The notes under the pieces: model-generated
What the model was told of the DNA's origin: nothing
Databases searched by the model: none
What the model saw: the letters and a program-made list of their open reading frames with translations, nothing else
Translations under genes and position numbers: made by a program
Shown here: positions 1 to 64,000 of the stretch, piece after piece
Layout: each line of letters opens with the position of its first letter
How positions within the stretch are numbered: the first letter of the stretch is position 1
DNA from: Thiomicrorhabdus immobilis
Lineage (GTDB): Bacteria; Pseudomonadota; Gammaproteobacteria; Thiomicrospirales; Thiomicrospiraceae
Assembly (NCBI RefSeq): GCF_021654855.1
Contig: NZ_AP024202.1
Coordinates: forward strand, 2,170,001 to 2,234,000
Direction: 5' to 3'
DNA: 64,000 nt

Positions 1-220
1 TGGTGAAGAGAACCGTGAGTATTTTGAAGAAGCCGGCGGCGAGAAGTTCAGTTACATCACCTGCTTAAACGACCGCGCCGACCATGCCGATGCCCTAGCC
101 GATTTGGTATTGCAACATACCCAAGGTTGGTATGAACGCGATGAATTCCATGCTGAGAAAGATGAAAAAGAACGTTTAACGGTTAAGAACAACGCCAAAG
201 CGATGGGCTGTCCTTTTTAA
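1..220 (+). CDS. hemH: Ferrochelatase, C-terminal fragment (runs off left edge)
   Basis: Reading from base 2 gives 72 residues before the stop at 218-220. The piece contains E-x-F-x-E-A-G-G-E-K-F-x-Y-I-x-C-L-N-D followed by D-A-L-A-D-L-V. This is the C-terminal signature of ferrochelatase, where the AGG-F-Y-I-x-x-LND stretch closes the second Rossmann-like half. The enzyme inserts ferrous iron into protoporphyrin IX in the last step of protohaem synthesis, which fits a window rich in c-type cytochromes. The catalytic His and Glu are outside the window. The fragment ends convergently with the folM-like gene, with a structured spacer between them. Identification is by remembered family sequence. 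Confidence 0.82.
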   Translation, partial: GEENREYFEEAGGEKFSYITCLNDRADHADALADLVLQHTQGWYERDEFHAEKDEKERLTVKNNAKAMGCPF

Positions 221-240
221 AGTTTATCACCATACATCTC

Positions 241-286
241 TTGCCTGTTTCGATATCGATTGTCCGATTATCGTGCTAACAGGCAA
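241..286. terminator. Stem-loop between convergent hemH and folM
   Basis: TTGCCTGTT (241-249) pairs with AACAGGCAA (278-286), and an inner CGATA/TATCG stem lies in the loop. It sits between two convergent genes, the usual place for a bidirectional terminator. The flanking T-runs are weak, so function is an inference. Confidence 0.45.
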
Positions 287-292
287 AACCCA

Positions 293-1021
293 CTACAATA
301 AGTGCCTGCCACCGTCCAACTGCAATATAGTTCCGGTGGTATAACTGCTGTTCATCAAATACTCTACCGCCTGCCAAACCACGATTGCCCCAGGTTCGAT
401 CGGCAAAGCCGCCTGCGCTAAACGCTTCTGTTTATAGACATCGCTATCACCCTTATTAAATTGGATCAAGGCCGGGGCAATGTCATTCACCTTAATATCC
501 GGTGCAAACTTCTTGGCAAACCCCTGGCTTAGCGTTTGCAATGCGGCCTTACTGGCAAGATAGGCGATATGAGAATCGGCAACACGGCTCACACTGTAAT
601 CGGATAACGAAATGATGTCTTTGTGTCGACTGCTGGAGGCCAACAAAAGTGGATGCAAATGTTCATTCAAATAACTTGGCACCTCAACATGCACTTTAAA
701 TAAATCAGCATATTCAGCCGATAATGCGGGAGCCTGTGCATCGCTTAACCATACAGAGGCATTATGGATTAGCGCCCGTAAACTTTTGACATGCGTTTTT
801 ACCTCTTCCACCAGGCCTGGTAAGTTTTTTGAATCGCTGAAATCGACTGGAATTGCAATCGCACCTAAAGCAATCAACTCCTCGACTTCGGAGCGCGGGG
901 TTCGATAAGTAAACACAACCGGAAAATCAGTTTGACTTAAAAATTGGCGAACCAAATAAGCGCCGATACGCTGACCTCCACCGGTAATCAACACTGCATT
1001 TTCTAATCGCTTTGAACTCAT
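293..1021 (-). CDS. folM: FolM-type short-chain dehydrogenase (dihydromonapterin reductase)
   Basis: A 242-residue short-chain dehydrogenase. It has the nucleotide-binding T-G-G-G-x-R-I-G near residue 13, H-N-A-S-x-W, the catalytic Y-x-x-x-K in YLASK, K-V-N-D-I-A-P-A-L-I, and the C-terminal L-D-G-G-R-H-L. The TGGGxRIG, HNASxW and DGGRHL set is specific to FolM, which reduces dihydromonapterin (and weakly dihydrofolate) with NADPH. A folE2 gene 3 kb away supports a pterin role. A copy of the 12-bp palindrome lies in the gene at 810-821 and is read as LPGLV between the second strand and the NASVW motif. A general SDR of other specificity cannot be excluded. Confidence 0.78.
   Translation of the reverse strand: MSSKRLENAVLITGGGQRIGAYLVRQFLSQTDFPVVFTYRTPRSEVEELIALGAIAIPVDFSDSKNLPGLVEEVKTHVKSLRALIHNASVWLSDAQAPALSAEYADLFKVHVEVPSYLNEHLHPLLLASSSRHKDIISLSDYSVSRVADSHIAYLASKAALQTLSQGFAKKFAPDIKVNDIAPALIQFNKGDSDVYKQKRLAQAALPIEPGAIVVWQAVEYLMNSSYTTGTILQLDGGRHLL
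810..821. repeat. Palindrome ACCAGGCCTGGT, exact copy 1 (in folM)
   Basis: Exact 12-bp match, inside the folM reading frame and read as L-P-G-L-V. Outer flanking bases are not complementary. Confidence 0.95.
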
Positions 1022-1404
1022 TTATCCACCTTAAAAAAACCTATGATAATCCACCTTATGGTTATCATCACCAAATTAAATCGCCTGCCAAGACTATTGT
1101 AACGATTTTAAAGACCCATAATTGTAAGACCTATAATTGTACGACTTCAAGGCAATCAAAAAACAGCAAACCTTAAATAAAAATTTAACTACCAATAATA
1201 CGTACTACAATAGAGTTTTTCACTTACTTTCAAATGAATATTAACTATTAGGACTCAAACGAGCTCTGAACAAAAAACACTTATTAAACATTATCTTATT
1301 CTTTTATATATGAATTATTTCGACCCCATATTAATATTTTTTATATAATAACGGGCTCGCAAATATTTTTTGAACTTGAACGTAAATTTAGAGATACAGA
1401 ACAA
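1022..1404. other. Divergent intergenic region folM / mqo
   Basis: 383 bases without a gene between divergent folM and mqo. It is AT-rich towards mqo and should hold both promoters. Apart from the tandem 15-bp repeat at 1112-1141, I see no RNA gene or conserved ORF. Confidence 0.6.
1112..1141. promoter_or_regulatory. Tandem 15-bp direct repeat upstream of mqo
   Basis: AGACCCATAATTGTA (1112-1126) is followed directly by AGACCTATAATTGTA (1127-1141), 14 of 15 identical. A partial third copy, AGACTATTGTA, starts at 1091. Head-to-tail repeats between divergent genes suggest a regulator binding site. The regulator is unknown. Confidence 0.35.
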
Positions 1405-2751
1405 ATGAAAAATCGTACTTTCGATGTTGTGATTGTTGGCGGTGGAATTTCCGGAAGCGCCCTAACCTATATGCTGTCTAAGTATAGCAATGTCGGTTCT
1501 GTTGCCATGCTAGAGAAATATGGTTCCTTAGCACCATTAAACTCGCATGCGCGCTCTAATAGCCAAACGTTACACTGTGGCGACATTGAAACGAACTACA
1601 CGCTAGAAAAAGCCAAACTGGTTAAACAGCAAGCCAATATGATTGTGCATTACGCTGACCAGGTAGAGAAGAACGACTTTTTGTACAAGTTTCCAAAGAT
1701 GATTTTGGCCGTAGGTGAAGATGAGTGTGAAAGACTGGAAAAACGTCATCACGAATTTGCGGAAGCCTTCCCTTACATGGAACTTTGGGACGCGGAACGC
1801 ATCGCTGAAGTTGAGCCCGCCGTAGCATTGATTGATGGCAAACCTCGCCCTGAAAAAATCATTGCATCTGGCTGCACCGATGAATATTCGGCGGTTAACT
1901 ACGGCAACCTTTCAAAATCTTTTATCAACAGCGCACGCAATACCAGCACTGAGATTAATGTCTCTCTGAGCTGTGAAGTGGAAAAAATCGCCAAGTTTGA
2001 TGACCACTACGAACTGACCACTCCGCAAGGTACTTTTTTAGCCACGTTTGTGGTGGTTTCAGCCGGAGCACATAGCTTATTGCTCGCCAATCAACTTGGT
2101 CATGGTATGGATATGTCAATCCTACCAATGGGTGGAAGTTTCTACTATGTGCCGAAGATATTGAACGGTAAAGTGTACACCATGCAAAACGATAAACTGC
2201 CGTTTGCCGCTCTGCATGGCGATCCGGATTTGATTGAACTGGATAAAACCCGACTTGGGCCAACGGCTTTAGTGCTACCTAAACTGGAGCGTTATACCGG
2301 CGGAACCTATTGGGATTTCTGGAAGAGTCTAAAGCTCGACTTTAAAGTGATTAAAGTCTTCTGGGACTTAATGAAAGACAGCACGATTCGTAACTATATC
2401 TTTAGAAATTTCATGTTTGAAGTCCCGATACTTCGTCAAAAACTGTTTGCCAAAGATGCCAGTAAAATCATCCCAAGCTTAAAGCCGGAAGGTTTAGAGT
2501 ATGCCTCGGGAATTGGCGGCTTACGCCCTCAAGTCATCGATAAAACCACCATGCAACTCAAACTGGGTGAAGCGAGCATCGTGCCTGAAAATGAAAACCT
2601 CATCTTCAATATGACACCTTCTCCAGGCGCGACAACCTGTTTGGGCAACGCTTATCGTGATGCACAGATTATTGCCGAACGCCTTGGCATCGAGTTAAAC
2701 AGAGAAGCGATAGTCAATGAACTGTTAGGTGGTACCGACATCCCTCGCTAA
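1405..2751 (+). CDS. mqo: Malate:quinone oxidoreductase, epsilonproteobacterial type
   Basis: A 448-residue FAD protein that would oxidise malate to oxaloacetate at the membrane and pass electrons to quinone. The N-terminus has the FAD-binding V-x-V-G-G-G-I-S-G at about residues 10-18, then L-E-K-Y at the end of the second strand. S-H-A-R-S-N-S-Q-T-L-H-C-G-D-I-E-T-N-Y matches the Helicobacter/Campylobacter Mqo motif, where N-S-Q-T-x-H-x-G-x-I-E-T-N-Y is typical. The C-terminus has P-S-P-G-A-T-T-C-L-G-N-A. It is shorter than the ~490-residue enterobacterial Mqo. An AT-rich region with a tandem repeat precedes it. A related 2-hydroxyacid oxidase specificity is possible. Confidence 0.72.
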   Translation: MKNRTFDVVIVGGGISGSALTYMLSKYSNVGSVAMLEKYGSLAPLNSHARSNSQTLHCGDIETNYTLEKAKLVKQQANMIVHYADQVEKNDFLYKFPKMILAVGEDECERLEKRHHEFAEAFPYMELWDAERIAEVEPAVALIDGKPRPEKIIASGCTDEYSAVNYGNLSKSFINSARNTSTEINVSLSCEVEKIAKFDDHYELTTPQGTFLATFVVVSAGAHSLLLANQLGHGMDMSILPMGGSFYYVPKILNGKVYTMQNDKLPFAALHGDPDLIELDKTRLGPTALVLPKLERYTGGTYWDFWKSLKLDFKVIKVFWDLMKDSTIRNYIFRNFMFEVPILRQKLFAKDASKIIPSLKPEGLEYASGIGGLRPQVIDKTTMQLKLGEASIVPENENLIFNMTPSPGATTCLGNAYRDAQIIAERLGIELNREAIVNELLGGTDIPR

Positions 2752-2784
2752 GAGGTTGAGCGGTTCACCAAGGCTCTTATACAA

Positions 2785-3879
2785 ATGCACACGCCACTTC
2801 CCGTTCACCTTATAACAGGCCTCCTTGGAAGTGGCAAAACCACCTGTTTAAAACAGCTTATTACGCAAAAACCCGCTACTGAAAACTGGCTGGTTATTAT
2901 CAATGAATTTGGCGAAGTCGATATTGATGCCAGCCATCTTTCCAGCCTAGATCATCCGCAAAACGCCCTGAATATCCAAGCCGTATCCGGGGGTTGCATC
3001 TGCTGTACCGCGCAAATCGGTTTGGTCAGCACCATCAACCAACAATTAACCCGGAGCAAAGATTCAGAGCAAGCTTTCGACCGAATCTGGATTGAACCAA
3101 CCGGCCTGGGTCATCCTGCTAAAATCATTGATGCATTGCAAAACAGCCAGTTCGCACAACCGCTGGCTTTACAAAAGATAGTCTGCGTGATCACCCCACA
3201 ACAGCTAACCCAAGAACGCTGGCAAAAATCGACGGTTATGCGTGATCTGGTCACACTGGCCGATACAATAATCCTAAACAAAACTGACCTAAGTGATGAT
3301 GCGGCCCTAAGCCAAGCCTTGCATATCTTGCAGCAATGTTACCCGCCTAAAACCGACATCACCCAAACTCAAAACGGGGTCATCGCGCTCGATGGATTAC
3401 TGCAACCACCAACCAAAAAGCCTTTTTGCATTCTAACGCACCCGCAAAAACAGCCTTGCAAACTCGCTCCAAACCATCTCAACATGGACAGTCATCAACA
3501 CCAAAGCACCAACTCTCAGCTAAGTTACCCCTCAAGGATAACGGCAACCAAACACTGTTTTATCAGTGAAAACCAACAATCCAAAGGCCGCGAGTTACTC
3601 AGCATGGGCTGGATATGGAATGCTGACGTTCAATTTAACCGAGTGCTCCTTAAACGCTTTTTTGAACAGATCGCGCCGAGTTTAATCCGCGCCAAAGGCA
3701 TTATAAAAACGGGCAAAGAGTGGCAATTGATCAACTGGAGTGACGGCCAGCTTAAATTTGAAGATATTGCCTGGCGACAAGATAGTCGTTTAGAGTGTCT
3801 ATTTGATGAGAGTCAGAACAATAAGCTTGATGCCGAAACCGTAGAAACCTGGCTGATCGAGAGCATCCACCATTTTTAA
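2785..3879 (+). CDS. CobW/COG0523-family GTP-dependent metallochaperone
   Basis: A 364-residue COG0523 GTPase. The Walker A G-L-L-G-S-G-K-T-T is at residues 12-20, the metal-binding C-I-C-C at 71-74 after V-S-G-G, and N-K-T-D gives the guanine-specificity motif. A His-rich stretch around residues 235-250 separates the GTPase from the CobW C-terminal domain. The family delivers metals, commonly zinc, to client enzymes. It starts 33 bases after the mqo stop, so the two may be co-transcribed, and folE2 follows on the same strand. COG0523 next to folE2 is a recognised zinc-limitation pairing, which favours a zinc chaperone (ZigA/YeiR-like) over cobalamin synthesis. Confidence 0.8.
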   Translation: MHTPLPVHLITGLLGSGKTTCLKQLITQKPATENWLVIINEFGEVDIDASHLSSLDHPQNALNIQAVSGGCICCTAQIGLVSTINQQLTRSKDSEQAFDRIWIEPTGLGHPAKIIDALQNSQFAQPLALQKIVCVITPQQLTQERWQKSTVMRDLVTLADTIILNKTDLSDDAALSQALHILQQCYPPKTDITQTQNGVIALDGLLQPPTKKPFCILTHPQKQPCKLAPNHLNMDSHQHQSTNSQLSYPSRITATKHCFISENQQSKGRELLSMGWIWNADVQFNRVLLKRFFEQIAPSLIRAKGIIKTGKEWQLINWSDGQLKFEDIAWRQDSRLECLFDESQNNKLDAETVETWLIESIHHF

Positions 3880-3985
3880 GTCGCTCCGGTCATTCCACAT
3901 TGATAATTTCAAACATTATTTTGATTAACCCAGCAATCTACTCAATTATTTGATAAAATCGCCAATCACTTTTTAATAATTTTCA

Positions 3986-4006
3986 GTTAGTTATACAGAT
4001 AGTAAC
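3986..4006. promoter_or_regulatory. Imperfect dyad upstream of folE2 (possible Zur-like site)
   Basis: GTTAGTTATACAGATAGTAAC is an imperfect inverted repeat 50 bases before the folE2 start. The GTTA...TAAC ends recall the GTTATA-N-TATAAC shape of gammaproteobacterial Zur boxes, but the match is weak. I propose it only because folE2 and COG0523 are classical Zur targets. Confidence 0.2.
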
Positions 4007-4056
4007 GCTAAATTCAGCTTATCTTTAAAAACTCACTCAAAGACGAAGGAAATTGC

Positions 4057-5007
4057 ATGACAAAGCACATGCCCGATATCGCTTGCCAGCCTCATCACGG
4101 TCCACAAGGAAAACTAAACTGGGTAGGAATGAGCGGAATAGAACTGCCGATTCTGATTCAACAAGGTTTAGACAAAGATGAAATCGTTAAACTCTCATCC
4201 CAAGCACAAGCTTATGTAGATTTAAACGACCCAGAAAGTAAAGGGATTCATATGTCCCGTTTGTATCTACATTTAGATCAAATGGCCAGCAATGAGCCTC
4301 TTACTTCAAACCGTGTTAAAGCTATTTTAGAAGCCTTTATAGACTCTCACCAAGGTTTGAGTACACAGGCATTTGTTGAGTTTAAATTTGACTACTATGA
4401 ACGTCGTAACTCACTGTTAAGTGACAACAGTGGCTGGAAACACTATCCAGCAACCATCCGCGGCGAAATGCGCAAAGGCCAGTTTAGTTGTGAACTCTCA
4501 ATTGAAGTGCCTTACTCTTCAACTTGCCCTTGTTCTGCAGCACTTTCACGCCAGTTGATTCAAGAAGCGTTTGAAAAGCAATTTGCTAATCAAGAGATGG
4601 ATTACCAAACCGTTTTAGAATGGCTTGGCACCCCAGAAGGGATTTGTGCAACACCGCATAGCCAGCGCTCTTACGCACAAGTGAAAGTGAAGGTAAGCGA
4701 GTCAAATAATTTGGCGATTTCTCGCATTATCAACCAAATCGAAAACGCGCTGCAAACGCCGGTTCAAGCGGTTGTAAAACGTGAAGATGAACAAGAATTT
4801 GCACGTTTGAATGCTTCAAACTTGATGTTCTGTGAAGACGCCAGCCGTCGTTTACAAGAAGCGTTTGATAACAATGCCGAATACCTAGACTTCTGGATTA
4901 GAGTCAATCACCTGGAAAGCCTACACCCTCACGATGCTGTGGCGATAGTGACCAAAGGTCTGGAAAATGGCTACATTGACGATCCAAACCTGATGGATCC
5001 GATGTAA
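4057..5007 (+). CDS. folE2: GTP cyclohydrolase IB (zinc-independent folate/pterin entry enzyme)
   Basis: A 316-residue FolE2. It opens the GTP ring to make 7,8-dihydroneopterin triphosphate, the first step of tetrahydrofolate and other pterins. The N-terminal D-I-A-C-Q is followed by G-M-S-G-I-E-L-P near residue 30. The S-T-C-P-C-S motif carries the active-site cysteine, and R-S-Y-A-Q-V-K-V comes after it. The start has a good ribosome site (GAAGGA, about 8 bases upstream). FolE2 can use metals other than zinc and commonly replaces FolE under zinc shortage. The upstream COG0523 gene fits that setting, though I see no clear Zur box. A strong terminator follows. Confidence 0.93.
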   Translation: MTKHMPDIACQPHHGPQGKLNWVGMSGIELPILIQQGLDKDEIVKLSSQAQAYVDLNDPESKGIHMSRLYLHLDQMASNEPLTSNRVKAILEAFIDSHQGLSTQAFVEFKFDYYERRNSLLSDNSGWKHYPATIRGEMRKGQFSCELSIEVPYSSTCPCSAALSRQLIQEAFEKQFANQEMDYQTVLEWLGTPEGICATPHSQRSYAQVKVKVSESNNLAISRIINQIENALQTPVQAVVKREDEQEFARLNASNLMFCEDASRRLQEAFDNNAEYLDFWIRVNHLESLHPHDAVAIVTKGLENGYIDDPNLMDPM

Positions 5008-5025
5008 ACATTACACAGAGCCATT

Positions 5026-5069
5026 AAAAAAAGCCGATTTAAGATAGATTCTTAAATCGGCTTTTTTTG
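5026..5069 (+). terminator. Rho-independent terminator after folE2
   Basis: AAGCCGATTTAAG pairs perfectly with CTTAAATCGGCTT around a 7-base loop, with A-run and T-run flanks. It should work in both directions, which suits the convergent junction. Confidence 0.9.
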
Positions 5070-5084
5070 TATTTAAACAATCTC

Positions 5085-5096
5085 ACCAGGCCTGGT
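5085..5096. repeat. Palindrome ACCAGGCCTGGT, exact copy 2
   Basis: Exact match, just past the folE2 terminator in the convergent gap before the beta-lactamase-fold gene. Confidence 0.95.
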
Positions 5097-5149
5097 ATAA
5101 CCTAAAGATTAACCACGAAGTCACTAAGACATGAAGTTTTTAAGAGCAC

Positions 5150-5218
5150 CAGGATTTGGATGATTATTTGGCGGGAGTTCAAGGCAAGTTAAAGTGAGGT
5201 TTAGTAACACTGTACAAG
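5150..5218. repeat. Intergenic hairpin repeat, copy A
   Basis: About 69 bases, starting CAGGATTTGG and including GATTATTTGGCGGGAGTTC, repeated at 5278 with a 128-base period. Its predicted hairpin is degraded compared with copy B. Confidence 0.75.
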
Positions 5219-5277
5219 TATGAGCCTAACAAAGAAGCCTCCAAAATAACGGCAATCAACAAAACTCAAAACCGTAT

Positions 5278-5390
5278 CAGGATTTGGGAGATTATTTGGC
5301 GGGAGTTCAAGGCAAGTTAAAGCGAAGTTTAGTAAAACTAAACAAGCTTTAACTTAACGCAGAAATCACCCAAATAAGCCCCAAATCAGA
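5278..5390. repeat. Intergenic hairpin repeat, copy B (MITE/REP-like)
   Basis: Second copy of the 5150 repeat. The first 69 bases match copy A closely, and the whole unit is self-complementary. AAGTTAAAGC (5314-5323) pairs with GCTTTAACTT (5346-5355), GTTTAGT (5327-5333) pairs with ACTAAAC (5337-5343), and the outer GATTTGGG...CCCAAATC ends also pair. The 3' end touches the last codons of the beta-lactamase-fold gene. It resembles a small non-autonomous palindromic element, but no transposase is visible. Confidence 0.65.
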
Positions 5391-6468
5391 AATAACCGTT
5401 ATTGATTTCGTTATAAATCCTTCTCGCATTATTCTTCGCTGCCTGGTCGAATACCGGTCTATCCTTGTACATACTCTGGTCCACGGCTTCAGCTTGCTCT
5501 ACATCGCCACCAGCTTCAATGACTTTTTTCACCTCTTTCTGCAGGTAACGGAAGTAATCGTAGGTCTGCTTTTTGATGGTGGCCATATCGGTTGGTGTAC
5601 CATGTCCTGGAATCACTTTTGCGTCAACGGGAATCACTTTCATCATCTTTTCAAATGAGTTCATCCAATCAAAACTGTTGGTGTAATTAAACATCACCGG
5701 CATACGCTCGTTAAAGGCTAAATCCCCGGATAAGAACAGCTTGCGGCTAGGAATATAGACACTGGTTGAGGCGGGAGTATGTCCTGGGCCGAAATCAATA
5801 AGTTCAAAGGTTTCTCCACCACCCACATCGACGGTCATCTTGCCGTCGAAAGTGGTGAATTTATCCGTTACATTTCGACAAGGACGCGTTAACAACGGTC
5901 CTATACGTTCACCCCATTGCCTAACTTCTTTTTCAAAGGCGCGGTTGAAAATATCATTAGCCTGTGCACTGGAATAAAGGTTTTTAACACCGACATCTAC
6001 CCAGTAACTCGAACCCAAATAGGCGTGGCCTTGGTTGTTTTCAACGGCCAACCATTTAACGGGTTTATCGGTAATACGTTTGATTTGTTGATGTGCACTG
6101 TAGGCAATGGCAGGGTTAGCTCCCGCATTAAAAACAAACACGCCATCTTTGAAAATAATGAAGGAGATATTATTGTTTAAACCGAAGTTTGACGGGTTAT
6201 GCCAAATTTGACTACCAACGATGGTATAGACTCCATCCATCACTTTAACCGCTTTTGGTAGCGGCAACTCATCGCCGATATAACCTTGTTTTTTGATGAC
6301 ACTATTGGTGTCGGCAACATAGGCTTCGGTTGCATGGGTGGAGATTTCATCACCCATGGCCTTCAGTTCTTGAGCCCAAGCCTCAAAACCTTCAACATAG
6401 AGGTCTTCTTGAGCGGATGCAGTGAATGTTAAACTTGATAAAATAGCTGTTAGCAATATTTTTTTCAT
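5386..6468 (-). CDS. Secreted metallo-beta-lactamase-fold protein with eroded metal motif
   Basis: 360 residues from the ATG at 6468, chosen because AGGAGG lies about 9 bases upstream and the product then begins with a clean signal peptide (MKKILLTAILSSLTFTASA). The fold is recognisable from G-P-G-H-T-P-A-S (His 230), L-S-G-D-L-A-F (Asp 249) and V-I-P-G-H-G-T-P (His 289). The expected H-x-H-x-D-H motif is replaced by E-N-N-Q-G-H-A-Y at residues 143-150. SoxH-like and quinoprotein-associated hydrolases of this shape occur in sulfur oxidisers. With the first metal site gone, activity is uncertain: it may bind one metal, be a binding protein or be decaying. The substrate is unknown. Confidence 0.75.
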   Translation of the reverse strand: MKKILLTAILSSLTFTASAQEDLYVEGFEAWAQELKAMGDEISTHATEAYVADTNSVIKKQGYIGDELPLPKAVKVMDGVYTIVGSQIWHNPSNFGLNNNISFIIFKDGVFVFNAGANPAIAYSAHQQIKRITDKPVKWLAVENNQGHAYLGSSYWVDVGVKNLYSSAQANDIFNRAFEKEVRQWGERIGPLLTRPCRNVTDKFTTFDGKMTVDVGGGETFELIDFGPGHTPASTSVYIPSRKLFLSGDLAFNERMPVMFNYTNSFDWMNSFEKMMKVIPVDAKVIPGHGTPTDMATIKKQTYDYFRYLQKEVKKVIEAGGDVEQAEAVDQSMYKDRPVFDQAAKNNARRIYNEINNGYF

Positions 6469-6528
6469 AATCGTCAACCTCCTAAAAGAGTCATCAATCA
6501 TACCACTATCAAACCGCCAAGCTCATCA

Positions 6529-7644
6529 CTAAGTTCTATCAAGCGTATGAGAATTTTTATGCTCGTAAACATCAAAAATAGTGATGGCCATAGCGGCAAT
6601 TACAGGCCCAAAAAACAGTCCAATCACACCAAAATGAATCAGTCCTGCAAAAGTGGACAACACCGTGATAAGTGTGTGGTTTGCGACCTTGAGCCCCTCA
6701 CCAGCCACACCCAAGCTATTGGTGAGTCGGTTGATCATCAAAGGTCGCATGATGTTGTCAATCACAAAACCGGTAATGACAACACCCCAAAATGCGATTA
6801 TGGCTGCAGTGACATAATCGCCTTGAGCGACCGAGAAAATCACGATAGGAATCCAAACTAGAGCCGCACCCACCACCGGAATAAAAGAGGTCACGGCAAT
6901 CGCCATGCCGATAAACAGGCCGGGTAACCCTAAAAACCAAGAAACCAAAGCGAATGACACACCCTGCATCACCGCAATCCCCACCACACTCAAGGTTAAA
7001 ACCGTTGATAACGATGCAAACCGATTCATTATCATCAGGTCATAGTAGTTTTCCAAAGGCGACAGGATTTTTATATGATGCGCAATCGCACGCCCATCAC
7101 GATAAAAGAAAAACAGAGCAAATACCGACAAACCGATAAACGTCACAAATGACGAGGTTGTTCCCAAAATGCCTTCCAATAAAAACACGGTGGCTTGTTG
7201 GACAAAGCCCAGAATCTTTTGTGAGTGCTCTTTTAGCTGCATTAAAGCACTCTGTTGGGCAGATTCACTAATCGGCAGATGGTTCAAAATGGCTTGGTTC
7301 AATTTGGTGAAACTTTCGGCATCCTGCGAATTCAACCAGGCCTGGGCACTGCCATAAAGCCCCCCTACCTGCAAACTGACCTCGACCAATAAATAGGTCA
7401 CCGGCGCAATGACACCTAAAAAGACCAGCGCACTCATAATTGAAGCGGCCATGGTTTCCGAACGCTTGCAATGCGGCAATAACCGCTGATACCCCTTATA
7501 ACTTGCGGTAGCTAAGATCATCGCAAAAAACAGTGCTTCCAGAAAAGGCGAGAATAACCAGACGATTCCAACTAAGGCCAGAATCAACAAAATGATTAAA
7601 AAACCTTCCTCATGAGGACGATTGTCACGCATAATAAACCCCAT
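6529..7644 (-). CDS. AI-2E family (PerM/YdiK-like) membrane transporter
   Basis: A 371-residue polytopic membrane protein with about eight hydrophobic segments: two at the N-terminus, then a hydrophilic stretch (about 75-150), then the rest. F-F-Y-R-D-G-R, I-P-V-V-G-A-A-L-V-W and F-F-G-P-V-I-A-A-M are typical of the family. Members export small molecules or ions, and the autoinducer-2 name reflects one member (TqsA) and should not be taken as function. The ATG at 7632, preceded by GGGG, is an alternative start. The gene is divergent from ppnN with very short spacing, so the promoters must overlap. A near-copy of the 12-bp palindrome is read as AQAWL in the hydrophilic loop. Confidence 0.82.
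   Translation of the reverse strand: MGFIMRDNRPHEEGFLIILLILALVGIVWLFSPFLEALFFAMILATASYKGYQRLLPHCKRSETMAASIMSALVFLGVIAPVTYLLVEVSLQVGGLYGSAQAWLNSQDAESFTKLNQAILNHLPISESAQQSALMQLKEHSQKILGFVQQATVFLLEGILGTTSSFVTFIGLSVFALFFFYRDGRAIAHHIKILSPLENYYDLMIMNRFASLSTVLTLSVVGIAVMQGVSFALVSWFLGLPGLFIGMAIAVTSFIPVVGAALVWIPIVIFSVAQGDYVTAAIIAFWGVVITGFVIDNIMRPLMINRLTNSLGVAGEGLKVANHTLITVLSTFAGLIHFGVIGLFFGPVIAAMAITIFDVYEHKNSHTLDRT
7335..7346. repeat. Palindrome near-copy (11/12) in AI-2E gene
   Basis: ACCAGGCCTGGG, one mismatch at the last base, read as Q-A-W-L. Confidence 0.8.
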
Positions 7645-7677
7645 AATTTATGCTAAAAATAATGAGTGTACACTACC

Positions 7678-9048
7678 ATGAATACCGATATAGCTGAAGT
7701 CATTATTCGCCCAGAAGGTTCCCTACAAATTTTATCCTACCAAGAAGCGCAACAACTTTGCGACGCCTCCGATGTAGGTTTGAATGATATCTTGATGCGC
7801 TGTGCATTGGCCGTGCTCAACACGGGATCGGAAGCCGACAATGAACTGGCACTGCTTGAAAGATATCCCAATTTTTCGATCGACGTTACGGTTAAAGGGC
7901 GTGGTGTACAACTAATCATCAAAAACGCACCCCGTCATGCCTTTGTGGACAACAGCCTCATTATCGGTTTAAAGGAGCACCTTTTCGCGGTGATTCGCGA
8001 CCTGATTTATTCACGCAATGAAGTGTTATATAGTAAAAAAATCGATCTCAATACCGCTCATGGAATCACCAATGCGGTGTTTCATATTGCTCGTAATGCC
8101 CAATTGATGAAACCCAATGTGTTACCTAATATCGTGGTCTGCTGGGGCGGGCATTCGATTCCCGAGTCGGAATATAACTACAGTAAACACCTAGGTTATG
8201 AACTGGGGCTACGTAACCTGGATATTTGTACCGGTTGTGGCCCTGGGGTAATGAAAGGCCCAATGAAAGGTGCGATTTTAGGACATGGCAAACAACGCTA
8301 TAAGCAAGGCCGCTACATCGGCATGACCGAACCAGGCATTATCGCGGCTGAAGCGCCCAATGCCTTTGTCAGTGAACTTTGCATTATGCCGGACATTGAA
8401 AAACGTCTCGAAGCGTTTGTGCGCATTGGTCACGGAATCATTATCTTCCCCGGTGGTCCAGGCACAATGGAAGAACTGCTGTATCTTTTGAGCATCCTGC
8501 TTCATCCCGCCAATAAAGAGTTGACCTTACCGGTGGTGTTGACGGGTAATGGCACAAGCACGGAATACTTCAACGGCATCATGCAGTTTTTAAACGCCAC
8601 TTTAGGCTCAGCGGCAACCGACAAGCTCAAACTGATTATCAATCACCCTCGTGATGTCGCCAGTTATATGAAAGAACAGATGGAATTGGTTAGACAAGAC
8701 CGTAAAGCGAGTAGTGATGCCTACTATTACAACTGGCGTTTAACCTTGGAATTGGAACATCAGCAGCCATTCATTCCAAATCACAAAAACATGGCCAAGC
8801 TCAGTCTACACAAAGATCAACCGGTTCATCTTTTAGCCAGTCAGCTACGTAAAGCCTTTTCAGGCATCGTGGCAGGGAATGTCAAAGCCGAAGGCATAAA
8901 AGAGATTCAGCGCCACGGACCGTTTGACTTACACGGCGATAAAGAAATCATGCAAGCGATGGATACACTGCTTGAGAGTTTTGTGGCACAAAAACGTATG
9001 AAACTAGACACCAGTGAATACCAACCTTGTTATAAAATACACAAATAA
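7678..9048 (+). CDS. ppnN: Pyrimidine/purine nucleotide 5'-monophosphate nucleosidase
   Basis: 456 residues from the ATG at 7678; a GTG at 7666 is in frame. It is co-linear with E. coli PpnN (YgdH). It shares N-x-V-V-C-W-G-G-H-S-I, I-C-T-G-C-G-P-G-V-M-K-G-P-M-K-G-A, I-I-M-P-D-I-E-K-R-L-E-A-F-V-R-I, the LOG-type P-G-G-P-G-T-M-E-E-L motif, and F-S-G-I-V-A-G-N-V-K near the C-terminus. PpnN hydrolyses nucleoside monophosphates to base and ribose 5-phosphate and is stimulated by (p)ppGpp in E. coli. The PGGxGT-x-x-E motif holds the catalytic residues and is intact. No clear ribosome site precedes either start. Confidence 0.93.
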   Translation: MNTDIAEVIIRPEGSLQILSYQEAQQLCDASDVGLNDILMRCALAVLNTGSEADNELALLERYPNFSIDVTVKGRGVQLIIKNAPRHAFVDNSLIIGLKEHLFAVIRDLIYSRNEVLYSKKIDLNTAHGITNAVFHIARNAQLMKPNVLPNIVVCWGGHSIPESEYNYSKHLGYELGLRNLDICTGCGPGVMKGPMKGAILGHGKQRYKQGRYIGMTEPGIIAAEAPNAFVSELCIMPDIEKRLEAFVRIGHGIIIFPGGPGTMEELLYLLSILLHPANKELTLPVVLTGNGTSTEYFNGIMQFLNATLGSAATDKLKLIINHPRDVASYMKEQMELVRQDRKASSDAYYYNWRLTLELEHQQPFIPNHKNMAKLSLHKDQPVHLLASQLRKAFSGIVAGNVKAEGIKEIQRHGPFDLHGDKEIMQAMDTLLESFVAQKRMKLDTSEYQPCYKIHK

Positions 9049-9127
9049 TTTATTCACGCTATTAAGCAAGCCATTTTCCCTTAAGTGAAGAGGGAACGGC
9101 CATCACCTGATATTGATTGAGATTCGC

Positions 9128-10360
9128 ATGACATTTGAAGAATTGGATTTAGACCCTGTACTGCTCTCTGCCATTGAGCAGCAAAAATACCATAAGCCAA
9201 CACCTGTACAAGAAGCGGCTATTCCAATTTTGATGGAGCGCCAGGATATACTTGCAGGCGCCGCTACCGGTACAGGAAAGACCGCCGCATTTGTTCTACC
9301 AGCTCTACAATACCTTTTGGAAGAACCTCAGCGCAGCAACCAACCTCGTGTTTTGATTCTTGCGCCCACCCGTGAACTTGCCTTTCAGATTCACAAGGTA
9401 GTCAAACAGCTTGGTACCCATTGCGATTTCCCATCGGTCATCATCACCGGTGGTTTCAAAATGAGCCAGCAAATGGAGCACTTAAGACAGCCTTGCGATA
9501 TCTTAGTAGCGACCCCGGGGCGTTTAGCTAAAATCATGGAAGAGGATGCGGTTGATTTATCGAACATTGAAATACTGATTATCGATGAAGCCGACCGTAT
9601 GCTGGATATGGGGCAAGGCCCAACGGTTCGTGCGTTGATTGAAGCGATTCCGGGAGACTTCCAGGCGGGATTGTTCTCAGCGACCTTAAGTGGTTCAGGG
9701 ATTGAAAAATTCGCCGCTGAAATCTTAGACAACCCACAAGTGGTACAAATCGACGCGCCAAACCAAAAATCGCAACAAGTCCAACAGCTCGTTTATCTGG
9801 CAAATGACAAGGCTCACAAGCAAGCTTTACTGACTAATATCCTACTGGACGCAAGCTGCCAAAGCGCCATCGTTTTCTGCAACAAAAAAGAACGTGCCAT
9901 TGAAATCACCGAGTTTTTACAATCGCAAAACCTCTCCGCCCAAGTCCTACATGGCGACTTCATCCAAGCCGTACGTATGGAAAAAATGCAGAAGTTCCAA
10001 AGCGGCAAAATCAAAATCCTAGTGGCGACGGATGTAGCGGCTCGTGGACTGGATATGCTGAATATCACCCATGTCATCAACTACGACATGCCTTTCCGTG
10101 GTGATATCTACATTCACCGTATTGGCCGCACCGGGCGCGCACAACAGGTCGGGGTGGCCATCAATCTGGTAGAGCGTCATGACTTGGTGAATCTGGAACG
10201 GATTGAATACCACTTACAACAGAAGTTACCGGTAGAAAAAATTGCTGGCTTAGAGCCTAACTTCACCATGAAAGATGCGCTTAAAAAGGCGACAACTAAG
10301 AAAAAGCCGAAGAAAACGGCTAAAAAAACCACTAAGAAAGCGGTTAAAAAGAAACGCTAA
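9128..10360 (+). CDS. srmB: DEAD-box RNA helicase, SrmB-like
   Basis: 410 residues from the ATG at 9128. Helicase motifs appear in order: F-x-E-L-x-L-D-P-x-L and the Q motif, A-T-G-T-G-K-T (motif I), P-T-R-E-L-A (Ia), T-P-G-R (Ib), D-E-A-D (II), S-A-T (III), V-A-T-D-V-A-A-R-G-L-D (V) and H-R-I-G-R-T-G-R (VI). The last ~30 residues are Lys/Thr-rich, typical of RNA-binding tails in ribosome-assembly helicases. The opening M-T-F-E-E-L-D-L-D-P resembles SrmB (50S assembly). RhlE-type is the alternative. A palindrome copy sits 9 bases past the stop, at a convergent junction. Confidence 0.85.
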   Translation: MTFEELDLDPVLLSAIEQQKYHKPTPVQEAAIPILMERQDILAGAATGTGKTAAFVLPALQYLLEEPQRSNQPRVLILAPTRELAFQIHKVVKQLGTHCDFPSVIITGGFKMSQQMEHLRQPCDILVATPGRLAKIMEEDAVDLSNIEILIIDEADRMLDMGQGPTVRALIEAIPGDFQAGLFSATLSGSGIEKFAAEILDNPQVVQIDAPNQKSQQVQQLVYLANDKAHKQALLTNILLDASCQSAIVFCNKKERAIEITEFLQSQNLSAQVLHGDFIQAVRMEKMQKFQSGKIKILVATDVAARGLDMLNITHVINYDMPFRGDIYIHRIGRTGRAQQVGVAINLVERHDLVNLERIEYHLQQKLPVEKIAGLEPNFTMKDALKKATTKKKPKKTAKKTTKKAVKKKR

Positions 10361-10369
10361 AATAAACTT

Positions 10370-10381
10370 ACCAGGCCTGGT
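10370..10381. repeat. Palindrome ACCAGGCCTGGT, exact copy 3 (convergent junction)
   Basis: Exact match, extended to the 16-bp perfect palindrome TTACCAGGCCTGGTAA (10368-10383). It lies in the 30-base gap between the helicase and EI24 genes, both ending here. Confidence 0.95.
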
Positions 10382-10390
10382 AAAAGTTAA

Positions 10391-11158
10391 TTAACGCTCT
10401 TCTCTAACCGGCATGGTCGATAGATAATCGAAGTAGTAATGAGATAATGCAATAACGGCCAATACTGGAATAAACAGTCCAACCAACGGTAAGGTGCTTA
10501 ATAAAAACAGTGCCGCTACCGCAAGTGTTGGTGTCCAGTTAGTCATGTGTTTCACTTCATCAAACAGTTTCTCGGGCAATATCACCTGGCCAACATCCAA
10601 GACAATCGAATACCTAAAAAACATAAACCCTAATAGCCAGAACCAGATGATGTTTATCAATGGAATAAACAGCATTGGAATCGTCACCAAGAACAGCAAC
10701 AACAATAAGAAGCCATAAACGGTTAACTTCCAAACCATGCCCATTATGGAACCATGTCCGGAATAATCGGTATTCGGATAATGTTTGTCATGCACCGCTT
10801 TCACCAGGCTATCGGTCATAAAACCGGTAATGATCATCGCAAAAATCAGAATCAGGTAACTTCCCAACAACACCCCTAAGACACCGGCGATCACCGCCAC
10901 GACCATCCCAACAATCCAAATCAACACACCCCCAATGAAAGGGATTGCACCGATGGTTTGTTGGGCTTCATTTGTCCAAACCCCCATCTCTTGAACCATT
11001 GGGTTTTGGGTCACAAAATCACTCACCAAAAACACACCGAACAGGCCATACCCCATTAATGAGACCAAAATAATTGCCGCCACAAATGGCACAAACAAGC
11101 GCCATAGAATCGCCGGCTCTTTTAAATCCGACAGTGTTTTTAAGAGTAAATCAAACAT
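10391..11158 (-). CDS. EI24-domain (CysZ-like) membrane protein
   Basis: A 255-residue membrane protein with about five or six hydrophobic segments (roughly 20-45, 70-115, 145-185, 210-235). The amphipathic N-terminus, P-L-I-N-I-I-W-F-W-L-L-G-F and the R-Y-S-I-V-L-D tract resemble the EI24/CysZ family. CysZ proteins move sulfate; for this more distant member the substrate is open. The start has AAAGGCG about 8 bases upstream. It lies downstream of the succinate-semialdehyde dehydrogenase gene on the same strand (37-base gap), so the two may share a transcript. Confidence 0.68.
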   Translation of the reverse strand: MFDLLLKTLSDLKEPAILWRLFVPFVAAIILVSLMGYGLFGVFLVSDFVTQNPMVQEMGVWTNEAQQTIGAIPFIGGVLIWIVGMVVAVIAGVLGVLLGSYLILIFAMIITGFMTDSLVKAVHDKHYPNTDYSGHGSIMGMVWKLTVYGFLLLLLFLVTIPMLFIPLINIIWFWLLGFMFFRYSIVLDVGQVILPEKLFDEVKHMTNWTPTLAVAALFLLSTLPLVGLFIPVLAVIALSHYYFDYLSTMPVREER

Positions 11159-11195
11159 AACGCGCCTTTAAATTTGTATGCCCTAACGACCGAGA

Positions 11196-12566
11196 TTATT
11201 TAATCCAAATGCTTTTCACGTTGGTGAACTCACGAATACCATGCTCTGAAAGCTCACGGCCATAGCCCGAGTTTTTCACCCCGCCAAAAGGTAACCTTGG
11301 GTCGGAGAAACTGATGTTATTCACATAGGTCGCTCCAGACTCCATGCCACGAGCCATCGTTTCTGCGGTGGCTAAATCGTCAGTCCAAATGGAGCCACCC
11401 AAACCAAAATCAACACCATTGGCGATGCCTAATGCATGTGCCGGTTCAGAAGCCTTGATCACAATGGCGACCGGGCCAAAGAACTCTTCATTGAATGCTG
11501 GCATATTACTGGTAACATTGGTCAAGATAGTCGGTGCATAGTAACAACCTGGGCGATCCAGCTGATAACCTCCCGTTACAATTGTCGCACCCAGCTCGAC
11601 CGATTCCATCACCTGCTCATGTAGCTCATCCAACAAGTCTTGCCGTGCCATGGGAGCCAAGGTCGTTTGCGGATCCATAGGGTCGCCAGCGACAAATTTT
11701 TCTTCTATGGCATTTTTAAAACGTTCGATGAAATCATCGGCAATGAACTGGTCAACAATGAAACGTTTGGCCGCAATACAACTTTGCCCCATATTTTGGA
11801 AACGTCCTTTGACTGCACCTTCAATCGCCTCTTTCATATTGGCACTTTCCAACACGATAAAAGCGTCTGAACCGCCTAATTCCAGAACCGTTTTCTTGAG
11901 TTCAGAACCTGCGATGCTCGCTACTTTACGTCCGGCATTTTCACTACCGGTTAAAGTCACCGCTCTTACCGCTGGGTGACGAATCGCCTGTTCAACCAAG
12001 TCAGAACCGATCATCAGATTTGAGAATATATGGTCAGGGAAACCGGCTTTACGGAAAACCTCTTCCATCGCCAAGGCGCATTGAGGAACATTCGACGCGT
12101 GTTTTAAAACCGCAATATTTCCAGCAATCAAAGCTGGAGCCGCAAAACGGAATACTTGCCAGAATGGAAAATTCCAAGGCATAACGGCAAGTACCACTCC
12201 TAATGGTAAATAAGCGACATAACTTTTAGAAGCGTCAGTTTCGACGATTTCATCCGCAAGATACTTAGGGCCATGTTCCGCATAAAAATCACAGACCCAA
12301 GCACACTTTTCAATTTCCGCCTGCGCCTCTTTATAGGTTTTACCCATCTCCAGGGTAATCAGCTCGGCAAGAGGTTCAATATCATCCCTTAACACCTCTG
12401 CAACCCGTCTTATCATCGTGCAACGGTCTTCCATTGGTGTTAACTTTGACCAATCCTCAAACATGTAACCCGCTTGCGTCAGCGCATAATCCAAGGTCTC
12501 TTCGTCCCAAGTATCAAACTCCACAAGCAACTCACCTGTAGCGGGGTTAATAGACTGCATGGTCAT
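11196..12566 (-). CDS. NAD(P)-dependent succinate-semialdehyde dehydrogenase
   Basis: 456 residues from the ATG at 12566, chosen because AGGAG lies 8 bases upstream. It is a class-3 aldehyde dehydrogenase: M-P-W-N-F-P-F-W at the cofactor site, G-S-x-x-A-G-R-K-V, the general-base L-E-L-G-G-S-D-A-F, and the catalytic cysteine in G-Q-S-C-I-A-A-K-R. The opening Q-S-I-N-P-A-T-G-E-L and the H-A-S-N-V-P-Q-C-A tract are typical of the YneI/Sad and GabD group, which turns succinic semialdehyde into succinate. No GABA genes are adjacent, so the physiological substrate is inferred. Related aliphatic aldehyde specificity is possible. Confidence 0.8.
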   Translation of the reverse strand: MTMQSINPATGELLVEFDTWDEETLDYALTQAGYMFEDWSKLTPMEDRCTMIRRVAEVLRDDIEPLAELITLEMGKTYKEAQAEIEKCAWVCDFYAEHGPKYLADEIVETDASKSYVAYLPLGVVLAVMPWNFPFWQVFRFAAPALIAGNIAVLKHASNVPQCALAMEEVFRKAGFPDHIFSNLMIGSDLVEQAIRHPAVRAVTLTGSENAGRKVASIAGSELKKTVLELGGSDAFIVLESANMKEAIEGAVKGRFQNMGQSCIAAKRFIVDQFIADDFIERFKNAIEEKFVAGDPMDPQTTLAPMARQDLLDELHEQVMESVELGATIVTGGYQLDRPGCYYAPTILTNVTSNMPAFNEEFFGPVAIVIKASEPAHALGIANGVDFGLGGSIWTDDLATAETMARGMESGATYVNNISFSDPRLPFGGVKNSGYGRELSEHGIREFTNVKSIWIK

Positions 12567-12621
12567 GGACAATTCTCCTGTAGCATTTTCTGTAATCTTT
12601 TAATGGTAGAGAGACTCCACC

Positions 12622-12653
12622 TAAAAAAATAAAGCCAGGTAAAGCCTGACTTT
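12622..12653 (-). terminator. Rho-independent terminator of EAL-HDOD gene
   Basis: On the minus strand AAAGTCAGG and CCTGGCTTT pair around a 5-base loop with one mismatch, then ATTTTTTT. It stands between the EAL-HDOD stop and the aldehyde dehydrogenase start. Confidence 0.8.
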
Positions 12654-12720
12654 GTAGAGTAGTGGGTTAGTGCTTCGTAAAAGCATCTAACAATAAACCG
12701 GTTAAATATTGATGATCAAA

Positions 12721-13920
12721 TCAACTACTAATCACTTGTTGTGCCCAGGCATTGGCGGCCATAAAGCTATTACCAATTTGCCCCATCCCCAAGCCATCAA
12801 AATGCAGACTTCTTAGAGTGTTATTCGCCTGCTCGATATTCATCAGAACCTTCAAGGCTTCACCTTTTACTCCGACCTTATTGACCAATGCATCGTTCAA
12901 TTCATCCGCCAATGGCATCTCAGCTACGATTTCTTCGATAGGCGTTCTAAAAAACGCACCTAACGTCGAAAACAGACCTACTAAAAAGAAAGCGTCTTTA
13001 TCATTATGATGACCGGAAGCGTCCGCCAAGAGTTCACAAAACTTAGCTCGCATCAAAGAAGTGGTCAACAGTTCTTGCGGCACCTCTTCCATGCTGGACA
13101 ACATCAACATATTGACCCAAAACTTAAGTCGTTTTAATCCCATATATTTCAACGCATCTGCCACACTTTCCACTCTGATTGGAATCATGGCCGCGGGATT
13201 GTTAATCGCCACAAGCAACTTATGGCTTAAAGCCACGTCCTGACTGATGATGTTTGAAAGCTCTTGAAAATCGGTATTTGGATCATTCACCTTGGACAAA
13301 AGCTGCAACAATGTCAATTTATTGCCGGTTAATTTCTGTCCATTGATGACGATAGGGTTGGTAAAGAAATAACCTTGGAAATAGTCAAATCCGAGCTTTT
13401 TGAGATAGTTGAACATCTCCTCAGTTTCCACTTTTTCAGCGATGACTTTAACGCCCTTAGCATGCAGAGATTCGAGCATTTTTTTCATTTGCATTTCAGT
13501 GTGAGCTTCGGTATCGATTTTCACATAATCGCAAATCGTCGCCAATTTAATACTTGAATCATCATCAATGAAATCATGCAAGGCAACCCCCGCGCCCTCC
13601 GCTTTCAACTCTTTCAAACTGCGTAAGACTTCTACATCTTTGGTGACATTATTCGGAATTTCCAAAACCAGCTGTTTGTAGTTATCGAAGTTGGACAAAT
13701 GCTCTTTACTTATCAGTTCTTTGGGTAAAGAAAGCAAGACATTGTGCTCACCGACAATCGACCGGAAGCCAATCTCTTCTTCCGTTTTTTTGATAAGTTC
13801 AATCGTTGCTTCAAGAGTCTGTTGATTAGGGTTTAAACCTTGATGAAACTGTAACTCATAAGCAAAAACATGCATATCTCTATCTAAAATAGGTTGTCTT
13901 CCAATAAATACATCTGACAT
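12721..13920 (-). CDS. EAL-HDOD signalling protein with degenerate EAL
   Basis: 399 residues. The N-terminal half (about 1-195) is an EAL fold, shown by F-I-G-R-Q-P-I-L-D and G-F-D-Y-F-Q-G-Y-F-F. The C-terminal half (200-399) is an HDOD domain with the family's L-L-x-x-I-N-x-P and G-x-x-x-L-K-F-W-V pattern. The EAL triad reads E22-L-Q, and other metal-binding residues seem absent, so phosphodiesterase activity is unlikely. This is the YuxH/CdgJ architecture, where the protein acts by interaction in motility or surface behaviour. It is a single-gene unit with its own terminator. Upstream is a GGGA ribosome site. Confidence 0.87.
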   Translation of the reverse strand: MSDVFIGRQPILDRDMHVFAYELQFHQGLNPNQQTLEATIELIKKTEEEIGFRSIVGEHNVLLSLPKELISKEHLSNFDNYKQLVLEIPNNVTKDVEVLRSLKELKAEGAGVALHDFIDDDSSIKLATICDYVKIDTEAHTEMQMKKMLESLHAKGVKVIAEKVETEEMFNYLKKLGFDYFQGYFFTNPIVINGQKLTGNKLTLLQLLSKVNDPNTDFQELSNIISQDVALSHKLLVAINNPAAMIPIRVESVADALKYMGLKRLKFWVNMLMLSSMEEVPQELLTTSLMRAKFCELLADASGHHNDKDAFFLVGLFSTLGAFFRTPIEEIVAEMPLADELNDALVNKVGVKGEALKVLMNIEQANNTLRSLHFDGLGMGQIGNSFMAANAWAQQVISS

Positions 13921-14047
13921 TTTTTAATCCCGTCTTCCCAAATTCTTATCCGCTGGCCGCCATTTTACGCTATTTAACTTAATAAGACCAAGCCTCTCCC
14001 GGTTGCAAGCCTCTCCATGGCATGATGAGGCCATTTTGATATCGACT

Positions 14048-15397
14048 CTATCTGCGATTGAACAGTAAACGATGACCCGGTGTAAACTCAGCAAATTCAC
14101 CTTGATAATATTTAAGTTCGCCTGAAACTATCGTACTGATCACCGATGATTTAAAGGTATGCCCCTCCCACGGAGACCACTGACACTTATATAGGTTATG
14201 CGCTTTATCGTCCGTATGGGGCTTATTCATATCGACCAATACGATATCCGCCCAATACCCTTCTCGAATATAGCCACGATCTGCAATTTGATAACGAATC
14301 GCCACATTATGCGCGGTTTTTTGCACCACGGTTTCCAAATCGAACACCCCTTCATGCACCATATCGAGGAGTGCTGATAATGACTGTTGCACCTGAGGTA
14401 AACCGGCTGGCGCCATAAAATAGCTATTTTGCTTCTCTTCATCAGTATGCGGGGCATGATCCGTGGCGATAATATCAATTCGCCCTTCTCTCACCGCCTG
14501 ACGAATCGCATCGCGGTCGGACTGTTTCTTGATAGCTGGATTGCATTTAATGTAAGAACCACGGGTCGCATAATCCTCTTCGGTAAACCACAAATGATGC
14601 ACACAAGCTTCTGCAGTGATTTTTTTGCCTTCAACCGGGCCTGGTTCGAACAGCGCCATCTCTTCCGCCGTGGTCAAGTGCAGCACATGCAAATCGGCGC
14701 CGGTTTCCTTGGCCAATTCAACCGCAAAAGAGGATGACTTATAACACGCTTCACGACAACGAATCTCAGGATGTGCAGACATAGGTACGTCCTCACCGTA
14801 TTTTTCGCGATACTTGTCTTCCTGAGCCTTAATCATTGGGGTATCTTCACAGTGAGTGGTAATCAATGTCGGGCTATAGGTGAAAATATCCCGTAACGCC
14901 TGCTCTCTATCCACCAACATATTTCCGGTAGACGCTCCCATAAAAACCTTAACACCGCAAACGGTATTGGGATTCACCTGCTTAAGTTCTTCGATATTAT
15001 CGTTGGTCGCTCCAAAGTAAAACGAATAGTTTGTCCACGCTTTCTGAGAACCTATCTGATACTTCGCTTCCAAATTCTCAATGGTCGTCGTTGTTGGCTT
15101 AACATTAGGCATATCCATAAAACTGGTGGTTCCACCCGCAACCGCCGCTTTGGATTCGGTTGCGATATCCCCTTTGGACGTCAAACCGGGATCACGGAAA
15201 TGCACCTGGTCATCAATCATTCCCGGCAACAAGGTTAAGCCTGTTGCATCAATCACTTGATCGGCAGGCTCGTCAATTTTAGGCGCCACTTTTGCAATAC
15301 GTCCGTCAGAGATTAGAACGTCACCCACCATCTTCGAGCCTTCGTTAACGATGGTTGCCTGTGAAATTAAGATTCGTTTTAGCTGTGGTTGCGACAT
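14048..15397 (-). CDS. pyrC: Dihydroorotase
   Basis: A 449-residue amidohydrolase that would cyclise carbamoyl aspartate to dihydroorotate in pyrimidine synthesis. Metal and substrate motifs are present: P-G-M-I-D-D-Q-V-H-F-R-D-P-G with the first two metal ligands (D-x-V-H in place of the usual D-x-H-V-H), K-V-F-M-G with the bridging lysine, T-T-H-C-E-D, H-V-L-H-L-T, and A-T-D-H-A-P-H with the catalytic aspartate. Length and motifs fit class I dihydroorotase. The D-Q-V-H variant is also common in bacterial PyrC-like proteins of this group. A close amidohydrolase (allantoinase-like) is the alternative. pyrE is 12 kb away on the other strand. Confidence 0.85.
   Translation of the reverse strand: MSQPQLKRILISQATIVNEGSKMVGDVLISDGRIAKVAPKIDEPADQVIDATGLTLLPGMIDDQVHFRDPGLTSKGDIATESKAAVAGGTTSFMDMPNVKPTTTTIENLEAKYQIGSQKAWTNYSFYFGATNDNIEELKQVNPNTVCGVKVFMGASTGNMLVDREQALRDIFTYSPTLITTHCEDTPMIKAQEDKYREKYGEDVPMSAHPEIRCREACYKSSSFAVELAKETGADLHVLHLTTAEEMALFEPGPVEGKKITAEACVHHLWFTEEDYATRGSYIKCNPAIKKQSDRDAIRQAVREGRIDIIATDHAPHTDEEKQNSYFMAPAGLPQVQQSLSALLDMVHEGVFDLETVVQKTAHNVAIRYQIADRGYIREGYWADIVLVDMNKPHTDDKAHNLYKCQWSPWEGHTFKSSVISTIVSGELKYYQGEFAEFTPGHRLLFNRR
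14634..14645. repeat. Palindrome near-copy (11/12) in pyrC
   Basis: ACCGGGCCTGGT, one mismatch, read in the gene as E-P-G-P-V-E. Confidence 0.7.
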
Positions 15398-15790
15398 AGA
15401 TAAATTCCTTTAAAACCAACATTACGCGTAAGCGATTTATTGAAAAATGATAAAACATCAAGTTAATCAGTTTTGTTTATTTGCTATTCTAGCTCGAATC
15501 ATTGTAATATTTTGAGATGTTTTTGATGTGAAAACAAATAAACAGCCCTTTACGGCTGGCTGTTACAAAAGTCAAAATAAGTAAATAGAACATTTAAATG
15601 ACAACCGAACCAACTTACACAGAGAAGGTGTTGTAAACTGAACAAATCCGACCACAAGGTAATTTTAATGTTAACTAATCTCCAGGTTTATATATCGCTT
15701 GCTCTAGCGCGATAAAACACTGTTTTTTTAGTGGCAAGTCACCTCTAACTTGAGTCTTTGTTAAGTTTAACTTTCGATACAACTAAACCT
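15398..15790. other. Divergent intergenic region pyrC / binding protein
   Basis: About 390 bases. It holds a hairpin at 15541-15564: AACAGCC pairs with GGCTGTT, and on the minus strand it is followed by TATTTGTTTT, about 145 bases before pyrC. I see no ORF or RNA gene. The promoters of both flanking units should be here. Confidence 0.5.
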
Positions 15791-16825
15791 ATGCCAAATA
15801 TCACGCCCCTCTTCTCAAGGCTTCACATCCCCGGTTCTATTGTCGGGTTTATTTTCTTATTACTATCCATATTCAGTGTCAGCGCTCACGCTGAACCGCC
15901 GATTGAGAAAAAGCGCCCTGTTTGTGTATATATTGCTAGCTATGCACCCGGTTATAGTTGGCAAAACGGGGTTGAAAGGGGCTTAAACCTAGCCCTTAAA
16001 GACCATTGCCACATCAAAACTTTTTTCATGAACAGTAAACGAGTTTTTGATGAGGACGATTTACAGAAAATCGGCTTACAAGCGGTGGATTTTATTGAAT
16101 CCAACTCCCCGAACGTGGTCATAGTGTCTGACGACAACGCGGTGAAGCACGTACTAAAATCGCACTATAAGGATAGTCAACTTCCGTTCGTCTATTGTGG
16201 TGTCAACAATTCCGGTACACACTACGGCTTACCTTATAAAAACACCACCGGGATGATTGAAAAAAACCCAACCGAAAACCTACTTTCGCTTTTATTCAGC
16301 ACTCAACCATCCAAAACCCATATCGCTTTTTTGACCACACAAGGCACTTCGGCGAATCATGACATCATTGAATTCAATAAAGTTGTCAAAAAATTCGGAA
16401 TAAAGAGCACCGCTTACCAAGTGCAAACCGAAGAAGAATGGCGTAAAACCTACCAGCGACTCCAAGAAGATCCTCAAATAGATATTATTTTGTTCTCGAA
16501 TCGTGCCGCACTAAAAAGCTGGAACCATGAAACCAATTTAGAGTGGATTAAAGAACACAATCATAAAATTTCCATTACAACCCAGGACTGGATGATGCCT
16601 TACGTGGCATTGGGCATGAATAAGATACCTGATGAACAAGGTCACTGGGCAGGACAAGCCGCCGTGGCGATATTGAACGGCACCCCCCCTAATCAGATTT
16701 CCGTTGTTCCTAACCAAGATTTTCAATTATGGATCAATCCAGCCATCGCTAAGCCTTTTAAAGAGCATTTGCCAGAAAACGTGTTTTCACATTCACTTAT
16801 CTATGACCAGAAAGGCTCAAGATGA
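15791..16825 (+). CDS. Periplasmic ABC-type substrate-binding protein, orphan
   Basis: 344 residues from the ATG at 15791; an in-frame TTG at 15758 would add 11. A hydrophobic signal segment ends near S-V-S-A-H-A. The mature part has the two-lobed shape of the ABC_sub_bind family: Y-I-A-S-Y-A-P-G-Y-S-W, N-V-V-I-V-S-D-D-N-A and P-F-V-Y-C-G-V-N. No permease or ATPase gene is nearby. Its stop overlaps the start of the next gene in the pattern ATGA, so translation is coupled to a CHASE-PAS-GGDEF-EAL protein. A sensory role, handing ligand occupancy to that partner, is therefore more likely than transport. The ligand is unknown. Confidence 0.7.
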   Translation: MPNITPLFSRLHIPGSIVGFIFLLLSIFSVSAHAEPPIEKKRPVCVYIASYAPGYSWQNGVERGLNLALKDHCHIKTFFMNSKRVFDEDDLQKIGLQAVDFIESNSPNVVIVSDDNAVKHVLKSHYKDSQLPFVYCGVNNSGTHYGLPYKNTTGMIEKNPTENLLSLLFSTQPSKTHIAFLTTQGTSANHDIIEFNKVVKKFGIKSTAYQVQTEEEWRKTYQRLQEDPQIDIILFSNRAALKSWNHETNLEWIKEHNHKISITTQDWMMPYVALGMNKIPDEQGHWAGQAAVAILNGTPPNQISVVPNQDFQLWINPAIAKPFKEHLPENVFSHSLIYDQKGSR

Positions 16826-19632
16826 ATTCCATTGTCAGCTCTTTATTATCCAAATTAACTAAACTGCAAATATTGGCTATTACCCTGATAGGCGTTGTGT
16901 GGCTTGCTGTAGTGGCTAGCCTTGAAATCACCAGCCAATTCAATCAGGAAAAAAACATTGTTGAACAAAAAAGCCAAGCCATTGCTCAACAGATGCAACT
17001 TGAACAAAAACGTACCGAAACACTGCTCAATGGCCTGTCTGAATTTTATACCTCTCAAACGGTTAAATCGTTACCTGCATTTAGGGAATTTGCCAAGGGG
17101 CTTTTAACAAACAACAGCCAAAACTATACCATTGGCCTAGCTGAAATCATCTCTCGCGCTCGAAAAAATGAGGTTGAAACACAGCAACGAAACATGGGAT
17201 ATGAGTCTTTTGAAATATCCAATTCAGAACTGTTCACCGAACAGACCGGAAACAAACTTTACGCTTTTTTAGCGATTACCTCGATTATCCCTCTCGATCC
17301 ACAACGCTCAATCTATCTATCCGAAGATTTATTCAGCATTCCGCAAATGGTGACAAAATTCACCGATTCCATTGAAGACAATGAACCGCAAACCCTTCTG
17401 TTGACTGAAGTGCGGAGTAATACGCTTTATAAAATCACCTTTAAGCCGATCTATTTAAATTCGCCAAAGCTTTTGAACCATGAACAACGCCTTAAACAGA
17501 CCCGAGGAATTGTGTTTATTTTGCAACCTGTTGTTAAAGGCATAGAAACGAAAATCAACCACTTCTTCTCACCTGAAAAGATGCTTATTACCTTGAATGC
17601 AACAGACCCTTCAACCAATTCAGAGGGGCCGAAAATACATATTCTGCAAGAAAGCCATCAACAAAAAACCTTTATAGACGAGTGGCTGAACACCAAAACC
17701 ACCTCTAAATTCCCTATCCTTTCAAACATCCATGGGCCAACGATAGAATTTGTACGCCCATGGCTCATGAACAATATCAATTTAACGAAATTACTGCAAA
17801 GTCTCCTATTAGGCTTTATCAGCTATATTGTGTTTGCATTTACCATCCTTTGGCTGACCCGCTACACACAAAGCCTACGACAGACTCAAACCCGTTTATC
17901 CCAGCTACTATCGACCTCTCAAGATGCCGTTATCATTACCAATGACTTAGGCTATATCATCGATTGGAACCCTGAGGCCGAAAAGATTTTCGGCTACCTC
18001 AAAGAAGAAGCGATTGGACAACACTTAGTCAGCCTAATTTTTGATAAGACGTCACAACCATTGGTGATAGATGAAACCCTTTCCCAAAAAACGCTAAGCA
18101 AAATATTCAGGGATTCGCTTAAATTAAAGGCGCTTGAAGGTAAGGCAAACCGTACGGAAATCAATCTCATTGATCGTGCTCACAATCCGATTACTGCAGA
18201 GTTGACCATTTCCTTGATGAATGTAAAAAGCCGCACTGAAATCAGTTTGTTCATTAAAGACATCACTTATCAGCGCCAAACAGAAGAAGCGATTACCAAG
18301 ATGGCATACTTTGATGCCTTAACCCAGTTAGAAAACCGTGTTTACTTCAAGCAATCGGTTGAAACTCGCATGAAAGAATCGCCGGATGAGACGATGGCAT
18401 TACTGTTTATGGATTTAGACGGTTTCAAACAAGTCAACGACACCTTAGGGCATAGCGTGGGAGACGAACTGCTAAAAGTCGTGGGCAAACGCATTCAAAG
18501 CGCTTTGCGCAGTCATGACCAAACCAACCATATCTGCCGTTTTGGCGGAGATGAATTTGTCATCATGCTCAGTCAAATAGACGAAAACAATGCATCGCAG
18601 ATATCATTACGTTTACTCAACCAGATTGAACGCACTATGAAAATCGATAATGATGAATTGCAAATATCAGCCAGTATCGGAATCGCCTTTTATCCTGAAC
18701 ACGGAGAAGATGTCGACACGTTACTTCGTCATGCCGATACCGCAATGTACCGCTCAAAAGAGCTCGGGAAAAACACCTATTCGATTTATCATGAATCGAT
18801 GGAAGCCGACCTGGCTCAACGGATATTGATTGAAAAACATCTACGAACCGCGATTCAAAACAAGGAATTCTTTTTACTCTACCAACCACAAATCAACCTT
18901 CAAAGTGGCAAAGTAGTTGGGGTGGAAGCATTGATTCGTTGGAACAACCCTATACTGGGATTTGTGCCGCCCGACAAGTTTATCCCGATAGCCGAAGAGA
19001 GCAATTTGATTTTAAGAATCGGCGAGTGGGTCGCTCAAGAGTGCATCAAACAGCTGAGCGAATGGAAAGGCACCCGCTTCGACTCGCTACATATCGCGAT
19101 GAACGTCAGCAGCGTGCAATTTGAAAACCCGCATTTTTTAAGTTTTGTAAATAAACTGATGCAAAACGCCAATGTCCATAACCATCTGTTGGAAATTGAA
19201 CTCACGGAACGTACCGTCATGAATAACGTGACTGAAAACATTGCCCGCTTCAATAAAATTCGAGCCAATGGTTTTGGGTTGTCGGTTGATGATTTTGGTA
19301 CCGGCTACTCTTCGTTAAGTTATTTAAAGAAATTCCCTTTGAGTGTGCTTAAAATCGATAAGAGTTTTGTGGATGGCATCCCACAAGAAGAGGAAGACAT
19401 AAGTATCGCCACCGCGATATTAAACCTGGCCCACAGTTTGAAAATGCGTGTTGTCGCTGAAGGGATTGAAACCAAAGAACAGCTCGAATATCTTAAAGAG
19501 TTAAATTGTGATTTTGGCCAAGGCTACTATATAAGCCACCCTTTAGCGATTATAGAACTGGAAAGATGGTTTCATACCAATGACTGTTATTTTCATGCCT
19601 TTCCTTTAAAAGAAGAGTTACATGTTCAATAA
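16822..19632 (+). CDS. CHASE-PAS-GGDEF-EAL c-di-GMP enzyme
   Basis: 936 residues. A transmembrane helix (about 15-35), a periplasmic CHASE-type sensor (about 75-310), a second helix (about 320-345), PAS (about 365-475), GGDEF (about 500-660) and EAL (about 675-925). The cyclase signature F-G-G-D-E-F is intact (575-579). So are the phosphodiesterase E-A-L (702-704) and D-D-F-G-T-G-Y (from 823). Both activities are possible, and in such hybrids one usually dominates. The 4-base overlap with the upstream binding protein suggests a two-part sensor. yidD begins 11 bases before this stop. Confidence 0.88.
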
Positions 19633-19918
19633 ATTCCCCAATCCATTCGCTTGGATTCTCATCATATTGGTACGCTTTTATCAATTATTTATCAGCCCTT
19701 TATTAGGACCAAGATGTCGTTTTTACCCTAGTTGCTCCAGCTACACTATCGAAGCGATTAAAACCCATGGGGTAATCTGTGGTTCTTGGCTCGCCATCAA
19801 ACGCATTGGCCGTTGCCACCCTGCGAATCCTGGTGGAGTTGACCCGGTTCCTAGCTGTGGTTGCAAGAAAAACTGCACACCACCAACCGAAGACAAAACC
19901 GGCAAGGGTTCCGACTGA
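19622..19918 (+). CDS. yidD: Membrane protein insertion efficiency factor YidD
   Basis: 98 residues. The family core is complete: [24 protein letters not shown], then A-I-x-x-H-G, and R-I-x-R-C-H-P-x-x-x-G-G-x-D-P-V-P. YidD is a small amphipathic inner-membrane protein that assists YidC in inserting membrane proteins. It normally sits between rnpA and yidC. Here it overlaps the end of a c-di-GMP gene by 11 bases, so its translation may depend on that gene. A Cys-rich tail (C-G-C-K-K-N-C) follows the core. Confidence 0.93.
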
Positions 19919-19980
19919 CTGGACGACAGCAGGTTGCCAATAACACATCCCATGTTCTCAATCACGCCGCGACTTATTAC

Positions 19981-19992
19981 ACCAGGCCTGCT
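19981..19992. repeat. Palindrome near-copy (11/12) upstream of ppk1
   Basis: ACCAGGCCTGCT, one mismatch, in the yidD-ppk1 gap. Confidence 0.75.
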
Positions 19993-20101
19993 AGCTTTGT
20001 AAAATTGTCATAATAATTTCTTTTCAGCGCCCTGTATTCGCTCTCTAAAAAAGCTAAAATAGAGAGATTATTCGATCCGTTCAAATTTCATAGAGACCGC
20101 A

Positions 20102-22249
20102 ATGTCAGAACTTCAAGATATTCAAACCACAGAAAACAGCACTGAAAATACTGAAGATTTTCCAAAATACATTAACCGTGAACGTAGCTTGTTGGAATTT
20201 AACCGTCGAGTATTGGCACAAGCCAACAATCCGGAAATCCCGCTACTCGAGCGGGTTAAATATCTGTGTATTTCCAGCAGCAATATGGATGAATTTTTTG
20301 AAGTGCGCCTAGCCAGTTTGATGGAGCTGGCCAAAGACCCTAACGCCCTGACCCAACCAGATGAACAACCGGCAGGAATGGTGGTTGAATGTCTATTGGA
20401 AGCCACCCATGAGATTGTTGAAGAACAATACCACACCTTAAACAACATCCTGATTCCGGCGCTTGAAAAAGAGAATATTCGTTTTGTGCGCCGCAATCAT
20501 TGGACCGAGCAGAATAGAGAGTGGATCAGTAAGTTTTTCATTGAACAACTTCAACCGGTACTCAGCCCCGTAGGCTTGGACCCTTCCCATCCTTTTCCAA
20601 AAGTCCTGAACAAGACCCTAAACTTTATTGTCTCGTTGGAAGGTAAAGATGCTTTTGGGCGCTCGAATGGATTGGCGATTGTACCGGTTCCACGCTCCTT
20701 ACCTCGACTGGTAAAATTGCCAACGGAAGCCACTGAAGGGGAAAATGACTTTGTGTTTCTGTCATCGATATTGCACGCCAATGTGTCACGCCTTTTCCCA
20801 GGCATGACGGTAACCGGCTGTTATCAGTTCAGGGTAACACGCAATACCAACCTGTTCATTGATGAAGAGGAAGTGGACGACCTATTAAGTGCGTTGCGAG
20901 GAGAGCTCTCTGGCCGTCAATATGGTGGTGCGATTCGTTTGGAAGTGGCGGACAATTGCCCACAACATTTGATTGATTATTTACTGGATCGCTTCAAATT
21001 ACCCAAAGAATCCCTCTATAAAGTCAACGGACCGGTAAACCTGCATCGTTTAGATGCGGTGCCAGGCATGGCAAACCGTCCAGAACTGCTGTTTGCACCT
21101 TACACACAAAAGTTGTTAACCGCCAAAAAGCGCCCATCAAAAAATGCCTTTAAGATTTTCACTCGCCATAAAGAGCCTGAAAAACTGTTTGATAAAATCA
21201 AGCAGAAAGACATTTTATTACATCACCCGTATGACTCTTTTACACCGGTTATCGACTTCTTAAAAGAGGCGTCTACCGATCCGGATGTATTGGCAATTCG
21301 TATGACCCTGTATCGTACCGGCGAAAACTCTGAAATCATTAAAGCGCTGGAAAAGGCCGCGCAAAATGGTAAAGAGGTGACGGCCGTTGTAGAGCTCCGT
21401 GCACGTTTTGATGAGGATAACAATATTCTACAGGCCACCCGCCTGCAAGATGCCGGCGTACATGTGGTTTATGGCGTGGTCGGTTACAAAACCCATGCCA
21501 AGATGATCTTAGTATTACGCCGTGAAGATGACCGTATTCGTTATTACACCCATATGGGAACCGGCAACTACCACCATATCACCACCCGTTTCTACTCCGA
21601 TTTTGGCTTGCTTACCGCCAATCCGATTATCGGGCGTGATGCGTCTAAGATTTTCCAGCAGCTGACCAGCTTGGGGGATACCAAAGATTTGGAAACCGTA
21701 CTGCAATCCCCTTTCACCTTAAAAAGCGGCATGATTGCCAAAATAGAGCGTGAAGCGGAGAATGCCAGACAAGGCAAATCCGCCCGTATCATCGCCAAAA
21801 TGAACGGTTTGGAAGAGCAAGGCATTATCGACGCTTTATACAACGCATCGCAAGCAGGCGTAAAAATCGACCTGATTGTGCGCGGAATTTGTAGCTTGCG
21901 CCCAGGTATACCCGGCCTGTCTGAAAACATCACCGTCACCTCGATTATCGGACGATTCCTGGAACACCACCGCATCTACTATTTTGAAAACAATGGCGGT
22001 AAACCCGAACTGTTTTGCTCAAGCGCCGACTGGATGAGACGCAACCTGCTGGCTCGTGTAGAAACCTGTTTTCCGATTTTAGATGATGCTTGTTTCCAAC
22101 AAGTGTATACCGAAGGTTTGGCGATGTACCTACAAGACAACACGGGGGCCTGGATTTTACAAGCGGATGGCAGCTATGTAGCCAAACAACCCCATGGCGA
22201 AAAACCCTATAACGCCCAAGCCCTGTTGATTGAAAAATACAGCCGTTAA
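20102..22249 (+). CDS. ppk1: Polyphosphate kinase 1
   Basis: A 715-residue Ppk1, which reversibly builds polyphosphate from ATP at the inner membrane. Motifs: Y-I-N-R-E-R-S-L-L-E-F-N-x-R-V-L near the start, S-S-N-M-D-E-F-F-E-V-R, F-P-x-V-L-N-K-T-L-N, A-I-R-M-T-L-Y-R-T, V-E-L-R-A-R-F-D-E, the phospho-histidine in T-H-A-K-M-I-L-V, H-M-G-T-G-N-Y-H-x-x-T-T-R-F-Y-S-D, and S-S-A-D-W-M-R-R-N at the C-terminus. Length is normal. ppx follows 160 bases downstream on the same strand, a standard pairing of synthesis and breakdown. Confidence 0.97.
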   Translation: MSELQDIQTTENSTENTEDFPKYINRERSLLEFNRRVLAQANNPEIPLLERVKYLCISSSNMDEFFEVRLASLMELAKDPNALTQPDEQPAGMVVECLLEATHEIVEEQYHTLNNILIPALEKENIRFVRRNHWTEQNREWISKFFIEQLQPVLSPVGLDPSHPFPKVLNKTLNFIVSLEGKDAFGRSNGLAIVPVPRSLPRLVKLPTEATEGENDFVFLSSILHANVSRLFPGMTVTGCYQFRVTRNTNLFIDEEEVDDLLSALRGELSGRQYGGAIRLEVADNCPQHLIDYLLDRFKLPKESLYKVNGPVNLHRLDAVPGMANRPELLFAPYTQKLLTAKKRPSKNAFKIFTRHKEPEKLFDKIKQKDILLHHPYDSFTPVIDFLKEASTDPDVLAIRMTLYRTGENSEIIKALEKAAQNGKEVTAVVELRARFDEDNNILQATRLQDAGVHVVYGVVGYKTHAKMILVLRREDDRIRYYTHMGTGNYHHITTRFYSDFGLLTANPIIGRDASKIFQQLTSLGDTKDLETVLQSPFTLKSGMIAKIEREAENARQGKSARIIAKMNGLEEQGIIDALYNASQAGVKIDLIVRGICSLRPGIPGLSENITVTSIIGRFLEHHRIYYFENNGGKPELFCSSADWMRRNLLARVETCFPILDDACFQQVYTEGLAMYLQDNTGAWILQADGSYVAKQPHGEKPYNAQALLIEKYSR

Positions 22250-22409
22250 TTCAATCAGTTAGAAACCTCCTCTAGCCGATTGATGCATCCCCCAAGTCCT
22301 GAGTCGATTTGACTATAAGTAAGATTGATTCGGGTTCTTAAGACAACTCGTCATAAAAACGGTAAACTAGCCGCAAATATGAACAGCAAAACAAAATACT
22401 GATAAGCCT

Positions 22410-23945
22410 ATGACAGAACCTACCTCTTCAGCTTCTATTGAGCCAGCGATTTCCAATGCCGATTTATTTGCCGCAATTGATTTAGGCTCCAACAGCTTTC
22501 ACATGATTATCGCACGTGAAACCCACGGTCAAATGCACGTTGTCGATAAACATAAAGAGATGGTTCGCTTGCGGGCGGGTTTGGATAAAAGCGGTAAACT
22601 CTCCAATAAAGCCTTTAAAGAAGGGATTGCCTGTTTAGAACGTTTTGGTCAGCTTATTAAAGACATCCCTGCGGCCAATGTGCGTGCGGTCGGCACCAAT
22701 ACCTTGCGTAACGCCTCCAATAGCCGTGAATTCCTTAAACAAGCTAAACTCGCTTTAGGCCACAGCATTCAAATCATTGCAGGTCAAGAAGAAGCCCGCC
22801 TGATTTATTTAGGTGTTGCGCATGGTTTGCCTTCGAGCGACGAACAACGTTTGGTCATGGACATTGGTGGTGGAAGCACCGAATACATCATCGGCCATCA
22901 GTTTGAGAACAGTCACTTGACCAGCACCGAAATGGGCTGCGTCAGCATTACCCAAAGCTATTTCCCTAAAGGCAAAATCACCCAAGAAAACTTCAATAAC
23001 GCGGTATCTAAATGTCGTCAAATATTACGACCACACCGTAGCACTTTACGTAAAAAGGGGTGGGATATCGCCATCGGCGCTTCCGGCACCATCAAGTCGA
23101 TTGGCGTCATTTTAGAGATAAACAGCTGGACAGAATCCGGCATTACGTTGCAGGGCATGATTGAACTGAGTAAAGAGCTCATCAAGGCGGGTTCGGCGGA
23201 CAATCTGAAACTTGCGGGTCTAAAGGATGAACGTCGCCCTGTATTGGTGGGTGGTTTGGCCATCTTAATCGCCACCTTTATCGAGTTGAATATCGAACAG
23301 ATGCAAGTCTCCTCCAATGCACTACGTGAAGGTTTGGTATTTGACACTCTTGGTCGTCTTAATGCCGAAGATGTGCGTGAAACCAGTGTCAACGCCATGC
23401 AACAATGGATGAAGGTAGACACCGAACAAGCCGATGCGGTCGCGAGAACCGCCAAGTCACTTTACAAACAAAGCCATAACACATGGAATCTTCACTCCGA
23501 TGGTTATGACCTGAAACGGTTGTTAAAGTGGGCGTGCCGTCTACACGAAATTGGTATCTCGATCAGCTTCAAACGCTCACGACACCACAGTGCTTATCTA
23601 GTGGCTCAAGCCGATATGGCTGGTTTCAACCAACAAGAAAAGCAGATTTTGAGCTCTTTGGTTGTCAATCAACGGGGTAAATATAGCGAAGAATCTTTTG
23701 AAGAGATTGACGACAGTGTCAAACCGTTGATGCCTTATCTAACCGTATTACTCAGATTGGCGGTGCGAATTCATCGCGGTCGAGATCTAGAACAGGTCGA
23801 CCCAATCTTACGTATTATCAACGACAAAGAACTGCACTTGGAATTTGATGATAAATGGCTGGATGAGCATCCGCTCACCCGTTTGGATTTGGAAACCGAA
23901 GCGAAACACTTGGATAAGTTTGGGTTCACCCTGTTTTTAGAATAA
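22410..23945 (+). CDS. ppx: Exopolyphosphatase (Ppx/GppA family)
   Basis: 511 residues, Ppx length. The ASKHA-fold phosphatase half has A-A-I-D-L-G-S-N-S-F-H-M near residue 24, A-V-G-T-N-T-L-R, the catalytic-base region G-Q-E-E-A-R-L-I-Y-L-G, and V-M-D-I-G-G-G-S-T-E. The C-terminal half is HD-like (about 320-500), with L-H-E-I-G-I-S-I and H-H-S-A-Y-L-V. The enzyme releases phosphate from polyphosphate ends; some members also hydrolyse pppGpp. The gene directly follows ppk1. A palindrome-based terminator ends it. Confidence 0.93.
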   Translation: MTEPTSSASIEPAISNADLFAAIDLGSNSFHMIIARETHGQMHVVDKHKEMVRLRAGLDKSGKLSNKAFKEGIACLERFGQLIKDIPAANVRAVGTNTLRNASNSREFLKQAKLALGHSIQIIAGQEEARLIYLGVAHGLPSSDEQRLVMDIGGGSTEYIIGHQFENSHLTSTEMGCVSITQSYFPKGKITQENFNNAVSKCRQILRPHRSTLRKKGWDIAIGASGTIKSIGVILEINSWTESGITLQGMIELSKELIKAGSADNLKLAGLKDERRPVLVGGLAILIATFIELNIEQMQVSSNALREGLVFDTLGRLNAEDVRETSVNAMQQWMKVDTEQADAVARTAKSLYKQSHNTWNLHSDGYDLKRLLKWACRLHEIGISISFKRSRHHSAYLVAQADMAGFNQQEKQILSSLVVNQRGKYSEESFEEIDDSVKPLMPYLTVLLRLAVRIHRGRDLEQVDPILRIINDKELHLEFDDKWLDEHPLTRLDLETEAKHLDKFGFTLFLE

Positions 23946-23982
23946 AAACCGACGGCTGAAATTAACTTTCAAGTCCTGTTTC

Positions 23983-24010
23983 AAAAAGCGACCAGGCCTG
24001 GTCGCTTTTT
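23983..24010. terminator. Bidirectional terminator built on the palindrome
   Basis: A 28-bp perfect palindrome: A5-GCG, then ACCAGGCCTGGT, then CGC-T5. As RNA it forms a 12-bp stem with a GGCC loop and a T-tract on either strand. It sits between convergent ppx and the reductase gene. Confidence 0.85.
23991..24002. repeat. Palindrome ACCAGGCCTGGT, exact copy 4
   Basis: Exact match, core of the ppx terminator. Confidence 0.95.
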
Positions 24011-24069
24011 ATAATCCATTCTTTTTTATAGTCTGTTCAATAGGCGCCAAAAATCCATCACGTTACCGC

Positions 24070-25182
24070 TTAATAGACATCCATTTGCAAACGTTTTTCC
24101 TGTTTAAGGCAACGCCAATAGTTTTGCGCTTGTTCCTCACTCATCGCGCCCTGTTGCTGAAATATCCGCATCAAAGCGTCCTTAACCGATTCTGCAAGCT
24201 TGGCTTGACTGCCGCAAATATAGAATTCAGCCTGGTTGTTGAGTAAATCCCATAATCTATCACCCTGTTCCAACAGACGATTAGAGACATACACCTTGTC
24301 AGCCTGGTCACGGGAAAAAGCATAAAAGGTCTCCACCAACCCTTGCTTTTGCCAGTTCCTGAATTCATCACAAAATAGACAGTTGGTCTGCTGATAGGTC
24401 TCGCCAAAAAACAGCAACGCCCCGCCTAAATCCTGCCCAGCGGCTTGTTGTATGGCCCTATGTTGCATAAAACCGATAAAGGGGGCTAAACCGGTTCCCG
24501 CACCGATCATGACAATCGGAGTTGACGCTTTTTCTGGAAGTTTGAAGGTTGGGTTGGGTTTCAAGCCTCCCTGCAAAATCTGTCCAGGCTGTGTGTCTTG
24601 TAAATAGTTACTTGCAACGCCAAAACGTTGACGCCCCAAATTTTGATACTTGACCGCTTTATATAAGATGGAGACTGTTTGCTGCTTATTAGAAGCCGAA
24701 GCAATAGGAGCCGAGGCAATCGAGTAATATCGGGGTGATAAAGGGGACAACCAGTTCAAGAACTCAACGCCCTGAGCTTTCAACTGAGGATAAAGCGCCA
24801 ATAAATCCAGAATATCTCGACCATTGGCATAATCCATCATCGCCTGTCTATCCGCCCAATCCCCTAAACCGAGCTGTCTTTGCAGTTTGTTCAGAATGGC
24901 CGGATTAAGTTGAGTGAGTTCTAAATGATTTTCTAAGGCTTGCTGCACAGTGACCAGGCCTGATCGCCTTAATTCGATAGATTCATTGCCCGTCAAATCC
25001 AACTCGGCCAATAATGCACTCACCATTTGCGGACTATTTTGCGGCTGAATCGTCAACCAATCTCCAGGTTGGTATTCTAAAATCTCATCACTCTCTTTAG
25101 GGAGCGAAAACGTTGTATAAAAGATGGATTTATCTTTGGAATTAGGCGTAATACAGCGATTTTCTTCGACAACAAAATTCAT
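24070..25182 (-). CDS. CysJ-like diflavin-type reductase lacking the flavodoxin domain
   Basis: 370 residues. The FAD-binding and NADPH-binding modules of the CysJ / cytochrome P450 reductase family are present: Y-Q-P-G-D-W-L near residue 37, the helical connecting domain (about 75-145), R-Y-Y-S-I-A-S for FAD, G-A-G-T-G-L-A-P-F-I-G-F for NADPH, Y-I-C-G-S, and the family's terminal D-V-Y. The N-terminal FMN/flavodoxin domain of CysJ (~600 residues) is absent. Electrons would go to a separate flavodoxin, a ferredoxin or a haem partner, which is not seen nearby. It is a single gene convergent with ppx. Confidence 0.78.
   Translation of the reverse strand: MNFVVEENRCITPNSKDKSIFYTTFSLPKESDEILEYQPGDWLTIQPQNSPQMVSALLAELDLTGNESIELRRSGLVTVQQALENHLELTQLNPAILNKLQRQLGLGDWADRQAMMDYANGRDILDLLALYPQLKAQGVEFLNWLSPLSPRYYSIASAPIASASNKQQTVSILYKAVKYQNLGRQRFGVASNYLQDTQPGQILQGGLKPNPTFKLPEKASTPIVMIGAGTGLAPFIGFMQHRAIQQAAGQDLGGALLFFGETYQQTNCLFCDEFRNWQKQGLVETFYAFSRDQADKVYVSNRLLEQGDRLWDLLNNQAEFYICGSQAKLAESVKDALMRIFQQQGAMSEEQAQNYWRCLKQEKRLQMDVY
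24953..24964. repeat. Palindrome near-copy (11/12) in the CysJ-like gene
   Basis: ACCAGGCCTGAT, one mismatch, read as R-S-G-L-V-T. Confidence 0.8.
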
Positions 25183-25331
25183 AAAGCATGTTTCTTAATA
25201 ATGGAGATTAGTAAGATTTTAACTGATTTTGAAATCGATAAGATTGAGAATCAAAATAGAGCAACCCTAAAGTAATTGGCGGACTTAGAATTACCCTATT
25301 TGTAGAATAGACAAGGAACTGGGGAATGAGT

Positions 25332-25829
25332 TTAACGCAGATTTTCCATCAATACCGTCAACCAGGGTGCGGTGACTAAAATAGTGACGGCCGACATTAA
25401 GCCGGCAATCAAGCCAATGCCTATTTGCGGAATCAGGTTGTTTTGTTTAAGCTCTACTTCTGCCATCTGGCGCTCTACCGAAACAAAAATATCCACTTGA
25501 CGTTTCAGTAAAGAATTTAAGGTTTTAATTTGTTTAAACAGCAATTGCTGCTCTTTTTCGATAGCAAGACGTGATTTTTTGCCCTGATCATCAAGCTCAC
25601 GCATCTGACCGGCTAACTGACCGATTGACGCATCCATCTGTTTGACCAAACTTTCAATCGCCGTCTTATCTTCTTTAAGCCACTCAAAATCTGGGGTAAT
25701 CATATCTGACATATCCATATCTTCATAACGGTCTTGAGGTCCGTTATTGGCCCGGCTACGACGCATTGCCTGCTCTAATAAAACACTTTTTGACCCTAAA
25801 GGTTCCACCTGTCTTAAATCAATCGCCAT
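25332..25829 (-). CDS. Hypothetical coiled-coil protein with C-terminal membrane anchor
   Basis: 165 residues from the ATG at 25829, chosen because AAGGA lies about 9 bases upstream. I do not recognise the family. Residues about 50-130 are heptad-like and charged (Q-M-D-A-S-I-G-Q-L-A-G-Q-M-R-E-L through Q-I-K-T-L-N-S-L-L-K), consistent with a coiled coil. A single hydrophobic helix near 135-158 is followed by a short tail. It is probably a tail-anchored inner-membrane protein with a cytoplasmic coiled coil. The neighbours (a reductase and nfo) give no functional clue. Confidence 0.6.
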   Translation of the reverse strand: MAIDLRQVEPLGSKSVLLEQAMRRSRANNGPQDRYEDMDMSDMITPDFEWLKEDKTAIESLVKQMDASIGQLAGQMRELDDQGKKSRLAIEKEQQLLFKQIKTLNSLLKRQVDIFVSVERQMAEVELKQNNLIPQIGIGLIAGLMSAVTILVTAPWLTVLMENLR

Positions 25830-26036
25830 CGTGTATTTCCTTGAATGCTTGAACTGCAATCCGTTTTATAAAAATTATTCAGCGGATTGTCATTTTCTTG
25901 TCGTTATTTTTAATATTGTTGTTTTTTAGCTAGAACATGCAGAAAACATGCCAACTCTGACTTTGCTTCTATAATTTGCTAGAATTGCAGTCTATTTTTA
26001 CAAATCCAAGTCACCCAAACCCTACAGGGAATCGCT

Positions 26037-26879
26037 ATGAAATACATTGGTGCTCATGTGTCCGCCGCAGGCGGTGTTGAAAACGCTCCGATTAGAGCGC
26101 ATGAAATCGGCGCCACCGCTTTTGCATTATTCACCAAAAATCAACGCCAATGGGTTGCCAAACCGCTTACGCAAAAAAGCATCGATGAATTCAAAAGCAA
26201 TTGTGAGAAATACGGCTATGGAAGCAATCAAATCCTACCGCACGACAGCTATCTGATTAATTTAGGCCACCCGGATTTGGATAAGCGCCAAAAATCTTTG
26301 GATGCCTTTATCGATGAGTTACAACGCTGCCAACAACTGGGCATCGACCGTTTGAATTTTCACCCAGGCAGTCACCTACGAGAAATTAGCGAACAGCAAT
26401 GTATGGACTTGATTGCCGAATCGGTTAATTTCGCCTTAGAGCAAACCCAGGGGGTCATTGCGGTGCTGGAAAACACCGCCGGACAAGGCTCCAACCTGGG
26501 TTATCGACATGAGCAGCTCGCCTATATCATTGACAAGGTGGAAGATAAATCGCGAATTGGGGTTTGCATTGATACCTGCCATGCCTATGCCGCAGGCTAC
26601 GACTTAAAAAATGATTATGAAGGGGTCATGAGTGATTTTGAAAACGTTGTTGGTTTTCAATATTTAAAAGGCATGCACCTCAATGATTCTAAAGCCAAAC
26701 TTGGGCAAAAGCTCGACCGTCATCACAGTTTAGGACAAGGTGAAATCGGCTGGGATATGTTCAAACAATTGATGCAAGACCCTCGCATTGATAATATCCC
26801 GATGACGTTAGAAACCATCGACCCTTCCATTTGGGCGGATGAAATCAAACAGCTCAAATGTTGGGCGAATGCCGTTTAA
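26037..26879 (+). CDS. nfo: Endonuclease IV (AP endonuclease)
   Basis: A 280-residue TIM-barrel nuclease that cuts DNA 5' of abasic sites. Family motifs: [11 protein letters not shown] at the start, [45 protein letters not shown]-x-I-G and L-E-T-I-D at the C-terminus. The zinc-binding His, Glu and Asp in these motifs are all in place. Length matches E. coli Nfo (285). Confidence 0.96.
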
Positions 26880-26999
26880 TGCATATTGATAAGCGCTAAC
26901 CAAAGTATGACTGATTGGTTGTTAACCGAGATACTACTTGCGACATAGAAAATGAATGGAGTAAGATAATGCCCTATTCATACAAAACACATCAGCTCA

Positions 27000-27644
27000 A
27001 TGAACAAAAACCAATTTATCGAATTCGTCATGCAAACTGGCGTTTTAAAATTAGGCGAATTTACGCTTAAATCCGGGCGCATCAGTCCATACTTCTTCAA
27101 TGCAGGCCTGTTCAATACCGGTGGACAATTGGCTAAATTAGCTAAGGGTTATGCCGGCGCTATCGCAGAATCAAAATTTGATTTTGATGTGCTGTTCGGC
27201 CCAGCCTATAAAGGTATCCCTTTAGCGGCCACTACCAGCGTATCCCTCGCCACCGACTTTAATATTGACAAACCTTATGCGTTTAACCGTAAAGAAGCCA
27301 AAGACCATGGTGAAGGCGGTAATATTGTCGGCCATGCCCTAGAAGGCAATGTGCTGATAATTGATGATGTCATCACCGCTGGTACCGCCATTCGAGAAGC
27401 GATGGACATCATTACTGCCAACGGCGCTAAACCGGCTGGTGTAGTGATTGCACTTGACCGCATGGAAAAAGGCAAAGGCGAACTTTCTGCGATTCAAGAA
27501 GTCGAACAAGAGTATGGTATTCCGGTCATGAGCATTATTACGCTTAACGACATCATCAACTACCTTGCTGAATCCGATGATCCGCAGAGCCAACAATATC
27601 TGGATGCGATGAAAACTTATCGCTCAGAATATGGAATCGGTTGA
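27000..27644 (+). CDS. pyrE: Orotate phosphoribosyltransferase
   Basis: A 214-residue enzyme that joins orotate to PRPP to give OMP. The PRPP-binding [13 protein letters not shown] is intact. The substrate loop is [13 protein letters not shown], and [11 protein letters not shown] precedes it. F-T-L-K-S-G-R-x-S-P-Y-F-F-N-A-G near the start is typical. Length matches E. coli PyrE. The 120-base leader has no obvious attenuator; an ATG at 26969 gives no convincing peptide. In many gammaproteobacteria pyrE lies by dut, coaBC and argB, which here are 4-15 kb away. Confidence 0.96.
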
Positions 27645-27707
27645 TGCACGCGGTGCTTAACTTGCTCTTAGGTCAATGTTTTGACCCACAACCTGCTGGG
27701 AATATTC

Positions 27708-28220
27708 ATGGCGAGTAAACTACGCGAATTAATGTTACTTAGGCACGCCAAATCGGACTGGAAAGAGGACGGCTTGGCCGATATTGACCGCCCCTTATCA
27801 GACAAAGGTAAAAAGAACGCTGCAAAATTAGGAAAATGGCTCAATAAACATAATTTGATGCCAGACCTAATTTTGGTTTCCCCGGCCTTAAGGGCTCAAC
27901 AAACCTTAAGACGTATCTGCAATGAATGCTCCGCGACCGCAATCACCGTTGAAGCACTATATTTGGCGGATGTCGCGCAACTCAAACAAGTGTTGGCAGA
28001 AGCTCCCTTTGCCGAACGCATCATGTTGATAGGTCACAATCCTGGACTGGAGTCGCTGTTTAATTTACTGGTTGCAAAACCGGACACTTCTCACGTTCAG
28101 CTTTTTCCAACTTGCGGAATGGCACATTTGATTATGCCTAGCGATTGGAAATCAATCGAACCTATGGATGGAAAATTGCAACAATTCATCACTCCCAAAG
28201 ACATTAAAAACAATCCTTAA
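27708..28220 (+). CDS. sixA: SixA-type phosphohistidine phosphatase
   Basis: 170 residues from the ATG at 27708. A histidine phosphatase fold: L-M-L-L-R-H-A-K-S-D-W at the N-terminus supplies the catalytic R-H, D-R-P-L-S-D-K-G-K follows, then V-S-P-A-L-R-A-Q-Q-T and L-I-G-H-N-P-G with the second His. The R-H-A-K-S and D-R-P-L-x-x-x-G combination marks the SixA subfamily, which removes phosphate from histidine in phosphorelay or PTS-Ntr proteins. The target is not visible here. It is close behind pyrE (63-base gap) and may be co-transcribed. Confidence 0.85.
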   Translation: MASKLRELMLLRHAKSDWKEDGLADIDRPLSDKGKKNAAKLGKWLNKHNLMPDLILVSPALRAQQTLRRICNECSATAITVEALYLADVAQLKQVLAEAPFAERIMLIGHNPGLESLFNLLVAKPDTSHVQLFPTCGMAHLIMPSDWKSIEPMDGKLQQFITPKDIKNNP

Positions 28221-28520
28221 CTGGATAATGATGAAAAAACGGTTTGCGCTGAAATGATTCACTCTCCTAAAGCGCTTTTACCGGCCTGATAAATCAAGCT
28301 TTTTACAATTTATTCAGTGGCTTACAAGCCACTCGATTGAGTCTTTCAAAGCATGAAAAACCGCTTTTTCAAAAGCGAAACTTGCAAGTGGAAACGGTTG
28401 AATAACAAAACACCACATTTTCTATTGTTTAAGCACATATCCCTATGCTTTAATAAATTTACATGTTATATTTTATTCGATAAAGTTTTTTTATTTATAT
28501 ACATATAAAAGGATACTTAC
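28221..28520. other. Structured intergenic region before OmpA-like gene
   Basis: 300 bases with two small hairpins: AGTGGCT/AGCCACT (28316-28333) and CGCTTTT/AAAAGCG (28362-28377). The rest is AT-rich. No ORF. Neither hairpin has a convincing T-tract. It could be an untranslated leader or processing signal for the abundant OmpA-like protein. Confidence 0.4.
28458..28486 (+). promoter_or_regulatory. Candidate sigma70 promoter of OmpA-like gene
   Basis: TTTACA (28458-28463), a 17-base spacer, then TAAAGT (28481-28486), 35 bases before the start codon. The -10 has two mismatches to consensus. Confidence 0.3.
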
Positions 28521-29165
28521 ATGAAAACAAAATTACTTCCTCTTGTTGCTGTTATTTCTCTGGCCGCTGCCGGTTCAGTTCAAGCTCACTCTTCAGTTGA
28601 AGCAAAAGGTGACATTATGGCAGAAGGCACTTCTGCTTATGTTGTAGATTCTTGGGGTCGTATCGTACGTGACAATGAAAACCGTTGTGTACGTTCTATC
28701 GATTGGAGCAAAGATACGGCTATTGCAAAATGTGAAGGTTGGGAAGAACCTAAGCCAGCACCAGTAGTAGCACCAGCTCCTGCGCCAGCTCCAGAACCTG
28801 AGCCAATTGTTGAGAAGCCAGCTCCAGTAGCACCACCTAAATTCATTGCTCACTTCAACTTTGACATGTTCGATATTAAAACAGCGGACATTCCTGAGCT
28901 TAATACTTTCGCTGACTACATGAATCGCGAATGTACCTGTAAAATCGCAATCACAGGTCATACTGACAGCGCTGGTTCAGAAGCCTATAACCAAAAGCTT
29001 TCTCAAGAACGTGCACAAGAAGTGGCCGGCTATCTAGCTAACCACGGTGTGGTTACCGATCGCATGATTGTTACTGGTGCAGGTGAAACCAATCCAGTTG
29101 CAGACAATTCAACTAAAGAAGGTCGTGCTTTAAACCGTCGTGTTGAAGTTGAGATTGTTAAATAA
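28521..29165 (+). CDS. OmpA-like peptidoglycan-binding envelope protein
   Basis: 214 residues with a signal peptide (MKTKLLPLVAVISLAAAGSVQA). A short N-terminal region (about 23-75) has one Cys pair. A Pro/Ala-rich linker (about 76-112) leads to the OmpA C-terminal domain (about 115-214): F-N-F-D-M-F-D-I, I-T-G-H-T-D-S-A-G-S-E-A-Y-N, L-S-Q-E-R-A-Q-E-V, and N-R-R-V-E-V-E-I. There is no beta-barrel, so it probably tethers the envelope to peptidoglycan. The AAAGGAT ribosome site and strong terminator fit high expression. Confidence 0.9.
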   Translation: MKTKLLPLVAVISLAAAGSVQAHSSVEAKGDIMAEGTSAYVVDSWGRIVRDNENRCVRSIDWSKDTAIAKCEGWEEPKPAPVVAPAPAPAPEPEPIVEKPAPVAPPKFIAHFNFDMFDIKTADIPELNTFADYMNRECTCKIAITGHTDSAGSEAYNQKLSQERAQEVAGYLANHGVVTDRMIVTGAGETNPVADNSTKEGRALNRRVEVEIVK

Positions 29166-29195
29166 GGTTAGATCACTCTAAGCTTAATCTCAATT

Positions 29196-29226
29196 CAAAA
29201 ATACCCGCAATAGCGGGTATTTTTTT
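29196..29226 (+). terminator. Rho-independent terminator after OmpA-like gene
   Basis: ATACCCGC (29201-29208) pairs with GCGGGTAT (29213-29220) around AATA, flanked by an A-run and T6. Confidence 0.93.
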
Positions 29227-29298
29227 GGCCATTAATTACCGATCAAAACACGATCGAATAATAATTAACCGTACTTGTGGCAAGTTAAAATTAAAGTT

Positions 29299-30063
29299 TC
29301 AAATCCAGGCTTTGGCGATTAACGAAACACCGACCAGAATCGTAATCACCTCAAAACTGCGTTTCACTAATCGATTCCCTTTAACAATGGCAAAATGCGC
29401 GCCCAAATAACCGCCAATCAACGATCCCAAAATCAGCGCAGGCAACCAATCCCACTGAATCGTACCCAAGACCCCCAAGGTAATGGCACCAGATCCATTC
29501 CAGAATATTCCGACCAGAATCAAGGTATACCCCACAGCTGTTTTATAATCTAAACCAAACCAGCACACTAACCATAAGGTAACAAATAAACCCGTTCCAG
29601 AGGTCAATGAGCCGTTTAAAGCCCCAATAAAAAACAGCATGAATCCGCCGATTACCAGGCCTGGTAAATCACGATGCTGAGATGACTCGAGTTGTCCTAG
29701 CTCAGGTTTAAACCAAGAATACAAACCTAAAGCAAGCGTCAACAAACCTAATAATCCTTGTGATATTTTGTCATCTACCTGCAGAATAATACTTGCACCA
29801 AGCACAACGCCTGGTAAACCCGTCGCCAAAATAAATGCAGAAAACTTCCAGTCAAAGCTTGATGATTTTAAGTGTCTGGCTGTAGCACCCAAACCTAAAA
29901 ATACACTGGCCACCTTATGGGTAGCTAAAGCGGTTCCAAAGGGTAACCCCAAAAACAATAACGCAGGCAACTGCAGTAAACCCGCGCCCCCGCCTGCGAG
30001 AGCCGAAAAGAGGTTAGCCACCAGAGAAATAATAAATAAGATAAGCTGTTCAAATATGTCCAT
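29299..30063 (-). CDS. TauE/SafE-family sulfite/organosulfonate exporter
   Basis: A 254-residue membrane protein with about eight helices. It has the duplicated family motif: G-G-G-A-G-L-L-Q-L-P-A-L at the N-terminus and G-S-L-T-S-G-T-G-L-F in the second half, plus A-T-H-K-V-A-S. The family exports sulfite or sulfonates, plausible in a sulfur oxidiser, though many members have unknown substrates. A palindrome copy falls in the cytoplasmic loop between halves, read as D-L-P-G-L-V-I-G. Confidence 0.82.
   Translation of the reverse strand: MDIFEQLILFIISLVANLFSALAGGGAGLLQLPALLFLGLPFGTALATHKVASVFLGLGATARHLKSSSFDWKFSAFILATGLPGVVLGASIILQVDDKISQGLLGLLTLALGLYSWFKPELGQLESSQHRDLPGLVIGGFMLFFIGALNGSLTSGTGLFVTLWLVCWFGLDYKTAVGYTLILVGIFWNGSGAITLGVLGTIQWDWLPALILGSLIGGYLGAHFAIVKGNRLVKRSFEVITILVGVSLIAKAWI
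29654..29665. repeat. Palindrome ACCAGGCCTGGT, exact copy 5 (in TauE gene)
   Basis: Exact match, extended to 16 bp by TT...AA, read as L-P-G-L-V. Confidence 0.95.
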
Positions 30064-30110
30064 GCGCTTATTGTATGCGACCAGAACAATCTAGGCTGAA
30101 TTTAAGACAT

Positions 30111-30139
30111 AAAAAAACCACTACTATGAGTGGTTTTTT
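30111..30139. terminator. Terminator of mscS (bidirectional)
   Basis: A7-CCACT pairs with AGTGG-T6 around a short loop. It lies past the mscS stop on the minus strand. Confidence 0.85.
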
Positions 30140-30185
30140 AACTAAAACTCTCTAAAAGAGAACGTTTTGTCACTTAACTGGAATA

Positions 30186-30998
30186 CTAAGCTTCCGTTTT
30201 GTGAAGATGAACGTCCATTTGAGGATAAGGAATTGAAATACCTGCATCATCAAAGGCCAGTTTAACCTTTTCATTCATATCCCAAAGTACTTTCCAGTAG
30301 TCACCAGAATTCACCCAAGGACGTACCACAAAGTTCACACTGCTATCGCCTAGTTCAGATAAGGCAACAACCGGCGCTGGGTCTTTAAGGATACGCTCAT
30401 CTTCAGCAACCAGCTTTTCCAGAATGGCTTTAGCTTGACGGATATCATCGTCATAACCGATACCGAACACCATATCCACACGACGAGTGTCACGCGCTGA
30501 GAAGTTGGTAATTGGTCCACCGTAGATTCCACCGTTTGGAACAATCACTTCTTTGTTGTCGCCAGTACGCATGGTTGTGCTGAAGATTTGTACGTTTTCA
30601 ACCACACCAGTTACACCACCCGCTTCAATGAAGTCACCACTTTTGAATGGTTTGAAGATGATGATCATGACACCCGATGCGAAGTTCTGCATAGAACCTT
30701 GTAGAGCTAGACCTATGGCTAAACCCGCTGCCGCAATCAAGGCAACCAATGAAGAGGTATCCACACCCAGTTGATCCAGTGAGGCTATGATTACAAACAA
30801 TAGTAAAACGGCATTAACAATCGAACCTAGGAAATTAACCAACATATCGTCTATTGATCCGGCACGATTAAGTAGTTTTTTAACCAGGTTTACAATGATC
30901 TTAACAACCCATCTACCAATGATGAAAATGGCAAGAGCCATCACAATCTTAATAGCCCATGGCATGGCATATTCATTTAATAAAACATCAAATTCCAT
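30186..30998 (-). CDS. mscS: Small-conductance mechanosensitive channel, MscS family
   Basis: 270 residues, near E. coli MscS (286). Three helices (about 14-34, 55-80, 85-115) are followed by the beta domain. The pore helix has A-A-A-G-L-A-I-G-L-A-L-Q-G-S-M-Q-N-F-A-S-G, then F-K-P-F-K-S-G-D-F-I-E, V-P-N-G-x-I and N-F-S-A-R-D-T-R-R-V. The channel opens under membrane tension to release solutes during osmotic downshock. It lies 37 bases behind argB on the same strand. A much larger MscS-family channel is at 49.8 kb. Confidence 0.93.
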   Translation of the reverse strand: MEFDVLLNEYAMPWAIKIVMALAIFIIGRWVVKIIVNLVKKLLNRAGSIDDMLVNFLGSIVNAVLLLFVIIASLDQLGVDTSSLVALIAAAGLAIGLALQGSMQNFASGVMIIIFKPFKSGDFIEAGGVTGVVENVQIFSTTMRTGDNKEVIVPNGGIYGGPITNFSARDTRRVDMVFGIGYDDDIRQAKAILEKLVAEDERILKDPAPVVALSELGDSSVNFVVRPWVNSGDYWKVLWDMNEKVKLAFDDAGISIPYPQMDVHLHKTEA

Positions 30999-31035
30999 CG
31001 TATCTTCCTATCTATTTTTAAATAAAATCAGACTA

Positions 31036-31962
<927 letters not shown>

Positions 31963-32016
31963 TCATTCAATCTAAAAAGGGCTGAGGCCCTGTTGAAATT
32001 AATCGATAAAGCCTGA

Positions 32017-32502
32017 TTAGTCTCTAAAGTTATTGTATTGTAAAGGCAGTTCTAAATCTTCCATGCCTCTCAACAATTGCATGACCTGCTGTAAATCATC
32101 ACGTTTTTTACCCGTCACACGAATACTGTCACCCTGGTTAGCCGCTTGTACTTTGATTTTAGAATCTTTAATCGCCTTAATGATTTTTTTAGCCAAAGGC
32201 GCATCCAAGCCTTCTTTCATCTCAACCACTTGTTTAGCGGTTTTTAGCTGAATATCGGCATCTTTACGCTCCATACACTTCACATCAATCCCGCGACGAT
32301 TGGCTTTTTGAACCAAAATATCAAACATCTGATCCAATTGAAAATCCGATTGGGTCTTCATGGTCACCGTCGTCCCCTTCAATTCAAACTCAGAATCGGT
32401 TCCCTTGAAGTCATAACGTGTTGTGACTTCCTTGTTAGCTTGGTCTAGAGCGTTTTGTAATTCGTGTTTATCAAGTTCTGAAACAATATCAAAAGAAGGC
32501 AT
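32017..32502 (-). CDS. yajQ: YajQ-family nucleotide-binding protein
   Basis: 161 residues from the ATG at 32502, which has GGAGAG just upstream. The family opening M-P-S-F-D-I-V-S-E-L-D is followed by T-R-Y-D-F-K-G-T and a second ferredoxin-like half with I-K-D-S-K-I-K-V-Q-A-A and Q-G-D-S-I-R-V-T-G-K-K-R-D-D-L-Q. YajQ proteins bind RNA or nucleotides, and some bind c-di-GMP and act with transcription regulators. Given the many c-di-GMP genes here that role is attractive but unproven. A palindrome copy lies 20 bases upstream of the start. Confidence 0.92.
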   Translation of the reverse strand: MPSFDIVSELDKHELQNALDQANKEVTTRYDFKGTDSEFELKGTTVTMKTQSDFQLDQMFDILVQKANRRGIDVKCMERKDADIQLKTAKQVVEMKEGLDAPLAKKIIKAIKDSKIKVQAANQGDSIRVTGKKRDDLQQVMQLLRGMEDLELPLQYNNFRD

Positions 32503-32521
32503 ATTCTCTCCAAATAGATCT

Positions 32522-32533
32522 ACCAGGCCTGGT
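32522..32533. repeat. Palindrome ACCAGGCCTGGT, exact copy 6 (yajQ leader)
   Basis: Exact match, 14-bp with T...A flanks, just upstream of the yajQ ribosome site. Confidence 0.95.
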
Positions 32534-32692
32534 AAGTTTTTAAAATCAAAATAATACCGACATTTTACCACTTGAATGCCAATCAAGAAACGCCCAGTAA
32601 GCGCTTTACACGAAATGCTTATAAATCTAGAGCCACTACGCTTTATAATTCTCTCAATTAAACTCGAAATACCGATATAAAGACTTTATACC

Positions 32693-33952
32693 ATGTCGAA
32701 CAAAACACCTTTCAGCCCGAATATTTCCACCATAGCCTCGGCCATACAGCCTTTTCATGTGATGAAAATTTTAGCCGAAGCCAAAATATTGGAGGCCAGC
32801 GGCAAAGAGGTGATTCACATGGAAATTGGAGAACCGGATTTTGCATCGCTACCTTGTGTACACCAAGCCGCCAATGAAGCCGCAGAACAGGGATTGACCC
32901 ACTACACGCCGACCATGGGCTTGCCGGCTCTACGAGAAAAACTCGCCGATTTTTATGGCGATTTTTACCAGGCAAACGTTAGCCAAAACAACATTATGAT
33001 CACCCCTGGCTCATCCACCGCCTTGCAACTGGTTTTAACCGCGTTATTAAACCCCGGCGACAAAGTCATGCTGGCAGACCCGGCTTACCCTTGTAACCGC
33101 CAATTTGTGAACCTGTTGCATGGCGAACTGCTCGCCATTCCGGTTTCTCATGAAACACAGTACCAGCTTAACCTTGATTTGCTCAAAGCCAATTGGCAAG
33201 CGGGCATTAAAGTGGTGATGGTCGCCTCCCCGGCCAACCCGACCGGCACAATCATCGAGCAAAACGAGTTGCTGGCGATGGCTGAGTTTTTGGCGGAACA
33301 AAACGCCTATTTCATTGTCGATGAAATCTATCAAGGGCTAGTTTATGAAAGACCCGCCGAAAGCATTTTAGGAAACGTGAATCTACCTGAAAACGTCATT
33401 GTGATTAACTCCTTCTCAAAGTTCTTCGGCATGACGGGCTGGCGTTTGGGTTGGTGTGTTTTACCTGAGCATTTAATCAGTGTAATGGATAGACTGGGGC
33501 AAAACCTGTTTCTAGCCGCTCCCACACCATCACAATATGGCGCTTTACGGGTATTGGAGCAAGATGCCTTGCAAGCTTTAGAAGCACGACGAGCCATCTT
33601 TGAACAACGCCGCAACGCACTCATCAACGCGATGCAACAAGCCAGCTTCACCCCCAAACTCATTCCGCAAGGAGCATTCTACCTATATTGGGATGTATCC
33701 GAATATACCGATAACAGCGAACAATTTTGTGCTGACCTGTTACAACAGACGGGAGTGGCCATCACCCCAGGCAGGGATTTTGGCGATTATCAAGCCAAGC
33801 AGCATGTGCGCCTGGCTTATACCACCGATATAGAGAAATTAACCTTGGCCGTACAGAAAATCAGCGGTTTCATCCACCAAAACGCTGATTTTGAAACGGT
33901 TAAATCAAACCTACCAGGCCTGGTAGGTTTTGATATACAAGGTATTATTTAG
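32693..33952 (+). CDS. PLP-dependent class I aminotransferase
   Basis: 419 residues of fold-type I. It has H-M-E-I-G-E-P-D-F near residue 45, [29 protein letters not shown], the PLP lysine in [14 protein letters not shown], and F-Y-L-Y-W-D. This is the aspartate/alanine-type subgroup (AlaT/PatA-like); specificity cannot be told from sequence. The last ~17 residues, from [10 protein letters not shown], come from a palindrome copy near the stop, so the tail looks like an add-on. It overlaps dut by 8 bases tail to tail. Confidence 0.88.
33907..33930. terminator. 24-bp perfect palindrome at aminotransferase/dut junction
   Basis: AAACCT, then ACCAGGCCTGGT, then AGGTTT: perfectly self-complementary, inside the last codons of the aminotransferase. 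As RNA it gives a 10-bp stem with a GGCC loop. T-tracts are short, so terminator activity is plausible but unproven. Confidence 0.5.
33913..33924. repeat. Palindrome ACCAGGCCTGGT, exact copy 7
   Basis: Exact match within the 24-bp palindrome, read as L-P-G-L-V. Confidence 0.95.
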
Positions 33953-34406
33953 TTCCGGTTGAACCAAAACCACCTTGACCACGTTCGGTGGCATCACCAA
34001 ACTCTTGCACTTCGGTAAATACCGGTTGCAATACCGGCACAATCACCATCTGAGCAATACGTTCTCCGACCTCGACGGTATAGGCGGTATCACCACGATT
34101 CCAAACAGACACCATTAACGGCCCTTGGTAATCAGAATCGATCAATCCCACCAGATTCCCCAACACGATTCCGTGTTTATGCCCCAAACCCGAACGTGGT
34201 AATAACATGGCGGCTAACCCAGCATCATCCAAATGAATTGCCATTCCTGTAGGGATTAAAACCGTTTGTCCAGGTTCGATGGTCATATCCTCATCAATAC
34301 AGGCACGTAAATCCAACCCCGCAGAACCTTTGGTACCGTAATGCGGCATCTCGATACTTTTACCTAAACGTTCATCCAGAATTTTGTATTCCACTTGAAT
34401 AGTCAT
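33945..34406 (-). CDS. dut: dUTP diphosphatase
   Basis: A 153-residue trimeric dUTPase. All five motifs are present: [40 protein letters not shown] and the C-terminal [10 protein letters not shown]. The enzyme hydrolyses dUTP to dUMP, keeping uracil out of DNA. dut is usually next to coaBC; here 7 kb separates them. Confidence 0.97.
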
Positions 34407-34512
34407 CTATTACCCTTTTATTTCCGTCTTAAAATTTTAGTTATTCTACAGAAGAGCTCGGCTTTAGTCAGCTTTCAAAACACTTGGGAAGCGCATTAAA
34501 ACGCTACATCCG

Positions 34513-34524
34513 ACCAGGCCAGCT
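34513..34524. repeat. Degenerate palindrome half-copy
   Basis: ACCAGGCCAGCT: the left 8 bases match and the right end is diverged. Upstream of the AGCS gene, with no gene around it. Confidence 0.35.
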
Positions 34525-34688
34525 GGATTTTGCAAATCGTTTTTTAGTCAATCATTTACCGCGATAATGATTGTTATAACGCTAATTTAAGCATTCTTCT
34601 CGACATTTAAGGCGTTTATATGTAATTTACAGAGAATAGAGTATTTGCCACTAAAAAAACAAATGTAAAAACACAAAAAAGGTTATCT

Positions 34689-36023
34689 ATGGAATCGTTA
34701 AATGACATCCTCTCCACCGCAAGTAGCTGGGCTTGGGGACCCGCCATGTTGGTATTGTTATTGGGAACAGGGATTTACCTAACGATTCGTTTACGTTTTT
34801 TACCTTTACGCAACCTATTCTACGCCTTCTCACTTTTATGGAAAGGCCGAACCTCTAAAGAGGAAGGTGACATCACACCTTTTGGCGCCTTGATGACCGC
34901 CATGTCGGCTACGGTAGGAACGGGAAATATCGCTGGCGTTGCCGCCGCCCTCTTCATTGGTGGGCCTGGCGCCATTTTCTGGATGTGGATGACTGCGTTA
35001 GTGGGCATGGCCACCAAATACAGCGAAGCGGTCTTAGCGGTCAAATATCGTGAAGTCGATGATCAAGGTTGCCATGTGGGTGGCCCAATGTATTACATTA
35101 AAAACGGCATGGGCGAAAAGTGGAAACCACTGGCCTTTGCCTTTGCTTTATTTGGCACCATCGCCGCATTCGGTATCGGCAATATGGTGCAAGCGAATGC
35201 GGTCGCAGGTGCGATGCAAAGTGCTTTTGCAGTCAATAACCAGTTAACAGGCCTGGTGCTTATGGTTTTAGTGGGGTTGGTCCTATTTGGAGGCATTCAA
35301 CGAATTGCCCATACCGCCACCGCCTTAGTACCGATTATGGCGGTGTTATACATTGCGGTTTCTCTCTATATCTTAATTGTTCATGCCGATGCGTTACCTG
35401 GGGCGTTCAGCACCATTATCGAAAGCGCCTTTACCGGCAGTGCCGCCGCAGGTGGTTTTGCCGGAGCCAGTATCATCTTGGCGATCCAGTTCGGCGTGGC
35501 TCGAGGCGTATTCTCCAATGAAGCCGGCTTGGGAACCGCCCCGATTGCGCACGCCGCAGCCAAAACCAACAACCCGGTCGAGCAAGGTCATATCGCCATG
35601 CTCGGCACCTTTATCGATACCATCATTCTGTGCACCATGACTGCTTTAGTGATTATGGTGACCGGTGTCTGGCAAAGCGGCGAAACCGGATCACCATTGA
35701 CGGCTTTGGCGTTTAACACGGGTTTAAATTCTGAATTCGGTTCGATTGTGGTGGCGATTGGCTTGGCGGTGTTTGCTTTTACCACTTTAGTGGGCTGGAG
35801 TTATTATGGTGAAAAATGCGCCGAATACATTGCTGGCACCAAAGTCATCACCGGTTATAGGATTCTTTGGGTCATCGCGGTTTTTGCAGGTGCGGCTTTG
35901 TCCGATTACTTCAATACCATATTGATTTTGGCCGATGTACTCAATGCGTTAATGGCCATTCCCAACTTAATCGCCTTATTGGTGCTTTCGCCCATCATCA
36001 TTAAACTAAGCCAATCAAAGTGA
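34689..36023 (+). CDS. Sodium:alanine/glycine symporter (AGCS family)
   Basis: A 444-residue membrane protein with about ten to eleven helices. Family motifs: G-T-G-I-Y-L-T-I-R-L near residue 26, A-L-M-T-A-M-S-A-T-V-G-T-G-N-I-A-G-V-A, A-L-V-G-M-A-T-K-Y-S-E, G-G-P-M-Y-Y-I, and R-G-V-F-S-N-E-A-G-L-G-T-A-P-I-A-H-A-A. It imports alanine, glycine or related amino acids with sodium. A diguanylate cyclase gene follows at 45 bases, then a serine dehydratase at 6 bases, so the three look like one operon concerned with small amino acids. Confidence 0.93.
   Translation: MESLNDILSTASSWAWGPAMLVLLLGTGIYLTIRLRFLPLRNLFYAFSLLWKGRTSKEEGDITPFGALMTAMSATVGTGNIAGVAAALFIGGPGAIFWMWMTALVGMATKYSEAVLAVKYREVDDQGCHVGGPMYYIKNGMGEKWKPLAFAFALFGTIAAFGIGNMVQANAVAGAMQSAFAVNNQLTGLVLMVLVGLVLFGGIQRIAHTATALVPIMAVLYIAVSLYILIVHADALPGAFSTIIESAFTGSAAAGGFAGASIILAIQFGVARGVFSNEAGLGTAPIAHAAAKTNNPVEQGHIAMLGTFIDTIILCTMTALVIMVTGVWQSGETGSPLTALAFNTGLNSEFGSIVVAIGLAVFAFTTLVGWSYYGEKCAEYIAGTKVITGYRILWVIAVFAGAALSDYFNTILILADVLNALMAIPNLIALLVLSPIIIKLSQSK
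35246..35257. repeat. Palindrome near-copy (11/12) in AGCS gene
   Basis: AACAGGCCTGGT, one mismatch, read as L-T-G-L-V. Confidence 0.75.
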
Positions 36024-36068
36024 ATAAGCTTTCATTATAGCCAATAGGCATTTCAAGGAACTTCGTTA

Positions 36069-37640
36069 ATGTATAAACAGATAGATTGCTACCCCTCAAA
36101 CAAACTATTCATACTTTCAAGCGTATTGTTTATTGCATTAATGATTGGCGGGTTTACTTACATTAAAGAAATTAATGAAATTAAATCCCATACCAAGTCC
36201 AGCATTGAAAACCGTGCCAAACAACTGCAAAGCCACATTGGCTTGCTCTTGGCCAACTCCATGGCGCTCAAAAAGGTCTATGAAAATGAATACAAACATT
36301 TCTTAGCACACCATTCTGATGCTCTTTTTGAAGACAAGGACTTTCAGTATTTACCGCAATACAACCTCACCATCTTTACACCCAAAAACACAGAAAGTAG
36401 TCATGGTACAGCGCAAATACTCGGTCCGAAAGCGACCAGCAACATCCAATTACAGGTGGAGCTTAAAACGGCTGAGGCCTTAACTTCGGTTATTGAAGTC
36501 ATCCTGAATGAAATACAATCTACTGTCGCGATTTATTACACCTCTAAACAAGGCTTTTCATACCGAGCACCGCAACATCCTATCGACCAATTTCGATTTA
36601 ACGCTGACCAATATAACAAACCGTTCTGGCGCCAATCGATTCCTGAGAATAATCCGTTAAACAAGCCTGTTTTTTCATTAATAGGCGACAATCATGAACA
36701 TCACAGAAGATTTGGGCTTTCAAATCCAATTATCGTCAACGGTCAATTCCTTGGTGTCATCTCAATCGAGATGACCACCAATGAAATCGATAATTTATTG
36801 TCTATCAACCAAGATTTCGCTGACTCCGTCCTATTAGATAACCACAATAAAATCAGCTATTCGCAGGATTATGAGGCCATTGGAAAAACCCTTGAACCAA
36901 CCAATGGAGGCTCGCTTTCGACATGGCAGAGAACGGACAACGGTTGGCTATATAAAGCGCCAATCATTCCTGGTGAACTCTATATAGCCCATCAATTAAC
37001 CGATGAAAGCATTATGCAAGAGGCAAAAGCAAACTCCCTGCTTTTATGGAGCCTACTTATGCTTGGGGTGATTCTAAGCTTGCTCGTCATGCAACTTTTC
37101 TGTACAGCCAAAAAAAATCGCAATCTAATGCTTGTCGACCCACTGACCTCGCTGTACAACCGCAGAGGATTCCAAATCATCTCCACACCGATTTTCGCCC
37201 ATTTAAAAAGACATCAATCACCATGGGCGTTACTTCTTATTGATATAGATTTTTTTAAAAAGGTCAATGACACCCATGGACACATCATCGGAGATGAAGT
37301 GCTCGTCAAGGTAGCCGATTTCATCCATCAATCCAACCGCGGAGAGTCCATTGTCGGACGCTGGGGTGGTGAAGAGTTTTTGGTACTGCTTCCTGGCACT
37401 CCCCCTCAAGAAGCGATGGAAGCGGCAGAACGCATTCGTAAAAACATTGCCGAGAACTTGCTGATTTCTAATCAAGAACATGTCACCGTTAGCATTGGAA
37501 TCGCCCCTGCAATGGCTGACGATAACTTTGAAAAGACGGTGCATAATGCCGATTTAGCGCTTTATCAGGCTAAACACCAAGGCAGAAACATTTCCATTTT
37601 ATATAACCCAACAGATGCAAAAGCCATTAACCAAGAGTAA
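36069..37640 (+). CDS. Membrane diguanylate cyclase with periplasmic sensor
   Basis: 523 residues. A helix at about 12-31, a periplasmic region (about 32-320) of probable dCache type, a second helix (about 325-345) and GGDEF (about 355-515). The active site is R-W-G-G-E-E-F (433-437), with D-I-D-F-F-K and N-D-T-H-G-H before it, so cyclase activity is expected. I see no R-x-x-D inhibitory site four residues before GGEEF. The gene lies between an amino-acid symporter and sdaA in one operon. Its sensor may read the same amino acids, which is an inference from position. Confidence 0.9.
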   Translation: MYKQIDCYPSNKLFILSSVLFIALMIGGFTYIKEINEIKSHTKSSIENRAKQLQSHIGLLLANSMALKKVYENEYKHFLAHHSDALFEDKDFQYLPQYNLTIFTPKNTESSHGTAQILGPKATSNIQLQVELKTAEALTSVIEVILNEIQSTVAIYYTSKQGFSYRAPQHPIDQFRFNADQYNKPFWRQSIPENNPLNKPVFSLIGDNHEHHRRFGLSNPIIVNGQFLGVISIEMTTNEIDNLLSINQDFADSVLLDNHNKISYSQDYEAIGKTLEPTNGGSLSTWQRTDNGWLYKAPIIPGELYIAHQLTDESIMQEAKANSLLLWSLLMLGVILSLLVMQLFCTAKKNRNLMLVDPLTSLYNRRGFQIISTPIFAHLKRHQSPWALLLIDIDFFKKVNDTHGHIIGDEVLVKVADFIHQSNRGESIVGRWGGEEFLVLLPGTPPQEAMEAAERIRKNIAENLLISNQEHVTVSIGIAPAMADDNFEKTVHNADLALYQAKHQGRNISILYNPTDAKAINQE

Positions 37641-37646
37641 TTACCT

Positions 37647-39026
37647 ATGTTTATCAGTGTGTTAGATATTTTTAAAATCGGCATAGGCCCATCCAGTTCA
37701 CATACCATGGGACCGATGGTGGCGGCTAAAGATTTCGTCAATAAACTGCAAAAAAATCGACTCGACTCCCAAAATGGCGTTGCTTTACAAGTACGTTGCA
37801 CCCTTAAGGGTTCGCTCGCTTTTACCGGACATGGTCATGCTACCGATCGTGCGGTTGCTTTAGGCATGCACGGCTATCTGCCCGAGGACTTAGCCAATAC
37901 TAACGTACAAAACCTGATATCCGAATTATGGGAAAGTCGGCATGTCGTTTTAGACAGCCAACAAAAAATCAGCTTCTATCCTCCAGAAGATATTATCTTT
38001 GACTATAAAGACCCACTTCCACAACACCCCAACGGGATGATATTTGAGTGCTTCGATAGCCAGGACAACTTGCTTTTAACCGAAACTTACTTCTCCATTG
38101 GTGGTGGATTTATCTCGACTTTGGCTGAAATTGATCAGGTTGAAGCTCCCATTAAAGGCCAGCCTGCCAGCGAGTTCAAGTATCCTTTCAACTCAGCCGC
38201 CTCAATGTTAGAGATGGCTAAACAACACAACTTAAGCATTGCCCAGATGAAACAAGCCAATGAACTTTGTGAAACCACCCTAGAAGAACTGGACACTAAG
38301 TTACACACCCTTTGGCAAGCGATGCACAACTGCGTTGAAAACGGTTTACAAACCGAAGGTATTCTACCTGGCGGCCTTAAGGTTAAACGCCGCGCCAAAA
38401 ACTTGTATCAACACCTGTTGAATGACGATAACCCGGTGAATGCCAATGACTGGTTATGCGCTTACGCGATGGCGGTAAACGAAGAAAACGCCGCTGGTCA
38501 CATGGTGGTTACCGCACCAACCAATGGTGCTGCAGGGGTGATTCCCGCAGTTCTATACTATTTTGTTAAGCATGAAAACGGCACCTTAGAAGACATAAAA
38601 ACCTTTTTACTCACCGCCGCCGCCATTGGCGGATTAATAAAACATAAAAGTTCGATCTCGGGTGCCGAGGTCGGGTGCCAAGGAGAGGTCGGTTCGGCGT
38701 CGGCGATGGCGGCCGCCGGATTATGTGCGGTACGCGGTGGTACGGTTATGCAAATTGAACAGGCGGCAGAGATGGCTTTAGAACACCATTTGGGCATGAC
38801 CTGTGACCCGGTTAAAGGTTTGGTGCAAGTCCCCTGCATCGAACGTAACGGTTTTGGCGCGATTAAGGCATTCACCGCAGCAAGTATCGCGTTGAGGGAG
38901 AGCGGTGAACATATAATGCCATTGGACAGCTGTATCGCCGCTATGAAAAAAACCGGTGATGAGATGTCGCATAAATACAAGGAAACCTCTTTGGGAGGCC
39001 TGGCGGTGACCTGGGTTGAGTGTTAA
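37647..39026 (+). CDS. sdaA: L-serine ammonia-lyase (iron-sulfur)
   Basis: A 459-residue single-chain enzyme converting L-serine to pyruvate and ammonia. It has the F-K-I-G-I-G-P-S-S-S-H-T-M-G-P opening of the beta domain, V-T-A-P-T-N-G-A-A-G-V-I-P-A-V, G-A-E-V-G-C-Q-G-E-V-G-S-A-S-A-M-A-A-A, and M-T-C-D-P-V-x-G-L-V-Q-V-P-C-I-E-R-N. The cysteines in these stretches hold the oxygen-labile [4Fe-4S] cluster. The start is 6 bases past the cyclase stop, so translational coupling is likely. Upstream symporter plus lyase imply use of external small amino acids for carbon and nitrogen. Confidence 0.96.
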   Translation: MFISVLDIFKIGIGPSSSHTMGPMVAAKDFVNKLQKNRLDSQNGVALQVRCTLKGSLAFTGHGHATDRAVALGMHGYLPEDLANTNVQNLISELWESRHVVLDSQQKISFYPPEDIIFDYKDPLPQHPNGMIFECFDSQDNLLLTETYFSIGGGFISTLAEIDQVEAPIKGQPASEFKYPFNSAASMLEMAKQHNLSIAQMKQANELCETTLEELDTKLHTLWQAMHNCVENGLQTEGILPGGLKVKRRAKNLYQHLLNDDNPVNANDWLCAYAMAVNEENAAGHMVVTAPTNGAAGVIPAVLYYFVKHENGTLEDIKTFLLTAAAIGGLIKHKSSISGAEVGCQGEVGSASAMAAAGLCAVRGGTVMQIEQAAEMALEHHLGMTCDPVKGLVQVPCIERNGFGAIKAFTAASIALRESGEHIMPLDSCIAAMKKTGDEMSHKYKETSLGGLAVTWVEC

Positions 39027-39159
39027 AAGCTAGATAGCTTGTGGAAGCCTGTATTTGACCGAATCACCCGATTTGTTTCAATATTCCGAGGAGATACGTT
39101 AAGATGATGATAGTTTCTTCTTCAACGCTTTAAGTACTGATTAACAGAGCCATTCTGCA

Positions 39160-41256
39160 ATGAAAACCAATCCAACTTCAGAAAAAGCGTTTTTCAAACT
39201 GCAGTTAACCTCATCACTGGGCTTTACACTTTTACTTAGTGTTGTCTTAACCCTCTACTTTCTAATCTCCCAATGGCACTCTTACCAATCACGTATTGAA
39301 ACCTACAAACAAAATTACATTGCCAGTCAAGAAGAGCTACTTTATGACGTTCTCGAACAAGAATATCAATACATCACCACTCTTATCAAAACCGAGAAAT
39401 TTGACACTTTACAACAATCACTGGTTTTGAAACGACTAAACAAAGCCCGACTTGGCCCCAAAAAAACAGGTTACTTTTTTGTTCTTAAACTCAATAACAT
39501 TAATGGTGGAGCAGATTTCGCCAGGCATTTACTACTTCCATTAGACCCAAGCCAAATAGACCAACCGATGGATTCTCTTGTAAGGGATGAAATGGGCAAT
39601 CCATACCGCCAAGACTACCTGGCGCAACTCAAAAAAAGTGGAATCGCTAAGGTTCATTACTGGTATCAAAAACCAAATGAACTAAAAAGCTACCCCAAAG
39701 TGAGCATGCTTCGCTGGATTAAACCTGTGGACTGGATTATTGGAGCTGGCATCTACAGCGATGAACTTGAGGAAGCCATTCAAAAAGAAGAGCAAAAACT
39801 CAAATCCGAATTTATCGTGCATAGCGTTGTATCTATCGTCATTACCGCTCTGATTTTATTCATTGCCACCGGGGTCACTTTCCTTCTTCAATCCAGGCTT
39901 AAAAAAGGCTTCAAGGATTTAAAGTCCGAATTATGCGCCGCTGAAATACAACTTAAAGAGCTAAATGATAACTTGGCGGTTCAGGTAAACAGGAAAACCC
40001 TGGAACTGCAAAACCTCTACCAAAAAGATGCCGCTACCCAATTGTTTAACCGCAGTAAATTGCTTGCCGATATAGAAGATTACACAACCCGAGACAATCA
40101 GCAAGCAACCTCATTTGTGTTACTTAACATAGATAGCTTTAGAGAGATGAATGAGTTGTTTGGTAATCCAACCGGTGATTTACTACTCAAGGCGCTTAGC
40201 CTGAAGCTCAAGAGTCTATTTGATGATGGTGACAAAATTTATCGGGTTAGTGGTGACGAGTTTTTAGTTTGGCTTAATCAGCCTATCGATGATTTAACCC
40301 ATCAACTACCACAACTGCATCATCAGCTGACCGAACAAATTGAAATCGCTGAACTGGAAAATATCTATTTCAATTTAACCATCGTCGCCGTTTACAAAGC
40401 AAAATCACCGCTCAGCGAACTTGAAATGACCATGCGTTGGGCAAAACAAAAAGGGTTGAATTGGCTGGTTTATGACTCCAAATATAATCAACGTCAAAAC
40501 TACCTCAAAAACCTCAACACGACCGAGCTAATCAAACAAGCCATTATCCATGACAAGGTAATCCCTGTTTTTCAACCTATCTACAATATCAGAACGGGAA
40601 AAATCGAAAAATATGAATGCTTGATTCGTATTCAGGAAAACAACCAGCTTTTATCACCAAGCGAATTTTTAAGCATTGCTCAAAAATCTAAACTTTATCC
40701 GGATCTGATGCAACGAATGCTAGAAAAAAGCTTCGCCAAATTTGAACATCTGCCCTACGAGTTTTCCATTAATCTCTCTTATCAAGACATTGAAGGCACA
40801 CAAATACCAAAAACGATTGAGCGCCTGTTAACCCCAGAAATAGCGCCCCGAGTGATTTTTGAAATACTCGAAACCGAGGGCATTGAAAACTACGCCATAG
40901 TCTCTGAATTTATTGGCAAAATGAAGGCTCTAGGTTGTCGTATTGCCATTGATGATTATGGTTCTGGCTACTCAAACTTAGAATATCTGTTAAAACTGCA
41001 AATTGATTTTTTGAAAATTGATGGTACGCTCATTGAAAACCTACCGAATGAACACTCTTTAGCGATTATAAAAAGCATTGTGTTCTTTGCCCAACAACTC
41101 AATATATCAACGATTGCGGAATTTGTAAGCGACCACACCCTGTTTGATATAGTCAGTGAATTGGGAGTAGATTTCGCACAAGGCTACTATATCGGTCAAC
41201 CAGCGCCTGAACTCAATGAGAACATCTTCCCTAAGCTGTCTGAAAACCAAGTTTAA
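39160..41256 (+). CDS. Cache-GGDEF-EAL protein with non-canonical motifs
   Basis: 698 residues. Transmembrane helix (about 15-38), a single-Cache domain (about 50-200) with G-Y-F-F-V-L, P-M-D-S-L-V-R-D-E-M-G-N-P-Y and W-I-I-G-A-G-I-Y, a helix (about 215-240), a short coiled coil, GGDEF (about 275-430) and EAL (about 460-690). The cyclase motif is S-G-D-E-F (364-368) and the EAL triad is E-C-L (486-488), with D-D-Y-G-S-G-Y from 598. Both sites vary from consensus but keep key acidic residues. EAL activity is the more likely. It follows the amino-acid operon by 134 bases. Confidence 0.87.
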   Translation: MKTNPTSEKAFFKLQLTSSLGFTLLLSVVLTLYFLISQWHSYQSRIETYKQNYIASQEELLYDVLEQEYQYITTLIKTEKFDTLQQSLVLKRLNKARLGPKKTGYFFVLKLNNINGGADFARHLLLPLDPSQIDQPMDSLVRDEMGNPYRQDYLAQLKKSGIAKVHYWYQKPNELKSYPKVSMLRWIKPVDWIIGAGIYSDELEEAIQKEEQKLKSEFIVHSVVSIVITALILFIATGVTFLLQSRLKKGFKDLKSELCAAEIQLKELNDNLAVQVNRKTLELQNLYQKDAATQLFNRSKLLADIEDYTTRDNQQATSFVLLNIDSFREMNELFGNPTGDLLLKALSLKLKSLFDDGDKIYRVSGDEFLVWLNQPIDDLTHQLPQLHHQLTEQIEIAELENIYFNLTIVAVYKAKSPLSELEMTMRWAKQKGLNWLVYDSKYNQRQNYLKNLNTTELIKQAIIHDKVIPVFQPIYNIRTGKIEKYECLIRIQENNQLLSPSEFLSIAQKSKLYPDLMQRMLEKSFAKFEHLPYEFSINLSYQDIEGTQIPKTIERLLTPEIAPRVIFEILETEGIENYAIVSEFIGKMKALGCRIAIDDYGSGYSNLEYLLKLQIDFLKIDGTLIENLPNEHSLAIIKSIVFFAQQLNISTIAEFVSDHTLFDIVSELGVDFAQGYYIGQPAPELNENIFPKLSENQV

Positions 41257-41267
41257 TCAAGAGGTTG

Positions 41268-42488
41268 CTAGCGAATAGCCTCATTTTTAGCAATAAAACT
41301 TAATAAATCTAGAGCTTGCTGAGATTTTGAGGATAACGGATTGGTTTGTTGATGTTGTGCGGTTATCAATACCAATTCGTTTTCATTAGACTCAAACCCC
41401 AAATTATCCCCCACCTGATTGGCACAAATCATATCCAGATTTTTACGCACCAGCTTGTCTTTGGCATATTCGATGACATTTTGGGTTTCGGCGGCAAACC
41501 CGACCACGAAGGGTTTATCAACCTGCTGTGCTACCCATGCGACAATATCGGGGTTCTTAATCAGTTTTAATGTCATTTCATCGCTATCAGACTGTTTTTT
41601 GATTTTTTGCTGAGCCATATCCGCCACTCTAAAATCGGCTACCGCGGCGGCACTAATAAAGACGTCTACAGAGGCGTAATGTTGTTGCACCGCATCAAAC
41701 ATCTGCTCAGCAGAACGGACATCAATACGCTTAACATTCTGTGGAGTGGCTAAGTTTACCGGCCCGGCGATTAAAGTAACCTTAGCCCCCGCCTTAGCGG
41801 CAGTTTCGGCAATGGCAAAGCCCATTTTTCCCGAACTTCTATTGCCAATAAAACGCACCGGGTCGATGTTCTCGTAAGTCGGCCCTGCGGTGATTAATAA
41901 AGATTTACCCTGCCAAAAGGTTTTTAAACCTAACCAGGCCTGGTTGTTTGTTTGTTGCTGTTTTTCGGACTCAACCACAGCATCAAAAATCTGTTGTGGT
42001 TCAGGCATTCTCCCTTCACCGACTTCTCCACAAGCTTGTTCCCCTGAAGCCGGTTGCAATAGCGTCCAACCACGTTGCTTTAAAACCGCTACATTCTCTT
42101 GGGTAGCCGAATTGCTCCACATCAAGCGGTTCATGGCTGGAGCGACAACAATCGGTTTATCGGTTGCCAGAATAATGGTGGTCAACAAGTCATCCGCCCG
42201 CCCCATTCTAAACTTGGCCAAGGTTTCAGCCGATGCCGGAGCGACAATAATCACATCCGCCCAACGAGCCAGTTCAATATGCCCCATACCAGCTTCTTGA
42301 TTAGCATCAAATAAGCTGTCACGAACAGGTTTTCCCGACAAAGCTTGAAAAGACAGCGGTTGAATAAACTCTTTGGCGCCAGAGGTCATGACCACCTGCA
42401 CCTCATGCCCTGCTTTAATAAAAAGACGAGTGAGCTCTAAAGATTTATAGGCGGCAATACCGCCTGTGACACCAAGTAATACTTTCAT
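41268..42488 (-). CDS. coaBC: Bifunctional PPC decarboxylase / PPC synthetase
   Basis: A 406-residue Dfp. The CoaC half (about 1-180) is a flavoprotein with G-V-T-G-G-I-A-A-Y-K, the catalytic-site P-A-M-N-x-x-M-W, and G-E-x-A-C-G-E-x-G-x-G-R-M. The CoaB half (about 195-400) has T-A-G-P-T-Y-E-x-I-D-P-V-R-F-I-G-N-R-S-S-G-K-M-G and K-I-K-K. Together they turn phosphopantothenate plus cysteine into phosphopantetheine for coenzyme A. A palindrome copy falls exactly in the linker between halves, read as N-Q-A-W-L-G. It is convergent with the Cache-EAL gene, with 11 bases between. Confidence 0.96.
   Translation of the reverse strand: MKVLLGVTGGIAAYKSLELTRLFIKAGHEVQVVMTSGAKEFIQPLSFQALSGKPVRDSLFDANQEAGMGHIELARWADVIIVAPASAETLAKFRMGRADDLLTTIILATDKPIVVAPAMNRLMWSNSATQENVAVLKQRGWTLLQPASGEQACGEVGEGRMPEPQQIFDAVVESEKQQQTNNQAWLGLKTFWQGKSLLITAGPTYENIDPVRFIGNRSSGKMGFAIAETAAKAGAKVTLIAGPVNLATPQNVKRIDVRSAEQMFDAVQQHYASVDVFISAAAVADFRVADMAQQKIKKQSDSDEMTLKLIKNPDIVAWVAQQVDKPFVVGFAAETQNVIEYAKDKLVRKNLDMICANQVGDNLGFESNENELVLITAQHQQTNPLSSKSQQALDLLSFIAKNEAIR
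41933..41944. repeat. Palindrome ACCAGGCCTGGT, exact copy 8 (coaBC linker)
   Basis: Exact match, 14-bp with A...T flanks, in the interdomain linker. Confidence 0.95.
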
Positions 42489-42534
42489 TTCAATGTAAAC
42501 TTCAATAAAACCGTAATAATTAAAACAGATTATA

Positions 42535-42549
42535 CGTTATAAAATAACG
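42535..42549. promoter_or_regulatory. Perfect 6-3-6 dyad CGTTATAAAATAACG
   Basis: CGTTAT, AAA, ATAACG between divergent coaBC and the LuxR-type regulator. It is either an operator, possibly for the adjacent regulator, or an AT-rich promoter element. Confidence 0.35.
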
Positions 42550-42651
42550 ACTTTCTCTTTGTCAAAACAATCCTGTAAACTTAGTTGATGAAAGCGACGG
42601 TTTTTATGAAAAATTGGCAATCACTTCACTTAGATATAAAGGTGAAAAACA

Positions 42652-43152
42652 ATGAACACAATACGATTCAGCCTTGGCGTTTTTATTCTCCTATTTCTGG
42701 TTTCTTCCGTAGACATTCTTTTCGACTGGTCGGGGATGGGAGGCTTGAACGCTCACATTTTAGTTGAAATGTTTATGGGTGTTATAAGTCTTGTAGCATT
42801 TGCCGTTCTGCTTTATACCTCTTTAAAACAAAAGCAAAGCATAGAAACCATACACGATGATTTATCACAAACCCAGCAAGCTTTAGATAGTGCAGAATTA
42901 AAGACTCAAAAACTTATGGGAGAGTTTTCAAAAATCATTCAAGCACAATTTCAGGAGTGGCAATTGACCCAGAGTGAAAAAGAGGTGGCATTATTGCTGT
43001 TGAAAGGGTTGTCTTTGGATGAAATCGCAACGGTACGTGAAACCAAAGAAAAAACCGTTCGCCAGCAAGCTTCTAACCTATACAAAAAAGCTGGAATTTC
43101 CGGGCGACATGAACTGGTTGCTTTCTTTTTTGAAGACCTACTGATTGAATAA
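42652..43152 (+). CDS. Membrane-anchored LuxR-type HTH regulator
   Basis: 166 residues. Two hydrophobic helices (about 6-25 and 35-57) are followed by a charged heptad-like stretch (about 58-100) and a LuxR/GerE-type HTH (about 104-160): L-T-Q-S-E-K-E-V-A-L-L-L-L-K-G-L-S-L-D-E-I-A, then R-E-T-K-E-K-T-V-R-Q-Q-A-S-N-L-Y-K-K-A-G-I-S-G-R-H-E-L-V. The HTH is complete, so DNA binding from the membrane is likely, perhaps with dimerisation by the coiled coil. AAGGTG precedes the start. Downstream, cytochrome b561 and fccAB converge on it. I do not know a named homologue. Confidence 0.78.
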   Translation: MNTIRFSLGVFILLFLVSSVDILFDWSGMGGLNAHILVEMFMGVISLVAFAVLLYTSLKQKQSIETIHDDLSQTQQALDSAELKTQKLMGEFSKIIQAQFQEWQLTQSEKEVALLLLKGLSLDEIATVRETKEKTVRQQASNLYKKAGISGRHELVAFFFEDLLIE

Positions 43153-43194
43153 CCCCCGCTTCATATTTGAAGCCTGCAGCCTTGCAAAGGTGGT

Positions 43195-43746
43195 TCAATC
43201 TTTTTTAAAAGGCAGCATTCTAACTAGGGTATTGTCTCGTAACAAATAGTGGTGAAATAAAGCGGCAAACGCATGTAAGCCGATTAACCAATAGCCCATC
43301 ACTCCAATGAACTCATGCATCTCTTCAAAAATATCCGCCCAAAATTCACTTTCCGAGATAAGTGCAGGAAGTTCCCAACCGTAAAAAGGGATTGTCTTCC
43401 CCTCCCCACTTAAAATCAACCATCCCAAAACTGGCATGATTATCATAAAAGCATATAACAATCGGTGAGCCAACTTAGCTAAACGCTGCTGTAATGCACT
43501 CGGCGCGGGAGAGATGGAAGGTGTCTTTTGTAGCACCACTAAACTCAATCGTAAAGCAAGCAAAACCAAAACTGAAAGACCCAAAGTAAAATGCCATATT
43601 TTAAAGTCATTCCGAATTTCAGACCCTTTATCAAAAAGTTCACGCAACTCGATACTGGCGTAGGTCGCAACAATCAATATGAACATCAACCAGTGCATGC
43701 CAATTGAGAGAGCACCATAGGTTTGTGGCGTGTTTTTCAAATTCAT
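43195..43746 (-). CDS. Cytochrome b561 family (CybB-like)
   Basis: A 183-residue membrane protein with four helices. Likely haem-ligand histidines are in S-I-G-M-H-W-L (helix 1), K-I-W-H-F-T-L-G (helix 2) and L-I-G-L-H-A-F-A-A-L-F-H-H (helix 4), the spacing used by bacterial di-haem b561. Such proteins move electrons between quinone and periplasmic acceptors or superoxide. It sits about 170 bases downstream of fccAB copy 1 on the same strand, so it could take part in sulfide-derived electron flow. That link is positional only. Confidence 0.85.
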   Translation of the reverse strand: MNLKNTPQTYGALSIGMHWLMFILIVATYASIELRELFDKGSEIRNDFKIWHFTLGLSVLVLLALRLSLVVLQKTPSISPAPSALQQRLAKLAHRLLYAFMIIMPVLGWLILSGEGKTIPFYGWELPALISESEFWADIFEEMHEFIGVMGYWLIGLHAFAALFHHYLLRDNTLVRMLPFKKD

Positions 43747-43921
43747 AGTCTACTCCCATAAAAAAACGCCTCTTATAACAAGAAGCGTCTTCAAAGAATA
43801 CTGAATCTCATTATTAAAAACAATTTAGACCTATCTTTTCAATTCTGATGCTTTAGGTCGCTATCTGATTGAATAGATGATTGCTTCGAATAACTTCCGT
43901 CCAGCCACTACTTCTCTAAAA

Positions 43922-45232
43922 TCATGCAAATGTATCTTGAAATAAATTGCCTGCCCAATTAAACATGGAACGATAATTTTCTGCACTAGGAGCTCCTGAT
44001 GCATATTTATCTACGACACTATTCGGAACGATATCAATAGGTTGCATTTGTCCTGTTGAAGCATTAAATTCATATACCGCAGTTAACCATGACGCCGTAC
44101 TAGATGAAACGGGGCTATAACAGGCTGAATTGGTTTTTGGAGCAGGATCTGGTTCCAAACCTTTTAATGAGCGAAGCACAGCATCAGCACAAATCTTGGC
44201 TTCTGAATTTCCAATATGACCTGCTTTTGGCAAACCTGTGCCTTGTGAATCACCAATAATATGAATATCTAGACCAAGAGGTACATTAGCACTATTCAAC
44301 TTTGTAGATTCATAAGTCAATGGATTAACGGGTGCCCAATTGTTTTCGTTCAATCCGGCAGTAAAGACAATGGAACCTGCTTTTTGATTAGGAATAACAT
44401 TTAATGTTGTTGCTAAAAGGGTTTCACTGGATGCCCCGCTCACACTATAAGTCACACTCTTTGCATCTGAATCAACGCTAACCACTGCCGCACTATGAAC
44501 ATACTCAACGCCATAAATTGCAAACATCGCACCAAAGGTATCTGCTTCAACGGTAATCGCTGGATTAGCGTCCAGCACCTTCACAGTACACCCTGTATAA
44601 CCTTTAGTGTTTTTCAGGTAATCCGCCACAACACAGGCACGCTCATAAGGCCCTGGAGGACAACGATATGGTGCTTTTGGAACGGTCATAACAAAGCTAT
44701 CACCATCTTGCATGGCGTCAATTTGTGCTTTTAATAAATTGGTTTGCTCACCCGCTTTCCAAGCATGAGGTACTTTTGTAAAGTCATGACCTGGCATGGC
44801 ATCAAAATCAATACCAGGTGCCAAAATCAACTTGTCATAAGAAAGCTCGCTTCCTCCACCTAATTTAATTGTTTTAGCCGTGTTATCTACCGCCACAACG
44901 GTGTCATGCAGCATATTAACGCCATATTTTTGACTATGATTAATATAATTAAAACTTAAATCATCGGTCGTTTTTTGGCCATTTAAAACCAAGTTACTTA
45001 GAATCGGTGAAATGTAAGTTGCGTTAGGTTCAACAACCGTTACTTGAACACTTAAACCACCCCACATTTTCAAATATTTAGCCACCGTGGCTCCTGCAAA
45101 ACCTCCACCAACAACAATAATTTGCGGTATGGTTGTAGTGTCAATCGCTCTTACCAGGCCTGGTAAAGCTGTTGCAGTTAACCCAAGGCCAAGCGCTTTC
45201 AATAAATTTCTGCGTGATAATTGATTACTCAT
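43922..45232 (-). CDS. fccB: Flavocytochrome c sulfide dehydrogenase, flavoprotein subunit (copy 1)
   Basis: 436 residues from the ATG at 45232 (AAGGAGA upstream). A Tat signal S-R-R-N-L-L-K is followed by FAD-binding V-V-G-G-G-F-A-G-A-T (40-49), R-C-P-P-G-P-Y-E-R-A-C (190-200), I-G-D-S-Q-G-T-G-L-P-K-A-G-H, and the FCSD C-terminal domain with N-S-A-C-Y-S. Cys191 and Cys371 are placed to form the redox disulfide near the flavin. The cysteine that carries covalent FAD in the Allochromatium enzyme is missing (Y-I-S-P-I-L-S-N, 73-80). It oxidises sulfide in the periplasm and passes electrons to FccA, encoded directly upstream. Confidence 0.9.
   Translation of the reverse strand: MSNQLSRRNLLKALGLGLTATALPGLVRAIDTTTIPQIIVVGGGFAGATVAKYLKMWGGLSVQVTVVEPNATYISPILSNLVLNGQKTTDDLSFNYINHSQKYGVNMLHDTVVAVDNTAKTIKLGGGSELSYDKLILAPGIDFDAMPGHDFTKVPHAWKAGEQTNLLKAQIDAMQDGDSFVMTVPKAPYRCPPGPYERACVVADYLKNTKGYTGCTVKVLDANPAITVEADTFGAMFAIYGVEYVHSAAVVSVDSDAKSVTYSVSGASSETLLATTLNVIPNQKAGSIVFTAGLNENNWAPVNPLTYESTKLNSANVPLGLDIHIIGDSQGTGLPKAGHIGNSEAKICADAVLRSLKGLEPDPAPKTNSACYSPVSSSTASWLTAVYEFNASTGQMQPIDIVPNSVVDKYASGAPSAENYRSMFNWAGNLFQDTFA
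45153..45164. repeat. Palindrome ACCAGGCCTGGT, exact copy 9 (fccB signal peptide)
   Basis: Exact match, 16-bp with TT...AA flanks, in the Tat signal peptide region, read as A-L-P-G-L-V. Confidence 0.95.
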
Positions 45233-45243
45233 TCTCACTCTCC

Positions 45244-46233
45244 TTAATCATCGTTATCTGAGCTGGGTTGAGTCGCTAGCCATGAGGCTAAAGCTTGGAT
45301 TTCTGAATCTGTGTAACCATGAGCTTGAGCTTGCATAATTAAATCTTCTTCACCAGCTTTAATTTCGAGCATTTCACTGACTAATTCCGCAGCACTTTCG
45401 CCTGCAATACTGTCCCAACTATTCGTTGAACTGCCATTGGTTCCATGACATTGTGCGCATTGTGAGGCTAATAATCTTCCCGATGTAACCGTATATTCCG
45501 CAACCGGTGTATAAACGGTTGTTGTACCTGACTCATAACTATCATCATGATCTGGGTCTTCACTGTCAGGTATACCATCACCATCATCATCAGAATCTAC
45601 ATCATCGTTTGAACCATCATTATCATCATCACGATCGTAGATATCATCAATTCCATCTCCATCACTATCTTCGGTAGAGGAGTAATCAGAATCGTAGGCA
45701 TCTGGAATATCATCGCCATCATCATCTAAAGAATCTGAAGAAACATCCCTTAGCACGACACCATCTGGCAAGGTTAAAGGAACTTCTAATGGTGTATCTT
45801 TTATCCCGTCATTATTAGCATCATCAATATCAGCACGATTTAATGCCAAATCGATATAGCCAAGATCAAAATCTTCTGACATATTGATCAACCCACTCAC
45901 TACCGAACCGGAGTTAATTTGTATAGAAGTGATTACTCGATTGGCTATATCGTCTTCATTGGTTGTCATAACCAATCTACAATCGACATTACTAGGTATT
46001 GAAAGTGTGAATGGGTGTTTAGTGGTACCGTTATCTGTTGAATTCACATGATAATAAGTACCATCAGCACAAAAGGCTTCAATCAATGTGCCGGGAACCG
46101 TACCACTCACCACACTTGTAGTGGTCGATGTTGCTGCGGTGGTTGTTGAATCGCTACCACCTCCACCACATGAAGCTAATAGAACAGCCATCGTTAGGCT
46201 GGATAAAATAAATGGGGCTTTATAAAGTTTCAT
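45244..46233 (-). CDS. fccA: FccA-like cytochrome c lipoprotein with calcium-binding repeats (copy 1)
   Basis: 329 residues. A lipoprotein signal ends L-L-A-S-C (Cys22). A variable region (about 23-165) leads to acidic Asp-rich repeats (about 170-231) of thrombospondin type 3 or EF-hand-like form (D-x-D-x-D-G-I-x-D). A mono-haem cytochrome domain follows, with C-A-Q-C-H at 259-263 and a likely Met ligand near 297. The last ~75 residues closely match FccA copy 2 (R-L-L-A-S-Q-C-A-Q-C-H-G-T). The Asp-rich insertion would bind calcium and may act as a spacer outside the membrane. It lies 11 bases before fccB, as a two-gene operon. Confidence 0.82.
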   Translation of the reverse strand: MKLYKAPFILSSLTMAVLLASCGGGGSDSTTTAATSTTTSVVSGTVPGTLIEAFCADGTYYHVNSTDNGTTKHPFTLSIPSNVDCRLVMTTNEDDIANRVITSIQINSGSVVSGLINMSEDFDLGYIDLALNRADIDDANNDGIKDTPLEVPLTLPDGVVLRDVSSDSLDDDGDDIPDAYDSDYSSTEDSDGDGIDDIYDRDDDNDGSNDDVDSDDDGDGIPDSEDPDHDDSYESGTTTVYTPVAEYTVTSGRLLASQCAQCHGTNGSSTNSWDSIAGESAAELVSEMLEIKAGEEDLIMQAQAHGYTDSEIQALASWLATQPSSDNDD

Positions 46234-46324
46234 AGCCGTTCCTTATTGGTTAAGGTAATCGTTATAACTTTTTAAGAAGTTTCCCAAATATTAAAATGTT
46301 AAAACCTTACAGAAAAGTGGGCAT

Positions 46325-46349
46325 ATGTCTTATTGGACACATGTCCTAT
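46325..46349. promoter_or_regulatory. Candidate operator upstream of fccAB copy 1
   Basis: ATGTCTTAT (46325-46333) and ATGTCCTAT (46341-46349) repeat with a 16-base period. Within them GGACA and TGTCC form an inverted repeat with a 2-base spacer (46335-46346). It lies about 90 bases before the fccA start. The motif does not recur upstream of copy 2. Confidence 0.35.
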
Positions 46350-46497
46350 AAAGAAAATGGCTAAAAACAAGGGGGAAAGAGGATTAAATGGCCACTTACA
46401 ACATATTTGCCACCATTTACGATTTGCAAAGAAATTTTAGATTAAGACCGAAAGGCATGTCTTGTTTATGAGTTCATGGCACTCTACGACTAAAGAT

Positions 46498-46890
46498 TTA
46501 GTCTTTTGAGATGATATTGTCTAACGACTCAAATGCCGTAGGACGTCCTTTCTCGTTTAACGCCACCCCCAAAGTTCTAGCGGCCAGCATTAATTGGCCA
46601 TCAACCGTGCGGTAGATTTTTTGCACAAAAGCAAATTTCACACGCGACTCTTTTTCCAGCTCAACGGTGATATAGAAATCATCACCCGGCTTTAATGATT
46701 GTTTGTAATCCAGCTCCGCTCTCACCACCACCAGATGAATACCTTGATTGGCCAAAGCGACAAAATCGATTTCATTTTCAAGCAAAAAGTCATGACGGCT
46801 GTGCTCTAAATAATTCTGATATACCGCATTATTGACCACACCTTGAATATCACACTCATAATCACGCACTTTCATATTGATTTTAAACAT
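46498..46890 (-). CDS. Hotdog-fold acyl-CoA thioesterase (4HBT/YbgC-like)
   Basis: 130 residues. The 4-hydroxybenzoyl-CoA thioesterase motif Y-E-C-D-I-Q-G-V-V-N-N-A-V-Y-Q-N-Y-L-E-H-S-R holds the active site (Asp and the N-x-x-Y-x-x-Y-x-E pattern). V-V-x-A-E-L-D-Y-K-Q-S-L-K-P-G-D follows. Such enzymes release fatty acids or small acids from CoA. Substrate unknown. It is a single gene between the two fcc units and divergent from radC. Confidence 0.8.
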   Translation of the reverse strand: MFKINMKVRDYECDIQGVVNNAVYQNYLEHSRHDFLLENEIDFVALANQGIHLVVVRAELDYKQSLKPGDDFYITVELEKESRVKFAFVQKIYRTVDGQLMLAARTLGVALNEKGRPTAFESLDNIISKD

Positions 46891-47016
46891 TGCTTTACTA
46901 CGACCTTTTACTTAATATAAAACTGATTTTGAACAACACTTTACTATCATACAAACCGTTTTTAAAGCATGTTAGATTTATTTATCTTCATGACTTCAAC
47001 TTGAGTGTATACAAAA

Positions 47017-47697
47017 ATGTCTATATCCGACTGGCATGAAAACGACCGACCTCGTGAAAAACTCTTGAAGTTTGGCGAGCAACACCTTGCCGATGCAGAA
47101 TTATTGGCGATATTCCTAAGGGTGGGAGTGAAAGGTAAAAGTGCGGTGGATTTAGCTCAAGACTTATTGGATGAATTTGGCAGTTTGCATAACCTCCTCA
47201 ATGCGACTCAAGAGGAGTTCTGTACCGCCAAAGGTTTAGGCCCGGCAAAATATGTTCAGCTAAGAGCCGTGTTGGAAATGTCTCGTCGCCATTTTGAATC
47301 TGGATTGCAAAAAACCGATGCGTTTACCAGTCCGGAGCTGGTGGCGCAGTTTCTCTCTCATGAACTTGCACACCAATCTCGTGAACGTTTCGGAATTTTA
47401 CTGCTAGACCAACAACACCAATTGATTCGATTACAGATCCTATTTGAAGGCACCCTAAACCAAGCTGAAGTACATGCCAGAGAAGTGGTGAAAAGTGCAT
47501 TGGAACATAATGCGGCGGCCGTGATTCTAACCCACAACCACCCTTCGGGCGATCCATCCCCCAGCCAGGCGGATATCCAACTTACAAAATCATTAAGCCA
47601 AGCTTTAAAACTGATTGAAGTGCGCACTCTTGACCATATCATTATCGGTGATAAAGGACGCTGGCACTCTCTTGCACAACACAATCAAATGCCTTAA
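47017..47697 (+). CDS. radC: RadC-family JAMM protein
   Basis: 226 residues from the ATG at 47017 (M-S-I-S-D-W). A UPF/HhH-like N-terminal domain (about 10-95) contains R-P-R-E-K-L-L and [15 protein letters not shown] metalloprotease-like domain follows, with E-V-H-A-R-E-V-V and the metal motif [11 protein letters not shown]-x-A-D. The function of RadC is unsettled; a DNA-repair role is disputed. In E. coli it is next to rpmB-rpmG and coaBC, which here are 10 kb and 5 kb off. Confidence 0.93.
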
Positions 47698-47739
47698 CAA
47701 ATAGACATACCTTCGCAAACTGATCAAACAATTTAAGTT

Positions 47740-47751
47740 ACCAGGCATGAT
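47740..47751. repeat. Diverged palindrome copy (10/12) at radC/fccB junction
   Basis: ACCAGGCATGAT, two mismatches, between convergent radC and fccB copy 2. Confidence 0.4.
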
Positions 47752-47763
47752 AAGCTTTAGAGC

Positions 47764-49068
47764 CTAACCAAAGGTATCTGCAAATAAATTATTTGCCCAT
47801 TTTAACATCGGTTGCAAATACACCTCACTAGGTTCTGGTGCAGCATTACCAGCACTAACTTCCATCAAACCCGTACCCGAATTAAAACGCCAAGCTTTCC
47901 CTGCCCAATTAATTTTGCTTTGGGTGACTGGCGCCGAACAACCAACAGTTGTTATAGGTGTAGCATAAGGTAAATCTCCCGCCATGGTTCTTAAGATAGC
48001 ATCTACGCAAATTTTGGCTTGAGCATTGGCTGCTTGACCACCTTTAACTTGGGTAGTAGCTTGAGAATCCCCTAAAATATAGATATTTTCTTTACCTGCA
48101 ACGGTTGATTCATAAGTTAATGGGTTAATCGGTGCCCAATTATCAACATTCAACCCTGCATCAAAAATAATGGAACCTGCTTTATGATCTGCAATTAAGT
48201 TAATCACATCCGCTTCAATAATCTCAAAAGGGCCTCCCGACTGGCTAAAAGTAACAGATCGACCATTACCTTCTGCATCACCAGAATTGACACTAATCAC
48301 CTCTATATTTGGACGGTACTCCACTCCAAATTCGGTATAAAGTGCATGAAACATGTCCGCTTCGATTGAAATTTCCGGCTGAGCATCTAACACAATAACA
48401 TTAGCTTTTTTATTATTAACGCGTAAATAATCGGCTACGGTACTCGCTCGTTCATAAGGCCCTGGAGGACAACGATAAGGAAGTTTTGGTACTTTAATTA
48501 CCAAAGTTCCACCCACCGGAAAATCTGCCAACTGCTGTTGTAAAGTAACCAGTTGCTCTCTTCCACTCCAAGCGTGAGGTAATTTAGTTTTATCCCAACC
48601 CGGAACATCAATAAAATCAATTCCAGGCGCAAGAATCAAACGATCATAACTGATGGTACTCACACCATCCGATAACGTTACGGTTTTTCCAGCTGAATCA
48701 ACCGCTGTTACACGATCTTTAACAAGATTTACACCATGAATACCTGTTAAACGACTGTAACCAAAATCTAATTTCTCAACCTCTAATTGACTAGTCACCA
48801 CCATGCCGCTCAGTATGGGCGAACTAAACTTATCATTAGGTTCAATCAAAGTCACATTTACCGTGTCTTTACCCCAAATTTTTAAATATTTAGCCGCAGT
48901 AGCACCGCCAAAACCACCACCAACCACAACAATGTGCGGTACATCAGCAAAAGCCCTTAAGCTTGTTAGTCCTGATAACCCTGCTAACAATCCAACGCCC
49001 GATTTGAGTAATTGACGACGTGACCAAATAGCTTGACTAATTTCTAATTGAACCGTTGATTTACTCAT
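47764..49068 (-). CDS. fccB: Flavocytochrome c sulfide dehydrogenase, flavoprotein subunit (copy 2)
   Basis: 434 residues from the ATG at 49068, with AGGAGGG upstream and the fccA stop 2 bases away. Tat motif S-R-R-Q-L-L-K, FAD site V-V-G-G-G-F-G-G-A-T (48-57), R-C-P-P-G-P-Y-E-R-A (Cys200), I-L-G-D-S-Q-A-T, and the C-terminal FCSD domain with V-G-C (Cys377). The covalent-FAD cysteine is again missing (F-S-S-P-I-L-S-G, 81-88). It is clearly paralogous to copy 1 along its whole length but moderately diverged, so the two may differ in sulfide affinity or expression. Confidence 0.9.
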   Translation of the reverse strand: MSKSTVQLEISQAIWSRRQLLKSGVGLLAGLSGLTSLRAFADVPHIVVVGGGFGGATAAKYLKIWGKDTVNVTLIEPNDKFSSPILSGMVVTSQLEVEKLDFGYSRLTGIHGVNLVKDRVTAVDSAGKTVTLSDGVSTISYDRLILAPGIDFIDVPGWDKTKLPHAWSGREQLVTLQQQLADFPVGGTLVIKVPKLPYRCPPGPYERASTVADYLRVNNKKANVIVLDAQPEISIEADMFHALYTEFGVEYRPNIEVISVNSGDAEGNGRSVTFSQSGGPFEIIEADVINLIADHKAGSIIFDAGLNVDNWAPINPLTYESTVAGKENIYILGDSQATTQVKGGQAANAQAKICVDAILRTMAGDLPYATPITTVGCSAPVTQSKINWAGKAWRFNSGTGLMEVSAGNAAPEPSEVYLQPMLKWANNLFADTFG

Positions 49069-49070
49069 GA

Positions 49071-49505
49071 TCACTGCCCTCCTGCTGGTGTGTAATTGAC
49101 TTTAGAATAGTAGCTTTTTAACAGGTCTACCTCAGCTTCGGTATATGCAAGCGCATGAAGATGCATCATATTGTCTACATATGAAAGGTCTTGGTAATCG
49201 GTCATTGCTGTACCCACTGCACCAGAACCATATAAATCAGGCCAATTTGCCACAGCCACACCATAAGTACCATGGCACTGTGCACATTGCGATGCCAATA
49301 AACGAGCTCCAGCAGGTAAGTTTGTAGCTGCAGGATCTAAAGTCACTGCACTATAATCCACACTATCAATCGGAAAATAGATACCACTATCAGAAATCTG
49401 TTCAGAGGACGAAGATTCAAAACATCCCACTAAAAATATTGGTAACAGTACCACCCCCCAAATACCTAGATGTCGTTTTATTTTGAGTGTTTTTAGCCTA
49501 TTCAT
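49071..49505 (-). CDS. fccA: FccA cytochrome c lipoprotein subunit (copy 2)
   Basis: 144 residues. The signal ends F-L-V-G-C (lipobox), a short spacer follows, then a mono-haem domain with C-A-Q-C-H at 74-78 and a Met-rich N-M-M-H-L-H-A stretch that should give the sixth ligand. The distance from haem motif to C-terminus (66 residues) equals that in copy 1, so copy 1 is this protein plus an Asp-rich insertion. It would take electrons from the partner FccB and pass them to the cytochrome pool. Confidence 0.85.
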   Translation of the reverse strand: MNRLKTLKIKRHLGIWGVVLLPIFLVGCFESSSSEQISDSGIYFPIDSVDYSAVTLDPAATNLPAGARLLASQCAQCHGTYGVAVANWPDLYGSGAVGTAMTDYQDLSYVDNMMHLHALAYTEAEVDLLKSYYSKVNYTPAGGQ

Positions 49506-49778
49506 CTTTCAACCCCTTATAACTAGTAATTTCACTTAAACAATACAACTTTATACAAGGAGAATACAACACTCAATATAGTAGAGTTTTATAAAACTTT
49601 TGTATGCAGTAAAAGCTCTTCACCCGAAAGGATTATTTAAATAGAAAAACGATAAATAGATGACCTAAATCAAGATAGTAGAAAAATAGCAAAACGAATA
49701 AAGAGCAATTACTGGTAAGATGGACGGGCTATTCGTTTTAAGAAAATGTCTACTAAGTATCTATAAAAGGTTAACTGT

Positions 49779-52700
49779 ATGCGGCCAACAAACATGGGTA
49801 TGTTAAAAAAAATAATCGTTGCATTACTTTTCACCCTTTTTCAACTAACCAGTGCGATTGCAGCAAAATCAGAGCAAACTAAAGAATTAAGCACACAACA
49901 GGTGTCAATCGACGACCTACAATCACTTAGTCAAGCAATCAGCCAATCCGAGAATTTAACCGATAGTGAAAAAAACACCCTAGGCTTACAGGTCAATCAA
50001 ATACAAAGCTGGATCAACTCTACAACCCAATCTAAACAGGAGTTGCAACAACATCAGCAAGAGATCTCCAATATTGATAAACGTACTATTGAAATCAAAG
50101 CCTCTCTTAAAAAACTCGAAGAGCAAGTCAAAACCAGCCAAACATTAACCCAAACCGGTAACTCAATAGAAAACCTATCTAGCATTCTCAATACCGCCGA
50201 GAATGCTTTGGATGAAGCCAATCAAACCTATTTAAAGTGGGATTCAGCCCTGAATAACCTGCAACTACTCGCAGCGGATGGCGCCAAACAAAGAAGCGCC
50301 ATTGAAGAGGCTTTAAACAAACTTTCAAAAACCAATCAACCTCTTTCTCCAACCGGTAATCAGCAAGACTTAAAACAGCAAGTTGAACATATGGTGGTCA
50401 ACTCAAGGTTGATGCTGCTCCATAGCAAACGCGATTTACTTCAATTCCAGTTGGACAACATGGAAGCCTTGACCAAAAACGCCCAGGCGGAACGTGATTA
50501 CTGGCAGGCCAACAAGACCTTGCAACTGCAAGTCGTTAACCATCTGCAAGCGATTGTGCAGGGACAAAAAACCGCCCTGGCGGAAAGTGAACTGGAGCAA
50601 ACCGTTAAAACCTTGGTTGACACCAACAGCCCTTTGTACGCCATTCAGGCCAAATTGATTGAGGTGCAGAAAAATAAGACGGCTTTGACACGCCAAGAAA
50701 ATCAGGTGCAGCAACAGATAAATTCCATTATCGATACCAATAACTCCTTGCAAGCCGATTTTACTAGAGATAAACAAATTGTCGAATTGAAAGGCTCTCG
50801 CGACATTGTCGCTCAAGTGCTGCATAAACGTGTGGATACACTCTCCAGCATTCATATCCAAAAGTCTAAAGCCTTAAAGATTAATGACCAGCTTAACCAA
50901 GCGGTTTTAGCACAAATCCTCCTCAGTGAAAAATTGCGAGAAGCCACTCAGCAATCACCAGAACTCTTGTTGGCATCGCTATTGCCAAGAAATACCCAAT
51001 TCACCGAACAAGAAACCGCCGACCTTGAAGAAAAAGCACTACAACTTCAACAAAAATACATTGATGCCGCCAAAGAGCTACAAAGCCTATACCCTGGATT
51101 CATCAGCAAGCTGTCTGAATTGAACTCCGTGTATTTAAAACAGCAACAACAGGTTCAAGAATACACCCAGTTTTTAAACAATCATCTGTTATGGCTACCT
51201 AATGTAGAGGTGGAATCCCTGTTCTCTCCTAGCGCTTTAAAGGCGAGTTTGCAGTGGTTTTTTGCCCCTGAAAATTACAATGGTTTATTTACCGATATTA
51301 ATGATGTGATTAGCAACCAAAAAACGAATATTGTGATTTGGTTAATATTAATCATGGCCTTAACCGCGATGCGTAAGCGCATTAAAGAGGAGCTTGAACA
51401 GAGCGCCATTAAAATCATCTCGATTCGCACCGACTCTTTAATCTATACCTTAAAGGCGGCTTTTTTCACCTTTACCCTAATCATATTGCTACCACTGGTT
51501 TTAGTGGGTGCGGCGACACTATTCAATGATTTAAACACCCCCTCAGAATACACCCAGCGTTTAACCAATAGCCTGATGAATGCCGGTGTATTAATCTTCG
51601 TTTTAGGCGGGTTACAGCAAGTATGCAGGCCTGGTGGGTTAGCCGAAAAGCATTTTCACTGGAGCATCAGCAGTGTTAAGTCTATCTATCGCGAACTGAA
51701 ATGGGCTATTCCCATAGGGGTCATCTTAATTATCATCATTGGTTTGAACACCGATTCGGTCGGCCCATCCAATCGACAATTAATTGGACGTCTCGGTTTT
51801 ATTGCCTTGATGGCGGGACTGTTCATTCTGTTTTATCGTTTATGGTCACCAAACAGTGACATTATGCGCATGGCGAATAATCAAGCTCAGAGACATAGCT
51901 GGGTACAACTGCATTTCATCTGGTTCCCGCTGCTATTAGTGATTCCAATACTTTTGACGTGGAGCACCCTTTCTGGCTACTACTACTCGTCACTGGTATT
52001 GGCGGAGCGCATGAACTGGACAGCGGGATTGATATTAATCATCTACATGTTGAGAGAACTGTTGCTCAGAGGTATTTATTTATCCGAACGCAAAGCCCAT
52101 TTTGAAGAACGCATCAAACAACAAGAGGCTTTAATCGCCGCACAACAAGAGAATGAAACTTCGCCTAAAGCCAGTAGCGAACTGCCCAACATTGAAGAGC
52201 CTGAACTCAATTACGACAAACTCAACAACCAGGTCAAACAAACGGTTAACCTAGGTTATTTTTTAGCCTTGGCGGTCGGTTTATGGCTGCTGTGGAGCGA
52301 TATCTTCCTGGCGCTAAACTTGATCAACGACAGCACCTTGCCTCTTTTGAAGTCACAAATGGTGGATGGTGTCATCCAACAGGTTCCATTGACCTTGGCT
52401 GACTTGATTCAAGGCCTGGTTTTAGGCGCGGTCACTCTATTATTGGCTAAAAACCTACCTGGTATTTTAGAGTTTACCCTACTCAAATACCTGCCGATCA
52501 GTAATGCCGCCCGTTATGCGATTAGCTCGTTAACTCAATACATTATCGCCATCATCGGTTTTATCCTGATTTTTAGAGCCTTGGGAATTGAGTGGTCAAA
52601 CATTCAGTGGTTGGTTGCAGCCCTTTCAGTCGGTTTGGGTTTTGGTCTGCAAGAAATTGTGGCCAACTTCGTGAGCGGGATTATCTTGTTGTTTGAACAA

Positions 52701-53210
52701 CCTATCCGAGTTGGTGACATCGTCACGGTGGATGGCGTGACAGGTAAAGTCTCAAAAATCCGCATTCGTGCCACGACCATTGTCAACTGGGATCGACAAG
52801 AACTCATCATCCCCAACAAACAGATCATTACCGGACAACTAATCAACTGGTCACTGTCTGACCCGATAAACCGAGTGACAATCAATGTAGGCATTGCCTA
52901 TGGTAGCGATGTTAAACAAGCGATGGCGCTGATTTTACAAGCCGCCCAAGAAAACCCAGAAGTCTTAAAAGACCCCGAACCTTCGGTTATTTTTACAAAT
53001 TTTGGCGACAATTCATTAGAACTCACCCTTAGAGCATTCAGTAATGATATAGAAAATTTAATTGGCATTAAGTCTGAGTTACGCAATGCCATTAACGACA
53101 AATTGAACCAAGCCGAGATTGTGGTTTCATTCCCACAAAGAGATGTTCACCTGGATACTTCGGAGCCTCTAGAGATTCATTTAACACGCAGCGAAAAACC
53201 AACAAAATAA
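49779..53210 (+). CDS. Large MscS-family channel (MscK/KefA-like)
   Basis: 1143 residues, of MscK size. A signal peptide (about 6-29) is followed by a long Gln-rich periplasmic coiled coil (about 35-480), about ten or eleven membrane helices (about 515-935), and the MscS core. The pore helix has L-S-V-G-L-G-F-G-L-Q-E-I-V-A-N-F-V-S-G, then E-Q-P-I-R-V-G-D-I-V-T, I-P-N-K and the beta domain to the end. It would gate on membrane tension, and MscK in E. coli also responds to potassium. The start at 49779 is uncertain; in-frame ATGs at 49794 and 49800 are alternatives. A second, small mscS lies at 30.2 kb. Confidence 0.9.
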   Translation: MRPTNMGMLKKIIVALLFTLFQLTSAIAAKSEQTKELSTQQVSIDDLQSLSQAISQSENLTDSEKNTLGLQVNQIQSWINSTTQSKQELQQHQQEISNIDKRTIEIKASLKKLEEQVKTSQTLTQTGNSIENLSSILNTAENALDEANQTYLKWDSALNNLQLLAADGAKQRSAIEEALNKLSKTNQPLSPTGNQQDLKQQVEHMVVNSRLMLLHSKRDLLQFQLDNMEALTKNAQAERDYWQANKTLQLQVVNHLQAIVQGQKTALAESELEQTVKTLVDTNSPLYAIQAKLIEVQKNKTALTRQENQVQQQINSIIDTNNSLQADFTRDKQIVELKGSRDIVAQVLHKRVDTLSSIHIQKSKALKINDQLNQAVLAQILLSEKLREATQQSPELLLASLLPRNTQFTEQETADLEEKALQLQQKYIDAAKELQSLYPGFISKLSELNSVYLKQQQQVQEYTQFLNNHLLWLPNVEVESLFSPSALKASLQWFFAPENYNGLFTDINDVISNQKTNIVIWLILIMALTAMRKRIKEELEQSAIKIISIRTDSLIYTLKAAFFTFTLIILLPLVLVGAATLFNDLNTPSEYTQRLTNSLMNAGVLIFVLGGLQQVCRPGGLAEKHFHWSISSVKSIYRELKWAIPIGVILIIIIGLNTDSVGPSNRQLIGRLGFIALMAGLFILFYRLWSPNSDIMRMANNQAQRHSWVQLHFIWFPLLLVIPILLTWSTLSGYYYSSLVLAERMNWTAGLILIIYMLRELLLRGIYLSERKAHFEERIKQQEALIAAQQENETSPKASSELPNIEEPELNYDKLNNQVKQTVNLGYFLALAVGLWLLWSDIFLALNLINDSTLPLLKSQMVDGVIQQVPLTLADLIQGLVLGAVTLLLAKNLPGILEFTLLKYLPISNAARYAISSLTQYIIAIIGFILIFRALGIEWSNIQWLVAALSVGLGFGLQEIVANFVSGIILLFEQPIRVGDIVTVDGVTGKVSKIRIRATTIVNWDRQELIIPNKQIITGQLINWSLSDPINRVTINVGIAYGSDVKQAMALILQAAQENPEVLKDPEPSVIFTNFGDNSLELTLRAFSNDIENLIGIKSELRNAINDKLNQAEIVVSFPQRDVHLDTSEPLEIHLTRSEKPTK

Positions 53211-53530
53211 TTCCTACCAGGCCTGGTGTTTTTTTAAACCCTTTTAAAATAATGCTAGTAACCTGGAACGACAAAAACATGTAATCAAATTTTAATATTA
53301 ATCTCACTCAAACCAAGTTTTTCAGCAACCCATAAAAACATAAGTGATTACTTATACCTTATAAAATAACGAAAAGTAATAAATCCATACCTCCTATTGC
53401 TCAGTTTCCTTATTTTCATGTCATTTTTATTTAAATAAATTTCTATCTTCAGTTAATAACGCTGTAACAACTCCTCCTTAGAATTTCGTCTCGAAAATAA
53501 CACTTATTCGAAACTACTTAGGAATATTAA
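53211..53530. other. Intergenic region before PhoX-like gene
   Basis: 320 AT-rich bases. It holds palindrome copy 10 and a T-run just after the channel gene. I see no ORF, no RNA gene and no convincing Pho box. The promoter of the PhoX-like gene should be here. Confidence 0.5.
53216..53227. repeat. Palindrome ACCAGGCCTGGT, exact copy 10
   Basis: Exact match 5 bases past the channel stop and followed by GTTTTTTT, so it may help termination. Confidence 0.95.
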
Positions 53531-55354
53531 ATGAAACTTAAAACTTTAAATGTCGCTATTGCTACAGCGCTTTCAGTATCTGCATTAACGCTTATGGGCT
53601 GCACACCTGAAGATGGCGTGAATGGAATCGATGGTTCAACTTATTCAACAGACTTATCTTTTACTGCGATAGCTCCTGCAATTACTGATGAAGAAAAGAA
53701 CAGTATTCGTGCCACAGAAGAAGTCACCATTGCAGGTGAGTCACAAACTATCGGCTACCACACTCTTATCAAGACTGGTGACACCAACAATGGTGAAACA
53801 TTTGGGGTTGTAAAAGACTATACCGATACGGTTATTACCGAATTAGACGGTTCTCCAGTTCTATGTAATGGTACCGATACCGGAACAGGATCTGGCCTTG
53901 ATCATTTTTCATTCTTACAGAAAAATGGAAAAATCTACTCAGTCGCTCAGTTCGAGTGTGCTCCTGGTGCGATGTATATGAGTGAATTAGAGCAAAATGC
54001 AGAAGGTCAGTTAAGCGTTAAAGCAAACACATTGCAATTTGTTAGCCAAAAAGAAGAGTTTGGTGGCTGGGTTCACTGTGCAGGTATGACAACACCGTGG
54101 AACTCACATTTAGGTTCCGAAGAATATGAACCAAACGCTGCTGCACCTGGCGGTACTTACTATAATGAAGTCAGTAACAAATACTGGGGAAATGCCGCTT
54201 TAAACAACCCTTATTATTATGGTTGGACACCAGAAGTTAAAGTCAACGTAGATGGAACCCCTGACTATGCTAAACATTATGCAATGGGGCGTTTCGCTCA
54301 TGAATTAGCTTATGTCATGCCTGACAACAAAACGGTTTATCTTTCTGACGATGGTACTGACGTTGGCTTATTCATGTTTGTAGCAGACACAGCAGAAGAT
54401 TTAAGCTCTGGTCAACTCTATGCAGCTAAGTGGAACCAAACCTCTAACAGCGGTTTAGGTGAAGCGGTTATCACGTGGATTGATTTAGGTCATTCTGATA
54501 ACGCGACAATCAAAAACCTATTAGATCCAGATAGCGACTATACAACCAATGACGGTATTACCTTTGCTGACGTTTTCGCAACCGAACCACCCACTGGAAC
54601 GACTTGTCCAACAGTAGGTTTTACTTATACGGATACAGCGAATGGTGCTGAGTGTTTACAACTTAAAGATATCAACGGCGATACCCTTGTTGATGCCGCT
54701 GATGAAGCTTTGGCAGCTCGCTTGGAAACCCGTCGTATGGCCGCTTATAAGGGCGCAACAACTGAGTTCAAAAAAGAAGAAGGTATCACATTCAATGAAC
54801 GTGACAACAAGCTTTATATCGCCATGTCGAATGTAGGTAGCTCTATGACGGATGGTGCCGGAGATATTGATGTTGCTTCTAACGGTTGTGGTGGTGTTTA
54901 TGCATTAGATGTGGCTACCAACCAAATGATTGGAACAAACTATGCGGCATACAGCATGAAAGGGTTAATTGCAGGAAAACCAACTGATTACACAGGTACA
55001 CCTCTAGAGGGAAATACTTGTGATGTAGATGGTATCGCTAGCCCTGATAACGTAACGTTCCTTAAAGACAGTGACATCCTTGTTATTGGTGAAGACACGA
55101 GTGCTCACCCAAATGATATGGCTTGGGCTTATAACATCAAAAATGGCACTATGGAAAGAATCTTTACTGGACCACATGGTTCAGAAACGACTTCTCCATT
55201 CTGGCATAAAGATATCAATGGTACAGGCTACCTAACGATGACGGTTCAGCATCCTTTCGGTGAAGTAAGTGGTAGTTACGTTCGCCCTGCTGGTGTGGAA
55301 ACCAAATCTGAAGCGGGTTATATCGGACCTTTTGATTTCTCTAAACTGAAGTAA
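53531..55354 (+). CDS. PhoX-like (DUF839) lipoprotein
   Basis: 607 residues. A lipoprotein signal ends T-L-M-G-C (Cys24), then a short collagen-like G-x-x stretch. The rest is a PhoX-type beta-propeller: P-W-N-S-H-L-G-S-E-E-Y-E-P-N, M-G-R-F-A-H-E-L-A-Y-V, Y-L-S-D-D-G-T, G-I-T-F-N-E-R-D-N-K-L-Y-I-A-M-S, and S-P-D-N-V-T-F. D-I-N-G-D-T-L-V-D-A-A-D-E looks like an inserted EF-hand. PhoX phosphatases use calcium and iron and are usually Tat-exported; this one uses Sec and a lipid anchor. Phosphatase activity is likely but unproven. AGGAATA precedes the start. Confidence 0.78.
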   Translation: MKLKTLNVAIATALSVSALTLMGCTPEDGVNGIDGSTYSTDLSFTAIAPAITDEEKNSIRATEEVTIAGESQTIGYHTLIKTGDTNNGETFGVVKDYTDTVITELDGSPVLCNGTDTGTGSGLDHFSFLQKNGKIYSVAQFECAPGAMYMSELEQNAEGQLSVKANTLQFVSQKEEFGGWVHCAGMTTPWNSHLGSEEYEPNAAAPGGTYYNEVSNKYWGNAALNNPYYYGWTPEVKVNVDGTPDYAKHYAMGRFAHELAYVMPDNKTVYLSDDGTDVGLFMFVADTAEDLSSGQLYAAKWNQTSNSGLGEAVITWIDLGHSDNATIKNLLDPDSDYTTNDGITFADVFATEPPTGTTCPTVGFTYTDTANGAECLQLKDINGDTLVDAADEALAARLETRRMAAYKGATTEFKKEEGITFNERDNKLYIAMSNVGSSMTDGAGDIDVASNGCGGVYALDVATNQMIGTNYAAYSMKGLIAGKPTDYTGTPLEGNTCDVDGIASPDNVTFLKDSDILVIGEDTSAHPNDMAWAYNIKNGTMERIFTGPHGSETTSPFWHKDINGTGYLTMTVQHPFGEVSGSYVRPAGVETKSEAGYIGPFDFSKLK

Positions 55355-55391
55355 ATCAAGAACACAAGAGACTCGGCTCTCTTTATCACTC

Positions 55392-55423
55392 AAAGCCTCT
55401 TTCTTTTTGAAAGAGGCTTTTTA
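55392..55423 (+). terminator. Rho-independent terminator after PhoX-like gene
   Basis: AAAGCCTCTTTC pairs with GAAAGAGGCTTT around TTTT, followed by a T-tract. Confidence 0.9.
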
Positions 55424-55464
55424 CATTTATTCATAGTGCTTAAATGACTAAACCCAAAAAGGTC

Positions 55465-55514
55465 ATTTAACAAAATTACATGCCTTTTTAAAAAGGCATG
55501 TAATTTTGTTAAAT
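55465..55514. repeat. 50-bp perfect palindrome upstream of dihaem lipoprotein gene
   Basis: Two 25-base arms (55465-55489 and 55490-55514), perfectly complementary with no spacer, starting ATTTAACAAAATTACATGCC. It lies 29 bases before the start codon and just after a terminator. As RNA it would form a hairpin of over 20 bp next to the ribosome site. No T-tract follows. Confidence 0.9.
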
Positions 55515-55543
55515 CACTTTTGATTCATTAAGGATTGACTTGC

Positions 55544-57259
55544 ATGTTGCATCGCACCTCAACAATTAACCGTTCTCTTTTAAAATCTGTAATTGTCGCC
55601 GTAGGCATAACCATCTTATCTAGCTGTTCCGACCCTCAAACCCCATCTGACAATGAACAAATCACCGAAATTGAATTGTTAAACAACCGAATTATCAATA
55701 CCGCTTCCGCCTATATTCCTGCGCAATGCTACACCAAGACAAAATCAGAACTAGGCAAGGTTCATAACCCCTGTTTCAGTTGTCACACTACACCGCAAAA
55801 ACCCAACTTTATTAACGATGTTGATTTACAGCTAGAGTATAGCTTTAGGGAAACGACCCGCAAAAATCCTTGGCAAAATATATTTAAAGATAGAAGCCAG
55901 CAAGTTTCACAAATCAGCAACCAATCCATCTTAAAGTATGTGCGTGAGTCAAACTATTTTAATGACAGCAATCAAGTAATTTTGGCTAAAAAAATGGCTA
56001 AGGTGCCAAAAATTTGGGATGTTAATGGCGATAACAAATGGAACGGTTATACGCCTGATTGTTACTACAATTTCGACAATCAAGGCTTCGACCGAAAACC
56101 TAATGGAGAACTCACAGGTTGGCGAGCTTTCATCTACACTCCATTTTATGGCACCTTTTGGCCGACAAACGGAAGTACAAACGATGTTCTTATTCGTTTA
56201 TCAGCCCCCTTTCGTCAGGATGAAAACGGCCATTTCAACCTAGAAGTGTACAAGATAAATTTAGCGATTCTCGAATCTATCATTCAACGTAAAGATGTGG
56301 CTATCCCGCCCACTGATGAAAGCCAGTACAACGTAGATTTAAACCGTAATGGCATAATCGATATCAGTAATCAGATTGTTTATCGATGGGCTCCTAAAGA
56401 AGGGAAGTTCATGTCTTATGTCGGTCAAGCCAAAACGCACCAAGAACAACAAAAAATTCATCTTGCGGCCGGGCTATACCCCGTTGGGACTGAGTTTTTA
56501 CACTCAGTTCGTTATATCGATATCGATCAACAAGGTAATCCTAAAATCGCTAACCGTTTTAAAGAACTTCGTTACGGAATAAAAACGAACTGGAATACCT
56601 ACAGCCAGTTAAATAATGCGGCCGTTTCAGAAGTCAAAGAACTTAGAGACTTTCCTGAACGTTTACGCCGCATTCAAGGTAACCCAGAAGCAGGCATGCT
56701 AAATGGCTTAGGCTGGGCTTACCAAGGATTTATTGAAGATAAAAAGGGAGAGCTTCGCCCGCAAAGTTATGAAGAGACGTTATATTGCATTGGATGTCAC
56801 TCAGGAATTGGAGCGACCACCGATAGCAGTTTTTCCTTTGCTAGAAAAATTAGCGGTACGGATAACTCATTCGGATGGAATCACTGGACACAAAAAAGTT
56901 TACACGGAATACCCGAACCTCAATATAAAAACGGCACCTGGCAATATACCGAATATTTATTACAAAATCATTCCGCTAATGAATTTAGAAATAATGAAGA
57001 AGTGATTGTTAAGTTTTTTGATGAACACGGAAAGCTTAAACAATCGCAAATCGAAATACTACATAAGGATATCAGTCATCTATTATTACCATCAGCGAAA
57101 CGCGCATTAGAGCTTAATAAGGCCTATAAGGTCATTGTCGATGAACAGAGTTACGTTTACGGAAGAGACCCTCACATAAAACCCATAACATCTAGCTGGG
57201 ATATTGTGCCAATTAATGAAAAAACCGGGATTGAATCGCCAATCACACACAACGAGTAA
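55544..57259 (+). CDS. Uncharacterised dihaem c-type cytochrome lipoprotein
   Basis: 571 residues from the ATG at 55544 (AAGGA 9 bases upstream). A lipoprotein signal ends I-L-S-S-C (Cys28). Two haem motifs are widely separated: C-F-S-C-H at 77-81 and C-I-G-C-H at 415-419. Two EF-hand-like loops occur, D-V-N-G-D-N-K-W-N (about 159) and D-L-N-R-N-G-I-I-D (about 265). I do not recognise a named family. It follows the PhoX-like lipoprotein, which also has an EF-hand-like insertion, but a terminator and a 50-bp palindrome lie between, so co-regulation is uncertain. An electron-transfer or redox-enzyme role at the outer membrane is an inference. Confidence 0.75.
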   Translation: MLHRTSTINRSLLKSVIVAVGITILSSCSDPQTPSDNEQITEIELLNNRIINTASAYIPAQCYTKTKSELGKVHNPCFSCHTTPQKPNFINDVDLQLEYSFRETTRKNPWQNIFKDRSQQVSQISNQSILKYVRESNYFNDSNQVILAKKMAKVPKIWDVNGDNKWNGYTPDCYYNFDNQGFDRKPNGELTGWRAFIYTPFYGTFWPTNGSTNDVLIRLSAPFRQDENGHFNLEVYKINLAILESIIQRKDVAIPPTDESQYNVDLNRNGIIDISNQIVYRWAPKEGKFMSYVGQAKTHQEQQKIHLAAGLYPVGTEFLHSVRYIDIDQQGNPKIANRFKELRYGIKTNWNTYSQLNNAAVSEVKELRDFPERLRRIQGNPEAGMLNGLGWAYQGFIEDKKGELRPQSYEETLYCIGCHSGIGATTDSSFSFARKISGTDNSFGWNHWTQKSLHGIPEPQYKNGTWQYTEYLLQNHSANEFRNNEEVIVKFFDEHGKLKQSQIEILHKDISHLLLPSAKRALELNKAYKVIVDEQSYVYGRDPHIKPITSSWDIVPINEKTGIESPITHNE

Positions 57260-57363
57260 ATTTAACCGTTAAGAAACAAGCCGTTTTGAACTTTTCATAA
57301 AATAAAGTCAGTAATAACTTGCAATTAGCTTGGCTTTTGTGGATAATTCCGCTTCTTATTTTT

Positions 57364-57383
57364 AACGTTACCCACATAACGTT
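57364..57383. promoter_or_regulatory. Perfect 7-6-7 inverted repeat upstream of rpmB
   Basis: AACGTTA, CCCACA, TAACGTT, 80 bases before rpmB. A candidate operator; the factor is unknown. Confidence 0.35.
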
Positions 57384-57394
57384 TTGAAATATAG

Positions 57395-57410
57395 AAATAT
57401 TCGAATATTT
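57395..57410. promoter_or_regulatory. 16-bp palindrome AAATATTCGAATATTT before rpmB
   Basis: Perfectly self-complementary, 54 bases before the rpmB start, so it may overlap the promoter. Confidence 0.35.
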
Positions 57411-57463
57411 TTATTTATTTGAAATCTACTTAGGTTTCAAACTGTTTTTAGAAGGATTGTGAA

Positions 57464-57700
57464 ATGTCTAAAGTATGCCAAGTTACAGGGAAACGCCCTG
57501 TCGTAGGTAACAATGTTTCTCACTCTCACCGTAAAACTCGTCGTCGTTTCTTACCAAACTTGCACACGCATCGTTTTTGGTCTGAAGCTGAAAGTCGTTT
57601 TGTTAAATTACGCGTTACTGCAGCTGGTATGCGTATCATCGACAAAAACGGAATTGACGCTGTGATCGCAGAGATGCGTTCACGTGGTGAGAAGGTCTAA
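57464..57700 (+). CDS. rpmB: 50S ribosomal protein L28
   Basis: A 78-residue L28 ([30 protein letters not shown], then [11 protein letters not shown]). Length matches E. coli L28. AGAAGGA precedes the start. rpmG follows in 11 bases. The family's zinc-ribbon form needs Cys pairs; only one Cys is present, so this is the zinc-free form. Confidence 0.98.
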
Positions 57701-57711
57701 GGAGACTAACC

Positions 57712-57864
57712 ATGCGCGATAAAATTAAATTACAGTCTACAGAGTCTGCTTATTTTTATACTACGGATAAGAATAAAAAGAACATGGCTGGAAAATTCGA
57801 GATCAAGAAATACGATCCAGTAGTTCGTAAACACGTCTTGTTCAAAGAAGCAAAAATCAAATAA
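57712..57864 (+). CDS. rpmG: 50S ribosomal protein L33
   Basis: 50 residues, too short for many gene callers: [13 protein letters not shown], then [25 protein letters not shown]. It lacks the four cysteines of zinc-binding L33, so it is the zinc-independent form. AAGGAG precedes the start. It is the second gene of an rpmB-rpmG operon. Confidence 0.97.
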
Positions 57865-57890
57865 GTCTTACCCAGATAGATTTGAAGCCA

Positions 57891-57917
57891 ACCCGGTTCA
57901 AAAGACCGGGTTTTTTT
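57891..57917 (+). terminator. Rho-independent terminator of rpmB-rpmG
   Basis: ACCCGGT pairs with ACCGGGT around a 7-base loop, followed by T7. Confidence 0.92.
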
Positions 57918-58030
57918 ATGCCTAAAATTCACTCGAACAATACAAGACCGACCTTCACCAACGTATAAACATACTGGTAACCCCACCAGTGCATAAGCAT
58001 AAACCTTAGCGGTTATATGCTAACCAAGCG

Positions 58031-60754
58031 TTAGGACACCTCGGCAAAGGTAAACATCTCTATCCTGTTGCGTCCCTGCTGTTTAGCGGCATACAACATT
58101 CTATCCACCGACTTGAAGATTTCCTCCGAATTCATCTCTTGGTCTGCCGCAAGGTAGAGTCCACCAATTGAAATGGTAACCACCTTTAACGGTGCATGCT
58201 TGTTCTCAATATTAAGCTGTTCAATCTGCTGGCGCAGTAGCTCTAGATGCTCAATGAACTTAGCCTCGCTTTCAAATGAACTGATAGCTAAAAACTCCTC
58301 ACCCCCTACTCTAAACACAAAGTCACTGGCTCGATGAAAACTTAACGTTAGCTGTTTGGCTACATCCTTCAATACTTTGTCGCCATGAGGGTGCCCATAG
58401 GAGTCATTTACCAATTTAAAATAGTCGATATCCAACATCGCGACACATAATGAACGTTGCTCACGTTTTGCACGACGAATTTCGAACTCAATCACTTCAT
58501 TGTAATGACGGCGATTGAATAGGCCAGTTAACTCGTCCGTTACGGAAAGTTGTTCCACACGTTTTTTGTCGGTAATGTTCACCCTTGTCGCCAATACAGT
58601 CGTGACGTGGCCAAATAGATTTTTGTTGGGTGTTAAGGTTAATTCAATCCAATAGGAACCACCATTTTTGGTTTTGGCGCGCATCTCACCACTCCATGAG
58701 TAGCCTTGCAATAACCTTTTATAAATCGTTTGAACCTCCTCATCATCCAAACCTTTCCAGGATAGATTGAGATAAGGCATACCCACCAATTCATCTTGTG
58801 AGTAACCTGAAAGACGGGCAAAGGACTTGCTACTCCAAATGACTTTTTTGGTTTTTAAATCAATCTCAGTCGCATAGGAAAGTTCATGGATTTGAGTAAT
58901 ATAAGATTTTTGTTGGCGTTTTTGATAGGCATAAACAAACACTAAGGAAAGTAAACCGAACACAATCAGAAAAACAGGAATAAAAATTTGTAGCAACTGT
59001 TTATTATTCAATTCTGTAACCAATTCCAAACGTACCCAACGGTTAAAAATGGCGTCACGTTGTTCCTGGGTGACCGAATCGAGTGTTTTTTGAATGATAC
59101 TAAGTAAAACCGGGTTACTCTTTTGCACACCGATGGCAAGCTCGAAACGCTCGGCAAACTGCCCGACAATACGTAAGCCTTCTAAGCCATATTTGTGCTG
59201 AGTATAGTTAATGACCGCCAAATTGCCTAAATAGCCGTCCGCCCGACCATCAACCACGGCATTTAAACCTTCAACCACATTAGTCACTTCTAAAAGTTTG
59301 ACCTCTGGATACTGTGTTTTAAGCAACTCATGTGACCAATACCCCTTAACAACGGCGATTGTAAAGCCAGCCAGTTGTTTATATTCATTAGCGAATTTGA
59401 TTGTGTCGCCACTTGCCAAAGCCATAGGAAAAGACAAATAGGGTTTGGTGAAATTCATATACTCTTTACGCTCTGGTGTAGCCACCGCGCACGAATAAAT
59501 ATCCAATTCACCATTTTTGGTCATCTCAGCAACTTTATCCCAAGAGTCTGAAAAAACCGCTTGGAAACGAACCCCGAGCTTTCTTTCAAACAGCTTAAAA
59601 TAATCGGCGGATATTCCGCTATAACCTTTCTCTGAATCATTGAACTCAAATGGAGCCCAATCACTATCACTCGCTAATGTAATGACCGGGTGGCTTTTTA
59701 AATAAGCCAACTCTTCTTCAGTGAAAAAGCTTTTACTGTCATCAAAGATAAAATCTTGAGTGTTTAATGCCTCAAATTCGGCCGGAGTGATCATCCCCAA
59801 CTCTTTTGCGGTGGCAGCACTCGCTAACAGTTTAAGCGGGTCTATATTACCAATAGGCACATTTCCCGTTTGCACATATTGGCTGGTCACCTTGGCTTCC
59901 GCCAACAAGGCATCCCGAGATTTGACAACCGGGTAGTTTTCTAAAATAAAGTCAACCGTTTCTTGTTGATGGATTATCGCATACTGCCAACCTTTTATGC
60001 TCGCCTCTTTAAAAGCTTTAACCAGGCCTGGTTGTAAACTGGCTATTTTTTTTGAGGTAACCACAAAATCCCCATAACTCTGAACGCCATAAGACTTGGG
60101 GTCCAAGATATAAAACGGTACCCCCATTTGTTTTAATCTATAGGGTTCATTGGTTGCATAAGCCGCATAATAATCAACTTTACCATCAATAAAATCCTGC
60201 AGGTTGCCTGAAGAGGTGACCGTATGAATCAACTTCTTGACTTCGGGACTGGCTTTGTTCAGCAAGCTTTCCACTTGAAAGCCGCCATCATGCATAACCG
60301 TTTTTTCGGAAAGCTGGGCTAAATCGGTTACAGTTTCATGGGCCAATAACACCAAAGGGGAAAACTGAAAAGAGGCCATGATTAAAGAGAGCGGCTTGCC
60401 TTTGGCATAGTCGACAATCATAGTGCCCTTACCTACCCCAAAATCGGCACGTCCGGAAACCACTTCATCGGCAACATTTACACCTGGCTTCCAGCTGACC
60501 ATGTTCACATCCAAACCCGCTTGCTGATAATACCCTTGCTTAATTGCCGCGTAAAAGCCGGCGAATTGGAATTGATGATTCCAGTTAATTTGCACCTTTA
60601 CATGGGTTAACGATTGAGTTGATTTTGAAGAGGATGAAACGGTAGAAACGCTTGTAGATTGAGATTCACTAGCATGTACCGAACTAGCAAACACTAACCA
60701 CCCTATGAATAAAATTATTGATAATTTCATCGAAAACAAATAGGAAGGTTTCAT
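58031..60754 (-). CDS. Sensor diguanylate cyclase with two fused periplasmic binding domains
   Basis: 907 residues. Signal helix (about 8-28), an NMT1/THI5-like binding domain (about 50-345, with Q-I-N-W-N-H-Q-F-Q-F-A-G-F-Y-A-A and E-P-Y-R-L-K), an SBP_bac_3 amino-acid-type domain (about 350-575, with S-D-W-A-P-F-E-F), a transmembrane helix (about 580-605), PAS (about 615-735) and GGDEF with V-G-G-E-E-F (817-821). The cyclase site is intact. Two unlike ligand domains on one sensor suggest integration of two nutrients, perhaps a pyrimidine-like and an amino-acid-like one. A palindrome copy lies in the first binding domain (L-Q-P-G-L-V-K). Confidence 0.87.
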   Translation of the reverse strand: MKPSYLFSMKLSIILFIGWLVFASSVHASESQSTSVSTVSSSSKSTQSLTHVKVQINWNHQFQFAGFYAAIKQGYYQQAGLDVNMVSWKPGVNVADEVVSGRADFGVGKGTMIVDYAKGKPLSLIMASFQFSPLVLLAHETVTDLAQLSEKTVMHDGGFQVESLLNKASPEVKKLIHTVTSSGNLQDFIDGKVDYYAAYATNEPYRLKQMGVPFYILDPKSYGVQSYGDFVVTSKKIASLQPGLVKAFKEASIKGWQYAIIHQQETVDFILENYPVVKSRDALLAEAKVTSQYVQTGNVPIGNIDPLKLLASAATAKELGMITPAEFEALNTQDFIFDDSKSFFTEEELAYLKSHPVITLASDSDWAPFEFNDSEKGYSGISADYFKLFERKLGVRFQAVFSDSWDKVAEMTKNGELDIYSCAVATPERKEYMNFTKPYLSFPMALASGDTIKFANEYKQLAGFTIAVVKGYWSHELLKTQYPEVKLLEVTNVVEGLNAVVDGRADGYLGNLAVINYTQHKYGLEGLRIVGQFAERFELAIGVQKSNPVLLSIIQKTLDSVTQEQRDAIFNRWVRLELVTELNNKQLLQIFIPVFLIVFGLLSLVFVYAYQKRQQKSYITQIHELSYATEIDLKTKKVIWSSKSFARLSGYSQDELVGMPYLNLSWKGLDDEEVQTIYKRLLQGYSWSGEMRAKTKNGGSYWIELTLTPNKNLFGHVTTVLATRVNITDKKRVEQLSVTDELTGLFNRRHYNEVIEFEIRRAKREQRSLCVAMLDIDYFKLVNDSYGHPHGDKVLKDVAKQLTLSFHRASDFVFRVGGEEFLAISSFESEAKFIEHLELLRQQIEQLNIENKHAPLKVVTISIGGLYLAADQEMNSEEIFKSVDRMLYAAKQQGRNRIEMFTFAEVS
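60021..60032. repeat. Palindrome ACCAGGCCTGGT, exact copy 11 (in sensor cyclase)
   Basis: Exact match, 14-bp with A...T flanks, read as P-G-L-V. Confidence 0.95.
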
Positions 60755-60875
60755 TCACAAGACTCATAAAAGAAATAATTGATTCAGTATAGAAAAGTTT
60801 AGCTGGAATTCATAGCTGAACAGCATAAAAAATACTTGTCTGTAAACAAGTTAAATCACGATTTTGTATATTGAT

Positions 60876-61085
60876 TTATAAAACGCGTTCACCATGATAT
60901 AAAGCTTTTGCCAAACGCATAGCAGGTGGAGTCTTATCAAAATCTTGTAGAGCAGGCCTATCTTCGAAACTGCGTTTAGCATCATAAGCCGCTTCAGAGT
61001 TTGCAAAAGCGGCAATCACCCTGCCGCCAAAAAGCACGATGTAATCGTAGCCATTGAACTCTACGATGTAATTAGAGGTATTCAT
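60876..61085 (-). CDS. Small hypothetical protein
   Basis: 69 residues from the ATG at 61085, which has GGGAG 7 bases upstream (the ATG at 61109 lacks one). I do not recognise it. It starts with a beta-rich stretch (Y-I-V-E-F-N-G-Y-D-Y-I-V-L-F-G-G-R-V-I-A-A-F) and then a helix (S-E-A-A-Y-D-A-K-R-S-F). No signal peptide or cysteine. The good ribosome site supports it as a real gene. It is isolated between a sensor cyclase and mutM. Confidence 0.55.
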   Translation of the reverse strand: MNTSNYIVEFNGYDYIVLFGGRVIAAFANSEAAYDAKRSFEDRPALQDFDKTPPAMRLAKALYHGERVL

Positions 61086-61375
61086 TCTATTCTCCCAAAT
61101 GTTTTTCAATATTCACCACAACTTTCTGACGTGGTTGACTTACCGTGTAATGTTAACTTCTATATCGGCCAAATCTAACTGAAATTAAGTTTTCAGACCG
61201 CTAAGCGATTGTTTTATATAAATACGAAACAAATTCTATGCCGAATGCATTCAATCATTTTTGACAGATTTCTGACGTTTTTAATGCCATATTTATTTAC
61301 AATGACACTTTTCATGGCAAACCGAACTACAATGGTTTGGCAAGCCCTTTTAAAACCCGTAACGACAGAACCGAT

Positions 61376-62203
61376 ATGCCTGAATTACCCGAAGTGGAAA
61401 CCACCCGAAAAGGGATTACCCCAAAAGCCAACCAGCAAGTCATAAAAGCGTTTATTGTACGTAACGCGAGTTTACGTTGGCCGATCGATTTAACCCTCAA
61501 ACAAAAACTGCCAGGCCTGGTCATTCAGTCTATAAATAGAAGAGGCAAGTATTTATTACTCAAAACCGAACTGGGCACCCTACTTATTCATTTGGGCATG
61601 TCTGGCAACCTTAGAGTTTTGCCGGAAAATACGCCCGCTCTCAAACATGACCATGTGGACATCGTGTTAGAAAACGGTTATTTGGTTCGATTAAACGACC
61701 CACGTCGTTTCGGTTCAGTATTATGGCATTCTGCAAATGAAGGCTCTGTCGAACAACACAAACTGCTCGCCAAACTCGCGCCAGAACCTTTATCGGACGA
61801 GTTCAACGGTCAATACTTCTATGAGAAAACCCGTAATCGTAAAGTAGCGATAAAAAGCTTGGTAATGAACAGTGCGGTCGCGGTAGGAGCGGGAAACATC
61901 TACGCCAATGAATCGTTGTTCATGAGCAAAATCCACCCCCAAACCATGGCCAGTAAACTCACTGAAAAACAGTGTGAATTATTAGTTAACAACATTAAAA
62001 AAGTCCTAGAAGCCGCCATTGAACAAGGCGGAACCACTCTTAAGGATTTTATGTCGCCCGATGGCAAGCCAGGGTATTTTGTGCAAAAACTCAATGTCTA
62101 TGACCAGGCAGGCAAACCCTGCCCAGTTTGCGGCACACCGATTGAGCGCATAATCCTTAATCAACGCGCCAGTTACTTTTGCCCTAAGTGTCAAAAAACT
62201 TGA
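61376..62203 (+). CDS. mutM: Formamidopyrimidine-DNA glycosylase
   Basis: 275 residues from the ATG at 61376, the only start giving the obligatory M-P-E-L-P-E-V-E-T, whose Pro2 is the catalytic nucleophile. It continues with R-G-K-Y-L-L, H-L-G-M-S-G, N-D-P-R-R-F-G, and a C-terminal zinc finger C-x-x-C-x16-C-x-x-C (C-P-V-C...C-P-K-C). It removes 8-oxoguanine and nicks the site. A palindrome near-copy is read as K-L-P-G-L-V-I-Q. The upstream 290-base gap shows no clear operon partner; in E. coli mutM follows rpmG. Confidence 0.97.
   Translation: MPELPEVETTRKGITPKANQQVIKAFIVRNASLRWPIDLTLKQKLPGLVIQSINRRGKYLLLKTELGTLLIHLGMSGNLRVLPENTPALKHDHVDIVLENGYLVRLNDPRRFGSVLWHSANEGSVEQHKLLAKLAPEPLSDEFNGQYFYEKTRNRKVAIKSLVMNSAVAVGAGNIYANESLFMSKIHPQTMASKLTEKQCELLVNNIKKVLEAAIEQGGTTLKDFMSPDGKPGYFVQKLNVYDQAGKPCPVCGTPIERIILNQRASYFCPKCQKT
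61510..61521. repeat. Palindrome near-copy (11/12) in mutM
   Basis: GCCAGGCCTGGT, first base differs, read as L-P-G-L-V. Confidence 0.8.
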
Positions 62204-62251
62204 ACCATGTTATTCTAAACTTCATGTAGCTTGCAAACCTTAGGATTCAGC

Positions 62252-64000
62252 ATGGATTGGTTTAAAGAAGAGTCACAACACGTTATCGACTCACTGGGGA
62301 GTAACGCCCAAAACGGCTTAGACGATGAACAAATCATCAAAGTTAGAAATCAGTTTGGGCTAAACCAAATCATTGCTCAGAAGTCTATTCCTCCTCTGTG
62401 GAGGTTTATTCTGCAATTTAAAAACCCACTACTCATCATTCTGATGTTTGGTGCGTTTTTATCTTTTATTACCTCACACTATATCGATACGATTGCCATA
62501 ACCATTATCATTTTACTGAACGCCATCATCAGCTTTGTTCAAGAATATAGAGCACAAAAATCCATTGATGCACTCAGACAAATGGCCGCACCTAAAACCA
62601 TTGCTTTACGTAACAAACAGTGGCAGACCATAGCCGCTAGCGAATTGGTACCGGGGGATATCGTACGCTTGGATGCCGGTAGCATTGTACCAGCCGATCT
62701 CAGACTCATTGAAACCCAACAACTTAAAATTGATGAATCCGCTTTAACCGGCGAATCTGAACCTGTTGGTAAACACACATTAGCCATTCTACAAGACAAC
62801 TTACCGATAACAGACCAACTCAATATGGCGTTTATGAGTACCGCAGTTACCGAGGGTCAAGGTTTTGGTATTGTGGTTGGCACAGGGATGCAAACCGAAG
62901 TTGGTAAAATCGCTCATTTAATGCAGATTGCCAGTACCAATCTAACCCCTCTACAGCAACGCGTTCATCGCCTATCTAAAGTATTAATTCTAGCCGCATT
63001 AATCGTGGTAATGATTGTGGTTAGCATCGGTCTAATGCATGGTATGAGCTGGTCGGTATTGATGACGACAGGAATCTCTTTAGCCGTTGCCGCCACACCT
63101 GAAGGTTTAATGACCATATTAACCATTGTTTTAACCCTAGGGGCAACACGGATGATGCAAAATAAGGGCTTGGTTCGCCATCTAGCCTCCGTGGAAACCT
63201 TGGGCTCTACCTCTATTATCTGTACAGATAAAACCGGTACGCTCACACAAAATAAAATGCAAGTCACACAACTATGGACCGGCGGACTCTACTTTCACCT
63301 TGAAGGTCAAGGCTATGAACCTATTGGACAGTTCTTAGACCATAACCTCTCCCCTATTTCACATAAAGACATTCGCCACCTCGAACATATGGTGACTTTA
63401 TCCGTATTGTGTAATGAAGCTGAACATATTAAAAAAGATGGTAGCCACTCCATTATTGGCTCTCCTACAGAAGGTGCTATATTGGTGGCCGCCGCAAAAA
63501 CGGGCATGACAAAAGAAGCCGCTTTAGAGCAGTACACTGAAGTAGTCAATTTTCCATTTGATTCAAAACGAAAAATGATGAGTGTTATCGTTGAAGATAA
63601 ACAAAATCAATACTGGTTGATTGTGAAAGGCGCTCCAGATGTAATGATTGAAAATAGTGAAGCGGTGCAGTTACATGATAGCTTAGGGGATATGTTGACT
63701 GATAAACCAAAAGTTGAAGCCGTAGTTGAAAATTTTGCCAACCAAGCTTTAAGAACTTTAGCAATCGGTTATCGAAAACTCCAACCAAGCGATTTACAAC
63801 AATCCCATGAAGAACTGGAAACCAATCTGACGTTAGCAGGTATATATGGCATTATTGACCCACCACGTTCAGAAGCCATTAAAGCGATAGACGCATGCCA
63901 CTCTGCAGGCATTAAAGTCGCAATGATTACCGGTGATCATGCCATTACCGCCAAAGCTATTGCGTTAAAAATGGGTATTATCACAGATGAAAATGCACGG
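62252..64000 (+). CDS. P-type cation-transporting ATPase, N-terminal part (runs off right edge)
   Basis: 583 codons in frame with no stop. An N-terminal cation-ATPase domain (about 1-45), helices 1-2 (about 50-100), an actuator domain with L-T-G-E-S-E-P-V, helices 3-4 with A-A-T-P-E-G-L-M-T-I-L, the phosphorylation site D-K-T-G-T-L-T near residue 330, K-G-A-P-D in the nucleotide domain, and I-T-G-D-H near the end. The P-E-G-L in helix 4 is the calcium-ATPase (P2) pattern, so calcium or manganese efflux or sodium/potassium-like transport is likely. Ligands from helices 5-6 are outside the window. Confidence 0.87.
   Translation, partial: MDWFKEESQHVIDSLGSNAQNGLDDEQIIKVRNQFGLNQIIAQKSIPPLWRFILQFKNPLLIILMFGAFLSFITSHYIDTIAITIIILLNAIISFVQEYRAQKSIDALRQMAAPKTIALRNKQWQTIAASELVPGDIVRLDAGSIVPADLRLIETQQLKIDESALTGESEPVGKHTLAILQDNLPITDQLNMAFMSTAVTEGQGFGIVVGTGMQTEVGKIAHLMQIASTNLTPLQQRVHRLSKVLILAALIVVMIVVSIGLMHGMSWSVLMTTGISLAVAATPEGLMTILTIVLTLGATRMMQNKGLVRHLASVETLGSTSIICTDKTGTLTQNKMQVTQLWTGGLYFHLEGQGYEPIGQFLDHNLSPISHKDIRHLEHMVTLSVLCNEAEHIKKDGSHSIIGSPTEGAILVAAAKTGMTKEAALEQYTEVVNFPFDSKRKMMSVIVEDKQNQYWLIVKGAPDVMIENSEAVQLHDSLGDMLTDKPKVEAVVENFANQALRTLAIGYRKLQPSDLQQSHEELETNLTLAGIYGIIDPPRSEAIKAIDACHSAGIKVAMITGDHAITAKAIALKMGIITDENAR

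Follow-up and report, generated by a model that had tools for sequence, protein, structure and literature searches.

Results

Copies of the palindrome in the window

The window analyzed here is a stretch of 64,000 nucleotides from Thiomicrorhabdus immobilis (contig NZ_AP024202.1, positions 2,170,001 to 2,234,000). A first-pass annotation had reported in it a highly iterated 12-bp palindrome, ACCAGGCCTGGT, and all 17 sites, 11 exact and six with one mismatch, were found again at exactly the same coordinates, whereas 100 shuffled windows contained 0.07 matches on average and 2 at most. The sites are as follows (a dot stands for the strand throughout).

810..821, strand., exact copy of ACCAGGCCTGGT, within the short-chain dehydrogenase gene (293-1021, minus strand)
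5085..5096, strand., exact copy, between convergent ORFs, 3' of the GCHY-1 (folE2) gene
7335..7346, strand., one-mismatch copy ACCAGGCCTGGG, within the ORF 6529-7644 (minus strand)
10370..10381, strand., exact copy, between convergent ORFs, immediately past the DEAD-box helicase ORF
14634..14645, strand., one-mismatch copy ACCGGGCCTGGT, within the amidohydrolase gene
19981..19992, strand., one-mismatch copy ACCAGGCCTGCT, in the intergenic DNA 5' of the polyphosphate kinase ORF
23991..24002, strand., exact copy, between convergent ORFs; the dyad continues into the flanks, with a T-run after it (terminator-like)
24953..24964, strand., one-mismatch copy ACCAGGCCTGAT, within the oxidoreductase gene
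29654..29665, strand., exact copy, within the TauE/SafE gene; two other species have other spellings at the orthologous position
32522..32533, strand., exact copy, close to the 5' end of the DUF520 ORF, before the start of the Pfam domain; it may precede the true start
33913..33924, strand., exact copy, 3'-terminal in the aminotransferase ORF, opposite a convergent ORF
35246..35257, strand., one-mismatch copy AACAGGCCTGGT, in the sodium:alanine symporter gene; Thiomicrorhabdus sp. Milos-T2 has the identical 12 letters at the orthologous place
41933..41944, strand., exact copy, within the DFP/Flavoprotein-domain gene
45153..45164, strand., exact copy, within the flavocytochrome c sulfide dehydrogenase-type gene
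53216..53227, strand., exact copy, a few bases past the stop of the mechanosensitive channel (MscK-like) ORF
60021..60032, strand., exact copy, within the GGDEF gene
61510..61521, strand., one-mismatch copy GCCAGGCCTGGT, within the ORF 61337-62203 (plus strand)

The dyad was said to be extended by the next base in 8 of the 11 exact copies. This holds in the window; when more of the genome is sampled, a modest excess is seen (24 of 54 copies against 16.1 expected).

Abundance and structure of the motif

The whole genome (2,539,444 bp) contains 446 exact copies of ACCAGGCCTGGT against 0.28 expected from a third-order Markov model; the fifth-order expectation is 13.5, such a model already holding much of the motif. 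The reversed sequence, taken as a control, has no copy in the 2.54-Mb Thiomicrorhabdus genome (G000). Chance and compositional bias are thus excluded by the shuffles, the reversed control and the Markov counts, as is clustering confined to the window, since copies occur genome-wide, one per 5.7 kb, and 30 of the 31 sampled 20-kb stretches have sites. Tested for more regular spacing than random, the sites gave P = 0.022 over the 31 stretches, but the first 100 sites have gaps that do not differ from random ones (KS P = 0.23).

The full unit, AAANYN-ACCAGGCCTGGT-NRNTTT, spans about 24 bp with both halves together, and is thus longer than the 12 bp originally described. In 824 kb, 126 perfect copies were counted versus 80 with a single mismatch, and 69 of these 80 mismatches fall on the outermost two half-site positions. 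Solitary half sites, defined by an intact left half with no more than one match in the right half, are scarce (9 versus about 130 expected). The NRNTTT flanks are present on both sides alike in coding and non-coding sites (55 each), and hence are part of the motif and not of terminators.

Half of the sites (55 of 110) lie in the 9.5% of the sequence between ORFs, mostly at gene ends, which is an enrichment of about tenfold under a crude longest-ORF rule that places some starts wrongly; the other 55 fall within ORFs. Site density is 1.46 per kb between convergent, 0.98 per kb between tandem and 0.25 per kb between divergent ORFs. Distances to gene ends were measured from any upstream stop for the sites and only from the stop of the neighbouring gene for random positions.

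Two motif-free stretches were inspected. The one in G000 is 35 kb long, and the 20 kb of it that were read hold two ORFs of RpoB/RpoC size (named by size only); the ORFs read there lend no support to a genomic island. The 83-kb stretch in the relative G036 has a lower G+C content and encodes a TrwC relaxase and an integrase-type protein. It also carries a GspD-like secretin found throughout the family, and therefore is not wholly foreign.

Distribution and dialects among relatives

Exact ACCAGGCCTGGT was counted in 58 genomes, 37 from the family of the window and 21 from other families. At least 100 copies are found in 12 of the 58 (the source genome included), all 12 within the family; the 21 others have 0 or 1 copy each. 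In a family sample, ANCAGGCCTGNT reaches at least 100 copies in 30 of 58 genomes. G023 has 1025 copies of ACCGGCCGGT, which is without the CAGG common to the other dialects, and only one of ANCAGGCCTGNT; a possible trace of ACCGGCCGGT exists in its near kin G013 and G024 (15 copies each, with 3 and 2 for the controls). Asymmetric spellings such as AAACTCAACAGGCCGGGT and AAATCTGCCAGGTTGGGG also occur, and G020, G074, G076 and G078 have asymmetric dialects, as counted in samples. The samples of G072 and G080 contain perfect hairpins with T-tails, and a dialect form in G082 is tentative (3 copies in 20 kb). Dialects were sought in samples of 14 to 60 kb from each relative, and of 100 kb from G018. 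For several genomes in the genus, the samples had no motif and the two patterns searched had few genome-wide matches.

Overall, the family has at least six spellings, distributed by clade, with patchy presence even within the genus, and the gyrB tree requires at least eight dialect changes. Within 350 bp 3' of gyrB itself, a dialect motif is found in 14 of 19 motif-bearing and in none of 11 motif-less genomes.

At the position orthologous to site 29654, in gapless alignment, the motif is unchanged in Milos-T2 and is spelled GCAGGCCTGC in T. chilensis and CCCCAACCTGGCAGATTT in Hydrogenovibrio JE_KL2. Across four window sites, 18 of 19 orthologous alignments are free of gaps inside the motif, and the lone gapped one (site 33913, T. 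heinhorstiae) has its gap at the alignment end. For the few sites tested, these comparisons show substitution in place, not insertion, and a given orthologous position can bear the spelling proper to each species.

Candidate genes

ComEC is present (a 905-aa ORF), and motif-less genomes have it as well. Neither ComP_DUS (PF16732) nor PilQ (TIGR02515) scored over the cut-off in any of the 37 family genomes; below it, only other secretins matched the PilQ model. A lone pilin at G000:C1:553227 was rejected as the receptor, as it does not track the motif among the 58 genomes: matches of more than 50% identity exist in nine of them, its own included, with a 53% match in G003, whose samples showed no motif, and the motif-rich genomes G009, G018 and G027 match it only weakly. 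An MSHA-like pilin locus does not track the motif either, being present in all nine genomes compared, five motif-bearing and four motif-less. A search of viral contigs with one window protein gave no matches.

The methylase families PF00145 (C5) and PF01555 (N4/N6) have no match in G000 at E <= 0.001. Among the relatives covered, PF00145 scores over the cut-off in 5 of 16 genomes rich in the motif and has matches in 8 of the 14 whose samples lacked it; PF01555 has a match in one of 12 genomes rich in the motif.

Discussion

Of the roles suggested in the first-pass annotation, recognition by an uptake system has the strongest support, given the dialects, the strong consensus, the gene-end bias, the AT-rich flanks and the substitution in place. 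Judging from sequence comparison, the motif probably serves the Thiomicrorhabdus family as a DNA uptake sequence, which would make it a third, unreported family of such sequences. It would then label free DNA for binding in natural transformation, presumably by a surface DNA receptor, so that cells would prefer DNA of their own kind. Labelled fragments would be taken up and recombined more often, and chance near-motifs would be copied through the population. Such copying could keep hundreds of near-perfect copies with no single copy being needed; we infer that this uptake drive maintains the sites, and spread by biased uptake and recombination is the process we favour. A shift in the taste of the receptor would convert the whole set to a new spelling, and a loss of uptake would let the set decay. 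Several observations run counter to an uptake role. The searches for ComP_DUS, PilQ and pilins yielded no receptor, ComEC also occurs in motif-less genomes, one of the 19 alignments has gaps inside the motif, and of the motif-free stretches that of G036 is not wholly foreign and that of G000 does not resemble an island. The density is several-fold below that of USS and DUS, and a near-perfect dyad is atypical of uptake sequences and would better suit a protein that binds DNA as a homodimer.

Indeed, the palindrome might be the site of an abundant homodimeric protein that binds the chromosome for nucleoid organisation, segregation or global regulation, the dialects following changes in that protein. 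The dyad with its symmetric AT flanks, the rarity of half sites on their own and the presence of sites in nearly all sampled stretches would agree with such a protein, which we still consider rather improbable. Asymmetric dialects are ill-suited to a homodimer, a drive is needed for hundreds of sites to switch spelling together, and perfect copies outnumber near ones, unlike ordinary regulatory-protein sites as described in the accessible text of PMC1626085; moreover, sites are rare between divergent ORFs and missing from the samples of several genomes of the genus. Even less credit can be given to a palindrome made, like HIP1, by an orphan methyltransferase with methyl-dependent repair. The motif does resemble HIPs in being palindromic and highly iterated, in having alternative palindromes in relatives and in deviating at outer positions (PMC4390886, accessible part). 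However, the methylase role proposed at the outset lost its footing for PF00145 and PF01555, which are without a match in G000 and show no association with the motif in relatives, and the extended NRNTTT flanks, the asymmetric dialects and the strong intergenic preference are unlike methylase sites.

The gene-end bias, with convergent over tandem over divergent arrangements, could also point to REP/REPIN-like mobile palindromes or to plain bidirectional transcription terminators, the least probable of the explanations considered. The stem is longer by at least five pairs in 11 of the 55 intergenic sites and in 4 of the 55 within ORFs, and the G072 and G080 hairpins with their T-tails look the part; on the other hand, 30 of the 55 intergenic sites have no extra pair, the 55 sites within ORFs have flanks identical in kind, and the asymmetric dialects are unable to fold as a hairpin or terminator. 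A test for intrinsic terminators (stem-loop and T-run at gene ends) failed overall, single sites such as 23991 being terminator-like. The inserted, self-spreading element of the first-pass annotation is contradicted by the 18 of 19 orthologous alignments without a gap, though these concern few sites.

To our knowledge, only two bacterial families are known to use a "self" label for DNA uptake. If the uptake role holds, free-living sulfur oxidisers would provide the third example, with no fewer than six spellings in a single family and with species that seem to have lost the tag while their relatives kept it. Among the matches listed for the open-licence literature, no paper has the unbroken 12-mer ACCAGGCCTGGT, nothing on the dialect strings concerns bacterial uptake, and there is no report of uptake sequences in the Thiomicrorhabdus group. 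The accessible parts of the genus papers PMC12628692 and PMC10608990 have nothing on transformation or competence of these bacteria, and the genus name is absent from the accessible part of PMC1852404. An uptake role in this family would offer many natural comparisons for which protein reads the tag, how a dialect changes genome-wide, and whether tags are favoured by selection or emerge as a side effect of biased uptake.

Comparison with known systems

REP/REPIN elements are palindromic and lie at gene ends. In contrast to them, half of the copies here are in ORFs, and orthologues differ by substitution at the sites tested. HIP1 and the alternative HIPs of cyanobacteria are likewise highly iterated palindromes with alternative palindromes in relatives (accessible part of PMC4390886), but HIP1 is the 8-bp GCGATCGC with cognate methylases, whereas the motif described here is about 24 bp long, is asymmetric in G020, G074, G076 and G078, and occurs in a genome (G000) without a PF00145 or PF01555 match. 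The DUS of Neisseriaceae is an abundant motif with dialects, found within and between genes, as is the motif here (PMC12616744 and PMC1626085, both in their accessible parts). It differs in comprising sequences of the GCCGTCTGAA family without flanking motifs, and in its receptor ComP, whose Pfam family is over the cut-off in 0 of 37 Thiomicrorhabdus-family genomes.

The core matches no known USS or DUS, and only the layout GGT-N-R-N-TTT is common to it and the USS of Pasteurellaceae. The USS cores, AAGTGCGGT or ACAAGCGGT, are non-palindromic, unlike ACCAGGCCTGGT and the other, mostly palindromic spellings. According to the accessible text of PMC1626085, the USS core ends in GGT and segment 2 opens two bases later with A and closes with three or four T, so that the AT-rich segment has the same offset in both; the density of USS and DUS is given there as about one per kb, against one per 5.7 kb here. 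It is conceivable, though on balance unlikely, that several genera of the family read the GGT-N-R-(N)-TTT half site of the Haemophilus USS via a related surface receptor, mostly as a double (palindromic) half site that has become asymmetric in at least two lineages; these would then show how a palindrome can give rise to a one-sided uptake sequence. The same source describes hundreds of near-perfect copies, a preference for non-coding DNA with many coding copies, dialects of subclades and an origin by substitution, and these USS hallmarks largely match the features of the motif.

Results

The source organism is Thiomicrorhabdus, and an aminotransferase of Thiomicrorhabdus sp. Milos-T2 shows 82% identity to that of the window; we take the family name to be Thiomicrospiraceae, after GTDB, and the portions of the literature consulted place the group in Piscirickettsiaceae. 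The first-pass annotation had claimed 17 window sites of the palindrome ACCAGGCCTGGT, and all 17 were recovered at their coordinates. The genome-wide count that it proposed gave 446 exact copies in 2,539,444 bp against a third-order Markov expectation of 0.28; the reversed control had 0 copies in the same genome.

In 824 kb of the own genome, 126 exact sites with their flanks define the full unit AAANYN-ACCAGGCCTGGT-NRNTTT. Of these sites, 93% have A or G at flank position +2; at +4, 65% have T and 22% have A, and the T share is 63% at +5 and 54% at +6; flanks of coding and non-coding sites are similar (55 each, 684-kb systematic sample). Half sites around GGCC co-occur in this sequence, giving 126 full sites versus 18 expected under independence, and intact left halves whose right side matches at no more than one position number 9 versus about 130 expected. 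Among the 80 single-mismatch copies, 69 differ at the two outermost half-site positions; at half-site position 2, C to G and C to A are common, the same letters used by relatives.

By a simple ORF rule, under which ORFs cover 90.5% of the sequence examined, 55 of 110 sites lie in ORFs and 55 between them. Convergent, tandem and divergent intervals carry 1.46, 0.98 and 0.25 sites per kb (three-way P = 0.003; two sites fell in no interval), and 32 of 54 intergenic sites lie within 60 bp of an upstream stop versus 32% of intergenic positions, under slightly different rules. Counts per 20 kb are less variable than random (31 stretches, P = 0.022), but the spacing of the first 100 sites shows no departure from an exponential distribution (P = 0.23). 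The own genome has a 35-kb motif gap; the 20 kb of it that were examined include two ORFs, of 1352 and 1407 aa, which match RpoB and RpoC in size. Another short repeat, GTCATTGCGA, REP-like in appearance and flanked for example by CCTCGCAATGAC/GTCATTGCGAAC, has 24 copies in 100 kb of samples L001-L005 and 25 in a 364-kb sample including these; since 24 of these 25 fall in L001-L005, it is clustered.

At least 100 exact ACCAGGCCTGGT copies were found in 12 of 58 genomes, all 12 from the window's family, and 21 genomes from other families have 0 or 1 each. At least 100 ANCAGGCCTGNT matches occur in 30 of 58 genomes of the family sample (reversed controls at most 4). Genome G023 has 1025 copies of ACCGGCCGGT and one ANCAGGCCTGNT match; every other genome searched has at most 15 ACCGGCCGGT copies, with a slight excess in G013 and G024 (15 each, controls 3 and 2).

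Further dialects (species' own spellings), from k-mer counts on samples of relatives' genomes
G017, G025, G005: spellings around ACAGGCCTGT and AACAGGCCTG(C/T)T
G008 (8% contaminated): AGCAGGCCTGCT
G020: asymmetric AAACTCAACAGGCCGGGT
G076, G078: asymmetric AAATCTGCCAGGTTGGGG
G074: asymmetric AAATCTGCCAGGCTGGG
G080: palindromes such as AAAACGCCCAGGCCTGGGCGTTTT

CAGG is common to all these spellings except ACCGGCCGGT, and many have an upstream A-tract plus pyrimidine. No prominent motif was seen in same-genus samples of G001, G003, G011-G014, G016, G019, G022, G024, G026, G028, G029 and G031, nor, outside the genus, of G032, G058 and G066. Long C tracts abound in samples of the motif-less G001, G012, G016, G022, G028 and G029, where they sit in AATTTCTCCCCCC and CCCCCCCCTA contexts; G074 (L233-L235) has a repeat with 12-mers CGCGGCTAGGTC, GGCTAGGTCTGA and CCGGATCAGACC in 27-28 copies, perhaps a CRISPR array. 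A gyrB tree of 32 genomes requires at least three changes to account for presence and absence of the motif, and at least eight for the dialects among the 21 motif-bearing genomes.

At the position orthologous to site 29654 (TauE/SafE gene), all 12 letters are unchanged in Milos-T2; T. chilensis carries GCAGGCCTGC there and Hydrogenovibrio JE_KL2 carries CCCCAACCTGGCAGATTT, which reverse-complements to the G076/G078 dialect. Of 12 aligning loci, 11 are gapless across 28 columns, and in the remaining one the gaps lie beyond the motif. Across four window sites the motif is free of gaps in 18 of 19 alignments, the exception (T. heinhorstiae, site 33913) lying at an alignment end. A dialect motif lies in the 350 bp that follow gyrB in 14 of 19 motif-bearing genomes (all except G002, G005, G017, G020 and G072), versus 0 of 11 motif-less ones. 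In G036, listed sites leave an 83-kb gap (contig C1, 209-292 kb), where G+C is 46% in two 20-kb samples (L168, L169) versus 55% in two elsewhere; the gap contains the family's GspD-like secretin, and L169 encodes TrwC relaxase, integrase-type, RTX-repeat and FecR proteins.

ComEC is present in 36 of 40 genomes searched, motif-bearing and motif-less alike; in the own genome it is a 905-aa ORF with Competence, DUF4131 and metallo-beta-lactamase domains. Neither ComP_DUS nor PilQ exceeded the cut-off in any of 37 family genomes. An MSHA-like system (MshEN ATPase plus secretin) is encoded in the own genome, together with another ATPase-secretin set that we take for Tad-like; ORFs read by eye add a type II secretion set as well as a second pilus-like cluster. 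The occurrence of a lone pilin does not follow the motif, nor does that of the MSHA-like pilin locus. In the own genome, a pilus-like cluster at 2357-2375 kb of contig C1 (L164) includes ATPase-like and secretin-like ORFs of its own, along with several large ORFs that look like pilins; the largest, of 746 aa, is pilin-like by eye only. The MSHA-like pilin locus of G023 (L285) has additional large pilin-like ORFs.

Discussion

Since the spelling changes repeatedly, genome-wide, by substitution in place, a drive is needed, and of known drives biased uptake with recombination best gives this picture. Judged from sequence, the motif is rather probably a DNA uptake sequence; we go no higher because it is a dyad and the receptor searches found none.

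REP elements spread by insertion, and in this they differ from the Thiomicrorhabdus motif; terminators differ in folding. The cyanobacterial HIP1 is set apart by its methylases, according to the portion of PMC4390886 consulted. As far as the consulted part of PMC1626085 describes it, the Pasteurellaceae uptake sequence (USS) occurs about once per kb, with perfect copies outnumbering near copies, prefers non-coding DNA, differs in form by clade, arises by substitution and has AT-rich segments; the Thiomicrorhabdus motif shares these features, density excepted, and on regularity of spacing its two measures, counts per 20 kb and gaps between sites, give different answers. In the same partial account, the core of the USS has GGT at its end, and an AT segment that opens with A two bases further on closes with 3-4 T; in the Thiomicrorhabdus motif, N, purine, N and TTT come after GGT. 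We take this common layout as a lead, rather than proof, towards a shared receptor.
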